Below, one piece after another: positions 1 to 64,000 of a DNA stretch of 64,000 nt. Origin of the DNA: Bryopsis sp. KO-2023 (taxonomy: Eukaryota > Chlorophyta > Ulvophyceae > Bryopsidales > Bryopsidaceae); NCBI GenBank assembly GCA_030272585.1, contig BSYQ01000004.1, forward strand, positions 248,001 through 312,000, written 5' to 3'. A program made the translations under genes and the position numbers. Positions within the stretch are counted from its first letter, which is position 1. Each line of letters starts with the position of its first letter. The notes beneath the pieces are model-generated. The model was not told the DNA's origin and searched no databases. It saw only the letters and a list, made by a program, of their open reading frames with translations.

Positions 1-460
1 GAAATCAGACACACCCAAGAGGTTCCTGCACTTGGACAGGAAATTTGACTCTCGCAGCTCCTCAAGTTGTTTTTTGACCTCTTTGGTCTGCTGCAATAGC
101 GTCGTGTTGGTTGGAATTGGTTGCAACTCGCTAGTTTTGCCCATGTCGTTCCTCTTCTGAACGATTCCTGGGTCCAGGGAGGACTCGCTCGACGGCCTGC
201 GGTCCCACAACGTCGAGTAGAAGCGCGTGTAGGGCTCAATCCTCGTTGGTTCTTGCCCTGCTTAGGTGTGAACATAAGCAAGAACGACGTGAACGTTAAG
301 CATGTTTGGGACCTGTTACAGATATTTGCTTTCCGACCGACTGAACGATCGAGCTTGGTACAACCGTCAACGCTTCTCACCAGCGCCTTGTCCATGGGGG
401 ATGCCAAGGAGCTCCCTCGCGTGTCTACTCATGTCTTCAATCCTCTGTTTCACGCTCACT
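1..460 (-). CDS. 5' part of an unidentified coiled-coil protein gene (runs off the left edge)
   Basis: Two exons can be joined on the minus strand: 460-381 and 257-1. The intron 380-258 starts GTGAG, ends AGCAG, and the split Gly codon keeps the frame open. The second exon ends in a charged heptad-like stretch (QQTKEVKKQLEELRES), so a coiled coil begins near the window edge. An acceptor-like pyrimidine tract plus CAG lies just before 460, so an earlier exon is possible. Otherwise translation would start at the ATG at 432. I do not recognise the family. The gene continues to the left outside the window. Confidence 0.5.
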
Positions 461-1783
461 CTGGTTGTGAAGGATAAAAAAGGTGGCGGGCTCCTTGTGG
501 GGTCACCTAACCGTGGGAAGCGGTTGGCGCAGAAAATCAATGAAATTTGGCTGTCGTTGTTAACGATTGGTTTGGGTGGCGACCAATTCAACGAAATCAG
601 CAGCTCGGTTAAGTTTCCCAAATTTAACTGCAAGTGAGAGGTTTTGTTTTTTCACACTGCAATATAATGTTTATTCCTTCGTTTCGTTTTGTTTTTTTGA
701 GGTTTGGACGTATCGCTGCGTTAAAAACCGTCCAAAACAGTTGCCCTGAAAAGCAACAAAGTCGAAAGAAACAGCTGAAAGGCCTTGCCTCACTCTTTGC
801 TATCTTAACTGGGTACCTCTAGACCAGATTTTCCTTCTCATCGGTGTCTTGCCAAGTAATATTTTATTGGGACGAAAAAACACTGATTTGTGAGTTTATT
901 CTGCCTTCAATTCTCCCTTTAATATTTTCGAGGAGCAGTCTCATAGGCAGCTTTGTGGAAATATCTTCTTTACCACAGTAAATGCAAAAAATCATACTAC
1001 CTCAAAACCTTCTTTAATTTCTCAGTTCTCATCAACTGTTTGCAGGGACTCTTGATGAAAATGGTTGGATTTCTTCTTGTTGAAATTCTCTTTCTCTCTT
1101 TTGTTTGGGGGGGGGATAAGTTTTGGAGCAATTTCTTAGGTTTTAGGTGTTCCTGAGGATCAAATCAAGTATTGGCATATTCAAAAGTTGAAACCTGTGG
1201 GAGATTGCTTTCTTCTCTCTCCAAAAAAATGTTTAAAGTACGAAGTGTGTACGTACACACTTTGATACAAGGATTTTTCCAAACCCACCAAAACTCCTAA
1301 CCACAAAATACCCTCAGCCCCAACCCATCCATCGAGACACAAGAGCTATGCAACATAAACCTGCACAGTCAAATCAAACTGGGGGAACATTGCTGGCTAT
1401 GCTCCCAGATGTTGAGATTTAGGATGAGGGAAGATGCTTTCCGGTCCTTACTGGACCAGCTCAAAGAAAGTTCAATAATGTCTCCTCAGAAAATGTAGCC
1501 CGGGAACTCTCCAACTTCTGAAGAGGAGAGCAGCCAGACTGCAAATTCGAATTCGTAAGTGCTGCTAGCCTCTATTAATTCACAACCTTCAGTTCCTTCT
1601 TGACAATCCCCCCCCCCCTTCTCTGCCCCCAGAAACACCAAAAATAACCCAGAAAAAATAATCCAGCGAAAAAGCCACCAAAACCAAATACTGGGAAAGA
1701 GGATATCCCCCAGGGTAACCATAAAAAGAAGATAAACAAGAAAATGTTGAGCAAAAAAAAATCAAGTTTGAATTTGTATCTTT
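461..1783. other. Intergenic region, no supported gene
   Basis: This stretch lies between the partial minus-strand gene and the 3' end of the first serpin. It is AT-rich with homopolymer runs, including a G9 run near 1108 and a C9 run near 1610. The open frames here lack domain signatures and have no splice sites that would join them to a neighbour. The part from about 1500 to 1783 is probably serpin 3' untranslated or downstream sequence. Confidence 0.5.
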
Positions 1784-3819
1784 CTAGATTTTCGTAACAG
1801 TTCCTTGGAAGAAGACGGTGTCATCAGTAGCATCCACTACAAAGTATAAGAACGGATGGCTGACCAGGAACTCATCTTCATAAAGCGATCTCAATCCTGC
1901 CCCGCCTGTCACAGCCCCTGCCTCCGTCCCCTGAATTGCAACCCACCCATCAACATTGCAAAAATGAAACAAAAAGCCAATTTCTGAACCCTTAGAAAAA
2001 AAAATTGAACGTACCTCCTCCGACACCCGAATAACTGCCTTATGTACGATATCTGAAACAGTCACGTCTTCCCCTTCAGTGATTCCGGAAAAATCTGCCC
2101 CAGAAAAAACAGACTTCAGCCCGAGGAACTCCAGCATATCTCTTACACCCTCCAGAGTCACCTCTTGCTCCCACTTGGGCATTTCAATTCTTGGAGACTG
2201 TGGTTCAAGGTCAGTCTTGAAAAAATCTGCATCGACCTCAGCCAGTTGCTCCTCTACAAATCTCCAGCCATCGGCCTCGTACGGCAAAACAATGTACATG
2301 GCAAATCGATCATCGTCGTAGGGGAATTCCAGAACCTGCCATCAAAAACCAAATTCAATCAAAAACCAAGGTGATTGAAAGCCCCTTTGTTTTATATGCT
2401 CAATTAAATGGGGCAATTCTTGTCGTTCCTGGTGCGGATGGTCCAATGCCCACACAAAACAACATATCTTATTTGATTATTTTCACCAGCTCCCGCCCCC
2501 CCCTCCCCCAACCCAAACAAAAGGAACTATACAGTCTCTCACTTCTGCCTCCAAATCTGGCATGTCTTTTCCCCATAGGTCTACTTCCCCCGCTTCGAAC
2601 TTCATCATGTCAACTTCCACCGGCCCATCAACCCCCTGAAATTCCCCCTTGAAGGTTTTGTCCTTATCAAACACAGTCTTCCAGGTCCCCTTGAAATAGA
2701 CAGCGTTCACCAAAACCATCCTAGTGGCTGCAGTCACATCTCCCTCAGCCATCATATCAGGAATTAGACCTCGAGTCGTATCAGAAACGAAGCCGTTGAT
2801 GGTTTTGATTGCCCCAGACAGGTCCTTGGAAAAATCCAAGGTGCCGACGTTCACTTGACCCACTGCATCCACGAAAGAATCCTTGATGTTCATGCCTTTG
2901 GCAAAATAAGCTCTGTTTGCGATGGCAGTCGATTTTCTGTTCCGATCGATGGCATTGGCTTTTGCCCTCAATTGGTCAGGGACGACACCTGCCTGTGAGG
3001 TCAAAATGAGAATGAGTGAAAACTGTAAACTTAAGTGTCCGCTCAGGAAATTGAACCAACCATGATGGAGGATAGGCCATCCTGCATATTTCTCAATATA
3101 TATTCATCCATTCTCTTCTCTGAGCCGCTGTATTAAGTTATCATAGGAAGATATAAAGAAAAACAGCCATTTTCTCCCAGTCATGCAGGGCTTCACAAGA
3201 ACTGCAGAAATTTTGATCGACTGGGGATTTTCCCGATCTGTGTCTATGTGTTGTTGCGATGGTGATCGCATTACCGTGAATCCAAGCGCAATTTCCATGT
3301 CTGCTTTGGTCGCCCCGTGGGAGCCGAAGTACAACAAGGAAAGGGCACCTGATAAGCTGACGGGGGAAAACACGATGCTGGCATCAGGATTCAAGGCCCT
3401 AAACTCATTCACCAGAGAAAAACCAAACCAGTTGACGGCTTCTGAGATCAGCGGCGGCTCTGCGCACAGACACACAAGCTAACCATTCAGCAAGCGATCG
3501 GAATATTCACAGCCGATCGGAGCTCAACTGTTCAAACGTAGAAAGAACCATGAAATGCCCTCCTGTCGAACAGCAGACCCGATCAAGCAAAGCGCCCCCA
3601 CAATGCACACCAACTTCCCAACATGTTGAGCTGTCGATCACCGAATTCGGGAGGGGCGAACAAGGTGCTAATGAAGTCCAGCGCAGCTTTGAGTCCTGTT
3701 TTGGTTCCATCTTTGGCGGCGTCAGGCACTGCCTCAAAGCTGCCGACTTCCGCACCCCCATCGACGAACACAATCAAAGCCAGAAACAGAGCCAAAGAAA
3801 CTCTCATGATGCCCTTCAT
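1784..3819 (-). CDS. Secreted serpin, copy 1 (five exons)
   Basis: Exons 3819-3642, 3459-3275, 2992-2543, 2335-2015 and 1930-1784 join in frame to 426 residues. The start MKGIMRVSLALFLALIVFV gives a secretory signal peptide. Plant serpins normally lack one, so export is inferred from sequence. The serpin core is clear: FSPVSLSGALSLLYFGS in helix B/C, ANRAYFAKG, LVNAVYFKGTW (breach/strand 3A), and the C-terminal SHPFLYFVV signature. The hinge is SEEGTEAGAV, with Thr at P14 and small residues at P12-P9, as in inhibitory serpins. An Arg392-Ser393 pair sits where P1/P1' is expected, suggesting a trypsin-like protease target. Exons 1, 2 and 5 have exactly the same lengths as in the divergent neighbour, so the two are duplicates. 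Serpins form covalent suicide complexes with serine or cysteine proteases. Confidence 0.9.
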
Positions 3820-4284
3820 ATTGGCTCCCCGCGCTTCGACAAACTCCGCACTGCGCCGCAATAGTAGAATCAAAATGCCCCAAAATCCCTTATTAAGCCT
3901 TTGGGTCCCTCGTTTGGGGTTCGAGGGAAAAGAGTTGATAGACGCGCGTAACTCGCGAAATGGCAGGAACAAGGGAAAGTGCGAGTAACAGCGCCAAGAA
4001 CGACGTTAAATCGACCATCGTCAACTGGGTGCAAATATGATTGATGTAATGTGACCTACGCCAAGTCACGTCACGCTAATGCCCAACATGCTGCCAAATA
4101 GCAACGAAGGAGCTACCCTCCACCAAAACGCCACCGAGTTAGAATCATCTCGTTGGAAAAAGCGGAATACCTGTAGCGTTCGTTAAAAAGAGAGAGAGGG
4201 AAAACAGAGGAGCTAAAACAAAAACACATATCTGAGTTTATTTTATTTTTATTTTTTTGTGTTCCGTGTTTCTGGTGCGGGACC
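3820..4284. promoter_or_regulatory. Shared divergent promoter region of the serpin pair
   Basis: The 465 bp between the two serpin start codons must contain both promoters. The plus side ends in a T/A-rich tract (about 4231-4260) before the ATG. I see no confident TATA box or symmetric element. Because the genes are head to head, joint regulation is plausible but inferred only from the layout. Confidence 0.45.
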
Positions 4285-6550
4285 ATGACTAGAGCCATGA
4301 GAATTGCCGTTTTGATTTTGGGCTTGCTGGTGCTGGCGACGACGGGGGAGGAGGAGGTCAAGAAGTTTTCCAGCGTTCCAGTGCAGTCTCAAGAGCAAAC
4401 GTTGACGGGGTTGAGAGGTGCCCTCGACTTCATTCGGGGTTTGTTCGCCCCACCCGAAAGAGGTAATGGAATTTCGAAATTTTGGCTGCGATCGACGCGG
4501 TGTGCCTACTTTCTCGGTCGTGCATGTTGTTTGTGTGGAATCGTTCGAAATCTCCCAGCTCCGGTTGCTCGTTCAGGGGTGCTTTTCCCCCATCCTTTTC
4601 TTTTTCTCAAGTTGACGACCTGGCGGGGTCCATGCTTGATCTGATTGTAGTTTTGTTTTCCGTTGGATTCTGCAGAGCCGCCAGCGATTTCCGAGGCGGT
4701 GAATAGGTTTGGGTTCGAGCTGTTGGCGGAATTCCGCGCGAGGCATCCAGACAAGAGCGTTGTGTTTTCACCAATGAGCATAATGGGTGCCCTGTCGTTG
4801 GTTTATTTCGGATCGGATGGCTACACCAAGCAAGACATGGAGATCGTCCTTGGATTCACTGTAAGCAGTCTTTTCCACAGTTCATGTATTTACAGTAAAC
4901 ACCCCATTGGACTGCTCACCAATCCAAGGAGGATCCACTTGCCTTTCTGTCAACACTCTATGTGAAACCAACATTGCGCTGGGAGATTAAAAAATCCCAA
5001 ATCGATCAGCGAAGTTGGTTTTGGAAAATCGACTTCTTGGGGAGGGGGTGGGGGGCTGGAGAAATGTCTGAAGGTTTGTTCTTCGCAGAGGATAGATTTT
5101 TGATTTGGGTTTTGCAGAAAGGTGATGTCCCGAGCAAGCTGAGAGCTAAGGCGAATGCCGTCAATCCAAACAGCCAAACCACCTCCATTGCAAACAGGGC
5201 TTTCTTTGCCGAAGGGGTGAATGTCCGGAGCGCATTCGTGAACGCTGTCGGTCAAGTTAATGTTCAATCCTTGGACTTTGAAAAAAACCCTGGTGCTGCC
5301 ACAAGAACGATCAACAAATTCGTTTCGGATAAAACAGGAGGGCTCATTTCCGAAATGCTGTCCGATGGCGATGTGAATGCAGCCACTCGAATGGTGTTGG
5401 TGAATGCTGTGTTTTTCATGGGGGAATGGAAAAACAAGTTTGATCCGGAATTGACTGAAAAAAAAGAGTTCAGAGGGGTCAGTGGCACAAAGGAGGTCGA
5501 CATGATGTTTTATGAGGATGAGGAACTTCAACTTAGGATGAAAAATTCGGAAGAAGATGAGCTCGACAGCTTGGTAATGCTACGTTGTGTTGGAACTGAT
5601 CAAACCCTTGAAATGAAGAAAAAATGATTAAAAACACCCACAGAAAAAAAAGGAAGTGAAAATTGGTCCTAGGTCAGTCTGAATGCCATCTTTTGAGGTG
5701 TGTGTGGGTTCTATTGGATGGAGGCTGCTGAAACACTCCAGTTGATTTTTTGATGGAATGAAGATGAGGTTTCGTTTTCAGACGGCTGCTTTGCTGTTGA
5801 TTCCAGATCGTGGAGGTGCCATATCTGGATGAGCGATTCTCCATGTACATTGTGCTGCCATTCGAGGATGATGGGTGGCGATTCGCCGAGGAGCAGCTGT
5901 TGGGAGTCGATGCTGAGTTTTTCGAAACCGATATGTATGAAATGGATGTGTATGTTGAAATGCCCAAATGGACTCAAGAGTCTACTTGGGATGGCATGAA
6001 AGACATTCTTGTCGAGATGGGCCTGGGAACAGTTTTTTCGGGAGCTGATTTGTCCAGGATGATAGAGAATGAGGAGGGGCTGGGTGTTACGGATATTGTG
6101 CACAAGGCGAAAGTGGAAGTCTCCGAAGAGGTGAGCGCATGAAACTGGTGGTGCTTCTTGTCAAGTATGCATGTAAAGAAATACATTTTTTGGATATATA
6201 TTTTGTGTGGAAATCGCTCTTTTTATGAGTTGTGCTTGGGACTGTCTGGAAATAATTCTTCTTCCTATGAGTTGTACTTGGGCTGTGTGCAGCCCTCCAG
6301 TTCTTTTTTTCACCAACTTTAAAAAAAGTTTGTGGATCAAGGTGAAATTTTCTGTTCTGAAAAGTAGTTTCTCTGACTTGTGGTAATTTTTGCTTCTCCC
6401 AAGGGAACCAAAGCTGCAGCTGTCTCAACAGCTATTTCATCCAGGAGTGGATTCGCTGAGGAACTTGTTATCGACCACCCCTTCCTGTATTTCATCGTAG
6501 ACAAATCCGACAACACCATTTTGTTTCAAGGGACAATCACTGATCTCTAG
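4285..6550 (+). CDS. Secreted serpin, copy 2 (five exons)
   Basis: Exons 4285-4462, 4676-4860, 5118-5573, 5807-6130 and 6404-6550 join in frame to 429 residues. The N-terminus (MRIAVLILGLLVLATTG after a second in-frame ATG at 4297) is a signal peptide. Core motifs are FSPMSIMGALSLVYFGS, ANRAFFAEG, LVNAVFFMGEW and the canonical C-terminal serpin signature IDHPFLYFIV. The reactive loop begins SEEGTKAAAV, a textbook inhibitory hinge (Gly P15, Thr P14, Ala P12-P10), and carries Arg395-Ser396 at the expected scissile position, aligned with the Arg-Ser of copy 1. Loop residues between hinge and Arg differ strongly between the copies (STAISS versus TGGAGL), so their protease targets may differ. Intron phases match copy 1 exactly. 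Confidence 0.92.
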
Positions 6551-8128
6551 AAAAATGGGAGCCAGCTCTATTTTTTTAGATGGGAAGGTGAGGGAGGGGG
6601 GGGGTGAATTCTACATATGCACTTACTACTACTGGGCTTGTTTCTTCTGAGTTTCTGAGTTTTGTAAAAGTTTTTTGCTTTTTTTTTTCCGACGCGCAAA
6701 ACTCAAGGTCTTTTATTATGATATTTTTTTTGATGCAAAGCACAACTATGGGGCAAGAATCTGAGTGAAATGTATATAGAGTCGATGTGGTGGGAATAGG
6801 TGGATAATTTTTTTTCAAGTTCTATGTGTGTCTTTTTTGGGGGGGTTGGGGAACGAGAGGGGAAGAAAATCGATTTCTGTATCATTAGTTTTTTTTTCCA
6901 AGGTATTCCTTCTTGCATAATTACTGATCAAGAAGCAACGATATTCCCACCCTGCCATCATCTTGCAAAGGGGTGTTTAAGGTGGGCTGTTCCATTTTTT
7001 GGAATTTTTTTTTTCAACGAATGTACAGAGGGATAGACAGCTAATCAGAGTGTAAGAGAGAGGTGGCTAAAGAAGATTTGATTTTGCCTTACTCGACAGC
7101 AAACCACAGCTGTAATTGTCATAACCAAATGTTGGTAAATTTTGCATGGAAGTAAAATTCCTTTTTTGAAGTGCTCACCTCTCCATTCACATGAATACAT
7201 GTCATCCATGAGTCATGATTACATAATCTACTTACTACATTTGTCTTCCTTTGTGGGGTACACTCTTTTGTGATCCTCTTCTTTTGATTCATTGATTGCA
7301 AATCACCCCCAAGGATAATTACAATTTAAGTTATCACTGTCATCCCCAACACATGCTGAGCTTCCCTGAGTGGATATACCTTAATTTACAAATGAAAACA
7401 CCTTGTTTCTTATGTTTATGTTTATGTTTATGTAACATGAAAAAACAAAAACATACAACTGTAAATTGTCTCTTCTAGAAGAATCATACATATTGACAGG
7501 ATCTGTCGGTATTTCCATTGAATACATCTCCAACAATGGGAAAAAAAAAAGGTTAAAAGCCTCCCAATCTTTGCTTGCTGCAAAGAAGTAAAACGGGGGC
7601 TGTTAAGCTCTGCTGGGGTCATTCCTTGGTGTTGATATTCTTGTTGATTGATTTCCATCTTTCAAGATCCCCATCCACAAAGGTCCATTCAACTCCTGAA
7701 ACATTACCACTGAAAAGCTTGGACTTCTGCTGGATTGATGCGAACTTGACAAAAATGTCCGCATAGAATAGCGATTTGACTAGGTGGGGTCTTTGTCATC
7801 GATATTCCCCACTCTCGGCTTTAGTTCTTGGAATGACCACCCCTGAACAGATAGGAAAATCTTTTTTAATACAGCAGAAAGGACTACAAGGATCAGTCTT
7901 GGAACTGAAATAAAAAAATTGATGCCTTGCTTGTCACACATGGGTTTTGGCACATTTTTTCCATCAAGTCCTGAATATACTTATTAAATCCATAGTCAAG
8001 TATTAACCCCACCCCCTGCACAGGAGATTTTCAAATGGCGTGACACCAAAGGTAATTATCGACAGTCAACTTGCCCCTGTTAATCGAGGAAACCCTCAAG
8101 TAACCCTCACTCATGCACGATTCAATAA
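6551..8128. other. Convergent intergenic region
   Basis: This is 1.6 kb between the stop of serpin copy 2 and the stop of the minus-strand amino acid transporter, so it holds two 3' ends. It carries a G10 tract near 6595, a G7 tract near 6840, several T8-T10 runs and a short TTATGT microsatellite at about 7408-7432. No open frame here shows a domain or is bounded by convincing splice sites. Confidence 0.55.
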
Positions 8129-10915
8129 TCAAACATTGGTCCGCTTATCATGTACATTGTGTACCTCCGATACTTTGCATTTGATTTCGTCTGGTTCAAA
8201 ATCATCGGGGGCTAACAGATGCTGATTTGATGAGCTGTAGTCGTGGGTGTGGTGCATGGTGTAGGCCATGTAAATCACAACCCCAAAAATTTGCCAGATC
8301 GCAAATCTGGCATAAGCCTGCCAACCGAGGCTGCAAATCAGATGCACGGTGAATAGCATCCCCAGCGATGGGATGTACGGCTTGAATGGCACATTGAATT
8401 TTGGGGATTTATAGACAACAGGCAAAAAACAGAAGCCGGTCGTAGCAACAAACCAGATTCCTACGAAAACACAGAGAATTCAGATATTCCTCAAAAAATG
8501 AAATCGGTGTGGAAAAAATGCCAAATACAAGCCTCACGTTTTCAGAAAAGTTGGATCGGTTTTTTTTGGTCAAATGATGCACACACCCAAGAATGCAATT
8601 TGTAGCCATCCTGGACCTTCCCTGTCAGAAACCAAGCCTGCCCCTAGACTGGCTAAAAATATGACAGTAAGGAGCCCAGCTGTAGGTTTTGCGGATTTGG
8701 TCACATTACGCTTGTAATGTGATCTCCACAGAATTCCGGAGCACACCAAACAGAGAACGAACAGCATGCCTATGGAAACCATGCTGGCCAACGTTTCAAT
8801 GTTCAACAGCAGAGCCGGGAGGGAACCCAGAAGGAAAGTCACGATGGTGGCGTTGATGGGGGTCTGTCTCTTTTCATCCACTTTTGCCTTCCCAAGAAAA
8901 AAACACAACACAACCCTCATCCTGTTATCGAAGTCACAGCTGTGAAGCAAAAGTTAGTTGGAAAAAAGGTTTGAGAAGATAAATCTGATATGATATATCA
9001 GGGAGCAAAGATTGCTTGCTGGAGCTTTTGCACTCTTGAATGTAACTTTTGGTAAACAAGACAAAACCAGCAAAAAATAGCCCTTGCCGTTGGACTTCTA
9101 GGTGCTTCAATCCACGATTTTGTTTTGTGTGTTTTTTCAACTCACGATCCAAGCGGGCAGAAAGCGCTCTCTCCCCAAGGACATAAAAACCCTGGCTTGG
9201 CCGAGGAGGTTCAAAAGCAGGGAAGAAACGATGCCAGTCAAGGCTCCAAATGAAACAACTACCGACGCCCAGGGCTGCCCCATTTGCTGAAAAGCTACTG
9301 AAAAGGCGGCTTTCACATCGATCTCCGAATACCTGGGTTCAACAGTAGAAACACACAAGCCAAATCACAATGAGAATTGACTCCATTGAGAAATTCCCAT
9401 TACTCCCCCCCCCCCCCCCTCTCTTCCCCCCCAGAATAGAGTCAAAAATTGCCTGGTTTGGATCATTTGTGTACAGCTCACCTTACCATCCCCACGATTG
9501 CGGCTGCCATGGACACATACAACCCAGTGCAAATGACCAGCGAGCCGACAATCCCAATCGGCAAATCTTTTTTCACATTTCTGACTTCCTCGGCTGCAGT
9601 GGCCACCCCATCAAACCCAAGATAGCCAAAGAACACGATCCCTGCTGCCCGGTACACCCCCTTGGAGCCAAATTCCGGGGGTATGAAAGGCTCAAAATTG
9701 TCAGACTTGGCATATTGAACTGCAGTGGCCAGTACAAAGAGGATCGTAGCAATATTGGCCCCCGTGATGGCGTTATTGAATGTGGAGGATTCTTTGATGC
9801 CAGCACAGAGGAGCAGCGAAAGGGCCAGTATTAGCAGGCAGCCCAGAATGTCGATGTTGATTATGGAGTTGGAGTCGAAAGCAATGAAAAAAGTGTCGCT
9901 GGGCAGCCCCATCATGGTGGCCAGGTATCCAGCAAAGCCTTTGGAAATGCTGCCACAAGATAGAGTGTACTCCATTATTAAATTGAAGCCCACCATCCTG
10001 AAACACCGAGATCAGAAGAAGAAAAAAAACTGTTGGATACGTACATCCAGCAAAAAGGAGAAAAAGGAAAAAATACGACCCAAAAAGCAATAGTGGAAAA
10101 CGACATGAAAGCCAAGTGATGAAAACCAACCATCTCTATTTTTTTCAGAATTCGCTGATGAAAGGGAAATGTAGCTGTGGATTCTGGGGTACGTACAGTT
10201 CAGCATTCATCCGAACACAAATTTTCCCCAAAAATGAGATTTTTTTAGTCATCATTGATTGACCTTGCAATGCTTGGATGTGAAATTGTCAAGAGCAAGA
10301 AACAAACTTTAGAATTGGGTTAAGAAAAGATCAAAGGCTGGTTGCATACCATGCCATGAACTCTCCGTACACCGAATGGATGTAATTGAACGATGTACCA
10401 GCCACTGGAATATCGACTGCAAATTCTGCATAGCAAAGTGCTGAGAAGAGGGCTGCCAGTGAAGCCAGAATGTACGAAAGCACGATCCCAGGTCTGACAT
10501 CAGCACACCAATGCCATAAAGAACAATTTCCTTCCAATTAACATTTGTGTCCAGTTCATTGCACGTCATTTCAGATTTGTGTTGAAATTTGCCTTTTTTG
10601 GGGCCTTGAACACAGAGCATCCCAATACGCATTGATTTACAGTGGGAAATTGCATGTTACATCAAAGAGCGTACGACATATGGACACAAGACGTCGCGCG
10701 CTCACAAGAGTCGTCACCCACCCAGCGTATTTGCTGGCAGCCTCCCCTGTCAAAACGAACACTCCCGAGCCCACGATTGATCCAACTCCAAGCATGACGA
10801 TGTCGAAACATCCCAATACTTTTTTGAGCTGCGGGCCGTCATTTCGCAGCTGGTGAGCATCTATCGGCTTCAAAGCGAACGCTTTTCGAAGAAACTTATT
10901 CACATGGACACCCAT
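8129..10915 (-). CDS. CAT: Cationic amino acid transporter (APC superfamily, CAT type; six exons)
   Basis: Exons 10915-10722, 10493-10350, 9997-9482, 9332-9146, 8887-8587 and 8460-8129 join in frame to 557 residues, a normal length for plant CAT proteins. The N-terminus has the family pattern: a basic lead, LKKVLGCFDIVMLGVGSIVG in TM1, then GSGVFVLTGEAA. TM2-TM3 carry FSALCYAEFAVDIPVAGTSF. The middle has IVFFGYLGFDGVATAAEEVR, a hallmark of CAT transporters, followed by LGQARVFMSLGRERFLPAW and the TPINAT turn. The last exon carries the PFKPYIPSLGMLFTVHLICSLGW repeat seen near the C-terminus. The protein should import basic or broad-range amino acids by proton coupling at a plasma or vacuolar membrane; which membrane cannot be told. 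The exon 3 donor is GTGAGC at 9481, not the GTAAGG five bases upstream, because only it keeps the frame. The region just upstream is a decayed copy of part of the MTA nucleosidase gene. Confidence 0.92.
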
Positions 10916-10967
10916 CCTCTCCGTCTCGAACTTGGCCAGAGGATTATGACGAAGAGTTTAGGCAAGA

Positions 10968-11310
10968 ATTCCTGCACGCCCGATCGCAGCCGTGGAGTTT
11001 GTCTCAGAGCATTGATGTGAAGTGAAATGATGCCCCAGTGGCCACCTGGAAAAATGGATCGTTCAAAAACCCCTCCTCGGACTCAAATAACTCTCAGGAG
11101 CTGTTCTGTGCTGGTGAATCCCCACATATCACTATGTGATATGTGGGAAGCCTCACAGCCACCCAAAAATTTCCATCCCAGCAAAGACCATCCTATTAGC
11201 CACAAATTCCAGCTCCTTAAAAAACATGGCTTACAGGGACTGTGTGGCAGAACTCAATTTTTCAATGAACCCCTCCCAATGGGATACAGCTTTTCAACAG
11301 TCGATTGATT
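10968..11310 (-). pseudogene. Decayed duplicate of the MTA nucleosidase last exon and 3' flank
   Basis: The stretch 10968-11150 aligns by eye with 13885-14090 (3' flank of the nucleosidase gene), and 11177-11305 aligns with 14473-14610 (its last exon). Shared blocks include TGAAGTGA, ATGCCCCAGTG and CAGAACTCAA in order. About 400 bp between the two blocks is missing from the duplicate. The exon relic has an in-frame TAA where the intact gene has AAA (Lys), and several substitutions, so it is not functional. It lies directly upstream of the transporter start codon at 10915 and so occupies its promoter region. Confidence 0.75.
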
Positions 11311-11785
11311 ACTCCGGGCTCTTCCTCCCTCATTTTGACCACCCCAACACCAGTGGTCATCTTCAACACAAAGTAAAAACAGGCAGTCCTGCTGTGCAAG
11401 TCCATTTGCTGCCAACATGTACTTATGGCTCTTCATGAATCTTGGAATCTTTCCAGCTGGAGCCAGCTCAACACTGCAACTATTCCATAGAACAACAGAA
11501 AATTACATCCTCCAATATCGTTTTTCACTGCTTCGACTGCTGGCAAGGTTTTGATCACAATCAAAATACCAGATTCCCCCACAAAGTCCAGAAAATGTAA
11601 AAGGGGGTTGTCAGTGGAAAGAGTGAACACTGCATTTGAACGTGGAGAAGCACTTTTGGGGGATTATAAAGTTGATTGATATTTTCCTCAGGGATGTTGA
11701 GAGGGATTTGGTGTGTTTGGTTCGGATGACTAATCATCGTCCAGTGCGACACAGCGTTCAGAAACGGGACAAAATAGGCAGGGCT
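11311..11785. other. Intergenic stretch without a supported gene
   Basis: Between the nucleosidase relic and the fold-back element. A 65-codon minus-strand open frame (11630-11433) has a hydrophobic composition but no recognisable motif and no partner exon, so I do not call it. Confidence 0.45.
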
Positions 11786-12481
11786 CCGAGGTAACCTGCG
11801 CCTGGGTATCGTTACCCCCATGATACCCATGATACCCATGATACCCATCTATACCCCACTGATACCCACGATATCGTCAACGCCTGTCGATACCCCGCGA
11901 TACCAGCGACAAACGCAGGAACGCCTTGAAAGACAGAGCCCGTCGAACCAACAACGACGACGACGGCGTCGTTGGCCACTCTTGTGTATCACAACCCTCC
12001 CTCAGTTTGCGCTTCCCTTCTACCAGACACTCACACTCACACCGAAACGGCTTTTGGCAATCACACACAGAACTAGAGCTTGTGCTCGTTCGCCCGTTCG
12101 GTGAAGTCGTTTTAGTGTGAGTGTGAGCGACGCTTTGGTGCTTGTGTTTGTTCGCCCGTTCGGCGAAGTCGTTTTAGTGTGACTGTGAGCGAGTTCTGTG
12201 TGTGATTGCCAAAAGCCGTTTCGGTGTGAGTGTGAGTGTCTGGTAGAAGGGAAGCGCAAACTGAGGGAGGGTTGTGATACACAAGAGTGGCCAACGACGC
12301 CGTCGTCGTCGTTGTTGGTTCGACGGGCTCTGTCTTTCAAGGCGTTCCTGCGTTTGTCGCTGGTATCGCGGGGTATCGACAGGCGTTGACGATATCGTGG
12401 GTATCAGTGGGGTATAGATGGGTATCATGGGTATCATGGGTATCGTGGGGGTATCGTGATACCAGGCGCAGGTTACCTCGG
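11786..12481. mobile_element. Fold-back (long terminal inverted repeat) element, non-coding
   Basis: The left arm 11786-12074 is repeated almost perfectly in reverse as 12192-12481, about 289 bp per arm. Both ends read CCGAGGTAACCTGCGCCTGG inwards. Each arm carries a short tandem run of GATACCCAT. The 117-bp centre holds a 50-bp direct repeat, 12081-12130 and 12143-12192, differing at a few positions. There is no coding potential beyond frames mirrored by the palindrome. I could not see a clear target-site duplication. It ends 56 bp before the start codon of the downstream DUF1445 gene. This architecture fits a MITE-like or Foldback-type element moved by a transposase encoded elsewhere. Confidence 0.85.
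12081..12192. repeat. Two 50-bp direct repeats in the centre of the fold-back element
   Basis: 12081-12130 and 12143-12192 match apart from a few substitutions. Both contain TTCGCCCGTTCGG and AAGTCGTTTTAGTGTGA. The second copy overlaps the first base of the right arm. Confidence 0.85.
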
Positions 12482-12537
12482 TGTCCTCCAATAGGAGCAA
12501 TTTCCAACGATCAAGCGCAAGACTAAGAAAACGAATC

Positions 12538-13685
12538 ATGGGCACCAAAAGAGATTTCGCCACCCCATCCGAGTTCAGACTCGCATGTCGCAAAGGACGC
12601 TTTCAGGAACAAACCTCGGGCATATGTCCGGGATTCGTCCAAGCCAACGTTATGGCTTTGCCAAAGGCGCTGGCATTCGATTTCATGTTGTTCTGTTCAA
12701 GGTCCATTCTCATAATGACAAAATTTCTTGATGTTAAATTCATAATTTATGAATTGAACAGATGGGCGATTTCATATTTTTCAGCTCGCTGTATGAAGGA
12801 GATTGTTTGAGATGCTTCTTATTCCCTCCATTTGAATATTGGCCATATTGCATTCATTTCAAACAATTTGTTCTATTTTTGACACAAGGAATCCAGAGGC
12901 ATGTCCCCTGATTGAGGTGACCGATCCTGGAAACCCCACTCCACCCACTCTGGCTAAATCGGCTGATCTCCGGAAAGACGTATCCATGTACAGAGTATAT
13001 GTCGATGGACAGCTCAACCTTTCAACAGTTTTGGATGCTGAAACATATTGGAGGCCAGATCTGGTGACGTTCTTGCTTGGATGCTCCTTTTCTTTCGAGG
13101 TGATCAATGTCAGACTGGATCATTTTCACTCTCAAGAAAATGGACTCCTGCTTTTGGGTTCAAGGTGCAGCATCCAGCAAGGATCAAGGGTCCCCCCTTC
13201 GACCTTAAATATAGCTTAGTTGTGTGAAGTTGAACACAAGAGCATCAGTGCTTTTCTTTCAGGATGCTTTGGCGGCGGCAGGAATTCCAGTGAGACACAT
13301 TGAAGAGGGTGTCAATGTCCCAATGTACATCACCAATCGTCAATGCAAACCTAGCGGACCTTTCAAAGGTCCACTGGTGGTTTCCATGAGGCCGATGACC
13401 TCTGCACAAGCACTTCAAGCAGTCAAAGTCACCTCCAGACACAGACTATCCCATGGAGCACCTGTTCATTTGGGAAATCCAGCTGAGATCGGTATTAAAA
13501 ACATAGATGAACCCGATTTCGGCGACAAAGTCACAATAAAAGAGGGGGAAATCCCGGTGTTCTGGGCATGTGGAGTGACTACTCAGCTAGCCTTGATGAA
13601 TGCCAATCCGGAGCTTGCCATTACTCATGCACCGGGGCATATGTTCATATCAGATGTCACTTCAGAGGAGCTTTGCTTGAGATGA
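12538..13685 (+). CDS. DUF1445 / D-glutamate cyclase-like hydro-lyase (three exons)
   Basis: Exons 12538-12701, 12889-13099 and 13263-13685 join in frame to 265 residues, the usual length of the bacterial UPF0317/DUF1445 family. Family motifs appear in order: [94 protein letters not shown] and [10 protein letters not shown]. The mitochondrial D-glutamate cyclase of animals contains this domain fused to another; here it stands alone, as in bacteria. Substrate is therefore uncertain: D-glutamate cyclisation to 5-oxoproline or a related hydro-lyase reaction. The intron 1 donor (AG|GTCCAT) is weak, but the joined Arg codon restores the family sequence [11 protein letters not shown]. The fold-back element lies immediately upstream and so within the promoter or leader. 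Confidence 0.88.
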
Positions 13686-14488
13686 TAGTACTATGGGCGC
13701 GGAAACAGGGCTCGCTGAGGGATGTCAAAAGTTGTACATATTTCAGTTGCGATGGAAAGCCCTCATTTTCTAAACGAAGGCTGTTATCATTCATTCGAAT
13801 TTAATCGTTGCTGCTGTCAATCACCTAGCCATAGATAGTTTGAAACACCCTTGATTAGATATCTGTCTTCATGAGTCATTCATTCTATTCTTGCACACTC
13901 GATTGCAGTTGTGGAACTTCTCTCGAGGCATTAATGTGAAGTGAGCTTATGCCCCAGTGACCAACCTGGAAACTTCCACAACTCACAAAATTCCTATCGA
14001 TTGATGTTCAAAAGCCCCTTGCGCTCAAGTAACTCTCACAAGCTTCCCGGTGCTGGTACTTGGAGGTATTCCAGCCTCACAGCATGCCACAATCCTATGC
14101 TTCTATCTGGTAAACACTGCACCCCTCACCCCCCCAAAAAAATCGATAAGAGTACACCCAAACTCCACACAATAGAAATTGCTGGTGGATGAAAACTGGA
14201 TGCTTGGCAGCCACACGAATTCAACCATCGAAACCAGTTCAGCTCGGAACTGATTTGTTTCTTCATGAAACACGTGCAGAGAGCTTCATGGAATCAACTC
14301 CAAACATCTTGAATCGATGCCAATCTCGAGGCAAATCACTCTGCTTCAAAATTTTCACAAGCACCGAATTTGATGGACCAAAAACTACCCCAAAGTACCG
14401 CTTTCCTGCTCCCATGTGACAAAAAGAAATGGACGCAATCCTGATGCCCAGCATCACTAAAAATAATCCACACCAGCAAATACTAACC
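13686..14488. other. Convergent 3' region between the DUF1445 and MTA nucleosidase genes
   Basis: Both genes end into this 0.8 kb, so it should hold two 3' untranslated regions. Positions 13885-14090 are the source-like counterpart of the duplicated block at 10968-11150. No further coding sequence is supported. Confidence 0.5.
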
Positions 14489-16207
14489 CTAAAGCTCCAT
14501 GAGCTTTTTGTTAGCCACGAATTCCAGCACTTTGGGAAGCATGGATTTCAGGGACTGGGCGGCAGAACTCAAATTTTCCATAAACTCCTCTTGGGAGGGC
14601 CGCCCTCCGTCGACGATATCTGTGATTGCCTTTACACAGAACATTGGCACCTTGCAAATATCTGCTACCCAAGCGATTCCAGCGGCTTCCATTTCCTGAA
14701 AAACGAAACACCCACTGCTCAAAACTTACCTCCAAGAAAAATGTTCATAAAAAACAAGTAGAAAAGTGATATGAATCAAATATTGAGTGAAAAGTGTGAG
14801 AGAATGCCACGACGCAATGCAACGACGCCCCACAGAAAAAGCAAAAGAGAATTGTGTGCATGTGACCGTGTTTTTCCCCACCTCCCCCCTAAAAAACCAT
14901 TCTACCCACGCCACCCAATCCCAACTCACTTTGACGGCAGCGAAATTCTCCTTCATGATTTCTAAACATTTGTCGGTGTAGTCCAGAGAATTCCCGGAGG
15001 AAACCACCCCATTCTTCACTGGCAGCTCTGCCTGCAGATTCTCAGTCGATGCTGATTGCTTGATCCCCAGGCCATACTCATCAAAGCCTGGCAATGGAAT
15101 TCGACGGTCGTGATTCACACAAGCAGTGCTCACATAGACATCGCCAATTTCGCCCCCCTGTTGAAGCCAACACACAACACACTCACTCCCAAGCAAAGCA
15201 GATTGTATTTTTTTGGTAGTTTCTTCTCCAAGGCATGATCTGTGAACGTCTGCAGTGATTGGCCACTGAACTGCATTTCTTTTTGGAGATTGATCGGCAC
15301 TGCTTACTAGCGATCGACATCTACATAGGTGGTGTACTTTCTTTTCTTTTGCTTGATGGAGAGAAGCATATCCATGCATTCAGAAAGTCCCCCACTTTTT
15401 TTGGAGTGGAGGACTCCACTACTTCTTCTTATCAAATTCCTGAGATCGAATGTGAAAAAATTGAGGTTTTTTTTTTTTTTTTTCTGGATAAAAAACCCTC
15501 CAGACTTTGGGGATAGCCTTCCACGCAATAGATCCAGAGTGTGTACATTTCTCATCACTCACTTTTGCTTTGAATCCTCCTGCTGTCCCAGCACTGATCA
15601 GCAAATCAGGTTTGTATGCTTGAATGGCGATGTAAGCAGTGAGGGCAGCCGGCACCGTCCCCACATTGTCGACTCCATGTGATGGATCTTTTCCATTGTG
15701 CACAATTGTTACTGAAACTCCGGCAAAAGTGCCACTGAAAGCTTCACATGGTGCCGGACCATTTATCCTTCAACCCCACACACAACCCACAGATCAATCC
15801 ACCGACTGTCGATTTGCTCTCTGCATTCCAGTGCTGTGGGTTTGAAATCATCCATGATCAGTTGTATGTCAGTCATAGTCACATCATAGTCACACCTTGA
15901 AGGATCGTCCTTCTTCAACCCCAACGCTTCTATAATTGGCGCCGCTTCAGCCTCCATCGCTAAATTGGCAAAAATTGAACCGTGTGATGAATAGCTTATA
16001 TGCATATATCTTCAGGAGTACCATGTGCTGATTCACATTGGTGAAAATTGTTAAGATTCCAGGGTGGATCGCGCAAGCAATTTTCTCCAAAAGCGAAAAA
16101 CTGAATCGTTCACATCATGCCAGCAGCCAAAATGGCACAAGTAGTGATGCATTTAAATTAGTGTCCGATCTACCTATCACAATCAGGATGTTCTTTATGG
16201 GGTCCAT
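14489..16207 (-). CDS. MTN: 5'-methylthioadenosine / S-adenosylhomocysteine nucleosidase, plant type (five exons)
   Basis: Exons 16207-16174, 15959-15896, 15734-15563, 15157-14930 and 14695-14489 join in frame to 234 residues. The first exon is only 34 bp (MDPIKNILIVI) and is fixed by its GTAGAT donor and the split Ala codon. Motifs follow plant MTN proteins: AMEAEAAP (Glu16, acid/base region), GVDNVGTVPA, SAGTAGGFKAK (purine/phosphorylase-fold glycine loop), DRRIPLPGFDEYGLG, EMEAAGIAWVA (Glu169, ribose contact) and AITDIVDGG (Asp192, the catalytic aspartate equivalent). The enzyme cleaves methylthioadenosine to adenine and methylthioribose in the cytosolic methionine salvage (Yang) cycle; plant members may discriminate against SAH. 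It is convergent with the DUF1445 gene. A decayed copy of its last exon lies at 11177-11305. Confidence 0.92.
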
Positions 16208-16913
16208 TGGATTCGCCGCCAATAAGATCGATCGGTCGGGGAAAAGAGGTCAAATCTGCAGTGGATAACGATTGACAGTGCACCACCGGGCTCTTGGTCT
16301 TTGTGGATTTTTGCAAGATGGGTTGCGCTGTTTCGAATCTCGCAACGCCGCAGTAGAATCGTGTGCTGATAAATATCGTACGTCTATGTACCGTACGACA
16401 GTTACGATTATTCGTTGTCACCGCCGCCACATTTTGGCAGCTTGATATGCATCCACCCCGCCATTTCCCTTGTTCTCTTGTTTAAGTCCACCAGGTGAAC
16501 TCCGCAGGAACACGAAGATTGTGAAGTATTTTGTTTGTTTGCTGTTCATCATTGGGATATTTTGGAACATGTGATTCATTGTGGAATAAGATTGCAGTCT
16601 TATCTGTGCAGCTCAGATATTTTCATCGATGGCATGCTTTATTTTTCATTCGCAGGCGAAAGAGGGAGGAGAGGGATATAATGCTTTCTACTTCTTTCCA
16701 CAAAATCAAAAACATACGCAAGTACACCATCGATATTACAGCTAATCTATATATAGAACCTCATCCGGCCAAAAACAACAAAACCCCGTGATTTCTCAAC
16801 CCCAATCTTTCTACACACATCAAACCTACATGGAAGAGCTTTTCCTTTTTTGGGCAGGATCAGAATTTTTGATTTTGTCGATCAATTGAAACGTGAAGAA
16901 AGGAATTTGTGGG
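16208..16913. other. Intergenic region upstream of the MTA nucleosidase
   Basis: This 0.7 kb contains the nucleosidase promoter (minus strand) and the 3' end of the next minus-strand gene. There is no coding evidence. No TATA box or known element can be assigned with confidence. Confidence 0.45.
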
Positions 16914-19900
16914 TCAATCCTTGGGTGGGTTTTGCATGGAGTTCATGATTTTCAGAAACTTGTTGATTTGTTTCTCCTCCTTGTATTTGTGTTGCAATGC
17001 GCTGTGCTCCGCCTTCAGTCTATTCATATCCTCCAAAACCAGCTTTTGCTTCCGGCATTCGTGGCTGGCTCGAAATCGAAGTGCATACAACTGACATGGA
17101 GTGAAACACCAATTTGAAAAATCCAGACCCGACTGAGGAAATTGACATTTTCATACACAAAACCTTGTACACCCATCATACAGACATGCATCAATCAAGG
17201 AAGGATTCCTTTTTCTTTGCCGTTTTTGTTTTTTGTCGATTGATCGAAAGTGAGCGTATTTTCGCCCCTTGTTTCTCTTACCTGAGCGCTCTCCGGCCTG
17301 AGGATCTCCAGCTCCTCGGATTGAGTGTCCAGTTTTACTTGAAGTCTATCCAGCTCCAATCCCATTTCATTACCTTTCCGTTCCTACCATTCCAGGGCTC
17401 ACCGATTACAACTCTTTCCTCTCACCCCAAAAAAATGAGATTCGAAAGAAACAAAATGGACCTGCTGCACAATATTACTTTTTGGAAGGGGGAAGGGCAG
17501 GCGTTTTCTTTTTTTCTTCAAAGGAAAAGTAGAACCCACCAGTAGTTTGGCTCTTGCTGCAAACGCTTTTCTGGACTCCAATAGATCAACCACCTGCCAT
17601 CACCCCCACACACATATTTGTTAATCAATTCACTTCTTCTCTCGGTGCTTGTGTTAATTGTCCCCCCCCCAAAAAAAAACAAACAAAAAAACTCACGATA
17701 AAATCCAGCGAAACGGAATGAGTGAATTCTATAGAAAAGAGATGAGAAAAGCGGGTTTTTTTTATTGTGCGTTCGGTTTTCCTTACTGAAGAAGCAACCC
17801 ACCGCTTGTGTTATGTCGGTGTCGGATCCCACCACTTGGGCAAGATTGTTCAAAACGCACTTGTATCCTGCAACCTCCTGCGATTTGAATTGAAAAGCAA
17901 TCTCAGGGAAAAGAGCTAGTGGGGGTGACATAAACCAATGGCCGAAAAAATGTATCGATCCACATTATGTAGACCTTTTCTGCTTTTGAAAAAGGGAGTA
18001 CATGCATTGTTTCAATCCCACCCCCCTCTCCTTTTTGCCAGGTTCAGAAAATAAATGAATACAATAAAGAATACAAAATTCTTTCGAAGTGTGTTCAGTG
18101 AATAGAACAAAAAGAGCAAAAACCTTGAAACAAGCAGTTCATTTTCACCCCACAACCCCATAGTTGTGAAAAAGGTGTGAAAACCTTGATTGCCTTTTTC
18201 TTTTGTGTTTGAATTCAAAACAATAAATAGAATTGATATATCCTTCTAAAAAATGTATCTAGTGTCTGTGTGCAATACCACAGATTTTTCCTCCAAACCT
18301 CATCCTTCTCCGATATCAGCTGTCCAACATCTTTGAAGAAACTGCGTGCGTGCTCTATTTCTCCTTTCTGGTGGCTGACCGCTTTCTCTTTGACCCTCAG
18401 CTCCTTTTCCACCGCTTTCATTTTGCACTGAAGATCACGAATCCACGCCTCCAGTTCAGCGTTTTTGGTTTCCAGATGGGCATATTTGACACGCTCTATT
18501 GCAACATCTTCCTCCAGCTGGGTTTTCTCTGCTTCAGATGCTTGCAGCTGATTTCTCAGTTCGTTTTCGGCGGCCGAAGTTTGGGCGGAAGTCGCCCTCA
18601 ACTGCTGGACTTCTGTGTCCCTGTGTATGTGCATTAGCAGAACCTCTCGTTTCAAGTCTTCTATTGATCTATTTTTAGAATCGTCGGCCTCATTGTTTGA
18701 GAACAGAAAAATATGGATGGCCATAAGAGAACCTCTATCACCAAGAATTCAGAACGATTCTGCGAGAAGGCCTGGAGCATCGTTTTTTTTTTCTTTTTTT
18801 TTGTAAAAAGAAACACATAATAAAACAAAATAAAGCTTGTATGTCCGAATATGCACTTGCGAAAGCGCACCTTCCTTTTAACTGTTCCTTCGTATCATTC
18901 AAGTTTTTCTGGAGACTAGCCACCATTCCCCCTTCCGCCACCAGATGGGCCTCCAAATCTGAAATCCTTTTTGCAGCTTGCCGTTGTTGATTCTTCCTGG
19001 CCAGCCTCTCCTGTTCCATTTTCTGGTGATCTTCCATTCTCTTTTTCTTGAATTCCTCCAGCTCCTTGGTTTTGTCGCTCAGCCGCAGTTTCAATTTCCC
19101 CAATTCAAGGTCCACACCCGAGTATCGCTTTTGCATCGACTCCAGTTCTTTAAACAATCGTTCCGACTCATGCTGCAGAAAAACATCAGAAAGATTAAAA
19201 AAATGGGGACATCGCCATTGTTTCATATTTTATTCATTTGTACAGACAACACCCCCCCCCCCCCCCGGTACCCCCCAAAGAAACGCTTCTGCCCTGGTGA
19301 ATTCTTCTTTTCACTTCATAAAAAATGTTTCGGACGCATGCAACGAGGATAAATTTAGTCCAACCCACAGTACGAATATCAATGAAATGACTGACTGACT
19401 GACTGAATGTTTAGTTTACATTATGTAAACTTGCCCAACGAAGGCCATACACAACGAGGTGATGTAGCCCGAATATAAATGGAATGGCTGAGTCTATTTT
19501 CATGTGCTACCTTCGCATGCGAGAGTTTTTGCACCAGCTTGTAGTTATCTTCTTCCAGACGCTGCTGCTCCTGGTCCACCGTTTTCTTTAGCTCCATGAG
19601 TTGAATTTGCAAACCGTTGGATTCTCCCTTTTCCTTGTTCAGGTCCCCTTCCAGCCTCAATCTCGACATTGCATGATTTTTCCTCATCAGCTCGTGCTCC
19701 TCGATCATCGCCTCCAGTTCTTTGATTTTCGCTTCCTGGCAAAAGCCCATTTTCACAAAACATTTCACAAACCATTTTTTAAAAAACACACAATCAGAAA
19801 AAAACCTGAGAAAATGTAATAATATTACATTTAATATAATAATATAGAAGTAAACAATATATATGTATATATCCTGGGGTAGAGAGCTAGATATGGACAT

Positions 19901-21413
19901 TGGGATGAAACGGTGGTTTATTTCTGAGTCAGACTGTGACACATTTCCGTGAACGGGCTGCACTCGGCCTTTTCGCCTTGTGTAAAACAATTTCAATTTC
20001 AAAAAACTTATATCCCCCCCCCCCCCCCGCCCCCCCTTTTTTTTTCACATGTGCTCACTTTCGAATCCAGCAACAGACATCGCTGTTCGTGTTTCCGGCA
20101 TTCCTCGACCAGATCCTTCTCTCGTTTCTTCAGCCTCCGGATGTTTTCTTGGCATTCACCGACCTCCTTGGTGAGTTGCTGGACTCGGGAGTTTTCTGAA
20201 GATACTTCACGCTCCCGGGCAATTAAATCCTCCCTCTCTTGTTCCAGCACTTTCAATTGCATCTTGAGGTCAGCGTTTGACTTTTTCAGCAAACTGCATG
20301 TCTGCTGCTCCTCATCGAGATCTGACCTAAATGCAAAACCCAGCCAAATAAAAAAATAAAGTAAAAACACCCAAAAAAACACAAACACCACTCAACATCT
20401 CTCCAAGAAAAGAAAAAACAAGAAAACATGAATGGATGTGCATTTTCCCCAAGACTTTGCATCCTTCCAGTGTCCTCAGTGATATACCTCAAATTCCCAC
20501 AACATCAAGAAACAGAATTTTTCTTTTTCCTTTCTTTGGTTCTTTTGATAATTAGATTTTTGCTCTACATCCAGCTGAGTGTAATTTCTGAACCTGCAAT
20601 TGAGGAGCACCCCCTTGAGATCGGCGTTTTCGGCCTCAAGCAAGGTCAGTGCAGAGTTGAGTGAATGTGTTTGCTGTTGGAGCTCAGCAACTTCGGGCCG
20701 AAGGTCAGGGTATTCTGTTTCTCTTTTTGCACATGCCTTCTCCAGCTCCGATTTCCGGGATTTCAAATCCTCGATTAGAACGATGTCCGCTTTCACCCGG
20801 TCACGAAGCCTCTTGAACAAAAATAAGCAATGCAATTTACAGTCAGACATCTACTCTAAAAAAATTTGAAAGGAAAAAGAAAATCAAAGAAAGGCTTCGT
20901 TGATGAACCTTTCTATGCCGTACATTAGAAACTCTTTTCTACCGAAAAACCCTCTTGATTTTGAAAAAACAAAATAAATCATAAAAAAAATTGAGGATCT
21001 ATGATCCATGGAGTACAAGAAACTAAACCTTGGATTGGACCACATAATTGAAAATTGGAAAAGCCAATGCACACCAGCATCATGTCGTGGCGAGCGTCCC
21101 TGGCTCGTTCGGCCGCCCGAAGATTTTTTTGCAGTTTGCAGCGCTGGCTGTGGCACTTTTGGATGGCCTTGATCAAAATCTTCTTCTCCTCGAGCAACTC
21201 CGACGCGGTAACGTATTTCACGGGAGCGTTCGGGCATGCGTTTTCGTCGACGTTCGCCATTCTCCGCCAGGAGTGGAGGGACTCTGACGACTTTCGCTCG
21301 GGATGGTCGTCACCGAAGTCGTCCGACGTTGCCTCCATCCTATTGGCGAAGCCTTCGAAAACTAGATCCCTTGCAGTTATGTTTCCCCCTCCTCCACTCA
21401 GGTCGAACTTCAT
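16914..21413 (-). CDS. Long coiled-coil protein, 717 residues (ten exons), family not recognised
   Basis: Exons 21413-21075, 20811-20594, 20326-20059, 19735-19511, 19172-18871, 18668-18299, 17901-17803, 17593-17540, 17383-17282 and 17090-16914 join in frame without a stop. The first ~45 residues are Gly/Asp/Ser-rich and probably disordered. From ASELLEEKKILIKAIQ onward the chain is almost wholly heptad-like coiled coil, rich in Glu, Lys, Leu and Gln, broken only near residues 575-610 (IAFQFKSQEVAGYK to VVDLL). It ends KFLKIMNSMQNPPKD. There are no membrane segments, nucleotide-binding loop or zinc motif. Such proteins usually serve as cytoskeletal, ciliary, centrosomal or kinetochore scaffolds, but I cannot name the family. 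Exon 6 could start 20 bp earlier, but only the acceptor before 18668 keeps the frame with exon 5. ATG 21413 is the first in-frame Met. Confidence 0.8.
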
Positions 21414-21892
21414 GGGAGCGGTGAGCTGTCTCGGAGGGGTCGCGAGCTGTTGCGCATCGAAACAGGTTTCAATGACGGCCAATCGGGAAAGCACGCGGGA
21501 GGGATGCACAAGCCACTGATGCAGTCTATGCGCGAAGTTTCAATGAGATGAGGTGGTGTTGTCTGGTCCCACCCGTAGAGTAGAAGCCTCTGCCAAAAGT
21601 AGTTCATCCATGCTCTCCGACGAGTGCGCAGAAACGGGCTCACCCTCTGGAACAGAAAAACGGGTTGAAAAGAAATGCGACGACGCAGGACGAGTGCGTG
21701 TCGAAGAACGCCAAAAAAAGTCAAAGCAGGGGTAGGGGGGGGGTGACTTGGCGTTGCTCAGCGAAACACTTGAAGGAAGAGGATGACACCATATAGCGAG
21801 AAGTCACTTCGCAGTTTTAGAGGGCATGAGCTTCACCTTTCTTGTTTTGCTTCGGTGAGTGCTCGAGAGGAAGCGGCCCGAAGGCGTCGACG
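21414..21892. other. Upstream region of the coiled-coil gene
   Basis: This region contains the promoter of the minus-strand coiled-coil gene and possibly that of a plus-strand gene starting near 21893. It has a G9 tract at about 21736. No supported coding exon. Confidence 0.4.
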
Positions 21893-22222
21893 ATGTTTGG
21901 AGAGGAGGGGCTGAGCGGTGATGGGCACATCGGCGACAACGCGCCTCGACCCGCTAAGGGGTCCATTTTCCGTGCCATGAGCTTCCTCGAATGTTTCGTC
22001 CCACCAGCTTTAGCTCAGCTTTTCTTTTTCTTCACGAAAGCGGTTGCGCTGGATACGAGGATGGTTGTTTTGTCCCTGGGAAAGAAAATGATCAGCAATG
22101 CCAGCTTTTGGAAGCTGCACACCCACCCATCAATGCCCCTATGTCTGGCTTAGGAATCCGACGATCGTGCTCTGTGGGTGTGGCCGAACAGCTCCGTCTC
22201 GTGGGAGTTATCACGCAACCGT
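21893..22222 (+). CDS. Possible 5' exons of a plus-strand gene cut by the transposon array
   Basis: An ATG at 21893 opens MFGEEGLSGDGHIGDNAPRP and stays open past a pyrimidine-rich acceptor (ending ACGAAAG near 22041). A second frame after that acceptor reads KENDQQCQLLEAAHPPINAP and continues coding-like (SGLGIRRSCSVGVAEQLRLV) to 22219, where the first repeat unit begins. The donor joining the two frames is not certain, and no family is recognised. If real, the array inserted into or directly after this gene. Treat it as a candidate only. Confidence 0.3.
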
Positions 22223-23565
22223 AATTAACCGGTCTGTCTCATCGCTTTGACAGAGAGAGGGAAATCGAATGTAACAGTTCGTTTTTTTTTTGTTTTTTTT
22301 TCGAACTCCCAGCGAACGAACTCCCAGCGAACCACAAGCTGTAAGTTCCATTCGATTTCCCTTTTTACATAAGGTAACCCCTTTTTCGTTTTTTTTTTTT
22401 TTTCGAACTCCCAGCGAACCAGAAGTCGGACTGGCGCGACTTGAGAAAAAACTTGGGTTTTTTTTTTTTTTTTCTAACTCCGAGCGAATCAGATCTGGGC
22501 TAGGGCACCCTCGTTTTTTTCCAAGTCGCGGAAGTCGGACTGGCGCGACTTGGAAAAAAACGTGGTTTTTTTTTGTTTTTTTTCGAAACCAAGTCTGGGC
22601 CAGGGCGTCGCGCGCAGCGCCCTCGTTTTTTCCAAGTCGCGCCAGTCGCGCAGCGCCCTTTCCCAAGGCGCTCGTTCGTTGTTTTTTTTTTTCTAACTCC
22701 CAGCGAACCAGATCTGCGCCCAGCGACCTCACCCATCCCTTGTTTTTTTTTTTTCGAACTTCAGAGCGAACCAGATCTGGGCGAGGGCGCAGCGCGCAGC
22801 GACCTCGTTTTTTCCAAGTCGCATCAGTCAGGCTGCGCTGCGCGCAGCGCCCTTTCCCAAGGCGCAGCGCGCAGCTCCCTGGCACATCACACTTTTTAAA
22901 AAGTCGATCTTTTTTTTTATTCGAACTTCCAACGAACCAGACCTGGGGAAGGCACCGCGCGCAGCGCACAGCACTTTCGCCCATCACACCTCTTAATTCG
23001 ACAGGTCGCTGCGCGCTGCGCAGCTCCCTCGCCCATCACACCTGTCAATTTGACAGGTCGCTGCGCAGCGCGCAGCTCCCTCGCCCATCACCCCTGTCAC
23101 TTTGACAGGTCGCTGCGCGCTGCGCAGCTCCCTGGCCCCTCACACTTTGAAAGCGGTCGCTGCGCTGCGCGCAGCTCCCTCCCCATCACTTTTCTTACTT
23201 TGATAGGTCGCTGCGCTGCCCCCAGCGACCTCGCCCATCACCTTTTTAAAAGAGGGAGCTGCGCAGCGCGCAGCTCTCTCGCCCTTTCCTTTTCGGCTTT
23301 GCTTCGCGCAGCGCCCCCCCTTCCTCGTCGTCCCCCAGTTCGCTGCGCTTCGCGCAGCTCCCTCGCCCATTCAGTTGCGATTCAGCTTCGCGCCGGTCCG
23401 CCATGCGAGCAGCGTCGACCGACATGGCGCCTCGAAAATCAGACATGCGAGCGCGGAGCGTGACCGGCGACGCAGGGACATTTGGCCTTCGGGCTAGTAC
23501 CCTGCAAGCGGAGAGAGGGACATTTCGTCCTCTTAAGGAAAATCTTCATTACATTACGATTTCCC
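22223..23565 (-). mobile_element. Array unit 1, non-autonomous (type a, 1,343 bp)
   Basis: First unit of the array, at the border with host sequence. Left end: stem-loop CTGTC/GACAG and arm GGGAAATCGAATGTAA. Inside this is a tandem AACTCCCAGCGAACG motif, then an internal copy of the opposite arm near 22350, then blocks beginning with T-runs and TCGAACTCC. The right half is the GC-rich stem-loop minisatellite and the conserved block GCCATGCGAGC...GGCGACGCAGGG (about 23390-23480) before the right arm. No protein-coding gene. It matches unit 14 at constant offset with few substitutions. Confidence 0.8.
22975..23290. repeat. GC-rich stem-loop minisatellite (example in unit 1)
   Basis: Irregular units of about 50-60 bp: TCGCTGCGCAGCGCGCAG, CTCCCTCGCCCATCAC, then a stem CCTGTC, a five-base loop and GACAGG. 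The palindromic core alternates between GCGCAGCGCGCAGC and GCGCGCTGCGCAGC. Later units degrade to CTTTTTAAAAGAGCGAG-type spacers. The same repeat fills 23830-24330, 25850-26330, 35530-35690, 36230-36600, 47410-48040, 48800-49300, 59210-59700, 62450-62760 and 63305-63790. Confidence 0.85.
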
Positions 23566-24613
23566 AATTAACCGGTCTGTCTCATGGCTTTGACAGAGAG
23601 AGGGAAATCGAACGTAACAGTTGTTCGTTTTTTTTTTTGTTTTTTTTTCGAACTCCCAGCGAACGAACTCCCAGCGAACCACAAGCTGTAAGTTACATTC
23701 GATTCCCCTTTTTACATTAGGTAACCCCTTTTTCGTTTTTTTTTTTTTTTTCGAACTCCCAGCGAACCAGACCTTGGGGAGGGCGCCGCGCGCAGCGCGC
23801 AACACCCTCGCCCATCACACTTTTCTATTCGACAGGTCGCTGCGCGCTGCGCAGCTCCCTCCCCCTTCACACTTTCGAAGTTGAGAGGTCGCTGCGCAGC
23901 GCGCAGCTCCCTCGCCCCTCACACCTGTCGATTTCACAGGTCGCTGCGCAGCGCGCAGCTCCCTGGCCCCTCACACTTTGAAAGCGATCGCTGCGCTGCG
24001 CGCAGCTCCCTCCCCATCACTTTTTTTAATTTGATAGGTCGCTGCGCTGCCCCCAGCGACCTCGCCCATCACCTTTTTAAAAGGAGCGAGCTGCGCAGCG
24101 ACCACTCACCCATCACTTTGCCCCCAGCGACCTCGCCCCTCACACTTTGCCCCCAGCGACCTCGTCCATCACGTTTTGAAAGGAGCGAGCTGCGCAGCGA
24201 CCACTCACCCATCACTTTGCCCCCAGCGACCTCGCCCCTCACACTTTGCCCCCAGCGACCTCGCCCATCACCTTTTTAAAAGAGCGAGCTGCGCAGCGCG
24301 CAGCTCCCTCGCCCTTTCCTTTTCGACTTGCCTTTCTTTCCCTTTACTTTTCGCTTCGCCCAGCGCCCTGGAAACCACCCAAGTCCAGAGAGTCGGACCT
24401 GCGCTCTGCGCAGTTTCGCTGCAGCAGCGCGCCGGTCCGCCATGCGAGCGGCGTCGACCGCCATGGCGCCTCGAAAATCAGACATGCGAGCGCGGAGCGT
24501 GACCGGCGACGCAGGGACATTTTGCCTGTGGGCTAGTACCCTGCAACCCACCAAGCGGGTGGAGGGACATTTTGTTGATCCAAGGAAAATCTCATTAAAA
24601 AATTCGATTTCCC
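23566..24613 (-). mobile_element. Array unit 2, non-autonomous (type b, 1,048 bp)
   Basis: Stem-loop is CTGTC/GACAG with loop TCATGGCTTT. It has the doubled AACTCCCAGCGAACG motif and then the minisatellite, which includes a locally duplicated stretch of about 75 bp (GGAGCGAGCTGCGCAGCGAC at 24084 and 24181). The conserved right-end block is at 24430-24520. No coding capacity. Confidence 0.8.
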
Positions 24614-25597
24614 AATTAACCGGTCCGTCTTTTTAGCGGCGACGGAGAGAGGAAAATCGAACGCCAACCAAACGGTCGTCTTTCGTCGTTTTTCTTTCGT
24701 TTTCGTACAATCGTACGAACTCGTGGGCTGCAATCACCGAAAGTGCGTCGTACTTCGCGCAGCGCCCTTTCCCAAGGCGTTTTTTCGTTTGTTTTTTTTT
24801 TTTTTTCCGAACTCTCAGCCCCTCTTTCCTTTTCGACATGCCTGGCGATCACCGAAAGCGCGTCGCACTTTGTCGCGTGCGAAACGAGTGAGAAACGAGC
24901 GAGAAAACCCAGTTTTTCTTTTTTCACAGAAACTGGCGTAACTCCCTCGTTTCTCACCCGTTTTGAGCGCGACAAAGTGCTAAGTGCTCGAAAAAATGTC
25001 CTCCATACTTCTGTCCGGTCGTTTTTTAAGTCGAAATATCTTGGGAGTGGTTCCGACGTGCATTTAAAATGCATGCATCAGGTGAGTCCTCGGAATCACT
25101 CTCCGGATACTTCGATCGAAAAAACAGCTGGACAGAAGTATGGGCGACATTTTTTCGAGCACTCAGCACTTTGTCGCGCTCAAAACGGGTGAGAAACGAG
25201 GGAGTTACGCCAGTTTCTGTGAAAATAGAGAAACTGGGTTTTCTCCCTCGTTTCTCACTCGTTTTCAGCGCGACAAAGTGCTGAGTGCTCGGTTCAGCCT
25301 CTTCTTCGACGTGGTGAAGTGCACGCAGCGCCTTCCCCCCACGTTCTCCGCCAGTTTTTTTATTTTTTTCTTTCCTTTCGCCCTGGAAAACTCGCAAAGT
25401 CGTGGGAGTCGGACCTGCGCTCCGCGCATGTCCGCCATGCGAGCGGCGTCGACCGACATGGCGCCTCGAAAATCAGACATGCGGCCTCGGAGCGTGACCG
25501 GCGACGCAGGGACATTTCGATCGGGGGCCAGAGCCTCGACAAACTCCTCGCGATCGGGATCCAATAGAGAAAAATCTTCGTTACACTCCGATTTTCC
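24614..25597 (-). mobile_element. Array unit 3, non-autonomous (type c, 984 bp, second end class)
   Basis: Stem-loop is CCGTC/GACGG. The arms are GGAAAATCGAACG on the left and CGATTTTCC on the right, both one transition away from the other units in matching positions. The body is a large imperfect palindrome in place of most of the minisatellite. Unit 7 is the same unit at constant offset (12,234 bp) with no length change. Confidence 0.8.
24860..25290. repeat. Imperfect palindrome of about 430 bp inside unit 3
   Basis: The left arm runs from CACTTTGTCGCG through AACTGGCGTAACTCCCTCG to CATACTTCTGTCC. The right arm reads the reverse complement from GGACAGAAGTATG back to CGACAAAGTG. The centre near 25060-25078 contains TGCATTTAAAATGCA. 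Apparent open frames of about 150 codons on both strands here mirror each other and come from the palindrome. Confidence 0.8.
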
Positions 25598-26626
25598 AAT
25601 TAACCGGTCTGTCTCATCGCTTTGACAGAGAGAGGGAAATCGAATGTAACAGTCTTTCGTTTTTTTTTGTTTTTTTTCGAACTCCCAGCGAACGAACTCC
25701 CAGCGAACCACAAGCTGTAAGTTAGATTCGATTTCCCTTTTTACATTAGGTAACCCCTTTTTTCGTTTTTTTTTTTTTTTTCGAACTCCCAGCGAACCAG
25801 ACCTGGGCGAGGGCGCCGCGCGCAGCGCGCAGCGCCCTCGCCCATCACACTTTTCTATTCGACAGGTCGCTGCGCGCTGCGCAGCTCCCTCCCCCTTCAC
25901 ACTTTCAAAGTTACATTCGATTTCACAGGTCGCTGCGCAGCGCGCAGCTCCCTCGCCCCTCACACCTGTTCAGTTGACAGGTCGCTGCGCGCTGCGCAGC
26001 TCCCTCGCCCATCACCCCTGTCACTTTGACAGGTCGCTGCGCGCTGCGCAGCTCCCTCGCTCATCCCACCTGTCAATTTGACAGGTCGCTGCGCAGCGCG
26101 CAGCTCCCTCGCCCATCACCCCTGTCACTTTGACAGGTCGCTGCGCAGCGCGCAGCTCCCTGGCCCCTCACACTTTGAAAGCGGTCGCTGCGCTGCGCGC
26201 AGCTCCCTGACCATCACTTTTTTTAAAATTAATAGGTCGCTGGGCTGCCCCCAGCGACCTCGCCCATCACCTTTTTAAAAGAGCGAGCTGCGCAGCGCGC
26301 AGCTCCCTCGCCCTTTCCTTTTCGACTTTGCTTCGCCTTTGCTGCGCTTCGCGCCTCCCCCCCTCGTTCTCCGCCAGTTCGCTGCGCTTCGCGCACCGCC
26401 CTGGAAACCACCCAAGTCGCGCGAGTCGGACCTGCGCCCCGCGCAGTTTCGCTGCAGCTGCGCGCCGGTCCGCCATGCGAGCGGCGTCGCCCGACATGGC
26501 GCCTCGAAAATCAGACATGCGAGCGCGGAGCGTGACCGGCGACGCAGGGAAAATCGCCCTCAGGGCTAGTACCCCGCGGGGACAAAACTGATGATCCTAG
26601 GAAAATCTCATTACATTCGATTTCCC
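25598..26626 (-). mobile_element. Array unit 4, non-autonomous (type d, 1,029 bp)
   Basis: Stem-loop CTGTC/GACAG and arms of the common class. It has the doubled AACTCCCAGCGAACG motif, then the longest clean run of the stem-loop minisatellite (25850-26330), with loops AATTT, ACTTT and CAGTT. The conserved right-end block is at 26465-26550. No coding capacity. Confidence 0.8.
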
Positions 26627-26674
26627 AATTAACCGGTCTGTCTCATTGCTTTGACAAAGAGAGGGAAATCGAAT

Positions 26675-27922
26675 GTAAAGAAAACCGTCGTCTGACACAC
26701 GAAGTTGTGACACGAATGAGCACGTGAAAATAACACGGGAAGGACCAAACTTAAAACGGATTACAGCGAAATAACCAGCCTTCGCAACATCTATGCATAA
26801 TCTGAACTTCCACTCACATCACAATTATCATTATTTTTATTTCCCATCCATATATCCGAACCAAACGTTATTCTTTCCTTATGTTGTTGTTTTTGTTTTT
26901 TTTTCCTTCTTTTTTTTCAATTCCTAAATCCAAACCGAACGTTATTCTTTCCTTATTTTTATTTTCAAGTTTTTAAAGTTTTTCTCCGATTCCTACTCCC
27001 AAACCGAACATTATTATGTTCTTTGTTTTCTCTAATCCCAATATCTAAGCCCTAAATTTTTTTTCTTTTATCCTCATGATTTTTTTATTTATGATCCCTA
27101 AATCCGGTGTAATTTTTTTTTTTTTTTTTTTTTTTTTTCCTCGACCTCATAACAGTGCATATCCGTTTCCCTCCTAAAGATACCTCGTAAGATCCGCATA
27201 GAAACTTCAACTTTTTTTTTTACCGTCTAAAAATCCTCCGTTCTCTCTTTCTCTCTTGCATCAATTTTTCCGTCTTTTTTTTCAACAATGAAAGCAAAAC
27301 TTCCACTCGAGCGAAGCTTAATCTCAATAGAATCGAGAGAGTGCACATCACCATAGCAATCAGCAAAGGCTATAGAGAGGAGCCGTACCCAACGGATGCG
27401 GGGAAACATCCAATAATCCAAACGGTCGGGGCAAACCGTGACTCGTGTGGGGGGCGACACACGTAATGCGCGGGGGAACGCAACAAAAAACGGGTTGCTG
27501 ATTGCTTATAGCTCAGAGAACTCCCAAGAAACTTAAAGAGAATAGCATCATCCGAGAGGGTAGAACCGACATGAAAGCAAACGAACTATGCGGAGGTATC
27601 GAAATCTACAAAAAGAAAACCCATCGGATCGAGGATACTGCAAATAACGAAGAAAAAAGGAAGAAAACAAAACGTGTGATACATAGAATCGGCACAAAAA
27701 AACGGCACAAGGGAGAATCTTCGTTGGGTGACTGTCTATTGGATCAATCCTACGTGGAAAACTCAGAAACAACATCGAAGACACACAAATTTAAAACAAA
27801 ACATCATAAAACATGCTCACAATCAAAGAGGAACATATAAAAGAAAAATATGATCAAAAACAGAAAAAAGAACACTCGAACCAAAGGAAAACAATATGGT
27901 CCCCACAAACACATGAAAAAAA
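26675..27922. other. AT-rich 3' region of autonomous element, copy 1
   Basis: T-rich and A-rich stretches, including a 26-T tract at 27113-27138 and repeated AAACCGAACGTTATT-like segments near 26870-27010. Open frames at 27227-27460 (minus) and 27502-27840 (plus, Lys-rich) show no recognisable domain. The first is altered by the single-base difference in copy 2. I do not call a gene here. Confidence 0.5.
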
Positions 27923-30900
27923 CTACTGAATATATCGAAGCACTCCCTCAATGCCCTCAGCGTCATACAAGGTCCTCGTCTGCTCCGCAAGACCCTCCAA
28001 CCTCGCAAACTCCGCCAACCGCGGACCAAGCTTCTTCAGCTTGGCAAGGGATCGGATCCGACCGCGAGTGATGGGCGGATCGAAGGCGAGACCCTCGTAG
28101 GTGAAGGATCGGCTGACGGCCACGAAAGTAATGCCTGCCGCAAACTCCTTCGTCCCAAGGTCCACCAACACCCTGTCGAGTCCCTTGCCTTGGGACTTGT
28201 GGATGGAGATGGCCCAAGCCGGCATGAGAGGAAGCATCTTCCTCTCTCCAGAAGCCCTGGTCGCAGATGTCCGGACGTCGCGAGTGATAGGGACAATAGG
28301 AACGACCCCCTCGACCCCCTCCAAGAAGCTCGGCCCCCTGTAGTCGTCGAACCGAACCAAGACAGCATCCGGCAATGCAGGGGGAGTCGTGGACGTGTAC
28401 ACGATGTCATGAACGAAACCCATGGCGCCGTTGATGAGGCCGGCCTCTGTCCACGGGTTGGCTCGCAGCATCACCCTCGCTCCCTTGCATAAGCGCAAGG
28501 TAGATGGGAGATTCGTCGCGTCCTCCACGTCAAGACCCCTGGGCACTCGCAAATCCTCCGCCCTAATCATCGCCGTGGGTTGATCCAACGCCACGAGCCG
28601 ATCGTTGTTATGGCTCTCGGCTTGGGCGTTGGTGGCGCATAGGTACAAGGCATCCGAGAAAGCCTGTCTGTCGTCCACTGAAAGGGTACGGAGGTTGCGA
28701 GCCATCAGGGCGTCGATGTCGGAATCCGTGGGACATCCTCGTCGAAGCCTCATGAGAATGTCCCGGAAGGCCACCTGGTCTTGGCCCGCCTGTCGCATGA
28801 TCGCAGTGAGACGAACCACCACCCTGAACTGACGATACGCAGCAAAGCCGCGCAAGCGATCCGCCTTGGGCCTCTGCCCGCGATCGAACATCTCGGCATC
28901 GCTGACGGGAGGGAGCTGTCCGAAATCACCCTCAATGACAATCGACAAGCCCCCAAACAACTGATCCGCGTGCTCCGGAAACGCCTGTCTACCCCGGGAG
29001 TCGATCGATGCAAACGTCGATGCCCCGATCATCGATTTCTCATCGATGATGAGATATCGCACGCCCCTCAATCTCTCCTGAAGAAGGCTCAAGGCGTTGC
29101 CCTTGAGGTCCTTGCACCTCGAGCCCACGGGCAACATCAATAGAGAATGGAGCGTGCAACCGCCGACGTTGAAGGCGGCACAACCTGTCGGAGCGGCAAC
29201 CACGACCGAACCCTCCCCATGCTCTCTCTCGATCGCGGCAACGACGGCATGAATCAGGGCACTCTTGCCCGTGCCGGCGGTCCCCTCGACGATCATGCGC
29301 AAGGGAGGAGGGTCGTCGGAACGAGCATGCTCCACGATGATGTCATACGCGAGGCGTTGACTGTCAACGAGCTGATCACGATCGAGGTGGTCACGATCTC
29401 TGGGCAAAGGGCCGTCCCGTCTCACGTCCTGGATGAAGGTCCGCATGGTCGGGACGTCGTACTGGGCCGCGCTCGCGTGCCAATCATGATCGGAGGCCTC
29501 CATCATGGGTCGGGCAAACTGTGGATGGGCAGCCAAAGCCCGCATCCAATCATCCTGCTCGTCCTCGGGGAACTGTCGATAGTCGTCGTCGCTCCCCTCG
29601 GAGCCATCCTCCTCCTCATCATCATCCCCCACCTCGGGAGCGATGGAAACCTCTCTGAACAAATCGATCGCCCTGTGCATGGGCTGCTCCTCCAAGAACG
29701 CATCGAATGCCTCGACCCAAGTCATCTCACCGCCACCAAGCAAATCCCGATCCACGTCTCTCCACTCCTTGTAGCGGATAAGGTATTGCTGGCAAAAGTC
29801 GGGAAAGCGCTCGTCATCACGCGGCACTGGCCGGCAAGGCGGAAAGATCCTGATGATCTTGGGCTTCATCTTGCGCTTGGGTGCCGCATTCCTCGGAAGG
29901 TCGTACCATCGAAAGAAGTCCTCCAAGCACTCCTTGATGTCGTCCGGACGGTTTTTGTACTCGTCCATCCACGAACGTCGAAGGAAACCACCCTCTTCTG
30001 TGGTGATCTCTCTCGAATCGTCAAGCACTATGACACCGAAAGTCCTAGAGGCCATCGTGAGCTTGGCCGAGGCAAGCTTGTGGAAGGCCTCCATCGTGCA
30101 TACGTCATGCTCCTTGATGGTGCGGTTGAGCATCTTGACGACGGCCGAGATGGAGTTGGCCTCCTCAGCGGTGCGACACGCGTCGTCGAGGATCTCCGAA
30201 AACACCGCCATCAAGCCGCCGCTCTCCACCTCGGCCTTGCACGTGTAGCCGCACAGGTATCTCAAGAGGGCCGTCAACGACAAGATAGGTTGTATGTCGA
30301 TGTTGGCCCTGAAGCCCTGCAGCATCGGTCGCGCCTGGTACTGGTTGAAGCGCTGCTGCTTTCCGGGCCTCCTCGCGAGCTCGAGCCTGTACTTTTGCCT
30401 CGGATCCTCCACGATCTCCGCATGCGCCCGCACCTCCCTCGGGAACCTGAACCTGCACCTGCCCAAGTCCCGGTCCCTCTTGGACTTGAAGCAGCTGTTG
30501 GTGCACACGTGGGGTCCCTGAACCCTCAACAGCTCCTCCAAGTCCCTTGCACGCTCCTCGTCGCTCGTGCCGATCGACGTGTACGTCCTCGTGGACGGGT
30601 GAGGCGTGGAGGGAGCGCTGCGGAAGTCCTCGTCCATGTCCAAGGTGATGCCGACTGTCTCTGTGAAGTACTCGATGACCTCTGCTCTCGTGTCGGCGCT
30701 CATCTCCTCGTGGGCGCTCCGCATCAAGTTGGGCGCATCCGGTAGCCACAAGAACCCGTGCATGTGGGGCGCCCCTCGCCACTGGTACTCGATCTTCGCC
30801 CAAAACTCGTCCGCGCCGAAGTAAGGCACCATCACCTTCTTGAGGAACGACTCGGATCGCTCCAAGAAGTAGGCATCGATGAGATCGGCGTTGTCCACCA

Positions 30901-33343
30901 TCGCTCGCCTCTTCTTCGCCTTCCTCTGGGCCTCCGTGGCACAATCTGAGTAGTCGAGTTGGAGGAGAGTCTCGATCTGTGGCCAAAACATCTCGGCGGA
31001 GCTCAAGGTGAAGAAGAGCGAGGGCATGTAGCCCTGGCTACCCTCGACCGGGTGCGTGAGCTGCCGAAACATCTCCTCCAGCTCGCCACGTCTATCGGAC
31101 CAAAATTGCTTCGTTCCTCGTATCCTTGAACCAAAGGCAAGAATCTTCCTCATAAGGCTCGAATCACCCTCATCTACGAGGTCCTTCAAGTCCTTCACCG
31201 TCATCTTGTTGATGTCTAGGTTCCCCTTGAGGAACACCCGTGCCGTGCAAAACGCGGCTTTGCGATCTGCGAGATTGACGACCAAGAACTTGAAGCGTGG
31301 ATGCCGCGCGAAACGACGATCCGGCCATCGCATCAGATGAAGAGCGTACTCTCGCATGCCATTGACGTCGGGAAAGCCGGCCGTCGTGTAGTCGGCAGCG
31401 CCACAAGGGAAAAGGGTGGGGAACGCCATCGAAAAGAGTCCTCGGGTCATGAACTCCTTGATCGGCTCCCTCTCTCGCACCGGAAAGGGAGCCACGTTGT
31501 TCCCCTCGGCACGATCGATCGCCTCTGTGACAGATGCTCGGATCTTGTCGACCTCTCGAACTCCACGGATTGTCGTGGGTGCATGAGAGTGCATCGACAC
31601 ATCGCCGTCCGCCTCGTCGTCCGAATCGTGGGCGCGGAACCCGCCCTCCTCCTCAGCCTGGGCGGCCTGCCGCTCGGTGAACTCTCGCAATCCCTCGGGG
31701 CTCCCGTGCTCCGGAAGACGAGCGATAACGTCCTCGTCAATCTCAATCCCAGCATACCAGGGGTTGTTCTTCTGCAACCAACGCAAGGCACGGAGAACAA
31801 CCCCTCGTCGCACGATGTGATCCTGATGAGTCCGATCAACCCCGTGTTGTCGGACCACCACCCAAGGAAGGTCTCTCGGGTCCACCGGCAGGCGCTGAAG
31901 GGCCTCGATCGTCTCCGAGTGGTCCGCCATAAAACCAATGAAGTGACCGCTCAACCGATGCATCCCGCTCTTGTGGATCCTCGCAATGTACATGCAAGGG
32001 TGAATACGGGCGATCAACATCTCCTCCATCTGGGTGAGGCCGGTGAGCTCGGGAGGAACGGGATCCGGCCAGAGCCCGTTCTCTTCGCTGTACGCTCGTC
32101 GATAGCGCGGATTCCTCTTGCACCTCGCACACGTGGAATCGCTGAAGTCGGCACCCGGCCCCGTCTCTCCACAACTCTGGCAAACGTTGCCGTGCCAGGT
32201 AACGGTCTGCTCCAAGTGACGCTCCCAATCGCGAATCAGCTCGTCGACGCTCGTGCGTTTGAGATTTTGCTTGTGGATCTTTTTTCTGGTCGCCCATTCC
32301 TCTCGTTGCTTTTTCCTCTTTCGCTCGTTTTCTTTCCTCGTGTTCTCGTCGGACGCTTTCTTTTCGCTCGTGTCCGTTCTCTTTCGTTCCTCGCTCGCGT
32401 GTGTTTCACGCAATGCTTTTTTCTTTTCTTCGGACAATTTCGCTTCCCTCTCGCGCTTCAGCAAAGCACGTTTCTCCAACCTTTTTTCCTTCTCTGTTTC
32501 GGGCTTGCTCGCAATGTTTTCTTTCTCAGCATCCCTCATCTCTTTTGCTTTCTTCGCATCGCTTCGTTGCTTCCTCTTTCTTTCCCTCGCAAGGCGTTTT
32601 TTTCTTTCTTCTTTCGTTTCCGTTTCGGTTCCGGTTTCATTTTTGAGTTGGGGAGTTCTGTTTCCCACGATCGGCACGTTAATATTCGCAAGTAATGAGG
32701 CGGGGGTGATCGCTTGGAGCTCGTTTCGCTCGTACACCCTGTCGTAGTGGTTACCTTTCGTGTTACATAATCTAACAAACACGTTATCCATGGCGCTGGT
32801 GGTAATCAAGTGAGTGGGGAACAAAGGATTAAATTTGAATACAGGGTAGTCACGTTGGTATAATTGTATTTCAAAAGGGGTTTGGAGGAGGGTCGCGGCC
32901 GCAAAAATAGTCCACGTGCTCGCCCACGTATCGTTGGACCGCATGTTATTTATCTTTATTTTTATCTCATCGATGGTGCACCCCTCAAAAGCGGCAAAAG
33001 TCACGGGGTGCGTCGCCGCCAGGTCGCATACCAAGGTTCGTAGGGTCCCCGCACTCGTTTCGTCCCCGCTTATTTCTTTGGATATGGCGTTAAAAAAACA
33101 CGCCCCGTTTGCTGAACTGTGATCGACAAAAAATTCTGCCCCTAGGGCCACGTTCATTTGCTCGTATAACGAAAAATTTTGTCTCCCGTACGGGGAACTC
33201 GTCACTGGAGTGATCACGAAAGGATCACGAGAGATCACTCGCCTGTTTGGGATACCCAACCCCACGCACACTTGATTCCTCCACATCCATCGAGCTTGCA
33301 CGTCGGACCTTGTGAAGCTCCTCGTCTCACCCACTGACGTCAT
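27923..33343 (-). CDS. RepHel protein with OTU protease-like domain, copy 1 (1,806 residues)
   Basis: One uninterrupted frame. Approximate domains: residues 60-205 OTU cysteine protease-like (catalytic-type Cys in ANGACFFNAIS near 82, His in KGNHYDRVY near 198); 235-375 Lys/Arg/Glu-rich helical linker; C-x2-C-x13-C-x2-C zinc finger near 388-408; Helitron-like N domain (EEMLIARIHPCMYIARIHKSG) near 435; Rep nuclease with HUH motif APHMHGFLW near 859 and two tyrosines in RYLCGYTCK near 1029; Cys/His cluster with RCRFRFPR near 950-965; acidic stretch near 1235; PIF1 helicase with Walker A GTAGTGKS near 1355, Walker B LIIDEKSM near 1434, GDFGQLPP near 1473 and motif VI AISIHKSQGKGLDRV near 1714. 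All key motifs look intact. It should nick, unwind and transfer a single strand during rolling-circle transposition. OTU domains are known in Helitron2/Helentron proteins; the role is unknown. A TATAG precedes the ATG, so an upstream leader exon is possible. Confidence 0.93.
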   Translation of the reverse strand: MTSVGETRSFTRSDVQARWMWRNQVCVGLGIPNRRVISRDPFVITPVTSSPYGRQNFSLYEQMNVALGAEFFVDHSSANGACFFNAISKEISGDETSAGTLRTLVCDLAATHPVTFAAFEGCTIDEIKIKINNMRSNDTWASTWTIFAAATLLQTPFEIQLYQRDYPVFKFNPLFPTHLITTSAMDNVFVRLCNTKGNHYDRVYERNELQAITPASLLANINVPIVGNRTPQLKNETGTETETKEERKKRLARERKRKQRSDAKKAKEMRDAEKENIASKPETEKEKRLEKRALLKREREAKLSEEKKKALRETHASEERKRTDTSEKKASDENTRKENERKRKKQREEWATRKKIHKQNLKRTSVDELIRDWERHLEQTVTWHGNVCQSCGETGPGADFSDSTCARCKRNPRYRRAYSEENGLWPDPVPPELTGLTQMEEMLIARIHPCMYIARIHKSGMHRLSGHFIGFMADHSETIEALQRLPVDPRDLPWVVVRQHGVDRTHQDHIVRRGVVLRALRWLQKNNPWYAGIEIDEDVIARLPEHGSPEGLREFTERQAAQAEEEGGFRAHDSDDEADGDVSMHSHAPTTIRGVREVDKIRASVTEAIDRAEGNNVAPFPVREREPIKEFMTRGLFSMAFPTLFPCGAADYTTAGFPDVNGMREYALHLMRWPDRRFARHPRFKFLVVNLADRKAAFCTARVFLKGNLDINKMTVKDLKDLVDEGDSSLMRKILAFGSRIRGTKQFWSDRRGELEEMFRQLTHPVEGSQGYMPSLFFTLSSAEMFWPQIETLLQLDYSDCATEAQRKAKKRRAMVDNADLIDAYFLERSESFLKKVMVPYFGADEFWAKIEYQWRGAPHMHGFLWLPDAPNLMRSAHEEMSADTRAEVIEYFTETVGITLDMDEDFRSAPSTPHPSTRTYTSIGTSDEERARDLEELLRVQGPHVCTNSCFKSKRDRDLGRCRFRFPREVRAHAEIVEDPRQKYRLELARRPGKQQRFNQYQARPMLQGFRANIDIQPILSLTALLRYLCGYTCKAEVESGGLMAVFSEILDDACRTAEEANSISAVVKMLNRTIKEHDVCTMEAFHKLASAKLTMASRTFGVIVLDDSREITTEEGGFLRRSWMDEYKNRPDDIKECLEDFFRWYDLPRNAAPKRKMKPKIIRIFPPCRPVPRDDERFPDFCQQYLIRYKEWRDVDRDLLGGGEMTWVEAFDAFLEEQPMHRAIDLFREVSIAPEVGDDDEEEDGSEGSDDDYRQFPEDEQDDWMRALAAHPQFARPMMEASDHDWHASAAQYDVPTMRTFIQDVRRDGPLPRDRDHLDRDQLVDSQRLAYDIIVEHARSDDPPPLRMIVEGTAGTGKSALIHAVVAAIEREHGEGSVVVAAPTGCAAFNVGGCTLHSLLMLPVGSRCKDLKGNALSLLQERLRGVRYLIIDEKSMIGASTFASIDSRGRQAFPEHADQLFGGLSIVIEGDFGQLPPVSDAEMFDRGQRPKADRLRGFAAYRQFRVVVRLTAIMRQAGQDQVAFRDILMRLRRGCPTDSDIDALMARNLRTLSVDDRQAFSDALYLCATNAQAESHNNDRLVALDQPTAMIRAEDLRVPRGLDVEDATNLPSTLRLCKGARVMLRANPWTEAGLINGAMGFVHDIVYTSTTPPALPDAVLVRFDDYRGPSFLEGVEGVVPIVPITRDVRTSATRASGERKMLPLMPAWAISIHKSQGKGLDRVLVDLGTKEFAAGITFVAVSRSFTYEGLAFDPPITRGRIRSLAKLKKLGPRLAEFARLEGLAEQTRTLYDAEGIEGVLRYIQ

Positions 33344-33884
33344 CTATACAAATATTCGAAAAAACAAACGAATTCATTGAAATTCCGTGAATAGAGAGAA
33401 GATTCAAGGGGTTTCTTGGGCTGATTTTTCATGCGAAACACCCACGATAGTCAATGCCTCAAAAAATCATTTATTTGCACTCCATTAGGCTTATACAATA
33501 GCTTTCTTTTGTTTTATACAATATTTGGGTGGCCGAATCCCTCCCGACGTCCGGAAGTCGTCAAAGGACGATCGACCTAAAGTTTTTCCTTTAAAACGTG
33601 ACAAAATAGTATGTAGTGGCTTCCCCTCGACTCCACGTTTCCAACGCGCTTTGTTTCGTCGGAAACGACACGGTATAAGAGAAGTTATGAGGAAAAACAT
33701 AAAGAATCTCAACAGGAGGGAGATCTTTTCGGCGACGAAGTTGGTTTCTCCCAAAAAAGAACGCGAACAAGGTGGAACCAAGCCAGAAAAAGGAAAACAA
33801 AGAAGAATAGGGAGAGGTTTCCCTAAAACCTTTTCTGTCGACCCCTACATGTTTGAATTTCCAGGAAATAAGCCTTCAGGAGGT

Positions 33885-33901
33885 GTGGGAGTCGAACCCA
33901 C
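33885..33901 (-). other. tRNA T-arm / B-box-like motif
   Basis: On the minus strand this reads GTGGG-TTCGACT-CCCAC: a five-pair stem with a canonical seven-base T-loop, matching the pol III B-box consensus. No matching D-arm or acceptor stem is found, so this is at most a tRNA 3'-half relic. Copies are at 45090 and 56843. Confidence 0.4.
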
Positions 33902-34337
33902 TTCACCCTCCTTCTTCTCTCACCTTGTTCGCGTTCTCAACACGCCTGCGTCGTCGCGTACGTCGTCGCTCGTCGCCTTTTTTTCCTTCCTCGACTTTCC
34001 TTGCTCGATCTTCGTGGATCGTCGATGGTTACGCGAGAATCGGAAGTCGTCAATGACAGGGACGGGATGAGAGTCACATCACTCTTCCAGGTACGTCATC
34101 CTTGAGGACTTCGATTTCGCTTCACGGTTTTGGTGGGGTGGAATGGTGGGGATCCGCGAGAACACTTTCTCGAGATATCGACATGGACTCGCTGCGTGTT
34201 GACGATACGGCCGACGGCGGCAGAGACGACCGGAAACACGAGAAACCAGAGCTTACTCGTGTGAGGAGGGTATTCGCCAGGAGACGAAAGAAACGCAGGT
34301 GAGTGAACGTGAAATAATGCTCACAGCGGGTTCCAGG

Positions 34338-34354
34338 TTGGGTTCGACTCCCAA
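34338..34354 (+). other. tRNA T-arm / B-box-like motif, opposite orientation
   Basis: Reads TTGGG-TTCGACT-CCCAA, with the same loop as the motif at 33885 but on the plus strand. It is followed by GTGAGACCACA. No complete tRNA can be folded around it. Copies are at 45543 and 57296. Confidence 0.35.
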
Positions 34355-34550
34355 GTGAGACCACAAACGTAAAGAGGGAAGGAACTCTTGCAGTAAACGT
34401 AGTGCTAGCTTCCTCTGAACCATTTGCAGGCGTGAGGGGCAGCCCATCCACAACTCTGGCTTCTGTCAAACTTCCTGGTATCCATCATTGACAGCTTTTT
34501 ACGTTGAATTCAGTCGAAGTAAAAACACCGTCAGCAAACAGATCGGTTGG

Positions 34551-35370
34551 GAAGGGCCTGTTTTTTTTTTGTTTTTTTTTTGGAAAGGATAGGTCATTTG
34601 CTGTGGTTCCTGGGAAGTGGAAAGGGGGAAGGGAAGAGTTGTTTTTTTTCGATTGAATGGAATGGAAGGGTATTTTTTTTGCTAAGCAAAGGGAAAGAGA
34701 AGGGCCAGGTGTTCTTTTCAATGGGAAAGGGAAGGGCCTGTTTTTTTTTTGTTTTTTTTTTGGAAAGGATAGGTCGTTTGCTGTGGTTCCTGGGAAGTGA
34801 AAAGGGGGAAGGGAAGAGTTGTTTTTTTTCGATTGAATGGAATGGAAGGGTATTTTTTTTGAGACGGAGCAAAGGGAAAGAGAAGGGCCAGGTGTTCTTT
34901 TCAATGGGAAAGGGAAGGGCCTGGTTTTTTGTTGCTTGTTTCAAGGGGAAGGGAATCGCCCAGTTTTTTTTCTATGTTTTCAAGTAAGGGAAGGGAGCAG
35001 AGTAGAGCAAGGGAAGGGAGCAAAGGCTTCCTTTTCCCTGTTTCAAGGGGAGGGATAGGCCAGTTTTTATTTTTTTGAAGGGGAAAGGGAGGGGGGGGGG
35101 TCTCTTTTTTATAAGGGAGAAGGGAAGGACCAGTTTTATTTTATATTTGTTGCAGTGTTCTTTCAAGGGAAGGGAAAAGGAGGGGAGAGGAGAAGAGAGG
35201 CTTGTTTTCCTTGTTTGAAGAAAAGGAAAAAGGAAGTGCCAGTTTTTTTCAAGGGGGATGGGAAGGGAGAGAGTGGTTTTTTTTGGGTTGCTTCAAGGGG
35301 AGGGGAACGGCCCAGTTGTTTTTTTCTATTTCTGTAAGGGAAGGGAAGCAAGGCTCAGTTGTTTTTTCGA
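34551..35370. repeat. Purine-rich GGGAAGGG / T-run repeat block, copy 1
   Basis: Two near-identical direct repeats of about 180 bp start at GAAGGGCCTG (34551 and 34731). They differ mainly by GCTAAG versus GAGACGGAG, and decaying partial copies follow to about 35370. The plus strand is a mixture of GGGAAGGG purine runs and T8-T10 runs. Open frames across it are Phe/Gly/Lys low complexity and are not genes. Confidence 0.85.
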
Positions 35371-35987
35371 TCACGATCACCGAAAGCGCGTCGCACTGCG
35401 CGCAGCGCCTTTTCCCAAGGCGCTCTTTTTCGCTGTTTTTTCCTGTTTTTTCCTTTTTTTCCAACTCCGAGCGAGCCAGACCTGGGCGAGGGCGCCGCGC
35501 GCAGCGCACAGCACCCTCGCCCATCACACCTTTTAATTCAACAGGTCGCTGCGCGCTGCGCAGCTCCCTCGCCCATCACTTTTTTTAATTTGATAGGTCG
35601 CTGCGCTGCCCCCAGCGACCTCGCCCATCACCTTTTAAAAAGAGCGAGCTGCGCAGCGCGCAGCTCCCTCGCCCTTTCCTTTTCGATGGTGCCGCGCCGC
35701 GCTTCGCGCAGCGCCTCCCCCCCTCGTTCTCCGCCAGTTCGCTGCGCTTCGCGCAGCGCCCTGGAAACCACCCAAGTCGCGCGAGTCGGACCTGCGCTCC
35801 GCGCAGTTTCGCTGCAGCTGCGCGCCGGTCCGCCATGCGAGCAGCGTCGACCGACATGGCGCCTCGAAAATCAGACATGCGAGCGCGGAGCGTGACCGGC
35901 TACGCAGGGAAAATCGCCCTCAGGGCTAGTACCCTGCGGGGACAAAATCGTTGATCCAAGGAAAATCTTCATTACATTCGATTTCCC

Positions 35988-36847
35988 AATTAACCGGTCC
36001 GTCTCATCGCTTCGACGGAGAGAGGAAAATCGAACGTCACAGTTGTTCGTTTTTTTTTCGTTTTTTTTTTCGAACTCCCAGCGAACGAACTCCCAGCGAA
36101 CGAACTCCCAGCGAATCAGAAAATGCAAGTTCCATTCGATTTCCCTTTTTCCATTATGTAACCCCTTTTTCGTTTTCTTTTTTTTTTTTCGAACTTCTAG
36201 CGAACCAGACCTGGGAGAGGGCGCTGCGCGCAGCGCGCAGCACCCTCGCCCCTCACACTTTCTAATTCGACAGGTCGCTGCGCAGCGCGCAGCTCCCTGA
36301 GCGATCACACTTTCTAATTCGAAAGGTCGCTGCGCGCTGCGCAGCTCCCTCGCCCCTCAGACCTTTCAACTGAACAAGTCGCTGCGCAGCGCGCAGCTCC
36401 CTCGCCCATCACACCCGTCGATTCGACAGGTCGCTGCGCAGCGCGCAGCTCCCTCGCCCATCACACCTGCGCCCATCAAACCTGTAAATTTGACAGGTCG
36501 CTGCGCGCTGCGCAGCTCCCTCGCCCATCACCCCTGTCGATCTGACAGGTCGCTGCGCAGCGCGCAGCTCCCTCGCCCTTTCGTTTTCGACTTTACTTCA
36601 CTTTCCCTTTTCTTTTCGCTTCGCGCAGCGCCCTGGAAAACTCGCAAAGTCGTGGGAGTCGGACCTGCGCTCCGCGCATGTCCGCCATGCGAGCGGCGTC
36701 GACCGACATGGCGCCTCGAAAATCAGACATGCGCGCGCGGAGCGTGACCGGCGACGCAGGGACATTTCGATCGGGGGCCAGAGCCTCGACAAACTCCTCG
36801 CGATCGGGATTCAATAGAGAAAAATCTTCATTACATTTCGATTTTCC
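35988..36847 (-). mobile_element. Array unit 6, non-autonomous (type e, 860 bp, second end class)
   Basis: Stem-loop CCGTC/GACGG (two changes that keep pairing), left arm GGAAAATCGAACG, right arm CGATTTTCC. It has three tandem AACTCCCAGCGAACG copies, then the minisatellite (36230-36600) and the conserved right-end block at 36680-36762. No coding capacity. Confidence 0.8.
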
Positions 36848-37831
36848 AATTAACCGGTCCGTCTTTTTAGCGGCGACGGAGAGAGGAAAATCGAACGCCA
36901 ACCAAACGGTCGTCTTTCGTCGTTTTTCTTTCGTTTTCGTACAATCGTACGAACTCGTGGGCTGCAATCACCGAAAGTGCGTCGTACTTCGCGCAGCGCC
37001 CTTTCCCAAGGCGTTTTTTCGTTTGTTTTTTTTTTTTTTTCCGAACTCTCAGCCCCTCTTTCCTTTTCGACATGCCTGGCGATCACCGAAAGCGCGTCGC
37101 ACTTTGTCGCGTGCGAAACGAGTGAGAAACGAGCGAGAAAACCCAGTTTTTCTTTTTTCACAGAAACTGGCGTAACTCCCTCGTTTCTCACCCGTTTTGA
37201 GCGCGACAAAGTGCTAAGTGCTCGAAAAAATGTCCTCCATACTTCTGTCCGGTCGTTTTTTAAGTCGAAATATCTTGGGAGTGGTTCCGACGTGCATTTA
37301 AAATGCATGCATCAGGTGAGTCCTCGGAATCACTCTCCGGATACTTCGATCGAAAAAACAGCTGGACAGAAGTATGGGCGACATTTTTTCGAGCACTCAG
37401 CACTTTGTCGCGCTCAAAACGGGTGAGAAACGAGGGAGTTACGCCAGTTTCTGTGAAAATAGAGAAACTGGGTTTTCTCCCTCGTTTCTCACTCGTTTTC
37501 AGCGCGACAAAGTGCTGAGTGCTCGGTTCAGCCTCTTCTTCGACGTGGTGAAGTGCACGCAGCGCCTTCCCCCCACGTTCTCCGCCAGTTTTTTTATTTT
37601 TTTCTTTCCTTTCGCCCTGGAAAACTCGCAAAGTCGTGGGAGTCGGACCTGCGCTCCGCGCATGTCCGCCATGCGAGCGGCGTCGACCGACATGGCGCCT
37701 CGAAAATCAGACATGCGGCCTCGGAGCGTGACCGGCGACGCAGGGACATTTCGATCGGGGGCCAGAGCCTCGACAAACTCCTCGCGATCGGGATCCAATA
37801 GAGAAAAATCTTCGTTACACTCCGATTTTCC
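36848..37831 (-). mobile_element. Array unit 7, non-autonomous (same type c as unit 3)
   Basis: Same length (984 bp) and internal layout as unit 3, but its left neighbour is unit 6 and its right neighbour an autonomous copy, whereas unit 3 sits between units 2 and 4. It shares the second end class. The large palindrome lies at about 37094-37524. Confidence 0.8.
37094..37524. repeat. Imperfect palindrome inside unit 7
   Basis: Counterpart of the palindrome at 24860-25290, at constant offset. Confidence 0.8.
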
Positions 37832-39127
37832 AATTAACCGGTCTGTCTCATTGCTTTGACAAAGAGAGGGAAATCGAATGTAAAGAAAACCGTCGTCTGA
37901 CACACGAAGTTGTGACACGAATGAGCACGTGAAAATAACACGGGAAGGACCAAACTTAAAACGGATTACAGCGAAATAACCAGCCTTCGCAACATCTATG
38001 CATAATCTGAACTTCCACTCACATCACAATTATCATTATTTTTATTTCCCATCCATATATCCGAACCAAACGTTATTCTTTCCTTATGTTGTTGTTTTTG
38101 TTTTTTTTTCCTTCTTTTTTTTCAATTCCTAAATCCAAACCGAACGTTATTCTTTCCTTATTTTTATTTTCAAGTTTTTAAAGTTTTTCTCCGATTCCTA
38201 CTCCCAAACCGAACATTATTATGTTCTTTGTTTTCTCTAATCCCAATATCTAAGCCCTAAATTTTTTTTCTTTTATCCTCATGATTTTTTTATTTATGAT
38301 CCCTAAATCCGGTGTAATTTTTTTTTTTTTTTTTTTTTTTTTTCCTCGACCTCATAACAGTGCATATCCGTTTCCCTCCTAAAGATACCTCGTAAGATCC
38401 GCATAGAAACTTCAACTTTTTTTTTTACCGTCTAAAAATCCTCCGTTCTCTCTTTCTCTCTTGCATCAATTTTTCCGTCTTTTTTTTCAACAATGAAAGC
38501 AAAACTTCCACTCGAGCGAAGCTTAATCTCAATAGAATCGAGAGAGTGCACATCACCATAGCAATCAGCAAAGGCTATAGAGAGGAGCCGTACCCAACGG
38601 ATGCGGGGAAACATCCAATAATCCAAACGGTCGGGGCAAACCGTGACTCGTGTGGGGGGCGAAACACGTAATGCGCGGGGGAACGCAACAAAAAACGGGT
38701 TGCTGATTGCTTATAGCTCAGAGAACTCCCAAGAAACTTAAAGAGAATAGCATCATCCGAGAGGGTAGAACCGACATGAAAGCAAACGAACTATGCGGAG
38801 GTATCGAAATCTACAAAAAGAAAACCCATCGGATCGAGGATACTGCAAATAACGAAGAAAAAAGGAAGAAAACAAAACGTGTGATACATAGAATCGGCAC
38901 AAAAAAACGGCACAAGGGAGAATCTTCGTTGGGTGACTGTCTATTGGATCAATCCTACGTGGAAAACTCAGAAACAACATCGAAGACACACAAATTTAAA
39001 ACAAAACATCATAAAACATGCTCACAATCAAAGAGGAACATATAAAAGAAAAATATGATCAAAAACAGAAAAAAGAACACTCGAACCAAAGGAAAACAAT
39101 ATGGTCCCCACAAACACATGAAAAAAA

Positions 39128-42100
39128 CTACTGAATATATCGAAGCACTCCCTCAATGCCCTCAGCGTCATACAAGGTCCTCGTCTGCTCCGCAAGACCC
39201 TCCAACCTCGCAAACTCCGCCAACCGCGGACCAAGCTTCTTCAGCTTGGCAAGGGATCGGATCCGACCGCGAGTGATGGGCGGATCGAAGGCGAGACCCT
39301 CGTAGGTGAAGGATCGGCTGACGGCCACGAAAGTAATGCCTGCCGCAAACTCCTTCGTCCCAAGGTCCACCAACACCCTGTCGAGTCCCTTGCCTTGGGA
39401 CTTGTGGATGGAGATGGCCCAAGCCGGCATGAGAGGAAGCATCTTCCTCTCTCCAGAAGCCCTGGTCGCAGATGTCCGGACGTCGCGAGTGATAGGGACA
39501 ATAGGAACGACCCCCTCGACCCCCTCCAAGAAGCTCGGCCCCCTGTAGTCGTCGAACCGAACCAAGACAGCATCCGGCAATGCAGGGGGAGTCGTGGACG
39601 TGTACACGATGTCATGAACGAAACCCATGGCGCCGTTGATGAGGCCGGCCTCTGTCCACGGGTTGGCTCGCAGCATCACCCTCGCTCCCTTGCATAAGCG
39701 CAAGGTAGATGGGAGATTCGTCGCGTCCTCCACGTCAAGACCCCTGGGCACTCGCAAATCCTCCGCCCTAATCATCGCCGTGGGTTGATCCAACGCCACG
39801 AGCCGATCGTTGTTATGGCTCTCGGCTTGGGCGTTGGTGGCGCATAGGTACAAGGCATCCGAGAAAGCCTGTCTGTCGTCCACTGAAAGGGTACGGAGGT
39901 TGCGAGCCATCAGGGCGTCGATGTCGGAATCCGTGGGACATCCTCGTCGAAGCCTCATGAGAATGTCCCGGAAGGCCACCTGGTCTTGGCCCGCCTGTCG
40001 CATGATCGCAGTGAGACGAACCACCACCCTGAACTGACGATACGCAGCAAAGCCGCGCAAGCGATCCGCCTTGGGCCTCTGCCCGCGATCGAACATCTCG
40101 GCATCGCTGACGGGAGGGAGCTGTCCGAAATCACCCTCAATGACAATCGACAAGCCCCCAAACAACTGATCCGCGTGCTCCGGAAACGCCTGTCTACCCC
40201 GGGAGTCGATCGATGCAAACGTCGATGCCCCGATCATCGATTTCTCATCGATGATGAGATATCGCACGCCCCTCAATCTCTCCTGAAGAAGGCTCAAGGC
40301 GTTGCCCTTGAGGTCCTTGCACCTCGAGCCCACGGGCAACATCAATAGAGAATGGAGCGTGCAACCGCCGACGTTGAAGGCGGCACAACCTGTCGGAGCG
40401 GCAACCACGACCGAACCCTCCCCATGCTCTCTCTCGATCGCGGCAACGACGGCATGAATCAGGGCACTCTTGCCCGTGCCGGCGGTCCCCTCGACGATCA
40501 TGCGCAAGGGAGGAGGGTCGTCGGAACGAGCATGCTCCACGATGATGTCATACGCGAGGCGTTGACTGTCAACGAGCTGATCACGATCGAGGTGGTCACG
40601 ATCTCTGGGCAAAGGGCCGTCCCGTCTCACGTCCTGGATGAAGGTCCGCATGGTCGGGACGTCGTACTGGGCCGCGCTCGCGTGCCAATCATGATCGGAG
40701 GCCTCCATCATGGGTCGGGCAAACTGTGGATGGGCAGCCAAAGCCCGCATCCAATCATCCTGCTCGTCCTCGGGGAACTGTCGATAGTCGTCGTCGCTCC
40801 CCTCGGAGCCATCCTCCTCCTCATCATCATCCCCCACCTCGGGAGCGATGGAAACCTCTCTGAACAAATCGATCGCCCTGTGCATGGGCTGCTCCTCCAA
40901 GAACGCATCGAATGCCTCGACCCAAGTCATCTCACCGCCACCAAGCAAATCCCGATCCACGTCTCTCCACTCCTTGTAGCGGATAAGGTATTGCTGGCAA
41001 AAGTCGGGAAAGCGCTCGTCATCACGCGGCACTGGCCGGCAAGGCGGAAAGATCCTGATGATCTTGGGCTTCATCTTGCGCTTGGGTGCCGCATTCCTCG
41101 GAAGGTCGTACCATCGAAAGAAGTCCTCCAAGCACTCCTTGATGTCGTCCGGACGGTTTTTGTACTCGTCCATCCACGAACGTCGAAGGAAACCACCCTC
41201 TTCTGTGGTGATCTCTCTCGAATCGTCAAGCACTATGACACCGAAAGTCCTAGAGGCCATCGTGAGCTTGGCCGAGGCAAGCTTGTGGAAGGCCTCCATC
41301 GTGCATACGTCATGCTCCTTGATGGTGCGGTTGAGCATCTTGACGACGGCCGAGATGGAGTTGGCCTCCTCAGCGGTGCGACACGCGTCGTCGAGGATCT
41401 CCGAAAACACCGCCATCAAGCCGCCGCTCTCCACCTCGGCCTTGCACGTGTAGCCGCACAGGTATCTCAAGAGGGCCGTCAACGACAAGATAGGTTGTAT
41501 GTCGATGTTGGCCCTGAAGCCCTGCAGCATCGGTCGCGCCTGGTACTGGTTGAAGCGCTGCTGCTTTCCGGGCCTCCTCGCGAGCTCGAGCCTGTACTTT
41601 TGCCTCGGATCCTCCACGATCTCCGCATGCGCCCGCACCTCCCTCGGGAACCTGAACCTGCACCTGCCCAAGTCCCGGTCCCTCTTGGACTTGAAGCAGC
41701 TGTTGGTGCACACGTGGGGTCCCTGAACCCTCAACAGCTCCTCCAAGTCCCTTGCACGCTCCTCGTCGCTCGTGCCGATCGACGTGTACGTCCTCGTGGA
41801 CGGGTGAGGCGTGGAGGGAGCGCTGCGGAAGTCCTCGTCCATGTCCAAGGTGATGCCGACTGTCTCTGTGAAGTACTCGATGACCTCTGCTCTCGTGTCG
41901 GCGCTCATCTCCTCGTGGGCGCTCCGCATCAAGTTGGGCGCATCCGGTAGCCACAAGAACCCGTGCATGTGGGGCGCCCCTCGCCACTGGTACTCGATCT
42001 TCGCCCAAAACTCGTCCGCGCCGAAGTAAGGCACCATCACCTTCTTGAGGAACGACTCGGATCGCTCCAAGAAGTAGGCATCGATGAGATCGGCGTTGTC

Positions 42101-44548
42101 CACCATCGCTCGCCTCTTCTTCGCCTTCCTCTGGGCCTCCGTGGCACAATCTGAGTAGTCGAGTTGGAGGAGAGTCTCGATCTGTGGCCAAAACATCTCG
42201 GCGGAGCTCAAGGTGAAGAAGAGCGAGGGCATGTAGCCCTGGCTACCCTCGACCGGGTGCGTGAGCTGCCGAAACATCTCCTCCAGCTCGCCACGTCTAT
42301 CGGACCAAAATTGCTTCGTTCCTCGTATCCTTGAACCAAAGGCAAGAATCTTCCTCATAAGGCTCGAATCACCCTCATCTACGAGGTCCTTCAAGTCCTT
42401 CACCGTCATCTTGTTGATGTCTAGGTTCCCCTTGAGGAACACCCGTGCCGTGCAAAACGCGGCTTTGCGATCTGCGAGATTGACGACCAAGAACTTGAAG
42501 CGTGGATGCCGCGCGAAACGACGATCCGGCCATCGCATCAGATGAAGAGCGTACTCTCGCATGCCATTGACGTCGGGAAAGCCGGCCGTCGTGTAGTCGG
42601 CAGCGCCACAAGGGAAAAGGGTGGGGAACGCCATCGAAAAGAGTCCTCGGGTCATGAACTCCTTGATCGGCTCCCTCTCTCGCACCGGAAAGGGAGCCAC
42701 GTTGTTCCCCTCGGCACGATCGATCGCCTCTGTGACAGATGCTCGGATCTTGTCGACCTCTCGAACTCCACGGATTGTCGTGGGTGCATGAGAGTGCATC
42801 GACACATCGCCGTCCGCCTCGTCGTCCGAATCGTGGGCGCGGAACCCGCCCTCCTCCTCAGCCTGGGCGGCCTGCCGCTCGGTGAACTCTCGCAATCCCT
42901 CGGGGCTCCCGTGCTCCGGAAGACGAGCGATAACGTCCTCGTCAATCTCAATCCCAGCATACCAGGGGTTGTTCTTCTGCAACCAACGCAAGGCACGGAG
43001 AACAACCCCTCGTCGCACGATGTGATCCTGATGAGTCCGATCAACCCCGTGTTGTCGGACCACCACCCAAGGAAGGTCTCTCGGGTCCACCGGCAGGCGC
43101 TGAAGGGCCTCGATCGTCTCCGAGTGGTCCGCCATAAAACCAATGAAGTGACCGCTCAACCGATGCATCCCGCTCTTGTGGATCCTCGCAATGTACATGC
43201 AAGGGTGAATACGGGCGATCAACATCTCCTCCATCTGGGTGAGGCCGGTGAGCTCGGGAGGAACGGGATCCGGCCAGAGCCCGTTCTCTTCGCTGTACGC
43301 TCGTCGATAGCGCGGATTCCTCTTGCACCTCGCACACGTGGAATCGCTGAAGTCGGCACCCGGCCCCGTCTCTCCACAACTCTGGCAAACGTTGCCGTGC
43401 CAGGTAACGGTCTGCTCCAAGTGACGCTCCCAATCGCGAATCAGCTCGTCGACGCTCGTGCGTTTGAGATTTTGCTTGTGGATCTTTTTTCTGGTCGCCC
43501 ATTCCTCTCGTTGCTTTTTCCTCTTTCGCTCGTTTTCTTTCCTCGTGTTCTCGTCGGACGCTTTCTTTTCGCTCGTGTCCGTTCTCTTTCGTTCCTCGCT
43601 CGCGTGTGTTTCACGCAATGCTTTTTTCTTTTCTTCGGACAATTTCGCTTCCCTCTCGCGCTTCAGCAAAGCACGTTTCTCCAACCTTTTTTCCTTCTCT
43701 GTTTCGGGCTTGCTCGCAATGTTTTCTTTCTCAGCATCCCTCATCTCTTTTGCTTTCTTCGCATCGCTTCGTTGCTTCCTCTTTCTTTCCCTCGCAAGGC
43801 GTTTTTTTCTTTCTTCTTTCGTTTCCGTTTCGGTTCCGGTTTCATTTTTGAGTTGGGGAGTTCTGTTTCCCACGATCGGCACGTTAATATTCGCAAGTAA
43901 TGAGGCGGGGGTGATCGCTTGGAGCTCGTTTCGCTCGTACACCCTGTCGTAGTGGTTACCTTTCGTGTTACATAATCTAACAAACACGTTATCCATGGCG
44001 CTGGTGGTAATCAAGTGAGTGGGGAACAAAGGATTAAATTTGAATACAGGGTAGTCACGTTGGTATAATTGTATTTCAAAAGGGGTTTGGAGGAGGGTCG
44101 CGGCCGCAAAAATAGTCCACGTGCTCGCCCACGTATCGTTGGACCGCATGTTATTTATCTTTATTTTTATCTCATCGATGGTGCACCCCTCAAAAGCGGC
44201 AAAAGTCACGGGGTGCGTCGCCGCCAGGTCGCATACCAAGGTTCGTAGGGTCCCCGCACTCGTTTCGTCCCCGCTTATTTCTTTGGATATGGCGTTAAAA
44301 AAACACGCCCCGTTTGCTGAACTGTGATCGACAAAAAATTCTGCCCCTAGGGCCACGTTCATTTGCTCGTATAACGAAAAATTTTGTCTCCCGTACGGGG
44401 AACTCGTCACTGGAGTGATCACGAAAGGATCACGAGAGATCACTCGCCTGTTTGGGATACCCAACCCCACGCACACTTGATTCCTCCACATCCATCGAGC
44501 TTGCACGTCGGACCTTGTGAAGCTCCTCGTCTCACCCACTGACGTCAT
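39128..44548 (-). CDS. RepHel protein with OTU protease-like domain, copy 2
   Basis: Same 1,806-residue product as copy 1, with the OTU Cys/His, zinc finger, HUH, two-tyrosine and PIF1 motifs all present. No amino acid difference noticed. Copy 2 is therefore also potentially active. Confidence 0.93.
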   Translation of the reverse strand: MTSVGETRSFTRSDVQARWMWRNQVCVGLGIPNRRVISRDPFVITPVTSSPYGRQNFSLYEQMNVALGAEFFVDHSSANGACFFNAISKEISGDETSAGTLRTLVCDLAATHPVTFAAFEGCTIDEIKIKINNMRSNDTWASTWTIFAAATLLQTPFEIQLYQRDYPVFKFNPLFPTHLITTSAMDNVFVRLCNTKGNHYDRVYERNELQAITPASLLANINVPIVGNRTPQLKNETGTETETKEERKKRLARERKRKQRSDAKKAKEMRDAEKENIASKPETEKEKRLEKRALLKREREAKLSEEKKKALRETHASEERKRTDTSEKKASDENTRKENERKRKKQREEWATRKKIHKQNLKRTSVDELIRDWERHLEQTVTWHGNVCQSCGETGPGADFSDSTCARCKRNPRYRRAYSEENGLWPDPVPPELTGLTQMEEMLIARIHPCMYIARIHKSGMHRLSGHFIGFMADHSETIEALQRLPVDPRDLPWVVVRQHGVDRTHQDHIVRRGVVLRALRWLQKNNPWYAGIEIDEDVIARLPEHGSPEGLREFTERQAAQAEEEGGFRAHDSDDEADGDVSMHSHAPTTIRGVREVDKIRASVTEAIDRAEGNNVAPFPVREREPIKEFMTRGLFSMAFPTLFPCGAADYTTAGFPDVNGMREYALHLMRWPDRRFARHPRFKFLVVNLADRKAAFCTARVFLKGNLDINKMTVKDLKDLVDEGDSSLMRKILAFGSRIRGTKQFWSDRRGELEEMFRQLTHPVEGSQGYMPSLFFTLSSAEMFWPQIETLLQLDYSDCATEAQRKAKKRRAMVDNADLIDAYFLERSESFLKKVMVPYFGADEFWAKIEYQWRGAPHMHGFLWLPDAPNLMRSAHEEMSADTRAEVIEYFTETVGITLDMDEDFRSAPSTPHPSTRTYTSIGTSDEERARDLEELLRVQGPHVCTNSCFKSKRDRDLGRCRFRFPREVRAHAEIVEDPRQKYRLELARRPGKQQRFNQYQARPMLQGFRANIDIQPILSLTALLRYLCGYTCKAEVESGGLMAVFSEILDDACRTAEEANSISAVVKMLNRTIKEHDVCTMEAFHKLASAKLTMASRTFGVIVLDDSREITTEEGGFLRRSWMDEYKNRPDDIKECLEDFFRWYDLPRNAAPKRKMKPKIIRIFPPCRPVPRDDERFPDFCQQYLIRYKEWRDVDRDLLGGGEMTWVEAFDAFLEEQPMHRAIDLFREVSIAPEVGDDDEEEDGSEGSDDDYRQFPEDEQDDWMRALAAHPQFARPMMEASDHDWHASAAQYDVPTMRTFIQDVRRDGPLPRDRDHLDRDQLVDSQRLAYDIIVEHARSDDPPPLRMIVEGTAGTGKSALIHAVVAAIEREHGEGSVVVAAPTGCAAFNVGGCTLHSLLMLPVGSRCKDLKGNALSLLQERLRGVRYLIIDEKSMIGASTFASIDSRGRQAFPEHADQLFGGLSIVIEGDFGQLPPVSDAEMFDRGQRPKADRLRGFAAYRQFRVVVRLTAIMRQAGQDQVAFRDILMRLRRGCPTDSDIDALMARNLRTLSVDDRQAFSDALYLCATNAQAESHNNDRLVALDQPTAMIRAEDLRVPRGLDVEDATNLPSTLRLCKGARVMLRANPWTEAGLINGAMGFVHDIVYTSTTPPALPDAVLVRFDDYRGPSFLEGVEGVVPIVPITRDVRTSATRASGERKMLPLMPAWAISIHKSQGKGLDRVLVDLGTKEFAAGITFVAVSRSFTYEGLAFDPPITRGRIRSLAKLKKLGPRLAEFARLEGLAEQTRTLYDAEGIEGVLRYIQ

Positions 44549-45755
44549 CTATACAAATATTCGAAAAAACAAACGAATTCATTGAAATTCCGTGAATAGA
44601 GAGAAGATTCAAGGGGTTTCTTGGGCTGATTTTTCATGCGAAACACCCACGATAGTCAATGCCTCAAAAAATCATTTATTTGCACTCCATTAGGCTTATA
44701 CAATAGCTTTCTTTTGTTTTATACAATATTTGGGTGGCCGAATCCCTCCCGACGTCCGGAAGTCGTCAAAGGACGATCGACCTAAAGTTTTTCCTTTAAA
44801 ACGTGACAAAATAGTATGTAGTGGCTTCCCCTCGACTCCACGTTTCCAACGCGCTTTGTTTCGTCGGAAACGACACGGTATAAGAGAAGTTATGAGGAAA
44901 AACATAAAGAATCTCAACAGGAGGGAGATCTTTTCGGCGACGAAGTTGGTTTCTCCCAAAAAAGAACGCGAACAAGGTGGAACCAAGCCAGAAAAAGGAA
45001 AACAAAGAAGAATAGGGAGAGGTTTCCCTAAAACCTTTTCTGTCGACCCCTACATGTTTGAATTTCCAGGAAATAAGCCTTCAGGAGGTGTGGGAGTCGA
45101 ACCCACTTCACCCTCCTTCTTCTCTCACCTTGTTCGCGTTCTCAACACGCCTGCGTCGTCGCGTACGTCGTCGCTCGTCGCCTTTTTTTCCTTCCTCGAC
45201 TTTCCTTGCTCGATCTTCGTGGATCGTCGATGGTTACGCGAGAATCGGAAGTCGTCAATGACAGGGACGGGATGAGAGTCACATCACTCTTCCAGGTACG
45301 TCATCCTTGAGGACTTCGATTTCGCTTCACGGTTTTGGTGGGGTGGAATGGTGGGGATCCGCGAGAACACTTTCTCGAGATATCGACATGGACTCGCTGC
45401 GTGTTGACGATACGGCCGACGGCGGCAGAGACGACCGGAAACACGAGAAACCAGAGCTTACTCGTGTGAGGAGGGTATTCGCCAGGAGACGAAAGAAACG
45501 CAGGTGAGTGAACGTGAAATAATGCTCACAGCGGGTTCCAGGTTGGGTTCGACTCCCAAGTGAGACCACAAACGTAAAGAGGGAAGGAACTCTTGCAGTA
45601 AACGTAGTGCTAGCTTCCTCTGAACCATTTGCAGGCGTGAGGGGCAGCCCATCCACAACTCTGGCTTCTGTCAAACTTCCTGGTATCCATCATTGACAGC
45701 TTTTTACGTTGAATTCAGTCGAAGTAAAAACACCGTCAGCAAACAGATCGGTTGG

Positions 45756-46575
45756 GAAGGGCCTGTTTTTTTTTTGTTTTTTTTTTGGAAAGGATAGGTC
45801 ATTTGCTGTGGTTCCTGGGAAGTGGAAAGGGGGAAGGGAAGAGTTGTTTTTTTTCGATTGAATGGAATGGAAGGGTATTTTTTTTGCTAAGCAAAGGGAA
45901 AGAGAAGGGCCAGGTGTTCTTTTCAATGGGAAAGGGAAGGGCCTGTTTTTTTTTTGTTTTTTTTTTGGAAAGGATAGGTCGTTTGCTGTGGTTCCTGGGA
46001 AGTGAAAAGGGGGAAGGGAAGAGTTGTTTTTTTTCGATTGAATGGAATGGAAGGGTATTTTTTTTGAGACGGAGCAAAGGGAAAGAGAAGGGCCAGGTGT
46101 TCTTTTCAATGGGAAAGGGAAGGGCCTGGTTTTTTGTTGCTTGTTTCAAGGGGAAGGGAATCGCCCAGTTTTTTTTCTATGTTTTCAAGTAAGGGAAGGG
46201 AGCAGAGTAGAGCAAGGGAAGGGAGCAAAGGCTTCCTTTTCCCTGTTTCAAGGGGAGGGATAGGCCAGTTTTTATTTTTTTGAAGGGGAAAGGGAGGGGG
46301 GGGGGTCTCTTTTTTATAAGGGAGAAGGGAAGGACCAGTTTTATTTTATATTTGTTGCAGTGTTCTTTCAAGGGAAGGGAAAAGGAGGGGAGAGGAGAAG
46401 AGAGGCTTGTTTTCCTTGTTTGAAGAAAAGGAAAAAGGAAGTGCCAGTTTTTTTCAAGGGGGATGGGAAGGGAGAGAGTGGTTTTTTTTGGGTTGCTTCA
46501 AGGGGAGGGGAACGGCCCAGTTGTTTTTTTCTATTTCTGTAAGGGAAGGGAAGCAAGGCTCAGTTGTTTTTTCGA
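45756..46575. repeat. Purine-rich repeat block, copy 2
   Basis: Direct repeats starting at 45756 and 45936, as in copy 1, with the same lengths. Confidence 0.85.
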
Positions 46576-47192
46576 TCACGATCACCGAAAGCGCGTCGCA
46601 CTGCGCGCAGCGCCTTTTCCCAAGGCGCTCTTTTTCGCTGTTTTTTCCTGTTTTTTCCTTTTTTTCCAACTCCGAGCGAGCCAGACCTGGGCGAGGGCGC
46701 CGCGCGCAGCGCACAGCACCCTCGCCCATCACACCTTTTAATTCAACAGGTCGCTGCGCGCTGCGCAGCTCCCTCGCCCATCACTTTTTTTAATTTGATA
46801 GGTCGCTGCGCTGCCCCCAGCGACCTCGCCCATCACCTTTTAAAAAGAGCGAGCTGCGCAGCGCGCAGCTCCCTCGCCCTTTCCTTTTCGATGGTGCCGC
46901 GCCGCGCTTCGCGCAGCGCCTCCCCCCCTCGTTCTCCGCCAGTTCGCTGCGCTTCGCGCAGCGCCCTGGAAACCACCCAAGTCGCGCGAGTCGGACCTGC
47001 GCTCCGCGCAGTTTCGCTGCAGCTGCGCGCCGGTCCGCCATGCGAGCAGCGTCGACCGACATGGCGCCTCGAAAATCAGACATGCGAGCGCGGAGCGTGA
47101 CCGGCTACGCAGGGAAAATCGCCCTCAGGGCTAGTACCCTGCGGGGACAAAATCGTTGATCCAAGGAAAATCTTCATTACATTCGATTTCCC

Positions 47193-48317
47193 AATTAACC
47201 GGTCTGTCTCATCGCTTTGACAGAGAGAGGGAAATCGAATGTAACAGTTGTTCGTTTTTTTTTGTTTTTTTTTTCGACCTCCCAGCGAACGAACTCCCAG
47301 CGAACCAGAAGCTGTAAGTTCCATTCGATTTTCCTTTTTACATTATGTAACCCCTCTTTCGTCGATCTTTTTTTTTTTTTCGAACTTGGAGCGAACCAGA
47401 CCTGGGCGAGGGCGCAGCGCGCAGCTCCCTCGCCCCTCACACCTGGCCATTCGACAGGTCGCTGCGCAGCGCGCAACACCCTCGCCCCTCAAACCTGTTG
47501 ATTCGACAGGTCGCTGCGCAGCGACAGCACCCTCGCCCCTCACACTTTAATTCAACAGGTCGCTGCGCGCTGCGCAGCTCCCTCGCCCCTCACACCTGTC
47601 ACCTTGACAGGTCGCTGCGCAGCGCGCAGCTCCCTCACCCATCACAATTTCTAATTAAACAGGTCGTGCGCTACCCCCAGCACCCACGCCCATCACACTT
47701 CCTAACTCCCTCGCCCCTCACATTTTTTGAGTCGTCGCTGCAGAGCGCGCAGCTCCCTCGCCCTTTCAGTTCGAAGCTCCCTGTCCCATCAGTTCATTCA
47801 AGTGGTCGCTGCGCTACGCGCAGCTCCCTGGCGCTGCGCGCACCACCCTCACCCATCACACTTTTAAAATTAACAGGTCGCTGCGCTGCGCGCAGCGACC
47901 TCGCCCAACACGTTTTAAAAGGAGCGAGCTGCGCAGCCCCTCACACTTTTTAAGGGGTCGCTGCGCAGCGCGCAGCTCCCTCGCCCATCACCCCTGTCGA
48001 TCTGACAGGTCGCTGCGCAGCGCGCAGCTCCCTCGCCCTTTCGTTTTCGACTTTACTCTACTTTCCCTTTTCTTTTCGCTTCGCGCAGCGCCCTGGAAAA
48101 CTCGCAGAGTCGGGGGAGTCGGACCTGCGCTCCGCGCAAGTCCGCCATGCGAGCGGCGTCGACCGACATGGCGCGTCGAAAATCAGACATGCGCGCTCGG
48201 AGCGTGACCGGCTACGCAGGGACATTTTGCCTTTGGGCTAGTACCCTGCAACCCACCAAGCGGGTGGAGGGACATTTTGTTGATCCAAGGAAAATCTTCA
48301 TTACATTACGATTTCCC
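47193..48317 (-). mobile_element. Array unit 9, non-autonomous (type f, 1,125 bp)
   Basis: Stem-loop CTGTC/GACAG. It has the doubled leader motif (one copy reads GACCTCCCAGC), then the longest stem-loop minisatellite of the array (47410-48040), with several degenerate units. The conserved right-end block is at 48142-48230. No coding capacity. Confidence 0.8.
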
Positions 48318-49584
48318 AATTAACCGGTCTGTCTCATCGCTTTGACAGAGAGAGGGAAATCGAATGTAACAGTTTTTTCGTTTTTTCTTTTTTTTTTTCG
48401 AACTCCCAGCGAACGAACTCTCAGCGAACCACAAGCTGTAACTTAGATTCGATTTCCCTTTTTACATTAGGTAACCCCTTCTTCGTTTTTTTTTTTTTTT
48501 CCAACTCCGAGCAAATCAGATCTGGGCTAGGGCGCTGCGCGCAGCGAACTTGTTTTTTTCCAAGTCGCGGAAGTCGGACTGGCGCGACTTGGAAAAAAAC
48601 GTGGTTTCTTTTTTTTTTTTTTGGAAACCAAATCTGGGCGAGGGCGTCGCGCGCAGCGCCCTCGTTTTTTCCAAGTCGCGCCAGTCGCGCAGCGCCCTTT
48701 CCCAAGGCGCTCGTTCGTCGGTTTTTTTTTTTTTAACTCTCAGCGAACCAGATCTGCGCCCAGCGACCTAACCCATCCCTTTAAGATCCCTTTATTTATT
48801 CCAACAGGTCGCTGCGCTGCGCCCAGCGACCTCGCCCATATCTTTTTTTAGTCCAACAGGTCGCTGCGCTGCGCCCAGCGACCTCGCCCATCACTTGCTT
48901 CAAGTGGTCGTCTGTAATTTCGCAGCTCCCTGTCCCATCACCTTTTTAAAGGAGCGAGCTGCGCAGCGCGCAGCGCCCTCACCCTTATCGTTTCGAAGCT
49001 GCCTGTCCCATCAGTTTACTGAAGTGATCGCTGCGCTGCGCGCAGCTCCCTGGCGCTGCGCGCACCACACTCACCCATCACACTTTTTAAATTAACAGGT
49101 CGCTGAGCGCAGCGACCTCGCCCAGCACGTTTTCAAAGTAGCGAGCTGCGCAGCCCCTCACACTTTTTAAGGGGTCGCTGCGCAGCGCGCAGCTCCCTCG
49201 CCCATCACATTTTTAAAATTCAAAGGTCGGTGCGCTGCCCCCAGCGACCTCGCCCATCACCTTTTTAAAAGAGGGAGCTGCGCAGCGCGCAGCTCTCTCG
49301 CCCTTTCCTTTTCGGCTTTGCTTCGCGCAGCGCCCCCCCTTCCTCGTCGTTCCCCAGTTCGCTGCGCTTCGCGCAGCTCCCTCGCCCATTCAGTTGCGAT
49401 TCAGCTTCGCGCCGGTCCGCCATGCGAGCAGCGTCGACCGACATGGCGCTTCGAAAATCAGACATGCGAGCGCGGAGCGTGACCGGCGACGCAGGGACAT
49501 TTGGCCTTCGGGCTAGTACCCCGCAAGCGGAGAGAGGGACATTTCGTCCTCTTAAGGAAAATCTTCATTACATTACGATTTCCC
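48318..49584 (-). mobile_element. Array unit 10, non-autonomous (type g, 1,267 bp)
   Basis: Common end class. The middle resembles unit 1 (CCAAGTCGCGGAAGTCGGAC blocks at about 48560-48700), while the right part carries the minisatellite and a right end nearly the same as unit 1 (AGCGGAGAGAGGGACATTTC). It looks like a mosaic of a unit-1-like and another non-autonomous sequence. No coding capacity. Confidence 0.8.
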
Positions 49585-50880
49585 AATTAACCGGTCTGTC
49601 TCATTGCTTTGACAAAGAGAGGGAAATCGAATGTAAAGAAAACCGTCGTCTGACACACGAAGTTGTGACACGAATGAGCACGTGAAAATAACACGGGAAG
49701 GACCAAACTTAAAACGGATTACAGCGAAATAACCAGCCTTCGCAACATCTATGCATAATCTGAACTTCCACTCACATCACAATTATCATTATTTTTATTT
49801 CCCATCCATATATCCGAACCAAACGTTATTCTTTCCTTATGTTGTTGTTTTTGTTTTTTTTTCCTTCTTTTTTTTCAATTCCTAAATCCAAACCGAACGT
49901 TATTCTTTCCTTATTTTTATTTTCAAGTTTTTAAAGTTTTTCTCCGATTCCTACTCCCAAACCGAACATTATTATGTTCTTTGTTTTCTCTAATCCCAAT
50001 ATCTAAGCCCTAAATTTTTTTTCTTTTATCCTCATGATTTTTTTATTTATGATCCCTAAATCCGGTGTAATTTTTTTTTTTTTTTTTTTTTTTTTTCCTC
50101 GACCTCATAACAGTGCATATCCGTTTCCCTCCTAAAGATACCTCGTAAGATCCGCATAGAAACTTCAACTTTTTTTTTTACCGTCTAAAAATCCTCCGTT
50201 CTCTCTTTCTCTCTTGCATCAATTTTTCCGTCTTTTTTTTCAACAATGAAAGCAAAACTTCCACTCGAGCGAAGCTTAATCTCAATAGAATCGAGAGAGT
50301 GCACATCACCATAGCAATCAGCAAAGGCTATAGAGAGGAGCCGTACCCAACGGATGCGGGGAAACATCCAATAATCCAAACGGTCGGGGCAAACCGTGAC
50401 TCGTGTGGGGGGCGACACACGTAATGCGCGGGGGAACGCAACAAAAAACGGGTTGCTGATTGCTTATAGCTCAGAGAACTCCCAAGAAACTTAAAGAGAA
50501 TAGCATCATCCGAGAGGGTAGAACCGACATGAAAGCAAACGAACTATGCGGAGGTATCGAAATCTACAAAAAGAAAACCCATCGGATCGAGGATACTGCA
50601 AATAACGAAGAAAAAAGGAAGAAAACAAAACGTGTGATACATAGAATCGGCACAAAAAAACGGCACAAGGGAGAATCTTCGTTGGGTGACTGTCTATTGG
50701 ATCAATCCTACGTGGAAAACTCAGAAACAACATCGAAGACACACAAATTTAAAACAAAACATCATAAAACATGCTCACAATCAAAGAGGAACATATAAAA
50801 GAAAAATATGATCAAAAACAGAAAAAAGAACACTCGAACCAAAGGAAAACAATATGGTCCCCACAAACACATGAAAAAAA

Positions 50881-53800
50881 CTACTGAATATATCGAAGCA
50901 CTCCCTCAATGCCCTCAGCGTCATACAAGGTCCTCGTCTGCTCCGCAAGACCCTCCAACCTCGCAAACTCCGCCAACCGCGGACCAAGCTTCTTCAGCTT
51001 GGCAAGGGATCGGATCCGACCGCGAGTGATGGGCGGATCGAAGGCGAGACCCTCGTAGGTGAAGGATCGGCTGACGGCCACGAAAGTAATGCCTGCCGCA
51101 AACTCCTTCGTCCCAAGGTCCACCAACACCCTGTCGAGTCCCTTGCCTTGGGACTTGTGGATGGAGATGGCCCAAGCCGGCATGAGAGGAAGCATCTTCC
51201 TCTCTCCAGAAGCCCTGGTCGCAGATGTCCGGACGTCGCGAGTGATAGGGACAATAGGAACGACCCCCTCGACCCCCTCCAAGAAGCTCGGCCCCCTGTA
51301 GTCGTCGAACCGAACCAAGACAGCATCCGGCAATGCAGGGGGAGTCGTGGACGTGTACACGATGTCATGAACGAAACCCATGGCGCCGTTGATGAGGCCG
51401 GCCTCTGTCCACGGGTTGGCTCGCAGCATCACCCTCGCTCCCTTGCATAAGCGCAAGGTAGATGGGAGATTCGTCGCGTCCTCCACGTCAAGACCCCTGG
51501 GCACTCGCAAATCCTCCGCCCTAATCATCGCCGTGGGTTGATCCAACGCCACGAGCCGATCGTTGTTATGGCTCTCGGCTTGGGCGTTGGTGGCGCATAG
51601 GTACAAGGCATCCGAGAAAGCCTGTCTGTCGTCCACTGAAAGGGTACGGAGGTTGCGAGCCATCAGGGCGTCGATGTCGGAATCCGTGGGACATCCTCGT
51701 CGAAGCCTCATGAGAATGTCCCGGAAGGCCACCTGGTCTTGGCCCGCCTGTCGCATGATCGCAGTGAGACGAACCACCACCCTGAACTGACGATACGCAG
51801 CAAAGCCGCGCAAGCGATCCGCCTTGGGCCTCTGCCCGCGATCGAACATCTCGGCATCGCTGACGGGAGGGAGCTGTCCGAAATCACCCTCAATGACAAT
51901 CGACAAGCCCCCAAACAACTGATCCGCGTGCTCCGGAAACGCCTGTCTACCCCGGGAGTCGATCGATGCAAACGTCGATGCCCCGATCATCGATTTCTCA
52001 TCGATGATGAGATATCGCACGCCCCTCAATCTCTCCTGAAGAAGGCTCAAGGCGTTGCCCTTGAGGTCCTTGCACCTCGAGCCCACGGGCAACATCAATA
52101 GAGAATGGAGCGTGCAACCGCCGACGTTGAAGGCGGCACAACCTGTCGGAGCGGCAACCACGACCGAACCCTCCCCATGCTCTCTCTCGATCGCGGCAAC
52201 GACGGCATGAATCAGGGCACTCTTGCCCGTGCCGGCGGTCCCCTCGACGATCATGCGCAAGGGAGGAGGGTCGTCGGAACGAGCATGCTCCACGATGATG
52301 TCATACGCGAGGCGTTGACTGTCAACGAGCTGATCACGATCGAGGTGGTCACGATCTCTGGGCAAAGGGCCGTCCCGTCTCACGTCCTGGATGAAGGTCC
52401 GCATGGTCGGGACGTCGTACTGGGCCGCGCTCGCGTGCCAATCATGATCGGAGGCCTCCATCATGGGTCGGGCAAACTGTGGATGGGCAGCCAAAGCCCG
52501 CATCCAATCATCCTGCTCGTCCTCGGGGAACTGTCGATAGTCGTCGTCGCTCCCCTCGGAGCCATCCTCCTCCTCATCATCATCCCCCACCTCGGGAGCG
52601 ATGGAAACCTCTCTGAACAAATCGATCGCCCTGTGCATGGGCTGCTCCTCCAAGAACGCATCGAATGCCTCGACCCAAGTCATCTCACCGCCACCAAGCA
52701 AATCCCGATCCACGTCTCTCCACTCCTTGTAGCGGATAAGGTATTGCTGGCAAAAGTCGGGAAAGCGCTCGTCATCACGCGGCACTGGCCGGCAAGGCGG
52801 AAAGATCCTGATGATCTTGGGCTTCATCTTGCGCTTGGGTGCCGCATTCCTCGGAAGGTCGTACCATCGAAAGAAGTCCTCCAAGCACTCCTTGATGTCG
52901 TCCGGACGGTTTTTGTACTCGTCCATCCACGAACGTCGAAGGAAACCACCCTCTTCTGTGGTGATCTCTCTCGAATCGTCAAGCACTATGACACCGAAAG
53001 TCCTAGAGGCCATCGTGAGCTTGGCCGAGGCAAGCTTGTGGAAGGCCTCCATCGTGCATACGTCATGCTCCTTGATGGTGCGGTTGAGCATCTTGACGAC
53101 GGCCGAGATGGAGTTGGCCTCCTCAGCGGTGCGACACGCGTCGTCGAGGATCTCCGAAAACACCGCCATCAAGCCGCCGCTCTCCACCTCGGCCTTGCAC
53201 GTGTAGCCGCACAGGTATCTCAAGAGGGCCGTCAACGACAAGATAGGTTGTATGTCGATGTTGGCCCTGAAGCCCTGCAGCATCGGTCGCGCCTGGTACT
53301 GGTTGAAGCGCTGCTGCTTTCCGGGCCTCCTCGCGAGCTCGAGCCTGTACTTTTGCCTCGGATCCTCCACGATCTCCGCATGCGCCCGCACCTCCCTCGG
53401 GAACCTGAACCTGCACCTGCCCAAGTCCCGGTCCCTCTTGGACTTGAAGCAGCTGTTGGTGCACACGTGGGGTCCCTGAACCCTCAACAGCTCCTCCAAG
53501 TCCCTTGCACGCTCCTCGTCGCTCGTGCCGATCGACGTGTACGTCCTCGTGGACGGGTGAGGCGTGGAGGGAGCGCTGCGGAAGTCCTCGTCCATGTCCA
53601 AGGTGATGCCGACTGTCTCTGTGAAGTACTCGATGACCTCTGCTCTCGTGTCGGCGCTCATCTCCTCGTGGGCGCTCCGCATCAAGTTGGGCGCATCCGG
53701 TAGCCACAAGAACCCGTGCATGTGGGGCGCCCCTCGCCACTGGTACTCGATCTTCGCCCAAAACTCGTCCGCGCCGAAGTAAGGCACCATCACCTTCTTG

Positions 53801-56301
53801 AGGAACGACTCGGATCGCTCCAAGAAGTAGGCATCGATGAGATCGGCGTTGTCCACCATCGCTCGCCTCTTCTTCGCCTTCCTCTGGGCCTCCGTGGCAC
53901 AATCTGAGTAGTCGAGTTGGAGGAGAGTCTCGATCTGTGGCCAAAACATCTCGGCGGAGCTCAAGGTGAAGAAGAGCGAGGGCATGTAGCCCTGGCTACC
54001 CTCGACCGGGTGCGTGAGCTGCCGAAACATCTCCTCCAGCTCGCCACGTCTATCGGACCAAAATTGCTTCGTTCCTCGTATCCTTGAACCAAAGGCAAGA
54101 ATCTTCCTCATAAGGCTCGAATCACCCTCATCTACGAGGTCCTTCAAGTCCTTCACCGTCATCTTGTTGATGTCTAGGTTCCCCTTGAGGAACACCCGTG
54201 CCGTGCAAAACGCGGCTTTGCGATCTGCGAGATTGACGACCAAGAACTTGAAGCGTGGATGCCGCGCGAAACGACGATCCGGCCATCGCATCAGATGAAG
54301 AGCGTACTCTCGCATGCCATTGACGTCGGGAAAGCCGGCCGTCGTGTAGTCGGCAGCGCCACAAGGGAAAAGGGTGGGGAACGCCATCGAAAAGAGTCCT
54401 CGGGTCATGAACTCCTTGATCGGCTCCCTCTCTCGCACCGGAAAGGGAGCCACGTTGTTCCCCTCGGCACGATCGATCGCCTCTGTGACAGATGCTCGGA
54501 TCTTGTCGACCTCTCGAACTCCACGGATTGTCGTGGGTGCATGAGAGTGCATCGACACATCGCCGTCCGCCTCGTCGTCCGAATCGTGGGCGCGGAACCC
54601 GCCCTCCTCCTCAGCCTGGGCGGCCTGCCGCTCGGTGAACTCTCGCAATCCCTCGGGGCTCCCGTGCTCCGGAAGACGAGCGATAACGTCCTCGTCAATC
54701 TCAATCCCAGCATACCAGGGGTTGTTCTTCTGCAACCAACGCAAGGCACGGAGAACAACCCCTCGTCGCACGATGTGATCCTGATGAGTCCGATCAACCC
54801 CGTGTTGTCGGACCACCACCCAAGGAAGGTCTCTCGGGTCCACCGGCAGGCGCTGAAGGGCCTCGATCGTCTCCGAGTGGTCCGCCATAAAACCAATGAA
54901 GTGACCGCTCAACCGATGCATCCCGCTCTTGTGGATCCTCGCAATGTACATGCAAGGGTGAATACGGGCGATCAACATCTCCTCCATCTGGGTGAGGCCG
55001 GTGAGCTCGGGAGGAACGGGATCCGGCCAGAGCCCGTTCTCTTCGCTGTACGCTCGTCGATAGCGCGGATTCCTCTTGCACCTCGCACACGTGGAATCGC
55101 TGAAGTCGGCACCCGGCCCCGTCTCTCCACAACTCTGGCAAACGTTGCCGTGCCAGGTAACGGTCTGCTCCAAGTGACGCTCCCAATCGCGAATCAGCTC
55201 GTCGACGCTCGTGCGTTTGAGATTTTGCTTGTGGATCTTTTTTCTGGTCGCCCATTCCTCTCGTTGCTTTTTCCTCTTTCGCTCGTTTTCTTTCCTCGTG
55301 TTCTCGTCGGACGCTTTCTTTTCGCTCGTGTCCGTTCTCTTTCGTTCCTCGCTCGCGTGTGTTTCACGCAATGCTTTTTTCTTTTCTTCGGACAATTTCG
55401 CTTCCCTCTCGCGCTTCAGCAAAGCACGTTTCTCCAACCTTTTTTCCTTCTCTGTTTCGGGCTTGCTCGCAATGTTTTCTTTCTCAGCATCCCTCATCTC
55501 TTTTGCTTTCTTCGCATCGCTTCGTTGCTTCCTCTTTCTTTCCCTCGCAAGGCGTTTTTTTCTTTCTTCTTTCGTTTCCGTTTCGGTTCCGGTTTCATTT
55601 TTGAGTTGGGGAGTTCTGTTTCCCACGATCGGCACGTTAATATTCGCAAGTAATGAGGCGGGGGTGATCGCTTGGAGCTCGTTTCGCTCGTACACCCTGT
55701 CGTAGTGGTTACCTTTCGTGTTACATAATCTAACAAACACGTTATCCATGGCGCTGGTGGTAATCAAGTGAGTGGGGAACAAAGGATTAAATTTGAATAC
55801 AGGGTAGTCACGTTGGTATAATTGTATTTCAAAAGGGGTTTGGAGGAGGGTCGCGGCCGCAAAAATAGTCCACGTGCTCGCCCACGTATCGTTGGACCGC
55901 ATGTTATTTATCTTTATTTTTATCTCATCGATGGTGCACCCCTCAAAAGCGGCAAAAGTCACGGGGTGCGTCGCCGCCAGGTCGCATACCAAGGTTCGTA
56001 GGGTCCCCGCACTCGTTTCGTCCCCGCTTATTTCTTTGGATATGGCGTTAAAAAAACACGCCCCGTTTGCTGAACTGTGATCGACAAAAAATTCTGCCCC
56101 TAGGGCCACGTTCATTTGCTCGTATAACGAAAAATTTTGTCTCCCGTACGGGGAACTCGTCACTGGAGTGATCACGAAAGGATCACGAGAGATCACTCGC
56201 CTGTTTGGGATACCCAACCCCACGCACACTTGATTCCTCCACATCCATCGAGCTTGCACGTCGGACCTTGTGAAGCTCCTCGTCTCACCCACTGACGTCA
56301 T
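50881..56301 (-). CDS. RepHel protein with OTU protease-like domain, copy 3
   Basis: Same 1,806-residue product as copies 1 and 2, with every catalytic motif intact. Confidence 0.93.
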   Translation of the reverse strand: MTSVGETRSFTRSDVQARWMWRNQVCVGLGIPNRRVISRDPFVITPVTSSPYGRQNFSLYEQMNVALGAEFFVDHSSANGACFFNAISKEISGDETSAGTLRTLVCDLAATHPVTFAAFEGCTIDEIKIKINNMRSNDTWASTWTIFAAATLLQTPFEIQLYQRDYPVFKFNPLFPTHLITTSAMDNVFVRLCNTKGNHYDRVYERNELQAITPASLLANINVPIVGNRTPQLKNETGTETETKEERKKRLARERKRKQRSDAKKAKEMRDAEKENIASKPETEKEKRLEKRALLKREREAKLSEEKKKALRETHASEERKRTDTSEKKASDENTRKENERKRKKQREEWATRKKIHKQNLKRTSVDELIRDWERHLEQTVTWHGNVCQSCGETGPGADFSDSTCARCKRNPRYRRAYSEENGLWPDPVPPELTGLTQMEEMLIARIHPCMYIARIHKSGMHRLSGHFIGFMADHSETIEALQRLPVDPRDLPWVVVRQHGVDRTHQDHIVRRGVVLRALRWLQKNNPWYAGIEIDEDVIARLPEHGSPEGLREFTERQAAQAEEEGGFRAHDSDDEADGDVSMHSHAPTTIRGVREVDKIRASVTEAIDRAEGNNVAPFPVREREPIKEFMTRGLFSMAFPTLFPCGAADYTTAGFPDVNGMREYALHLMRWPDRRFARHPRFKFLVVNLADRKAAFCTARVFLKGNLDINKMTVKDLKDLVDEGDSSLMRKILAFGSRIRGTKQFWSDRRGELEEMFRQLTHPVEGSQGYMPSLFFTLSSAEMFWPQIETLLQLDYSDCATEAQRKAKKRRAMVDNADLIDAYFLERSESFLKKVMVPYFGADEFWAKIEYQWRGAPHMHGFLWLPDAPNLMRSAHEEMSADTRAEVIEYFTETVGITLDMDEDFRSAPSTPHPSTRTYTSIGTSDEERARDLEELLRVQGPHVCTNSCFKSKRDRDLGRCRFRFPREVRAHAEIVEDPRQKYRLELARRPGKQQRFNQYQARPMLQGFRANIDIQPILSLTALLRYLCGYTCKAEVESGGLMAVFSEILDDACRTAEEANSISAVVKMLNRTIKEHDVCTMEAFHKLASAKLTMASRTFGVIVLDDSREITTEEGGFLRRSWMDEYKNRPDDIKECLEDFFRWYDLPRNAAPKRKMKPKIIRIFPPCRPVPRDDERFPDFCQQYLIRYKEWRDVDRDLLGGGEMTWVEAFDAFLEEQPMHRAIDLFREVSIAPEVGDDDEEEDGSEGSDDDYRQFPEDEQDDWMRALAAHPQFARPMMEASDHDWHASAAQYDVPTMRTFIQDVRRDGPLPRDRDHLDRDQLVDSQRLAYDIIVEHARSDDPPPLRMIVEGTAGTGKSALIHAVVAAIEREHGEGSVVVAAPTGCAAFNVGGCTLHSLLMLPVGSRCKDLKGNALSLLQERLRGVRYLIIDEKSMIGASTFASIDSRGRQAFPEHADQLFGGLSIVIEGDFGQLPPVSDAEMFDRGQRPKADRLRGFAAYRQFRVVVRLTAIMRQAGQDQVAFRDILMRLRRGCPTDSDIDALMARNLRTLSVDDRQAFSDALYLCATNAQAESHNNDRLVALDQPTAMIRAEDLRVPRGLDVEDATNLPSTLRLCKGARVMLRANPWTEAGLINGAMGFVHDIVYTSTTPPALPDAVLVRFDDYRGPSFLEGVEGVVPIVPITRDVRTSATRASGERKMLPLMPAWAISIHKSQGKGLDRVLVDLGTKEFAAGITFVAVSRSFTYEGLAFDPPITRGRIRSLAKLKKLGPRLAEFARLEGLAEQTRTLYDAEGIEGVLRYIQ

Positions 56302-57508
56302 CTATACAAATATTCGAAAAAACAAACGAATTCATTGAAATTCCGTGAATAGAGAGAAGATTCAAGGGGTTTCTTGGGCTGATTTTTCATGCGAAACACC
56401 CACGATAGTCAATGCCTCAAAAAATCATTTATTTGCACTCCATTAGGCTTATACAATAGCTTTCTTTTGTTTTATACAATATTTGGGTGGCCGAATCCCT
56501 CCCGACGTCCGGAAGTCGTCAAAGGACGATCGACCTAAAGTTTTTCCTTTAAAACGTGACAAAATAGTATGTAGTGGCTTCCCCTCGACTCCACGTTTCC
56601 AACGCGCTTTGTTTCGTCGGAAACGACACGGTATAAGAGAAGTTATGAGGAAAAACATAAAGAATCTCAACAGGAGGGAGATCTTTTCGGCGACGAAGTT
56701 GGTTTCTCCCAAAAAAGAACGCGAACAAGGTGGAACCAAGCCAGAAAAAGGAAAACAAAGAAGAATAGGGAGAGGTTTCCCTAAAACCTTTTCTGTCGAC
56801 CCCTACATGTTTGAATTTCCAGGAAATAAGCCTTCAGGAGGTGTGGGAGTCGAACCCACTTCACCCTCCTTCTTCTCTCACCTTGTTCGCGTTCTCAACA
56901 CGCCTGCGTCGTCGCGTACGTCGTCGCTCGTCGCCTTTTTTTCCTTCCTCGACTTTCCTTGCTCGATCTTCGTGGATCGTCGATGGTTACGCGAGAATCG
57001 GAAGTCGTCAATGACAGGGACGGGATGAGAGTCACATCACTCTTCCAGGTACGTCATCCTTGAGGACTTCGATTTCGCTTCACGGTTTTGGTGGGGTGGA
57101 ATGGTGGGGATCCGCGAGAACACTTTCTCGAGATATCGACATGGACTCGCTGCGTGTTGACGATACGGCCGACGGCGGCAGAGACGACCGGAAACACGAG
57201 AAACCAGAGCTTACTCGTGTGAGGAGGGTATTCGCCAGGAGACGAAAGAAACGCAGGTGAGTGAACGTGAAATAATGCTCACAGCGGGTTCCAGGTTGGG
57301 TTCGACTCCCAAGTGAGACCACAAACGTAAAGAGGGAAGGAACTCTTGCAGTAAACGTAGTGCTAGCTTCCTCTGAACCATTTGCAGGCGTGAGGGGCAG
57401 CCCATCCACAACTCTGGCTTCTGTCAAACTTCCTGGTATCCATCATTGACAGCTTTTTACGTTGAATTCAGTCGAAGTAAAAACACCGTCAGCAAACAGA
57501 TCGGTTGG

Positions 57509-58328
57509 GAAGGGCCTGTTTTTTTTTTGTTTTTTTTTTGGAAAGGATAGGTCATTTGCTGTGGTTCCTGGGAAGTGGAAAGGGGGAAGGGAAGAGTTGT
57601 TTTTTTTCGATTGAATGGAATGGAAGGGTATTTTTTTTGCTAAGCAAAGGGAAAGAGAAGGGCCAGGTGTTCTTTTCAATGGGAAAGGGAAGGGCCTGTT
57701 TTTTTTTTGTTTTTTTTTTGGAAAGGATAGGTCGTTTGCTGTGGTTCCTGGGAAGTGAAAAGGGGGAAGGGAAGAGTTGTTTTTTTTCGATTGAATGGAA
57801 TGGAAGGGTATTTTTTTTGAGACGGAGCAAAGGGAAAGAGAAGGGCCAGGTGTTCTTTTCAATGGGAAAGGGAAGGGCCTGGTTTTTTGTTGCTTGTTTC
57901 AAGGGGAAGGGAATCGCCCAGTTTTTTTTCTATGTTTTCAAGTAAGGGAAGGGAGCAGAGTAGAGCAAGGGAAGGGAGCAAAGGCTTCCTTTTCCCTGTT
58001 TCAAGGGGAGGGATAGGCCAGTTTTTATTTTTTTGAAGGGGAAAGGGAGGGGGGGGGGTCTCTTTTTTATAAGGGAGAAGGGAAGGACCAGTTTTATTTT
58101 ATATTTGTTGCAGTGTTCTTTCAAGGGAAGGGAAAAGGAGGGGAGAGGAGAAGAGAGGCTTGTTTTCCTTGTTTGAAGAAAAGGAAAAAGGAAGTGCCAG
58201 TTTTTTTCAAGGGGGATGGGAAGGGAGAGAGTGGTTTTTTTTGGGTTGCTTCAAGGGGAGGGGAACGGCCCAGTTGTTTTTTTCTATTTCTGTAAGGGAA
58301 GGGAAGCAAGGCTCAGTTGTTTTTTCGA
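57509..58328. repeat. Purine-rich repeat block, copy 3
   Basis: Direct repeats starting at 57509 and 57689, same layout as in the other autonomous copies. Confidence 0.85.
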
Positions 58329-58945
58329 TCACGATCACCGAAAGCGCGTCGCACTGCGCGCAGCGCCTTTTCCCAAGGCGCTCTTTTTCGCTGTTTTTTC
58401 CTGTTTTTTCCTTTTTTTCCAACTCCGAGCGAGCCAGACCTGGGCGAGGGCGCCGCGCGCAGCGCACAGCACCCTCGCCCATCACACCTTTTAATTCAAC
58501 AGGTCGCTGCGCGCTGCGCAGCTCCCTCGCCCATCACTTTTTTTAATTTGATAGGTCGCTGCGCTGCCCCCAGCGACCTCGCCCATCACCTTTTAAAAAG
58601 AGCGAGCTGCGCAGCGCGCAGCTCCCTCGCCCTTTCCTTTTCGATGGTGCCGCGCCGCGCTTCGCGCAGCGCCTCCCCCCCTCGTTCTCCGCCAGTTCGC
58701 TGCGCTTCGCGCAGCGCCCTGGAAACCACCCAAGTCGCGCGAGTCGGACCTGCGCTCCGCGCAGTTTCGCTGCAGCTGCGCGCCGGTCCGCCATGCGAGC
58801 AGCGTCGACCGACATGGCGCCTCGAAAATCAGACATGCGAGCGCGGAGCGTGACCGGCTACGCAGGGAAAATCGCCCTCAGGGCTAGTACCCTGCGGGGA
58901 CAAAATCGTTGATCCAAGGAAAATCTTCATTACATTCGATTTCCC

Positions 58946-60003
58946 AATTAACCGGTCTGTCTCATCGCTTTGACAGAGAGAGGGAAATCGAATGTAACAG
59001 TTTTTCGTTTTTTTTTTTTTTTTTTTTCGAACTCCCAGCGAACGAACTCCCAGCGAACGAACTCTCAACGAACCACAAGCTGTAAGTTACATTCGATTTC
59101 CCTTTTTAGATTAGGTAACCCCTTTTTCGTTTTTTTTTTTTTTTTTCGAACTCCCAGCGAACCAGACTTCGGGAAGGGCGCCGCGCGCAGCGCGCAGCAC
59201 CCTCGCCCATCACACTTTCTAACTCCACAGGTCGCTGCGCGCTGCGCAGCTCGCTCACCCATCACACTTCGCCCCCAACGACCTCGCCCATCACTTTTAA
59301 AGGAGCGAGCTGCGCAGCGCCCTCACCATCACACTTTTTAAGTCGTCGCTGCAGTGCGCGCAGCTCCCTCACCCTTCCAGTTTCGAAGCTCCTTGTCCCA
59401 TCAGTTTACTGAAGTGATCGCAGCGCTGCGCGCACCTCCCTCACCCATCACTTTTTTTAATTTGACAGGTCGCTGCGCTGCCCCCAGCGACCTCGCCCAT
59501 CACCTTCTTAAAGGAGCGAGCTGCGCAGCGACCTATCACCCACCCATCACTTTTTTTAAGGGGTCGCTGCGCTGCGCGCAGCTCCCTCCCCATCACTTTT
59601 CTTAAATTGATAGGTCGCTGCGCTGCCCCCAGCGACCTCGCCCATCACCTTTTAAAAAGAGCGAGCTGCGCAGCGCGCAGCGACCTCGCCCTTTCCTTTT
59701 CGATGGTGCCGCGCCGCGCTTCGCGCAGCGCCTCCCCCCCTCGTTCTCCGCCAGTTCGCTGCGCTTCGCGCAGCGCCCTGGAAACCACCCAAGTCGCGCG
59801 AGTCGGACCTGCGCCCCGCGCAGTTTCGCTGCAGCTGCGCGCCGGTCCGCCATGCGAGCGGCGTCGCCCGACATGGCGCCTCGAAAATCAGACATGCGAG
59901 CGCGGAGCGTGACCGGCGACGCAGGGAAAATCGCCCTCAGGGCTAGTACCCCGTGGGGACAAAACTGATGATCCTAGGAAAATCTCATTACATTCGATTT
60001 CCC
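58946..60003 (-). mobile_element. Array unit 12, non-autonomous (type h, 1,058 bp)
   Basis: Stem-loop CTGTC/GACAG, three leader motifs (the last diverged to AACTCTCAACGAACC), a long T-run, then a degenerate minisatellite. Its right end resembles that of unit 4. One extra A at 60004 separates it from unit 13, the only junction with an added base. It matches unit 15 at constant offset (4,096 bp). Confidence 0.8.
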
Positions 60004-60004
60004 A

Positions 60005-61698
60005 AATTAACCGGTCCGTCTCATCGCTTCGACAGAGAGAGGAAAATCGAATGTCACTGTTCGTTCGTTTGTTCTCTCAAGCGATGGTTGCCACACACAA
60101 GTCCAACAGGCACTCTGCGTGTAGGCGTCGTACAGCGCACGGCACGCCCCAGAGTCCATTAAACCCCCAGGTTATCTTTTAGCTTTTCAGGGGTGACTCT
60201 GCTTTTGATAGAAAACCTATAGCAAATTCAAATCAAGAATAGAACTTCTTCCTTTCCCACAGAATTTTCTGTGAAAATACAAACTCACAACAAACCAACT
60301 GGAAGTTTCACAGGGGAAACCCACTTCTCACTTTATAAACCAGCCAAACACCTTTCTCTTTCACTTGGCACCAATCACACTTTTTAGATCAACCTTTTCC
60401 AACTTTTTCCAGACCTGTGACTCTGGGGTCCCCTTTTTCACTCCTTTTCTGACCTGAGGCTCCCCTTTTTCGAACTGCCTCGCACACACACCTTCCTGAC
60501 GACCCCCAGGTCGCTCCTGCACAGTGTTGCACAGGTGATGCTGCGCGCTCATGTGGCGCTTCACTCTTTTCTGACGATCCAGAGCGTTCCTTGTCGAAGG
60601 CTGCGCAGTCCAGTCGCAGGGTTCCAGTACGCTCCCCACCAGCGTTCCGTTCCAGCAAACTCCTCGTCCACCTCACTGGGGAGTCACACTTTTTGTCGCC
60701 TGCAGCATCGATTGTCAAAGGTCAGCGCCGTTTTTTTTTACAGTGAACTCCACCTCCTTTTTAGCGAAAAACAGAGGTTCCTTGCTCTTTCGTCCGCCTG
60801 GAAGGGTCAAGTTCGGTTCGACTCCGATGCCAGGCTAGGATCGCACTTAGGATCGTTTTTTCGCCCTCGTTTTTTCCAAGTCGCTGCAGTCGGGGTGCGC
60901 TGCGCGCATCGCCCTTTCCCAAGGCGCAGCGCGCAGCTCCCTGGCCCATCACACTTTTTAAGTGGTTTTTTTTTACGACTAAAGCCCAGAGAAAACGAAA
61001 AAGAACGAGAAAAGCTAAAACAGGATCCCCCAGAACCTGTAAATCTAAATCTAAAACACCGACTCTGGAGAAAGGGTCGGAAAACGAACGAACCGAACAG
61101 AAAGGTTCGAAACTACTGCCTGGAAAGACCTTCAGGCGCAACTGGACTAAAAAAGGAAAAAAAAAACCCTTCTGGACCCCCCCTGGGGTAAATCCCTGCA
61201 GAATTTGTGCGAAAAATTACTTGGACTTCGAAAAACGTTCGAAAAAAGAGAGACCCCCTGCTTAAGGGTCGAGAGAAAAAGAACAGTGGTCGCCTGTCTA
61301 CCAGGGAGACGGTCGCAGGTCGACATGTTCGAAAATAGAAGCTCCAAAAAACGAAATTACCACTTGCAGTCGACCTCCAATGGTCAATGGTCAAGGGCCG
61401 GCTGTGAGAGGAAGACGTTTCGACGCAGGGGCAAGACGAAACACTTCGCGCAGCGCCTCCCCCCTCGTTCTCCGCCAGTTCGCTGCGCGAAGCGAAGAAA
61501 ATCGCAAAGTCGTGGGAGTCCGACCCGCGCTCCGCGCAGGTCCGCCATGCGAGCGGCGTCGACCGACATGGCGCCTCGAAAATCAGACATGCGCGCTCGG
61601 AGCGTGACCGGCTACGCAGGGACATTTTGCCTGTGGGCTAGTACCCTGCGGGGACAAACTGATGATCCGTGGAAAATCTCATTAACATTCGATTTCCC
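60005..61698 (-). mobile_element. Array unit 13, non-autonomous with unique cargo (type i, 1,694 bp)
   Basis: The left arm is of the second class (GGAAAATCGAATG), the stem-loop is CCGTC/GACAG with one unpaired position, and the right arm is of the common class, so this unit has mixed ends. The stretches 60060-60840 and 60965-61440 are found in no other unit and lack the minisatellite. They may be captured host sequence. Short frames there (for example CRICAKNYLDFEKRSKK on plus near 61198, FEKGEPQVRKGVKKG on minus near 60450) show no family I know. The conserved right-end block is at 61540-61620. Confidence 0.7.
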
Positions 61699-63041
61699 AA
61701 TTAACCGGTCTGTCTCATCGCTTTGACAGAGAGAGGGAAATCGAATGTAACAGTTCGTTTTTTTTTTGTTTTTTTTTCGAACTCCCAGCGAACGAACTCC
61801 CAGCGAACCACAAGCTGTAAGTTCCATTCGATTTCCCTTTTTACATAAGGTAACCCCTTTTTCGTTTTTTTTTTTTTTTCGAACTCCCAGCGAACCAGAA
61901 GTCGGACTGGCGCGACTTGGGAAAAAACTTGGGTTTTTTTTTTTTTTTTCTAACTCCGAGCGAATCAGATCTGGGCTAGGGCACCCTCGTTTTTTTCCAA
62001 GTCGCGGAAGTCGGACTGGCGCGACTTGGAAAAAAACGTGGTTTTTTTTTGTTTTTTTTCGAAACCAAGTCTGGGCCAGGGCGTCGCGCGCAGCGCCCTC
62101 GTTTTTTCCAAGTCGCGCCAGTCGCGCAGCGCCCTTTCCCAAGGCGCTCGTTCGTTGTTTTTTTTTTTCTAACTCCCAGCGAACCAGATCTGCGCCCAGC
62201 GACCTCACCCATCCCTTGTTTTTTTTTTTTCGAACTTCAGAGCGAACCAGATCTGGGCGAGGGCGCAGCGCGCAGCGACCTCGTTTTTTCCAAGTCGCAT
62301 CAGTCAGGCTGCGCTGCGCGCAGCGCCCTTTCCCAAGGCGCAGCGCGCAGCTCCCTGGCACATCACACTTTTTAAAAAGTCGATCTTTTTTTTTATTCGA
62401 ACTTCCAACGAACCAGACCTGGGGAAGGCACCGCGCGCAACGCACAGCACTTTCGCCCATCACACCTCTTAATTCGACAGGTCGCTGCGCGCTGCGCAGC
62501 TCCCTCGCCCATCACACCTGTCAATTTGACAGGTCGCTGCGCAGCGCGCAGCTCCCTCGCCCATCACCCCTGTCACTTTGACAGGTCGCTGCGCGCTGCG
62601 CAGCTCCCTGGCCCCTCACACTTTGAAAGCGGTCGCTGCGCTGCGCGCAGCTCCCTCCCCATCACTTTTCTTACTTTGATAGGTCGCTGCGCTGCCCCCA
62701 GCGACCTCGCCCATCACCTTTTTAAAAGAGGGAGCTGCGCAGCGCGCAGCTCTCTCGCCCTTTCCTTTTCGGCTTTGCTTCGCGCAGCGCCCCCCCTTCC
62801 TCGTCGTCCCCCAGTTCGCTGCGCTTCGCGCAGCTCCCTCGCCCATTCAGTTGCGATTCAGCTTCGCGCCGGTCCGCCATGCGAGCAGCGTCGACCGACA
62901 TGGCGCCTCGAAAATCAGACATGCGAGCGCGGAGCGTGACCGGCGACGCAGGGACATTTGGCCTTCGGGCTAGTACCCTGCAAGCGGAGAGAGGGACATT
63001 TCGTCCTCTTAAGTAAAATCTTCATTACATTACGATTTCCC
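61699..63041 (-). mobile_element. Array unit 14, non-autonomous (same type a as unit 1)
   Basis: Same length (1,343 bp) as unit 1 at a constant offset of 39,476 bp, with scattered substitutions (for example G at 61920 where unit 1 has A at 22444). Its right neighbour is type h, whereas unit 1 is followed by type b. Confidence 0.8.
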
Positions 63042-63958
63042 AATTAACCGGTCTGTCTCATCGCTTTGACAGAGAGAGGGAAATCGAATGTAACAGTTTT
63101 TCGTTTTTTTTTTTTTTTTTTTTCGAACTCCCAGCGAACGAACTCCCAGCGAACGAACTCTCAACGAACCACAAGCTGTAAGTTACATTCGATTTCCCTT
63201 TTTAGATTAGGTAACCCCTTTTTCGTTTTTTTTTTTTTTTTTTCGAACTCCCAGCGAACCAGACTTCGGGAAGGGCGCCGCGCGCAGCGCGCAGCACCCT
63301 CGCCCATCACACTTTCTAACTCCACAGGTCGCTGCGCGCTGCGCAGCTCGCTCACCCATCACACTTCGCCCCCAACGACCTCGCCCATCACTTTTAAAGG
63401 AGCGAGCTGCGCAGCGCCCTCACCATCACACTTTTTAAGTCGTCGCTGCAGTGCGCGCAGCTCCCTCACCCTTCCAGTTTCGAAGCTCCTTGTCCCATCA
63501 GTTTACTGAAGTGATCGCAGCGCTGCGCGCACCTCCCTCACCCATCACTTTTTTTAATTTGACAGGTCGCTGCGCTGCCCCCAGCGACCTCGCCCATCAC
63601 CTTCTTAAAGGAGCGAGCTGCGCAGCGACCTATCACCCACCCATCACTTTTTTTAAGGGGTCGCTGCGCTGCGCGCAGCTCCCTCCCCATCACTTTTCTT
63701 AAATTGATAGGTCGCTGCGCTGCCCCCAGCGACCTCGCCCATCACCTTTTAAAAAGAGCGAGCTGCGCAGCGCGCAGCGACCTCGCCCTTTCCTTTTCGA
63801 TGGTGCCGCGCCGCGCTTCGCGCAGCGCCTCCCCCCCTCGTTCTCCGCCAGTTCGCTGCGCTTCGCGCAGCGCCCTGGAAACCACCCAAGTCGCGCGAGT
63901 CGGACCTGCGCCCCGCGCAGTTTCGCTGCAGCTGCGCGCCGGTCCGCCATGCGAGCGG
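63042..63958 (-). mobile_element. Array unit 15, non-autonomous, broken (same type h as unit 12)
   Basis: Matches unit 12 up to GCCATGCGAGCGG at about 63958, then switches to unrelated sequence for the last 42 bases. The conserved right-end block and right arm are therefore missing in this window. It is either a truncated unit at the array edge, an insertion, or an assembly join. Confidence 0.7.
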
Positions 63959-64000
63959 TGATACGAACGTCCGTCGTATGACACGCGGTTCGGCCCACTC
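63959..64000. other. Sequence after the break in unit 15
   Basis: 42 bases unlike any other unit, containing a small inverted repeat TACGA...TCGTA. Too short to classify. Confidence 0.4.

Follow-up and report, generated by a model that had tools for sequence, protein, structure and literature searches.

A head-to-tail array of Helitron2-type elements in Bryopsis whose 3′ ends carry the family's own target motif

Tandem Helitrons are already known, and in the accessible portions of the literature it is left open whether they originate from read-through multimers or by consecutive insertion. The stretch of DNA analysed here, a window of 64,000 nucleotides from Bryopsis sp. KO-2023 (C4:248001-312000), raises this question directly: its positions 22223–64000 are occupied by Helitron2 units joined end to end, and the array extends beyond the window to C4:329,931, for a total of 22 units. 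The initial annotation had described fifteen units in an uninterrupted array, each ending exactly where the next begins and all sharing one orientation, three of them autonomous and the rest non-autonomous. The shared orientation is borne out by AATTAACCGGT, which has 15 matches in the window, every one on the + strand. The strand of the RepHel gene and the terminal structure identify the minus strand as sense, and AATTAACC is therefore the sense 3′ end.

The three autonomous units, as had been described, are RepHel-encoding units of 9361 bp (unit 5, 26627–35987; unit 8, 37832–47192; unit 11, 49585–58945), of which units 5 and 11 are identical and unit 8 has one mismatch against both (pairwise differences 0, 1 and 1). 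The others, also in minus-strand sense, are short and non-autonomous: unit 1 (22223–23565, 1343 bp), unit 2 (23566–24613, 1048 bp), unit 3 (24614–25597, 984 bp, identical to unit 7), unit 4 (25598–26626, 1029 bp), unit 6 (35988–36847, 860 bp), unit 7 (36848–37831, 984 bp), unit 9 (47193–48317, 1125 bp), unit 10 (48318–49584, 1267 bp), unit 12 (58946–60003, 1058 bp), unit 13 (60005–61698, 1694 bp), unit 14 (61699–63041, 1343 bp) and the first 959 bases of unit 15 (63042–64000). Thirteen of the 14 junctions within the window are exact, and the remaining one, between units 12 and 13, has a single extra A at 60004, so the description of exact joins holds for all but this junction. The fifteen unit starts are likewise as described, but "uninterrupted" fails at unit 15, because it is split by an LTR retrotransposon that begins at 63959 (63959–64000 within the window) and runs to about C4:321444; its LTRs of 396 bp are 99.5% identical, and the flanking sequence reads as an apparent 5-bp target duplication, AGCGG.

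The array is not a chance pattern, since the 21-bp junction sequence is present in 77 exact copies genome-wide and the reversed control pattern in 0. Assembly error is a possible source of such arrays, but clusters are found on eight contigs with many neighbour combinations, and the head-to-tail Helitron2-type array is confirmed as genuine, as assembled.

All three 9361-bp units encode an intact RepHel of 1806 amino acids (unit 5, 27923–33343, minus strand; other two copies, 39128-44548 and 50881-56301), with OTU, DUF6570, Helitron_like_N and PIF1 domains. The Pfam scores of this frame, 1.1e-20 for Helitron_like_N and 1e-25 for PIF1, give the combination of Rep and PIF1-type helicase expected of Helitron2, and HMH at residue 860 and YLCGYTCK at residue 1029 are presumably the HUH and two-tyrosine motifs. 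The six Pfam families found in the 1806-aa frame, the only frame scanned, include no endonuclease domain.

The terminal structure was compared over 77 units, one of which (10227 bp) lacks its right end and so extends into the unit that follows. The sense 5′ end is GGGAAATCG or GGAAAATCG in all 77, and the sense 3′ end is GGTTAATT in 76 and GGTTAATC in one. The 5′ asymmetric terminal inverted repeat (ATIR) lies 0–2 bases from the 5′ end within a hairpin (35960–35987 in unit 5, minus strand), for which an 8-bp stem is predicted in folds of units 5 and 3. The 3′ ATIR, the inner copy (26663–26671 in unit 5, minus strand), lies upstream of the 3′ hairpin region (26637–26658, minus strand). One 5′ stem position is G-C in 56 units, A-T in 18 and other in 3, and a 3′ ATIR position is G/C in 56, A/T in 18 and unmatched in 3; a pair in the 3′ hairpin is T-A in 49, T-G in 16 and C-G in 12, all of these being counts of sequences rather than of independent events. 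The fold program recovers the 3′ stem for unit 3 and predicts a different stem for unit 5, whose putative 3′ hairpin is backed by covariation over the 77 units and not by its single-sequence fold. These termini and the RepHel domains support assignment of the family to Helitron2, as does the mode of insertion, which follows a T-rich tetranucleotide and duplicates no target bases (19/19 flanks and one empty site, described below). Of the earlier placement in Helitron2/Helentron, the Helitron2 part stands, with its asymmetric inverted repeats and 3′ hairpin; Helentron was rejected for want of an AP endonuclease domain fused to RepHel in the 1806-aa frame. Canonical Helitrons (Helitron1; 5′ TC, 3′ CTRR, A^T target) were rejected as well, the ends differing in 77 units.

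What lies beyond the 3′ ends bears most directly on how the units came to be joined. Of the 135 right ends matched by pattern across the genome, 116 lead directly into the left end of another member, and the other 19 have ordinary flanks, every one of which reads AAWWA, equivalent to the sense target TWWT^T; AAWWA begins at 1.2% of positions in 22 kb of host flank. The 3′ end of the element itself, GGTTAAT followed by T, contains the target motif, and in 68/68 sampled junctions (24 bases each) the sense strand carries a single TWWTT and the opposite strand lacks it. One empty site is available: a copy nested at C11:3482517-3483698 has split a right end of the unit 2 type with no duplication or loss. 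These results support the earlier suggestion that the element's own 3′ end is a preferred target. Interior motif sites are plentiful in the same units (816 on the same strand and 4527 on the opposite strand in 74 units, counted without the three of 10550, 19583 and 10227 bp), and a single clear nested insertion was seen in all the sequence read. Dispersed copies occupy nine sites, in four of which the left end was not recognised within about 2 kb. The flank at C3:6454787 lies inside an autonomous-like unit whose first 75 or so bases are missing. At C3:6395482 a left end comes after an autonomous-like unit that is itself truncated, and insertion and deletion fit these two cases alike.

We think it probable that the arrays grow by self-targeting, in which single copies insert at resident 3′ ends. 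The element may be written 5′-(T)GGGAAATCG ... hairpin CCGGTTAAT-3′; the family would have been recently active, with RepHel cutting at TWWT^T on the sense strand. The terminal TAAT and the T that follows would recreate the target beside the 3′ hairpin, a stop site that the transposase should already recognise, and a resident 3′ end would thus be a preferred landing site for single copies, autonomous or non-autonomous. Each insertion would recreate the site and let the array grow, and with the motif on one junction strand only, head-to-tail orientation would be fixed; exact junctions and uniform orientation would both follow from a single sense-strand TWWTT per junction. RepHel would bind or nick resident 3′ ends, and the inserting form would be a single-stranded or circular monomer. 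Because interior motif sites are so plentiful, TWWTT alone would be insufficient for the junction preference, and recognition is assumed to extend over a longer sequence. Blocks would be added now and then by segmental duplication, and perhaps by some multimers. A more far-reaching version can be offered tentatively, with rather less than even confidence: TWWT^T would be the one cleavage motif of the transposase, used at both donor ends (5′ and 3′) as well as in the target, resident 3′ ends would be a site-specific platform at which RepHel recombines monomer circles, and the arrays would be a self-perpetuating, addressable home of the family. The platform would follow from array junction and circle junction being equal, the latter being GGTTAATTGGGAAATCG on this account.

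The order of units provides the means of weighing growth by single insertions against its rivals. Among 77 units there are 36 types in near-random order, with one local tandem duplication, and a satellite or segmental tandem repeat of constant order was rejected on these grounds. Were rolling-circle replication to read through 3′ ends, with multimers of neighbouring or like units inserting en bloc, as in the literature explanation of tandem Helitrons given in the accessible part of PMC5876387, repeated or like neighbours should be in evidence, and some are: C11 has adjoining like autonomous units (X|X at the junctions L059 and L062, and two units of another autonomous subtype at L057), a 1267-1331 pair is present twice on C3 at 99.7%, and a two-unit copy stands alone at C3:2211191-2213091, its inner junction short by about 7 bases. 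In the order test, which covered arrays outside C11 and C8 and left out dimer L030, repeated neighbour pairs nevertheless number 5 against 3.2 expected (P 0.18), and same-type neighbours 4 against 4.1. The three near-identical 9361-bp units have six neighbours, all different, and for 38 pairs of copies with an identity of 99.5% or more, which overlap and hence are not independent, the neighbours are different in 61 comparisons and alike in 7, with 8 more falling at edges. This neighbour evidence is not decisive against multimers, because later junction insertions could have split old blocks. Counted by unit type, 14 A|B junctions carry an insert elsewhere, but most involve common types, so these cases do not decide the matter. 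The multimers raised in the initial annotation are unlikely to have been the main route in the arrays sampled, with room left for them by the like neighbours on C11 and the repeat of units 12–14 on C4.

That repeat, which begins in the tail of unit 12, reaches the head of unit 15 and is 99.85% identical with the extra A included, is clearly a tandem duplication rather than a separate insertion; with the like neighbours on C11 and the repeated pair on C3, it argues against self-targeting as the sole process. It also favours homologous recombination, whether unequal crossing-over or circles recombining with resident units, which would expand an array without transposase. We consider recombination improbable as the general explanation: units 5, 8 and 11 retain their own end variants and their neighbours retain other ones, so breakpoints would have to fall no more than a few bases from the left junction and about a dozen from the right, and unequal crossing-over carries neighbours along, whereas near-identical copies mostly have other neighbours. 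Gene conversion could also account for the likeness of copies. Very improbable, finally, is a safe haven, in which insertion at TWWTT is random and selection purges copies outside arrays; the few dispersed copies agree with it, but it would leave unexplained why junctions are used when motif sites are so numerous inside the units of these arrays. Because near-identical copies mostly have differing neighbours and unit order is near random, growth looks to have been mostly by single insertions at existing 3′ ends.

As far as the accessible text of the sources goes, the family closely resembles Helitron2 (Helitron-1_CRe and relatives; PMC3627910), in which the 5′ hairpin includes the 5′ ATIR, the 5′ end has a T, a subterminal 3′ ATIR lies just upstream of the 3′ hairpin, insertion follows a T-rich tetranucleotide without target duplication and RepHel has no endonuclease. 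It differs in its target (TWWT rather than TTTT), in the distance from the 3′ ATIR to the 3′ end (about 36 bases rather than 20–30) and in its long mixed head-to-tail arrays, the word "tandem" being absent from the text of PMC3627910. FoHeli of Fusarium oxysporum, in the part of PMC5148889 available, shares ATIRs, hairpins and evidence of joined ends, with target TNAT and 3′ end ATTTT, but tandem copies are uncommon among these elements (a single FoHeli4 pair accompanied by a partial copy); the same part mentions three in tandem in Metarhizium acridum and refers to earlier studies of arrays of Helitrons in plant centromeres. Adjacent maize Helitrons are, in the available part of PMC2267711, unlike elements joined head-to-tail and explained by consecutive insertion, but there are two of them, both canonical and meeting at a non-canonical G/T junction, compared with >100 junctions and a target-restoring 3′ end here. 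Helentrons/DINE-1, as partly accessible in PMC4067079, are alike in subterminal inverted repeats, 3′ stem-loop, T-rich target, variable terminal T number and OTU proteases; Helentrons carry an AP endonuclease domain, unlike the 1806-aa frame here. The accessible portions of PMC5148889, PMC4067079, PMC2267711, PMC4778049, PMC5876387, PMC3627910 and PMC8226300 contain no long mixed Helitron2 arrays and no target-mimicking 3′ end; scale, mixing and target-mimicking end are new. A single genome supplies >100 junctions together with a target motif and an empty site, and its hardly used interior sites provide an internal control; these favour consecutive insertion into a target-mimicking end and make the tandem-Helitron question directly testable. 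The asymmetry of a single short motif would account for array orientation, and a near site-specific eukaryotic rolling-circle element would interest transposon researchers and users alike.

Regarding the genomic setting, a scan of the window with Rfam (gathering thresholds) and for tRNAs gave no matches. Subtelomeric location as a rule was rejected, the clusters lying at about 4% to 93% along their contigs. C4 itself begins with CCCTAAA repeats and ends with TTTAGGG repeats, and split genes are present (serpin, amino-acid permease and PNP_UDP_1).

Across the window, AATTAACCGGT was found 15 times by pattern search, first at 22223 and on the + strand in 15/15 cases, which bears out the fifteen unit starts in a single orientation described in the initial annotation. 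The units measure 1343, 1048, 984 and 1029 bp (units 1–4), 9361, 860, 984 and 9361 bp (5–8), 1125, 1267 and 9361 bp (9–11), and 1059 (counting an extra A), 1694 and 1343 bp (12–14), with unit 15 incomplete within the window. Unit comparison revealed no differences between autonomous units 5 and 11, a single base distinguishing unit 8, identical sequences for units 3 and 7, and 3 base differences between units 1 and 14. In the eukaryotic assembly (G000; 91.09 Mb in 28 contigs), where the window corresponds to C4:248001–312000, the whole array comprises 22 units and extends to C4:329,931; it does continue beyond the window, but it is not "uninterrupted", as had been stated, since an LTR retrotransposon starting at 63959 splits unit 15. 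This ~9.5-kb insertion within a non-autonomous Helitron2 unit runs to about C4:321444 and has 396-bp LTRs of 99.5% identity and long open frames, the longest 1372 aa from stop to stop.

The genome-wide tabulation of sequence beyond the element ends that had been proposed as a check gave an excess of end-on-end junctions. Pattern searches yielded 135 right ends (78 + 57 in two listings) and 129 exact left ends (81 + 48), these and the junction counts being lower bounds because exact patterns were used. An exact left end adjoins 112 right ends, with a gap of 0 bases in 102, 1 in 7 and 2 in 3, and a variant left end adjoins 4 more, so that 116/135 right ends are joined and 19 are not followed by a left end; 4 exact left ends adjoin a variant right end (116/129 left ends joined), for a total of 120 junctions. 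Clusters lie on C1, C2, C3 (two), C4, C6, C7, C8 and C11, and dispersed copies occupy nine further sites. A profile search returned 34 Helitron_like_N matches, 21 of which span nearly the whole domain (81–86 bits); 19 of these 21 fall between recognised cluster ends, the other two lying past the last recognised end by ~4 kb on C7 and ~12 kb on C8, and 19/21 copies have open frames of at least 1792 aa. Eight partial matches lie elsewhere. Five matches of 148–152 bits (C4:3225436, C13:2377969, C15:214355, C4:2025907 and C7:442759) represent a second, dispersed Helitron family with open frames of 1386 aa in four and 578 aa in one.

The target, read in sense (the minus strand of the window), is TWWT^T. 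All 19 unjoined right ends are flanked by AAWWA (AAAAA 10, AAATA 3, AATAA 4, AATTA 2), at least two of them in element-derived DNA (C11:3483698 and C3:6454787); the motif starts at 1.2% of positions in 22 kb of host flank. The base following GGTTAAT seems to come from the target, because it varies among 13 unjoined left ends (T in 11, C in one on C6, A in one at C2:5471680). A unit-2-type element on C11 has a copy inserted within its right end, with neither duplication nor loss as judged against intact right ends of that type. Within the 24 bases spanning each of 68 sampled junctions, TWWTT has a single sense-strand occurrence and is absent from the opposite strand (68/68), which predicts uniform unit orientation. 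One exception lies on C11 near 3388968, where units meet left to left next to a truncated unit; in that stretch (L047, C11:3388501–3389300) two arrays of opposite orientation meet, the left end of one facing the truncated unit, and this is the one inversion of orientation seen. The preference for the element's end goes far beyond the motif alone, since the interiors of 74 units hold 816 same-strand and 4527 opposite-strand sites (overlapping matches counted) against one clear nested insertion (C11) and two unclear ones (C3).

How such arrays arise had been left between self-targeting and read-through multimers. To finish a replication round, RepHel would have to cut at TAAT^T, next to the 3′ hairpin; we infer that it may make the same cut at a resident copy's 3′ end and join the incoming 5′ end there, in which case each insertion would restore the target site. 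The predominance of end-on-end right ends and the target-restoring 3′ end favour this route. A circle with joined ends would carry a junction identical to that of the array; circles of this kind have been documented for Helraiser (PMC4778049) and proposed for FoHeli1 (PMC5148889). Unit order is near random, which speaks against multimers as the main route in the sampled arrays: among 77 unit rows with 68 direct adjacencies from seven sampled arrays (C4, C1, C2, two on C3, C6 and part of C7; the C8 and C11 arrays, sampled only, lie outside the test), 5 neighbour pairs recur versus 3.2 (sd 1.5) expected from 5000 within-array shuffles (P 0.18), and 4 same-type neighbours compare with 4.1 expected. 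For 38 copy pairs of at least 99.5% identity, which overlap one another, 61 comparisons show different neighbours and 7 the same neighbour; 8 fall at an edge. The window's autonomous unit also occurs on C11 with various neighbours, nine sampled stretches (614–1266 bases) matching it at 100% identity in eight and 99.6% in one.

Single insertions do not account for everything. A segment reaching from the tail of unit 12 into the head of unit 15, extra A included, has a second copy in tandem at 99.85% identity, and a pair of 1267- and 1331-bp units is present twice on C3 at 99.7% identity; both count against single insertions. On C11, junctions L059 and L062 each join two copies of the window's autonomous unit, and at L057 the partners are two units of a different autonomous subtype, with left ends there spaced 9434, 9432, 9364 and 9361 bases apart; these like-with-like junctions and the ~9.4-kb spacing would fit an origin as multimers or by repeated use of one site. 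Self-targeting remains the favoured route.

The assignment to Helitron2 stands, the terminal features agreeing with those in the part of the published description consulted (PMC3627910). In sense, the element reads (T)GGGAAATCG...CGATTTCCC-TCTC-hairpin-CCGGTTAAT(T), and fold prediction places the asymmetric terminal inverted repeat (ATIR) within a hairpin formed by the 5′ end. Pairing is maintained among sequence variants at one position each of the 3′ hairpin (T-A 49, T-G 16, C-G 12), the ATIR (G/C 56, A/T 18, unmatched 3) and the 5′ stem (G-C 56, A-T 18, other 3), tallies over 77 units that count related sequences rather than independent changes. Folded singly, the 3′ end gave the expected stem in unit 3 and a different one in unit 5. 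Domain search of the 9361-bp units identified a minus-strand 1806-aa protein with OTU, DUF6570, Helitron_like_N and PIF1 domains, whose helicase part matches PIF1 chains in the PDB, and Helraiser weakly. Non-autonomous units share with the autonomous unit mainly up to ~500 bases at the right end.

Tandem Helitrons themselves are on record in bat, plants, Drosophila and fungi (PMC5148889, PMC2267711, PMC5876387), including two adjacent maize elements with a non-canonical G/T junction for which consecutive insertion was argued (PMC2267711). Compared with what these sources recount in the sections available, what appears to be new in the Bryopsis sequences is the number of units, the presence of autonomous members alongside non-autonomous ones, and the restoration of the target by the element's 3′ end.

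Many non-autonomous units contain internal ~52-bp tandem repeats (e.g., 22959–23284, 25820–26313 and 36228–36468) rich in GCGCAGCGCGCAGC-like palindromes, and the left flank of the array carries two serpin-like genes in opposite orientation (1787–6139).
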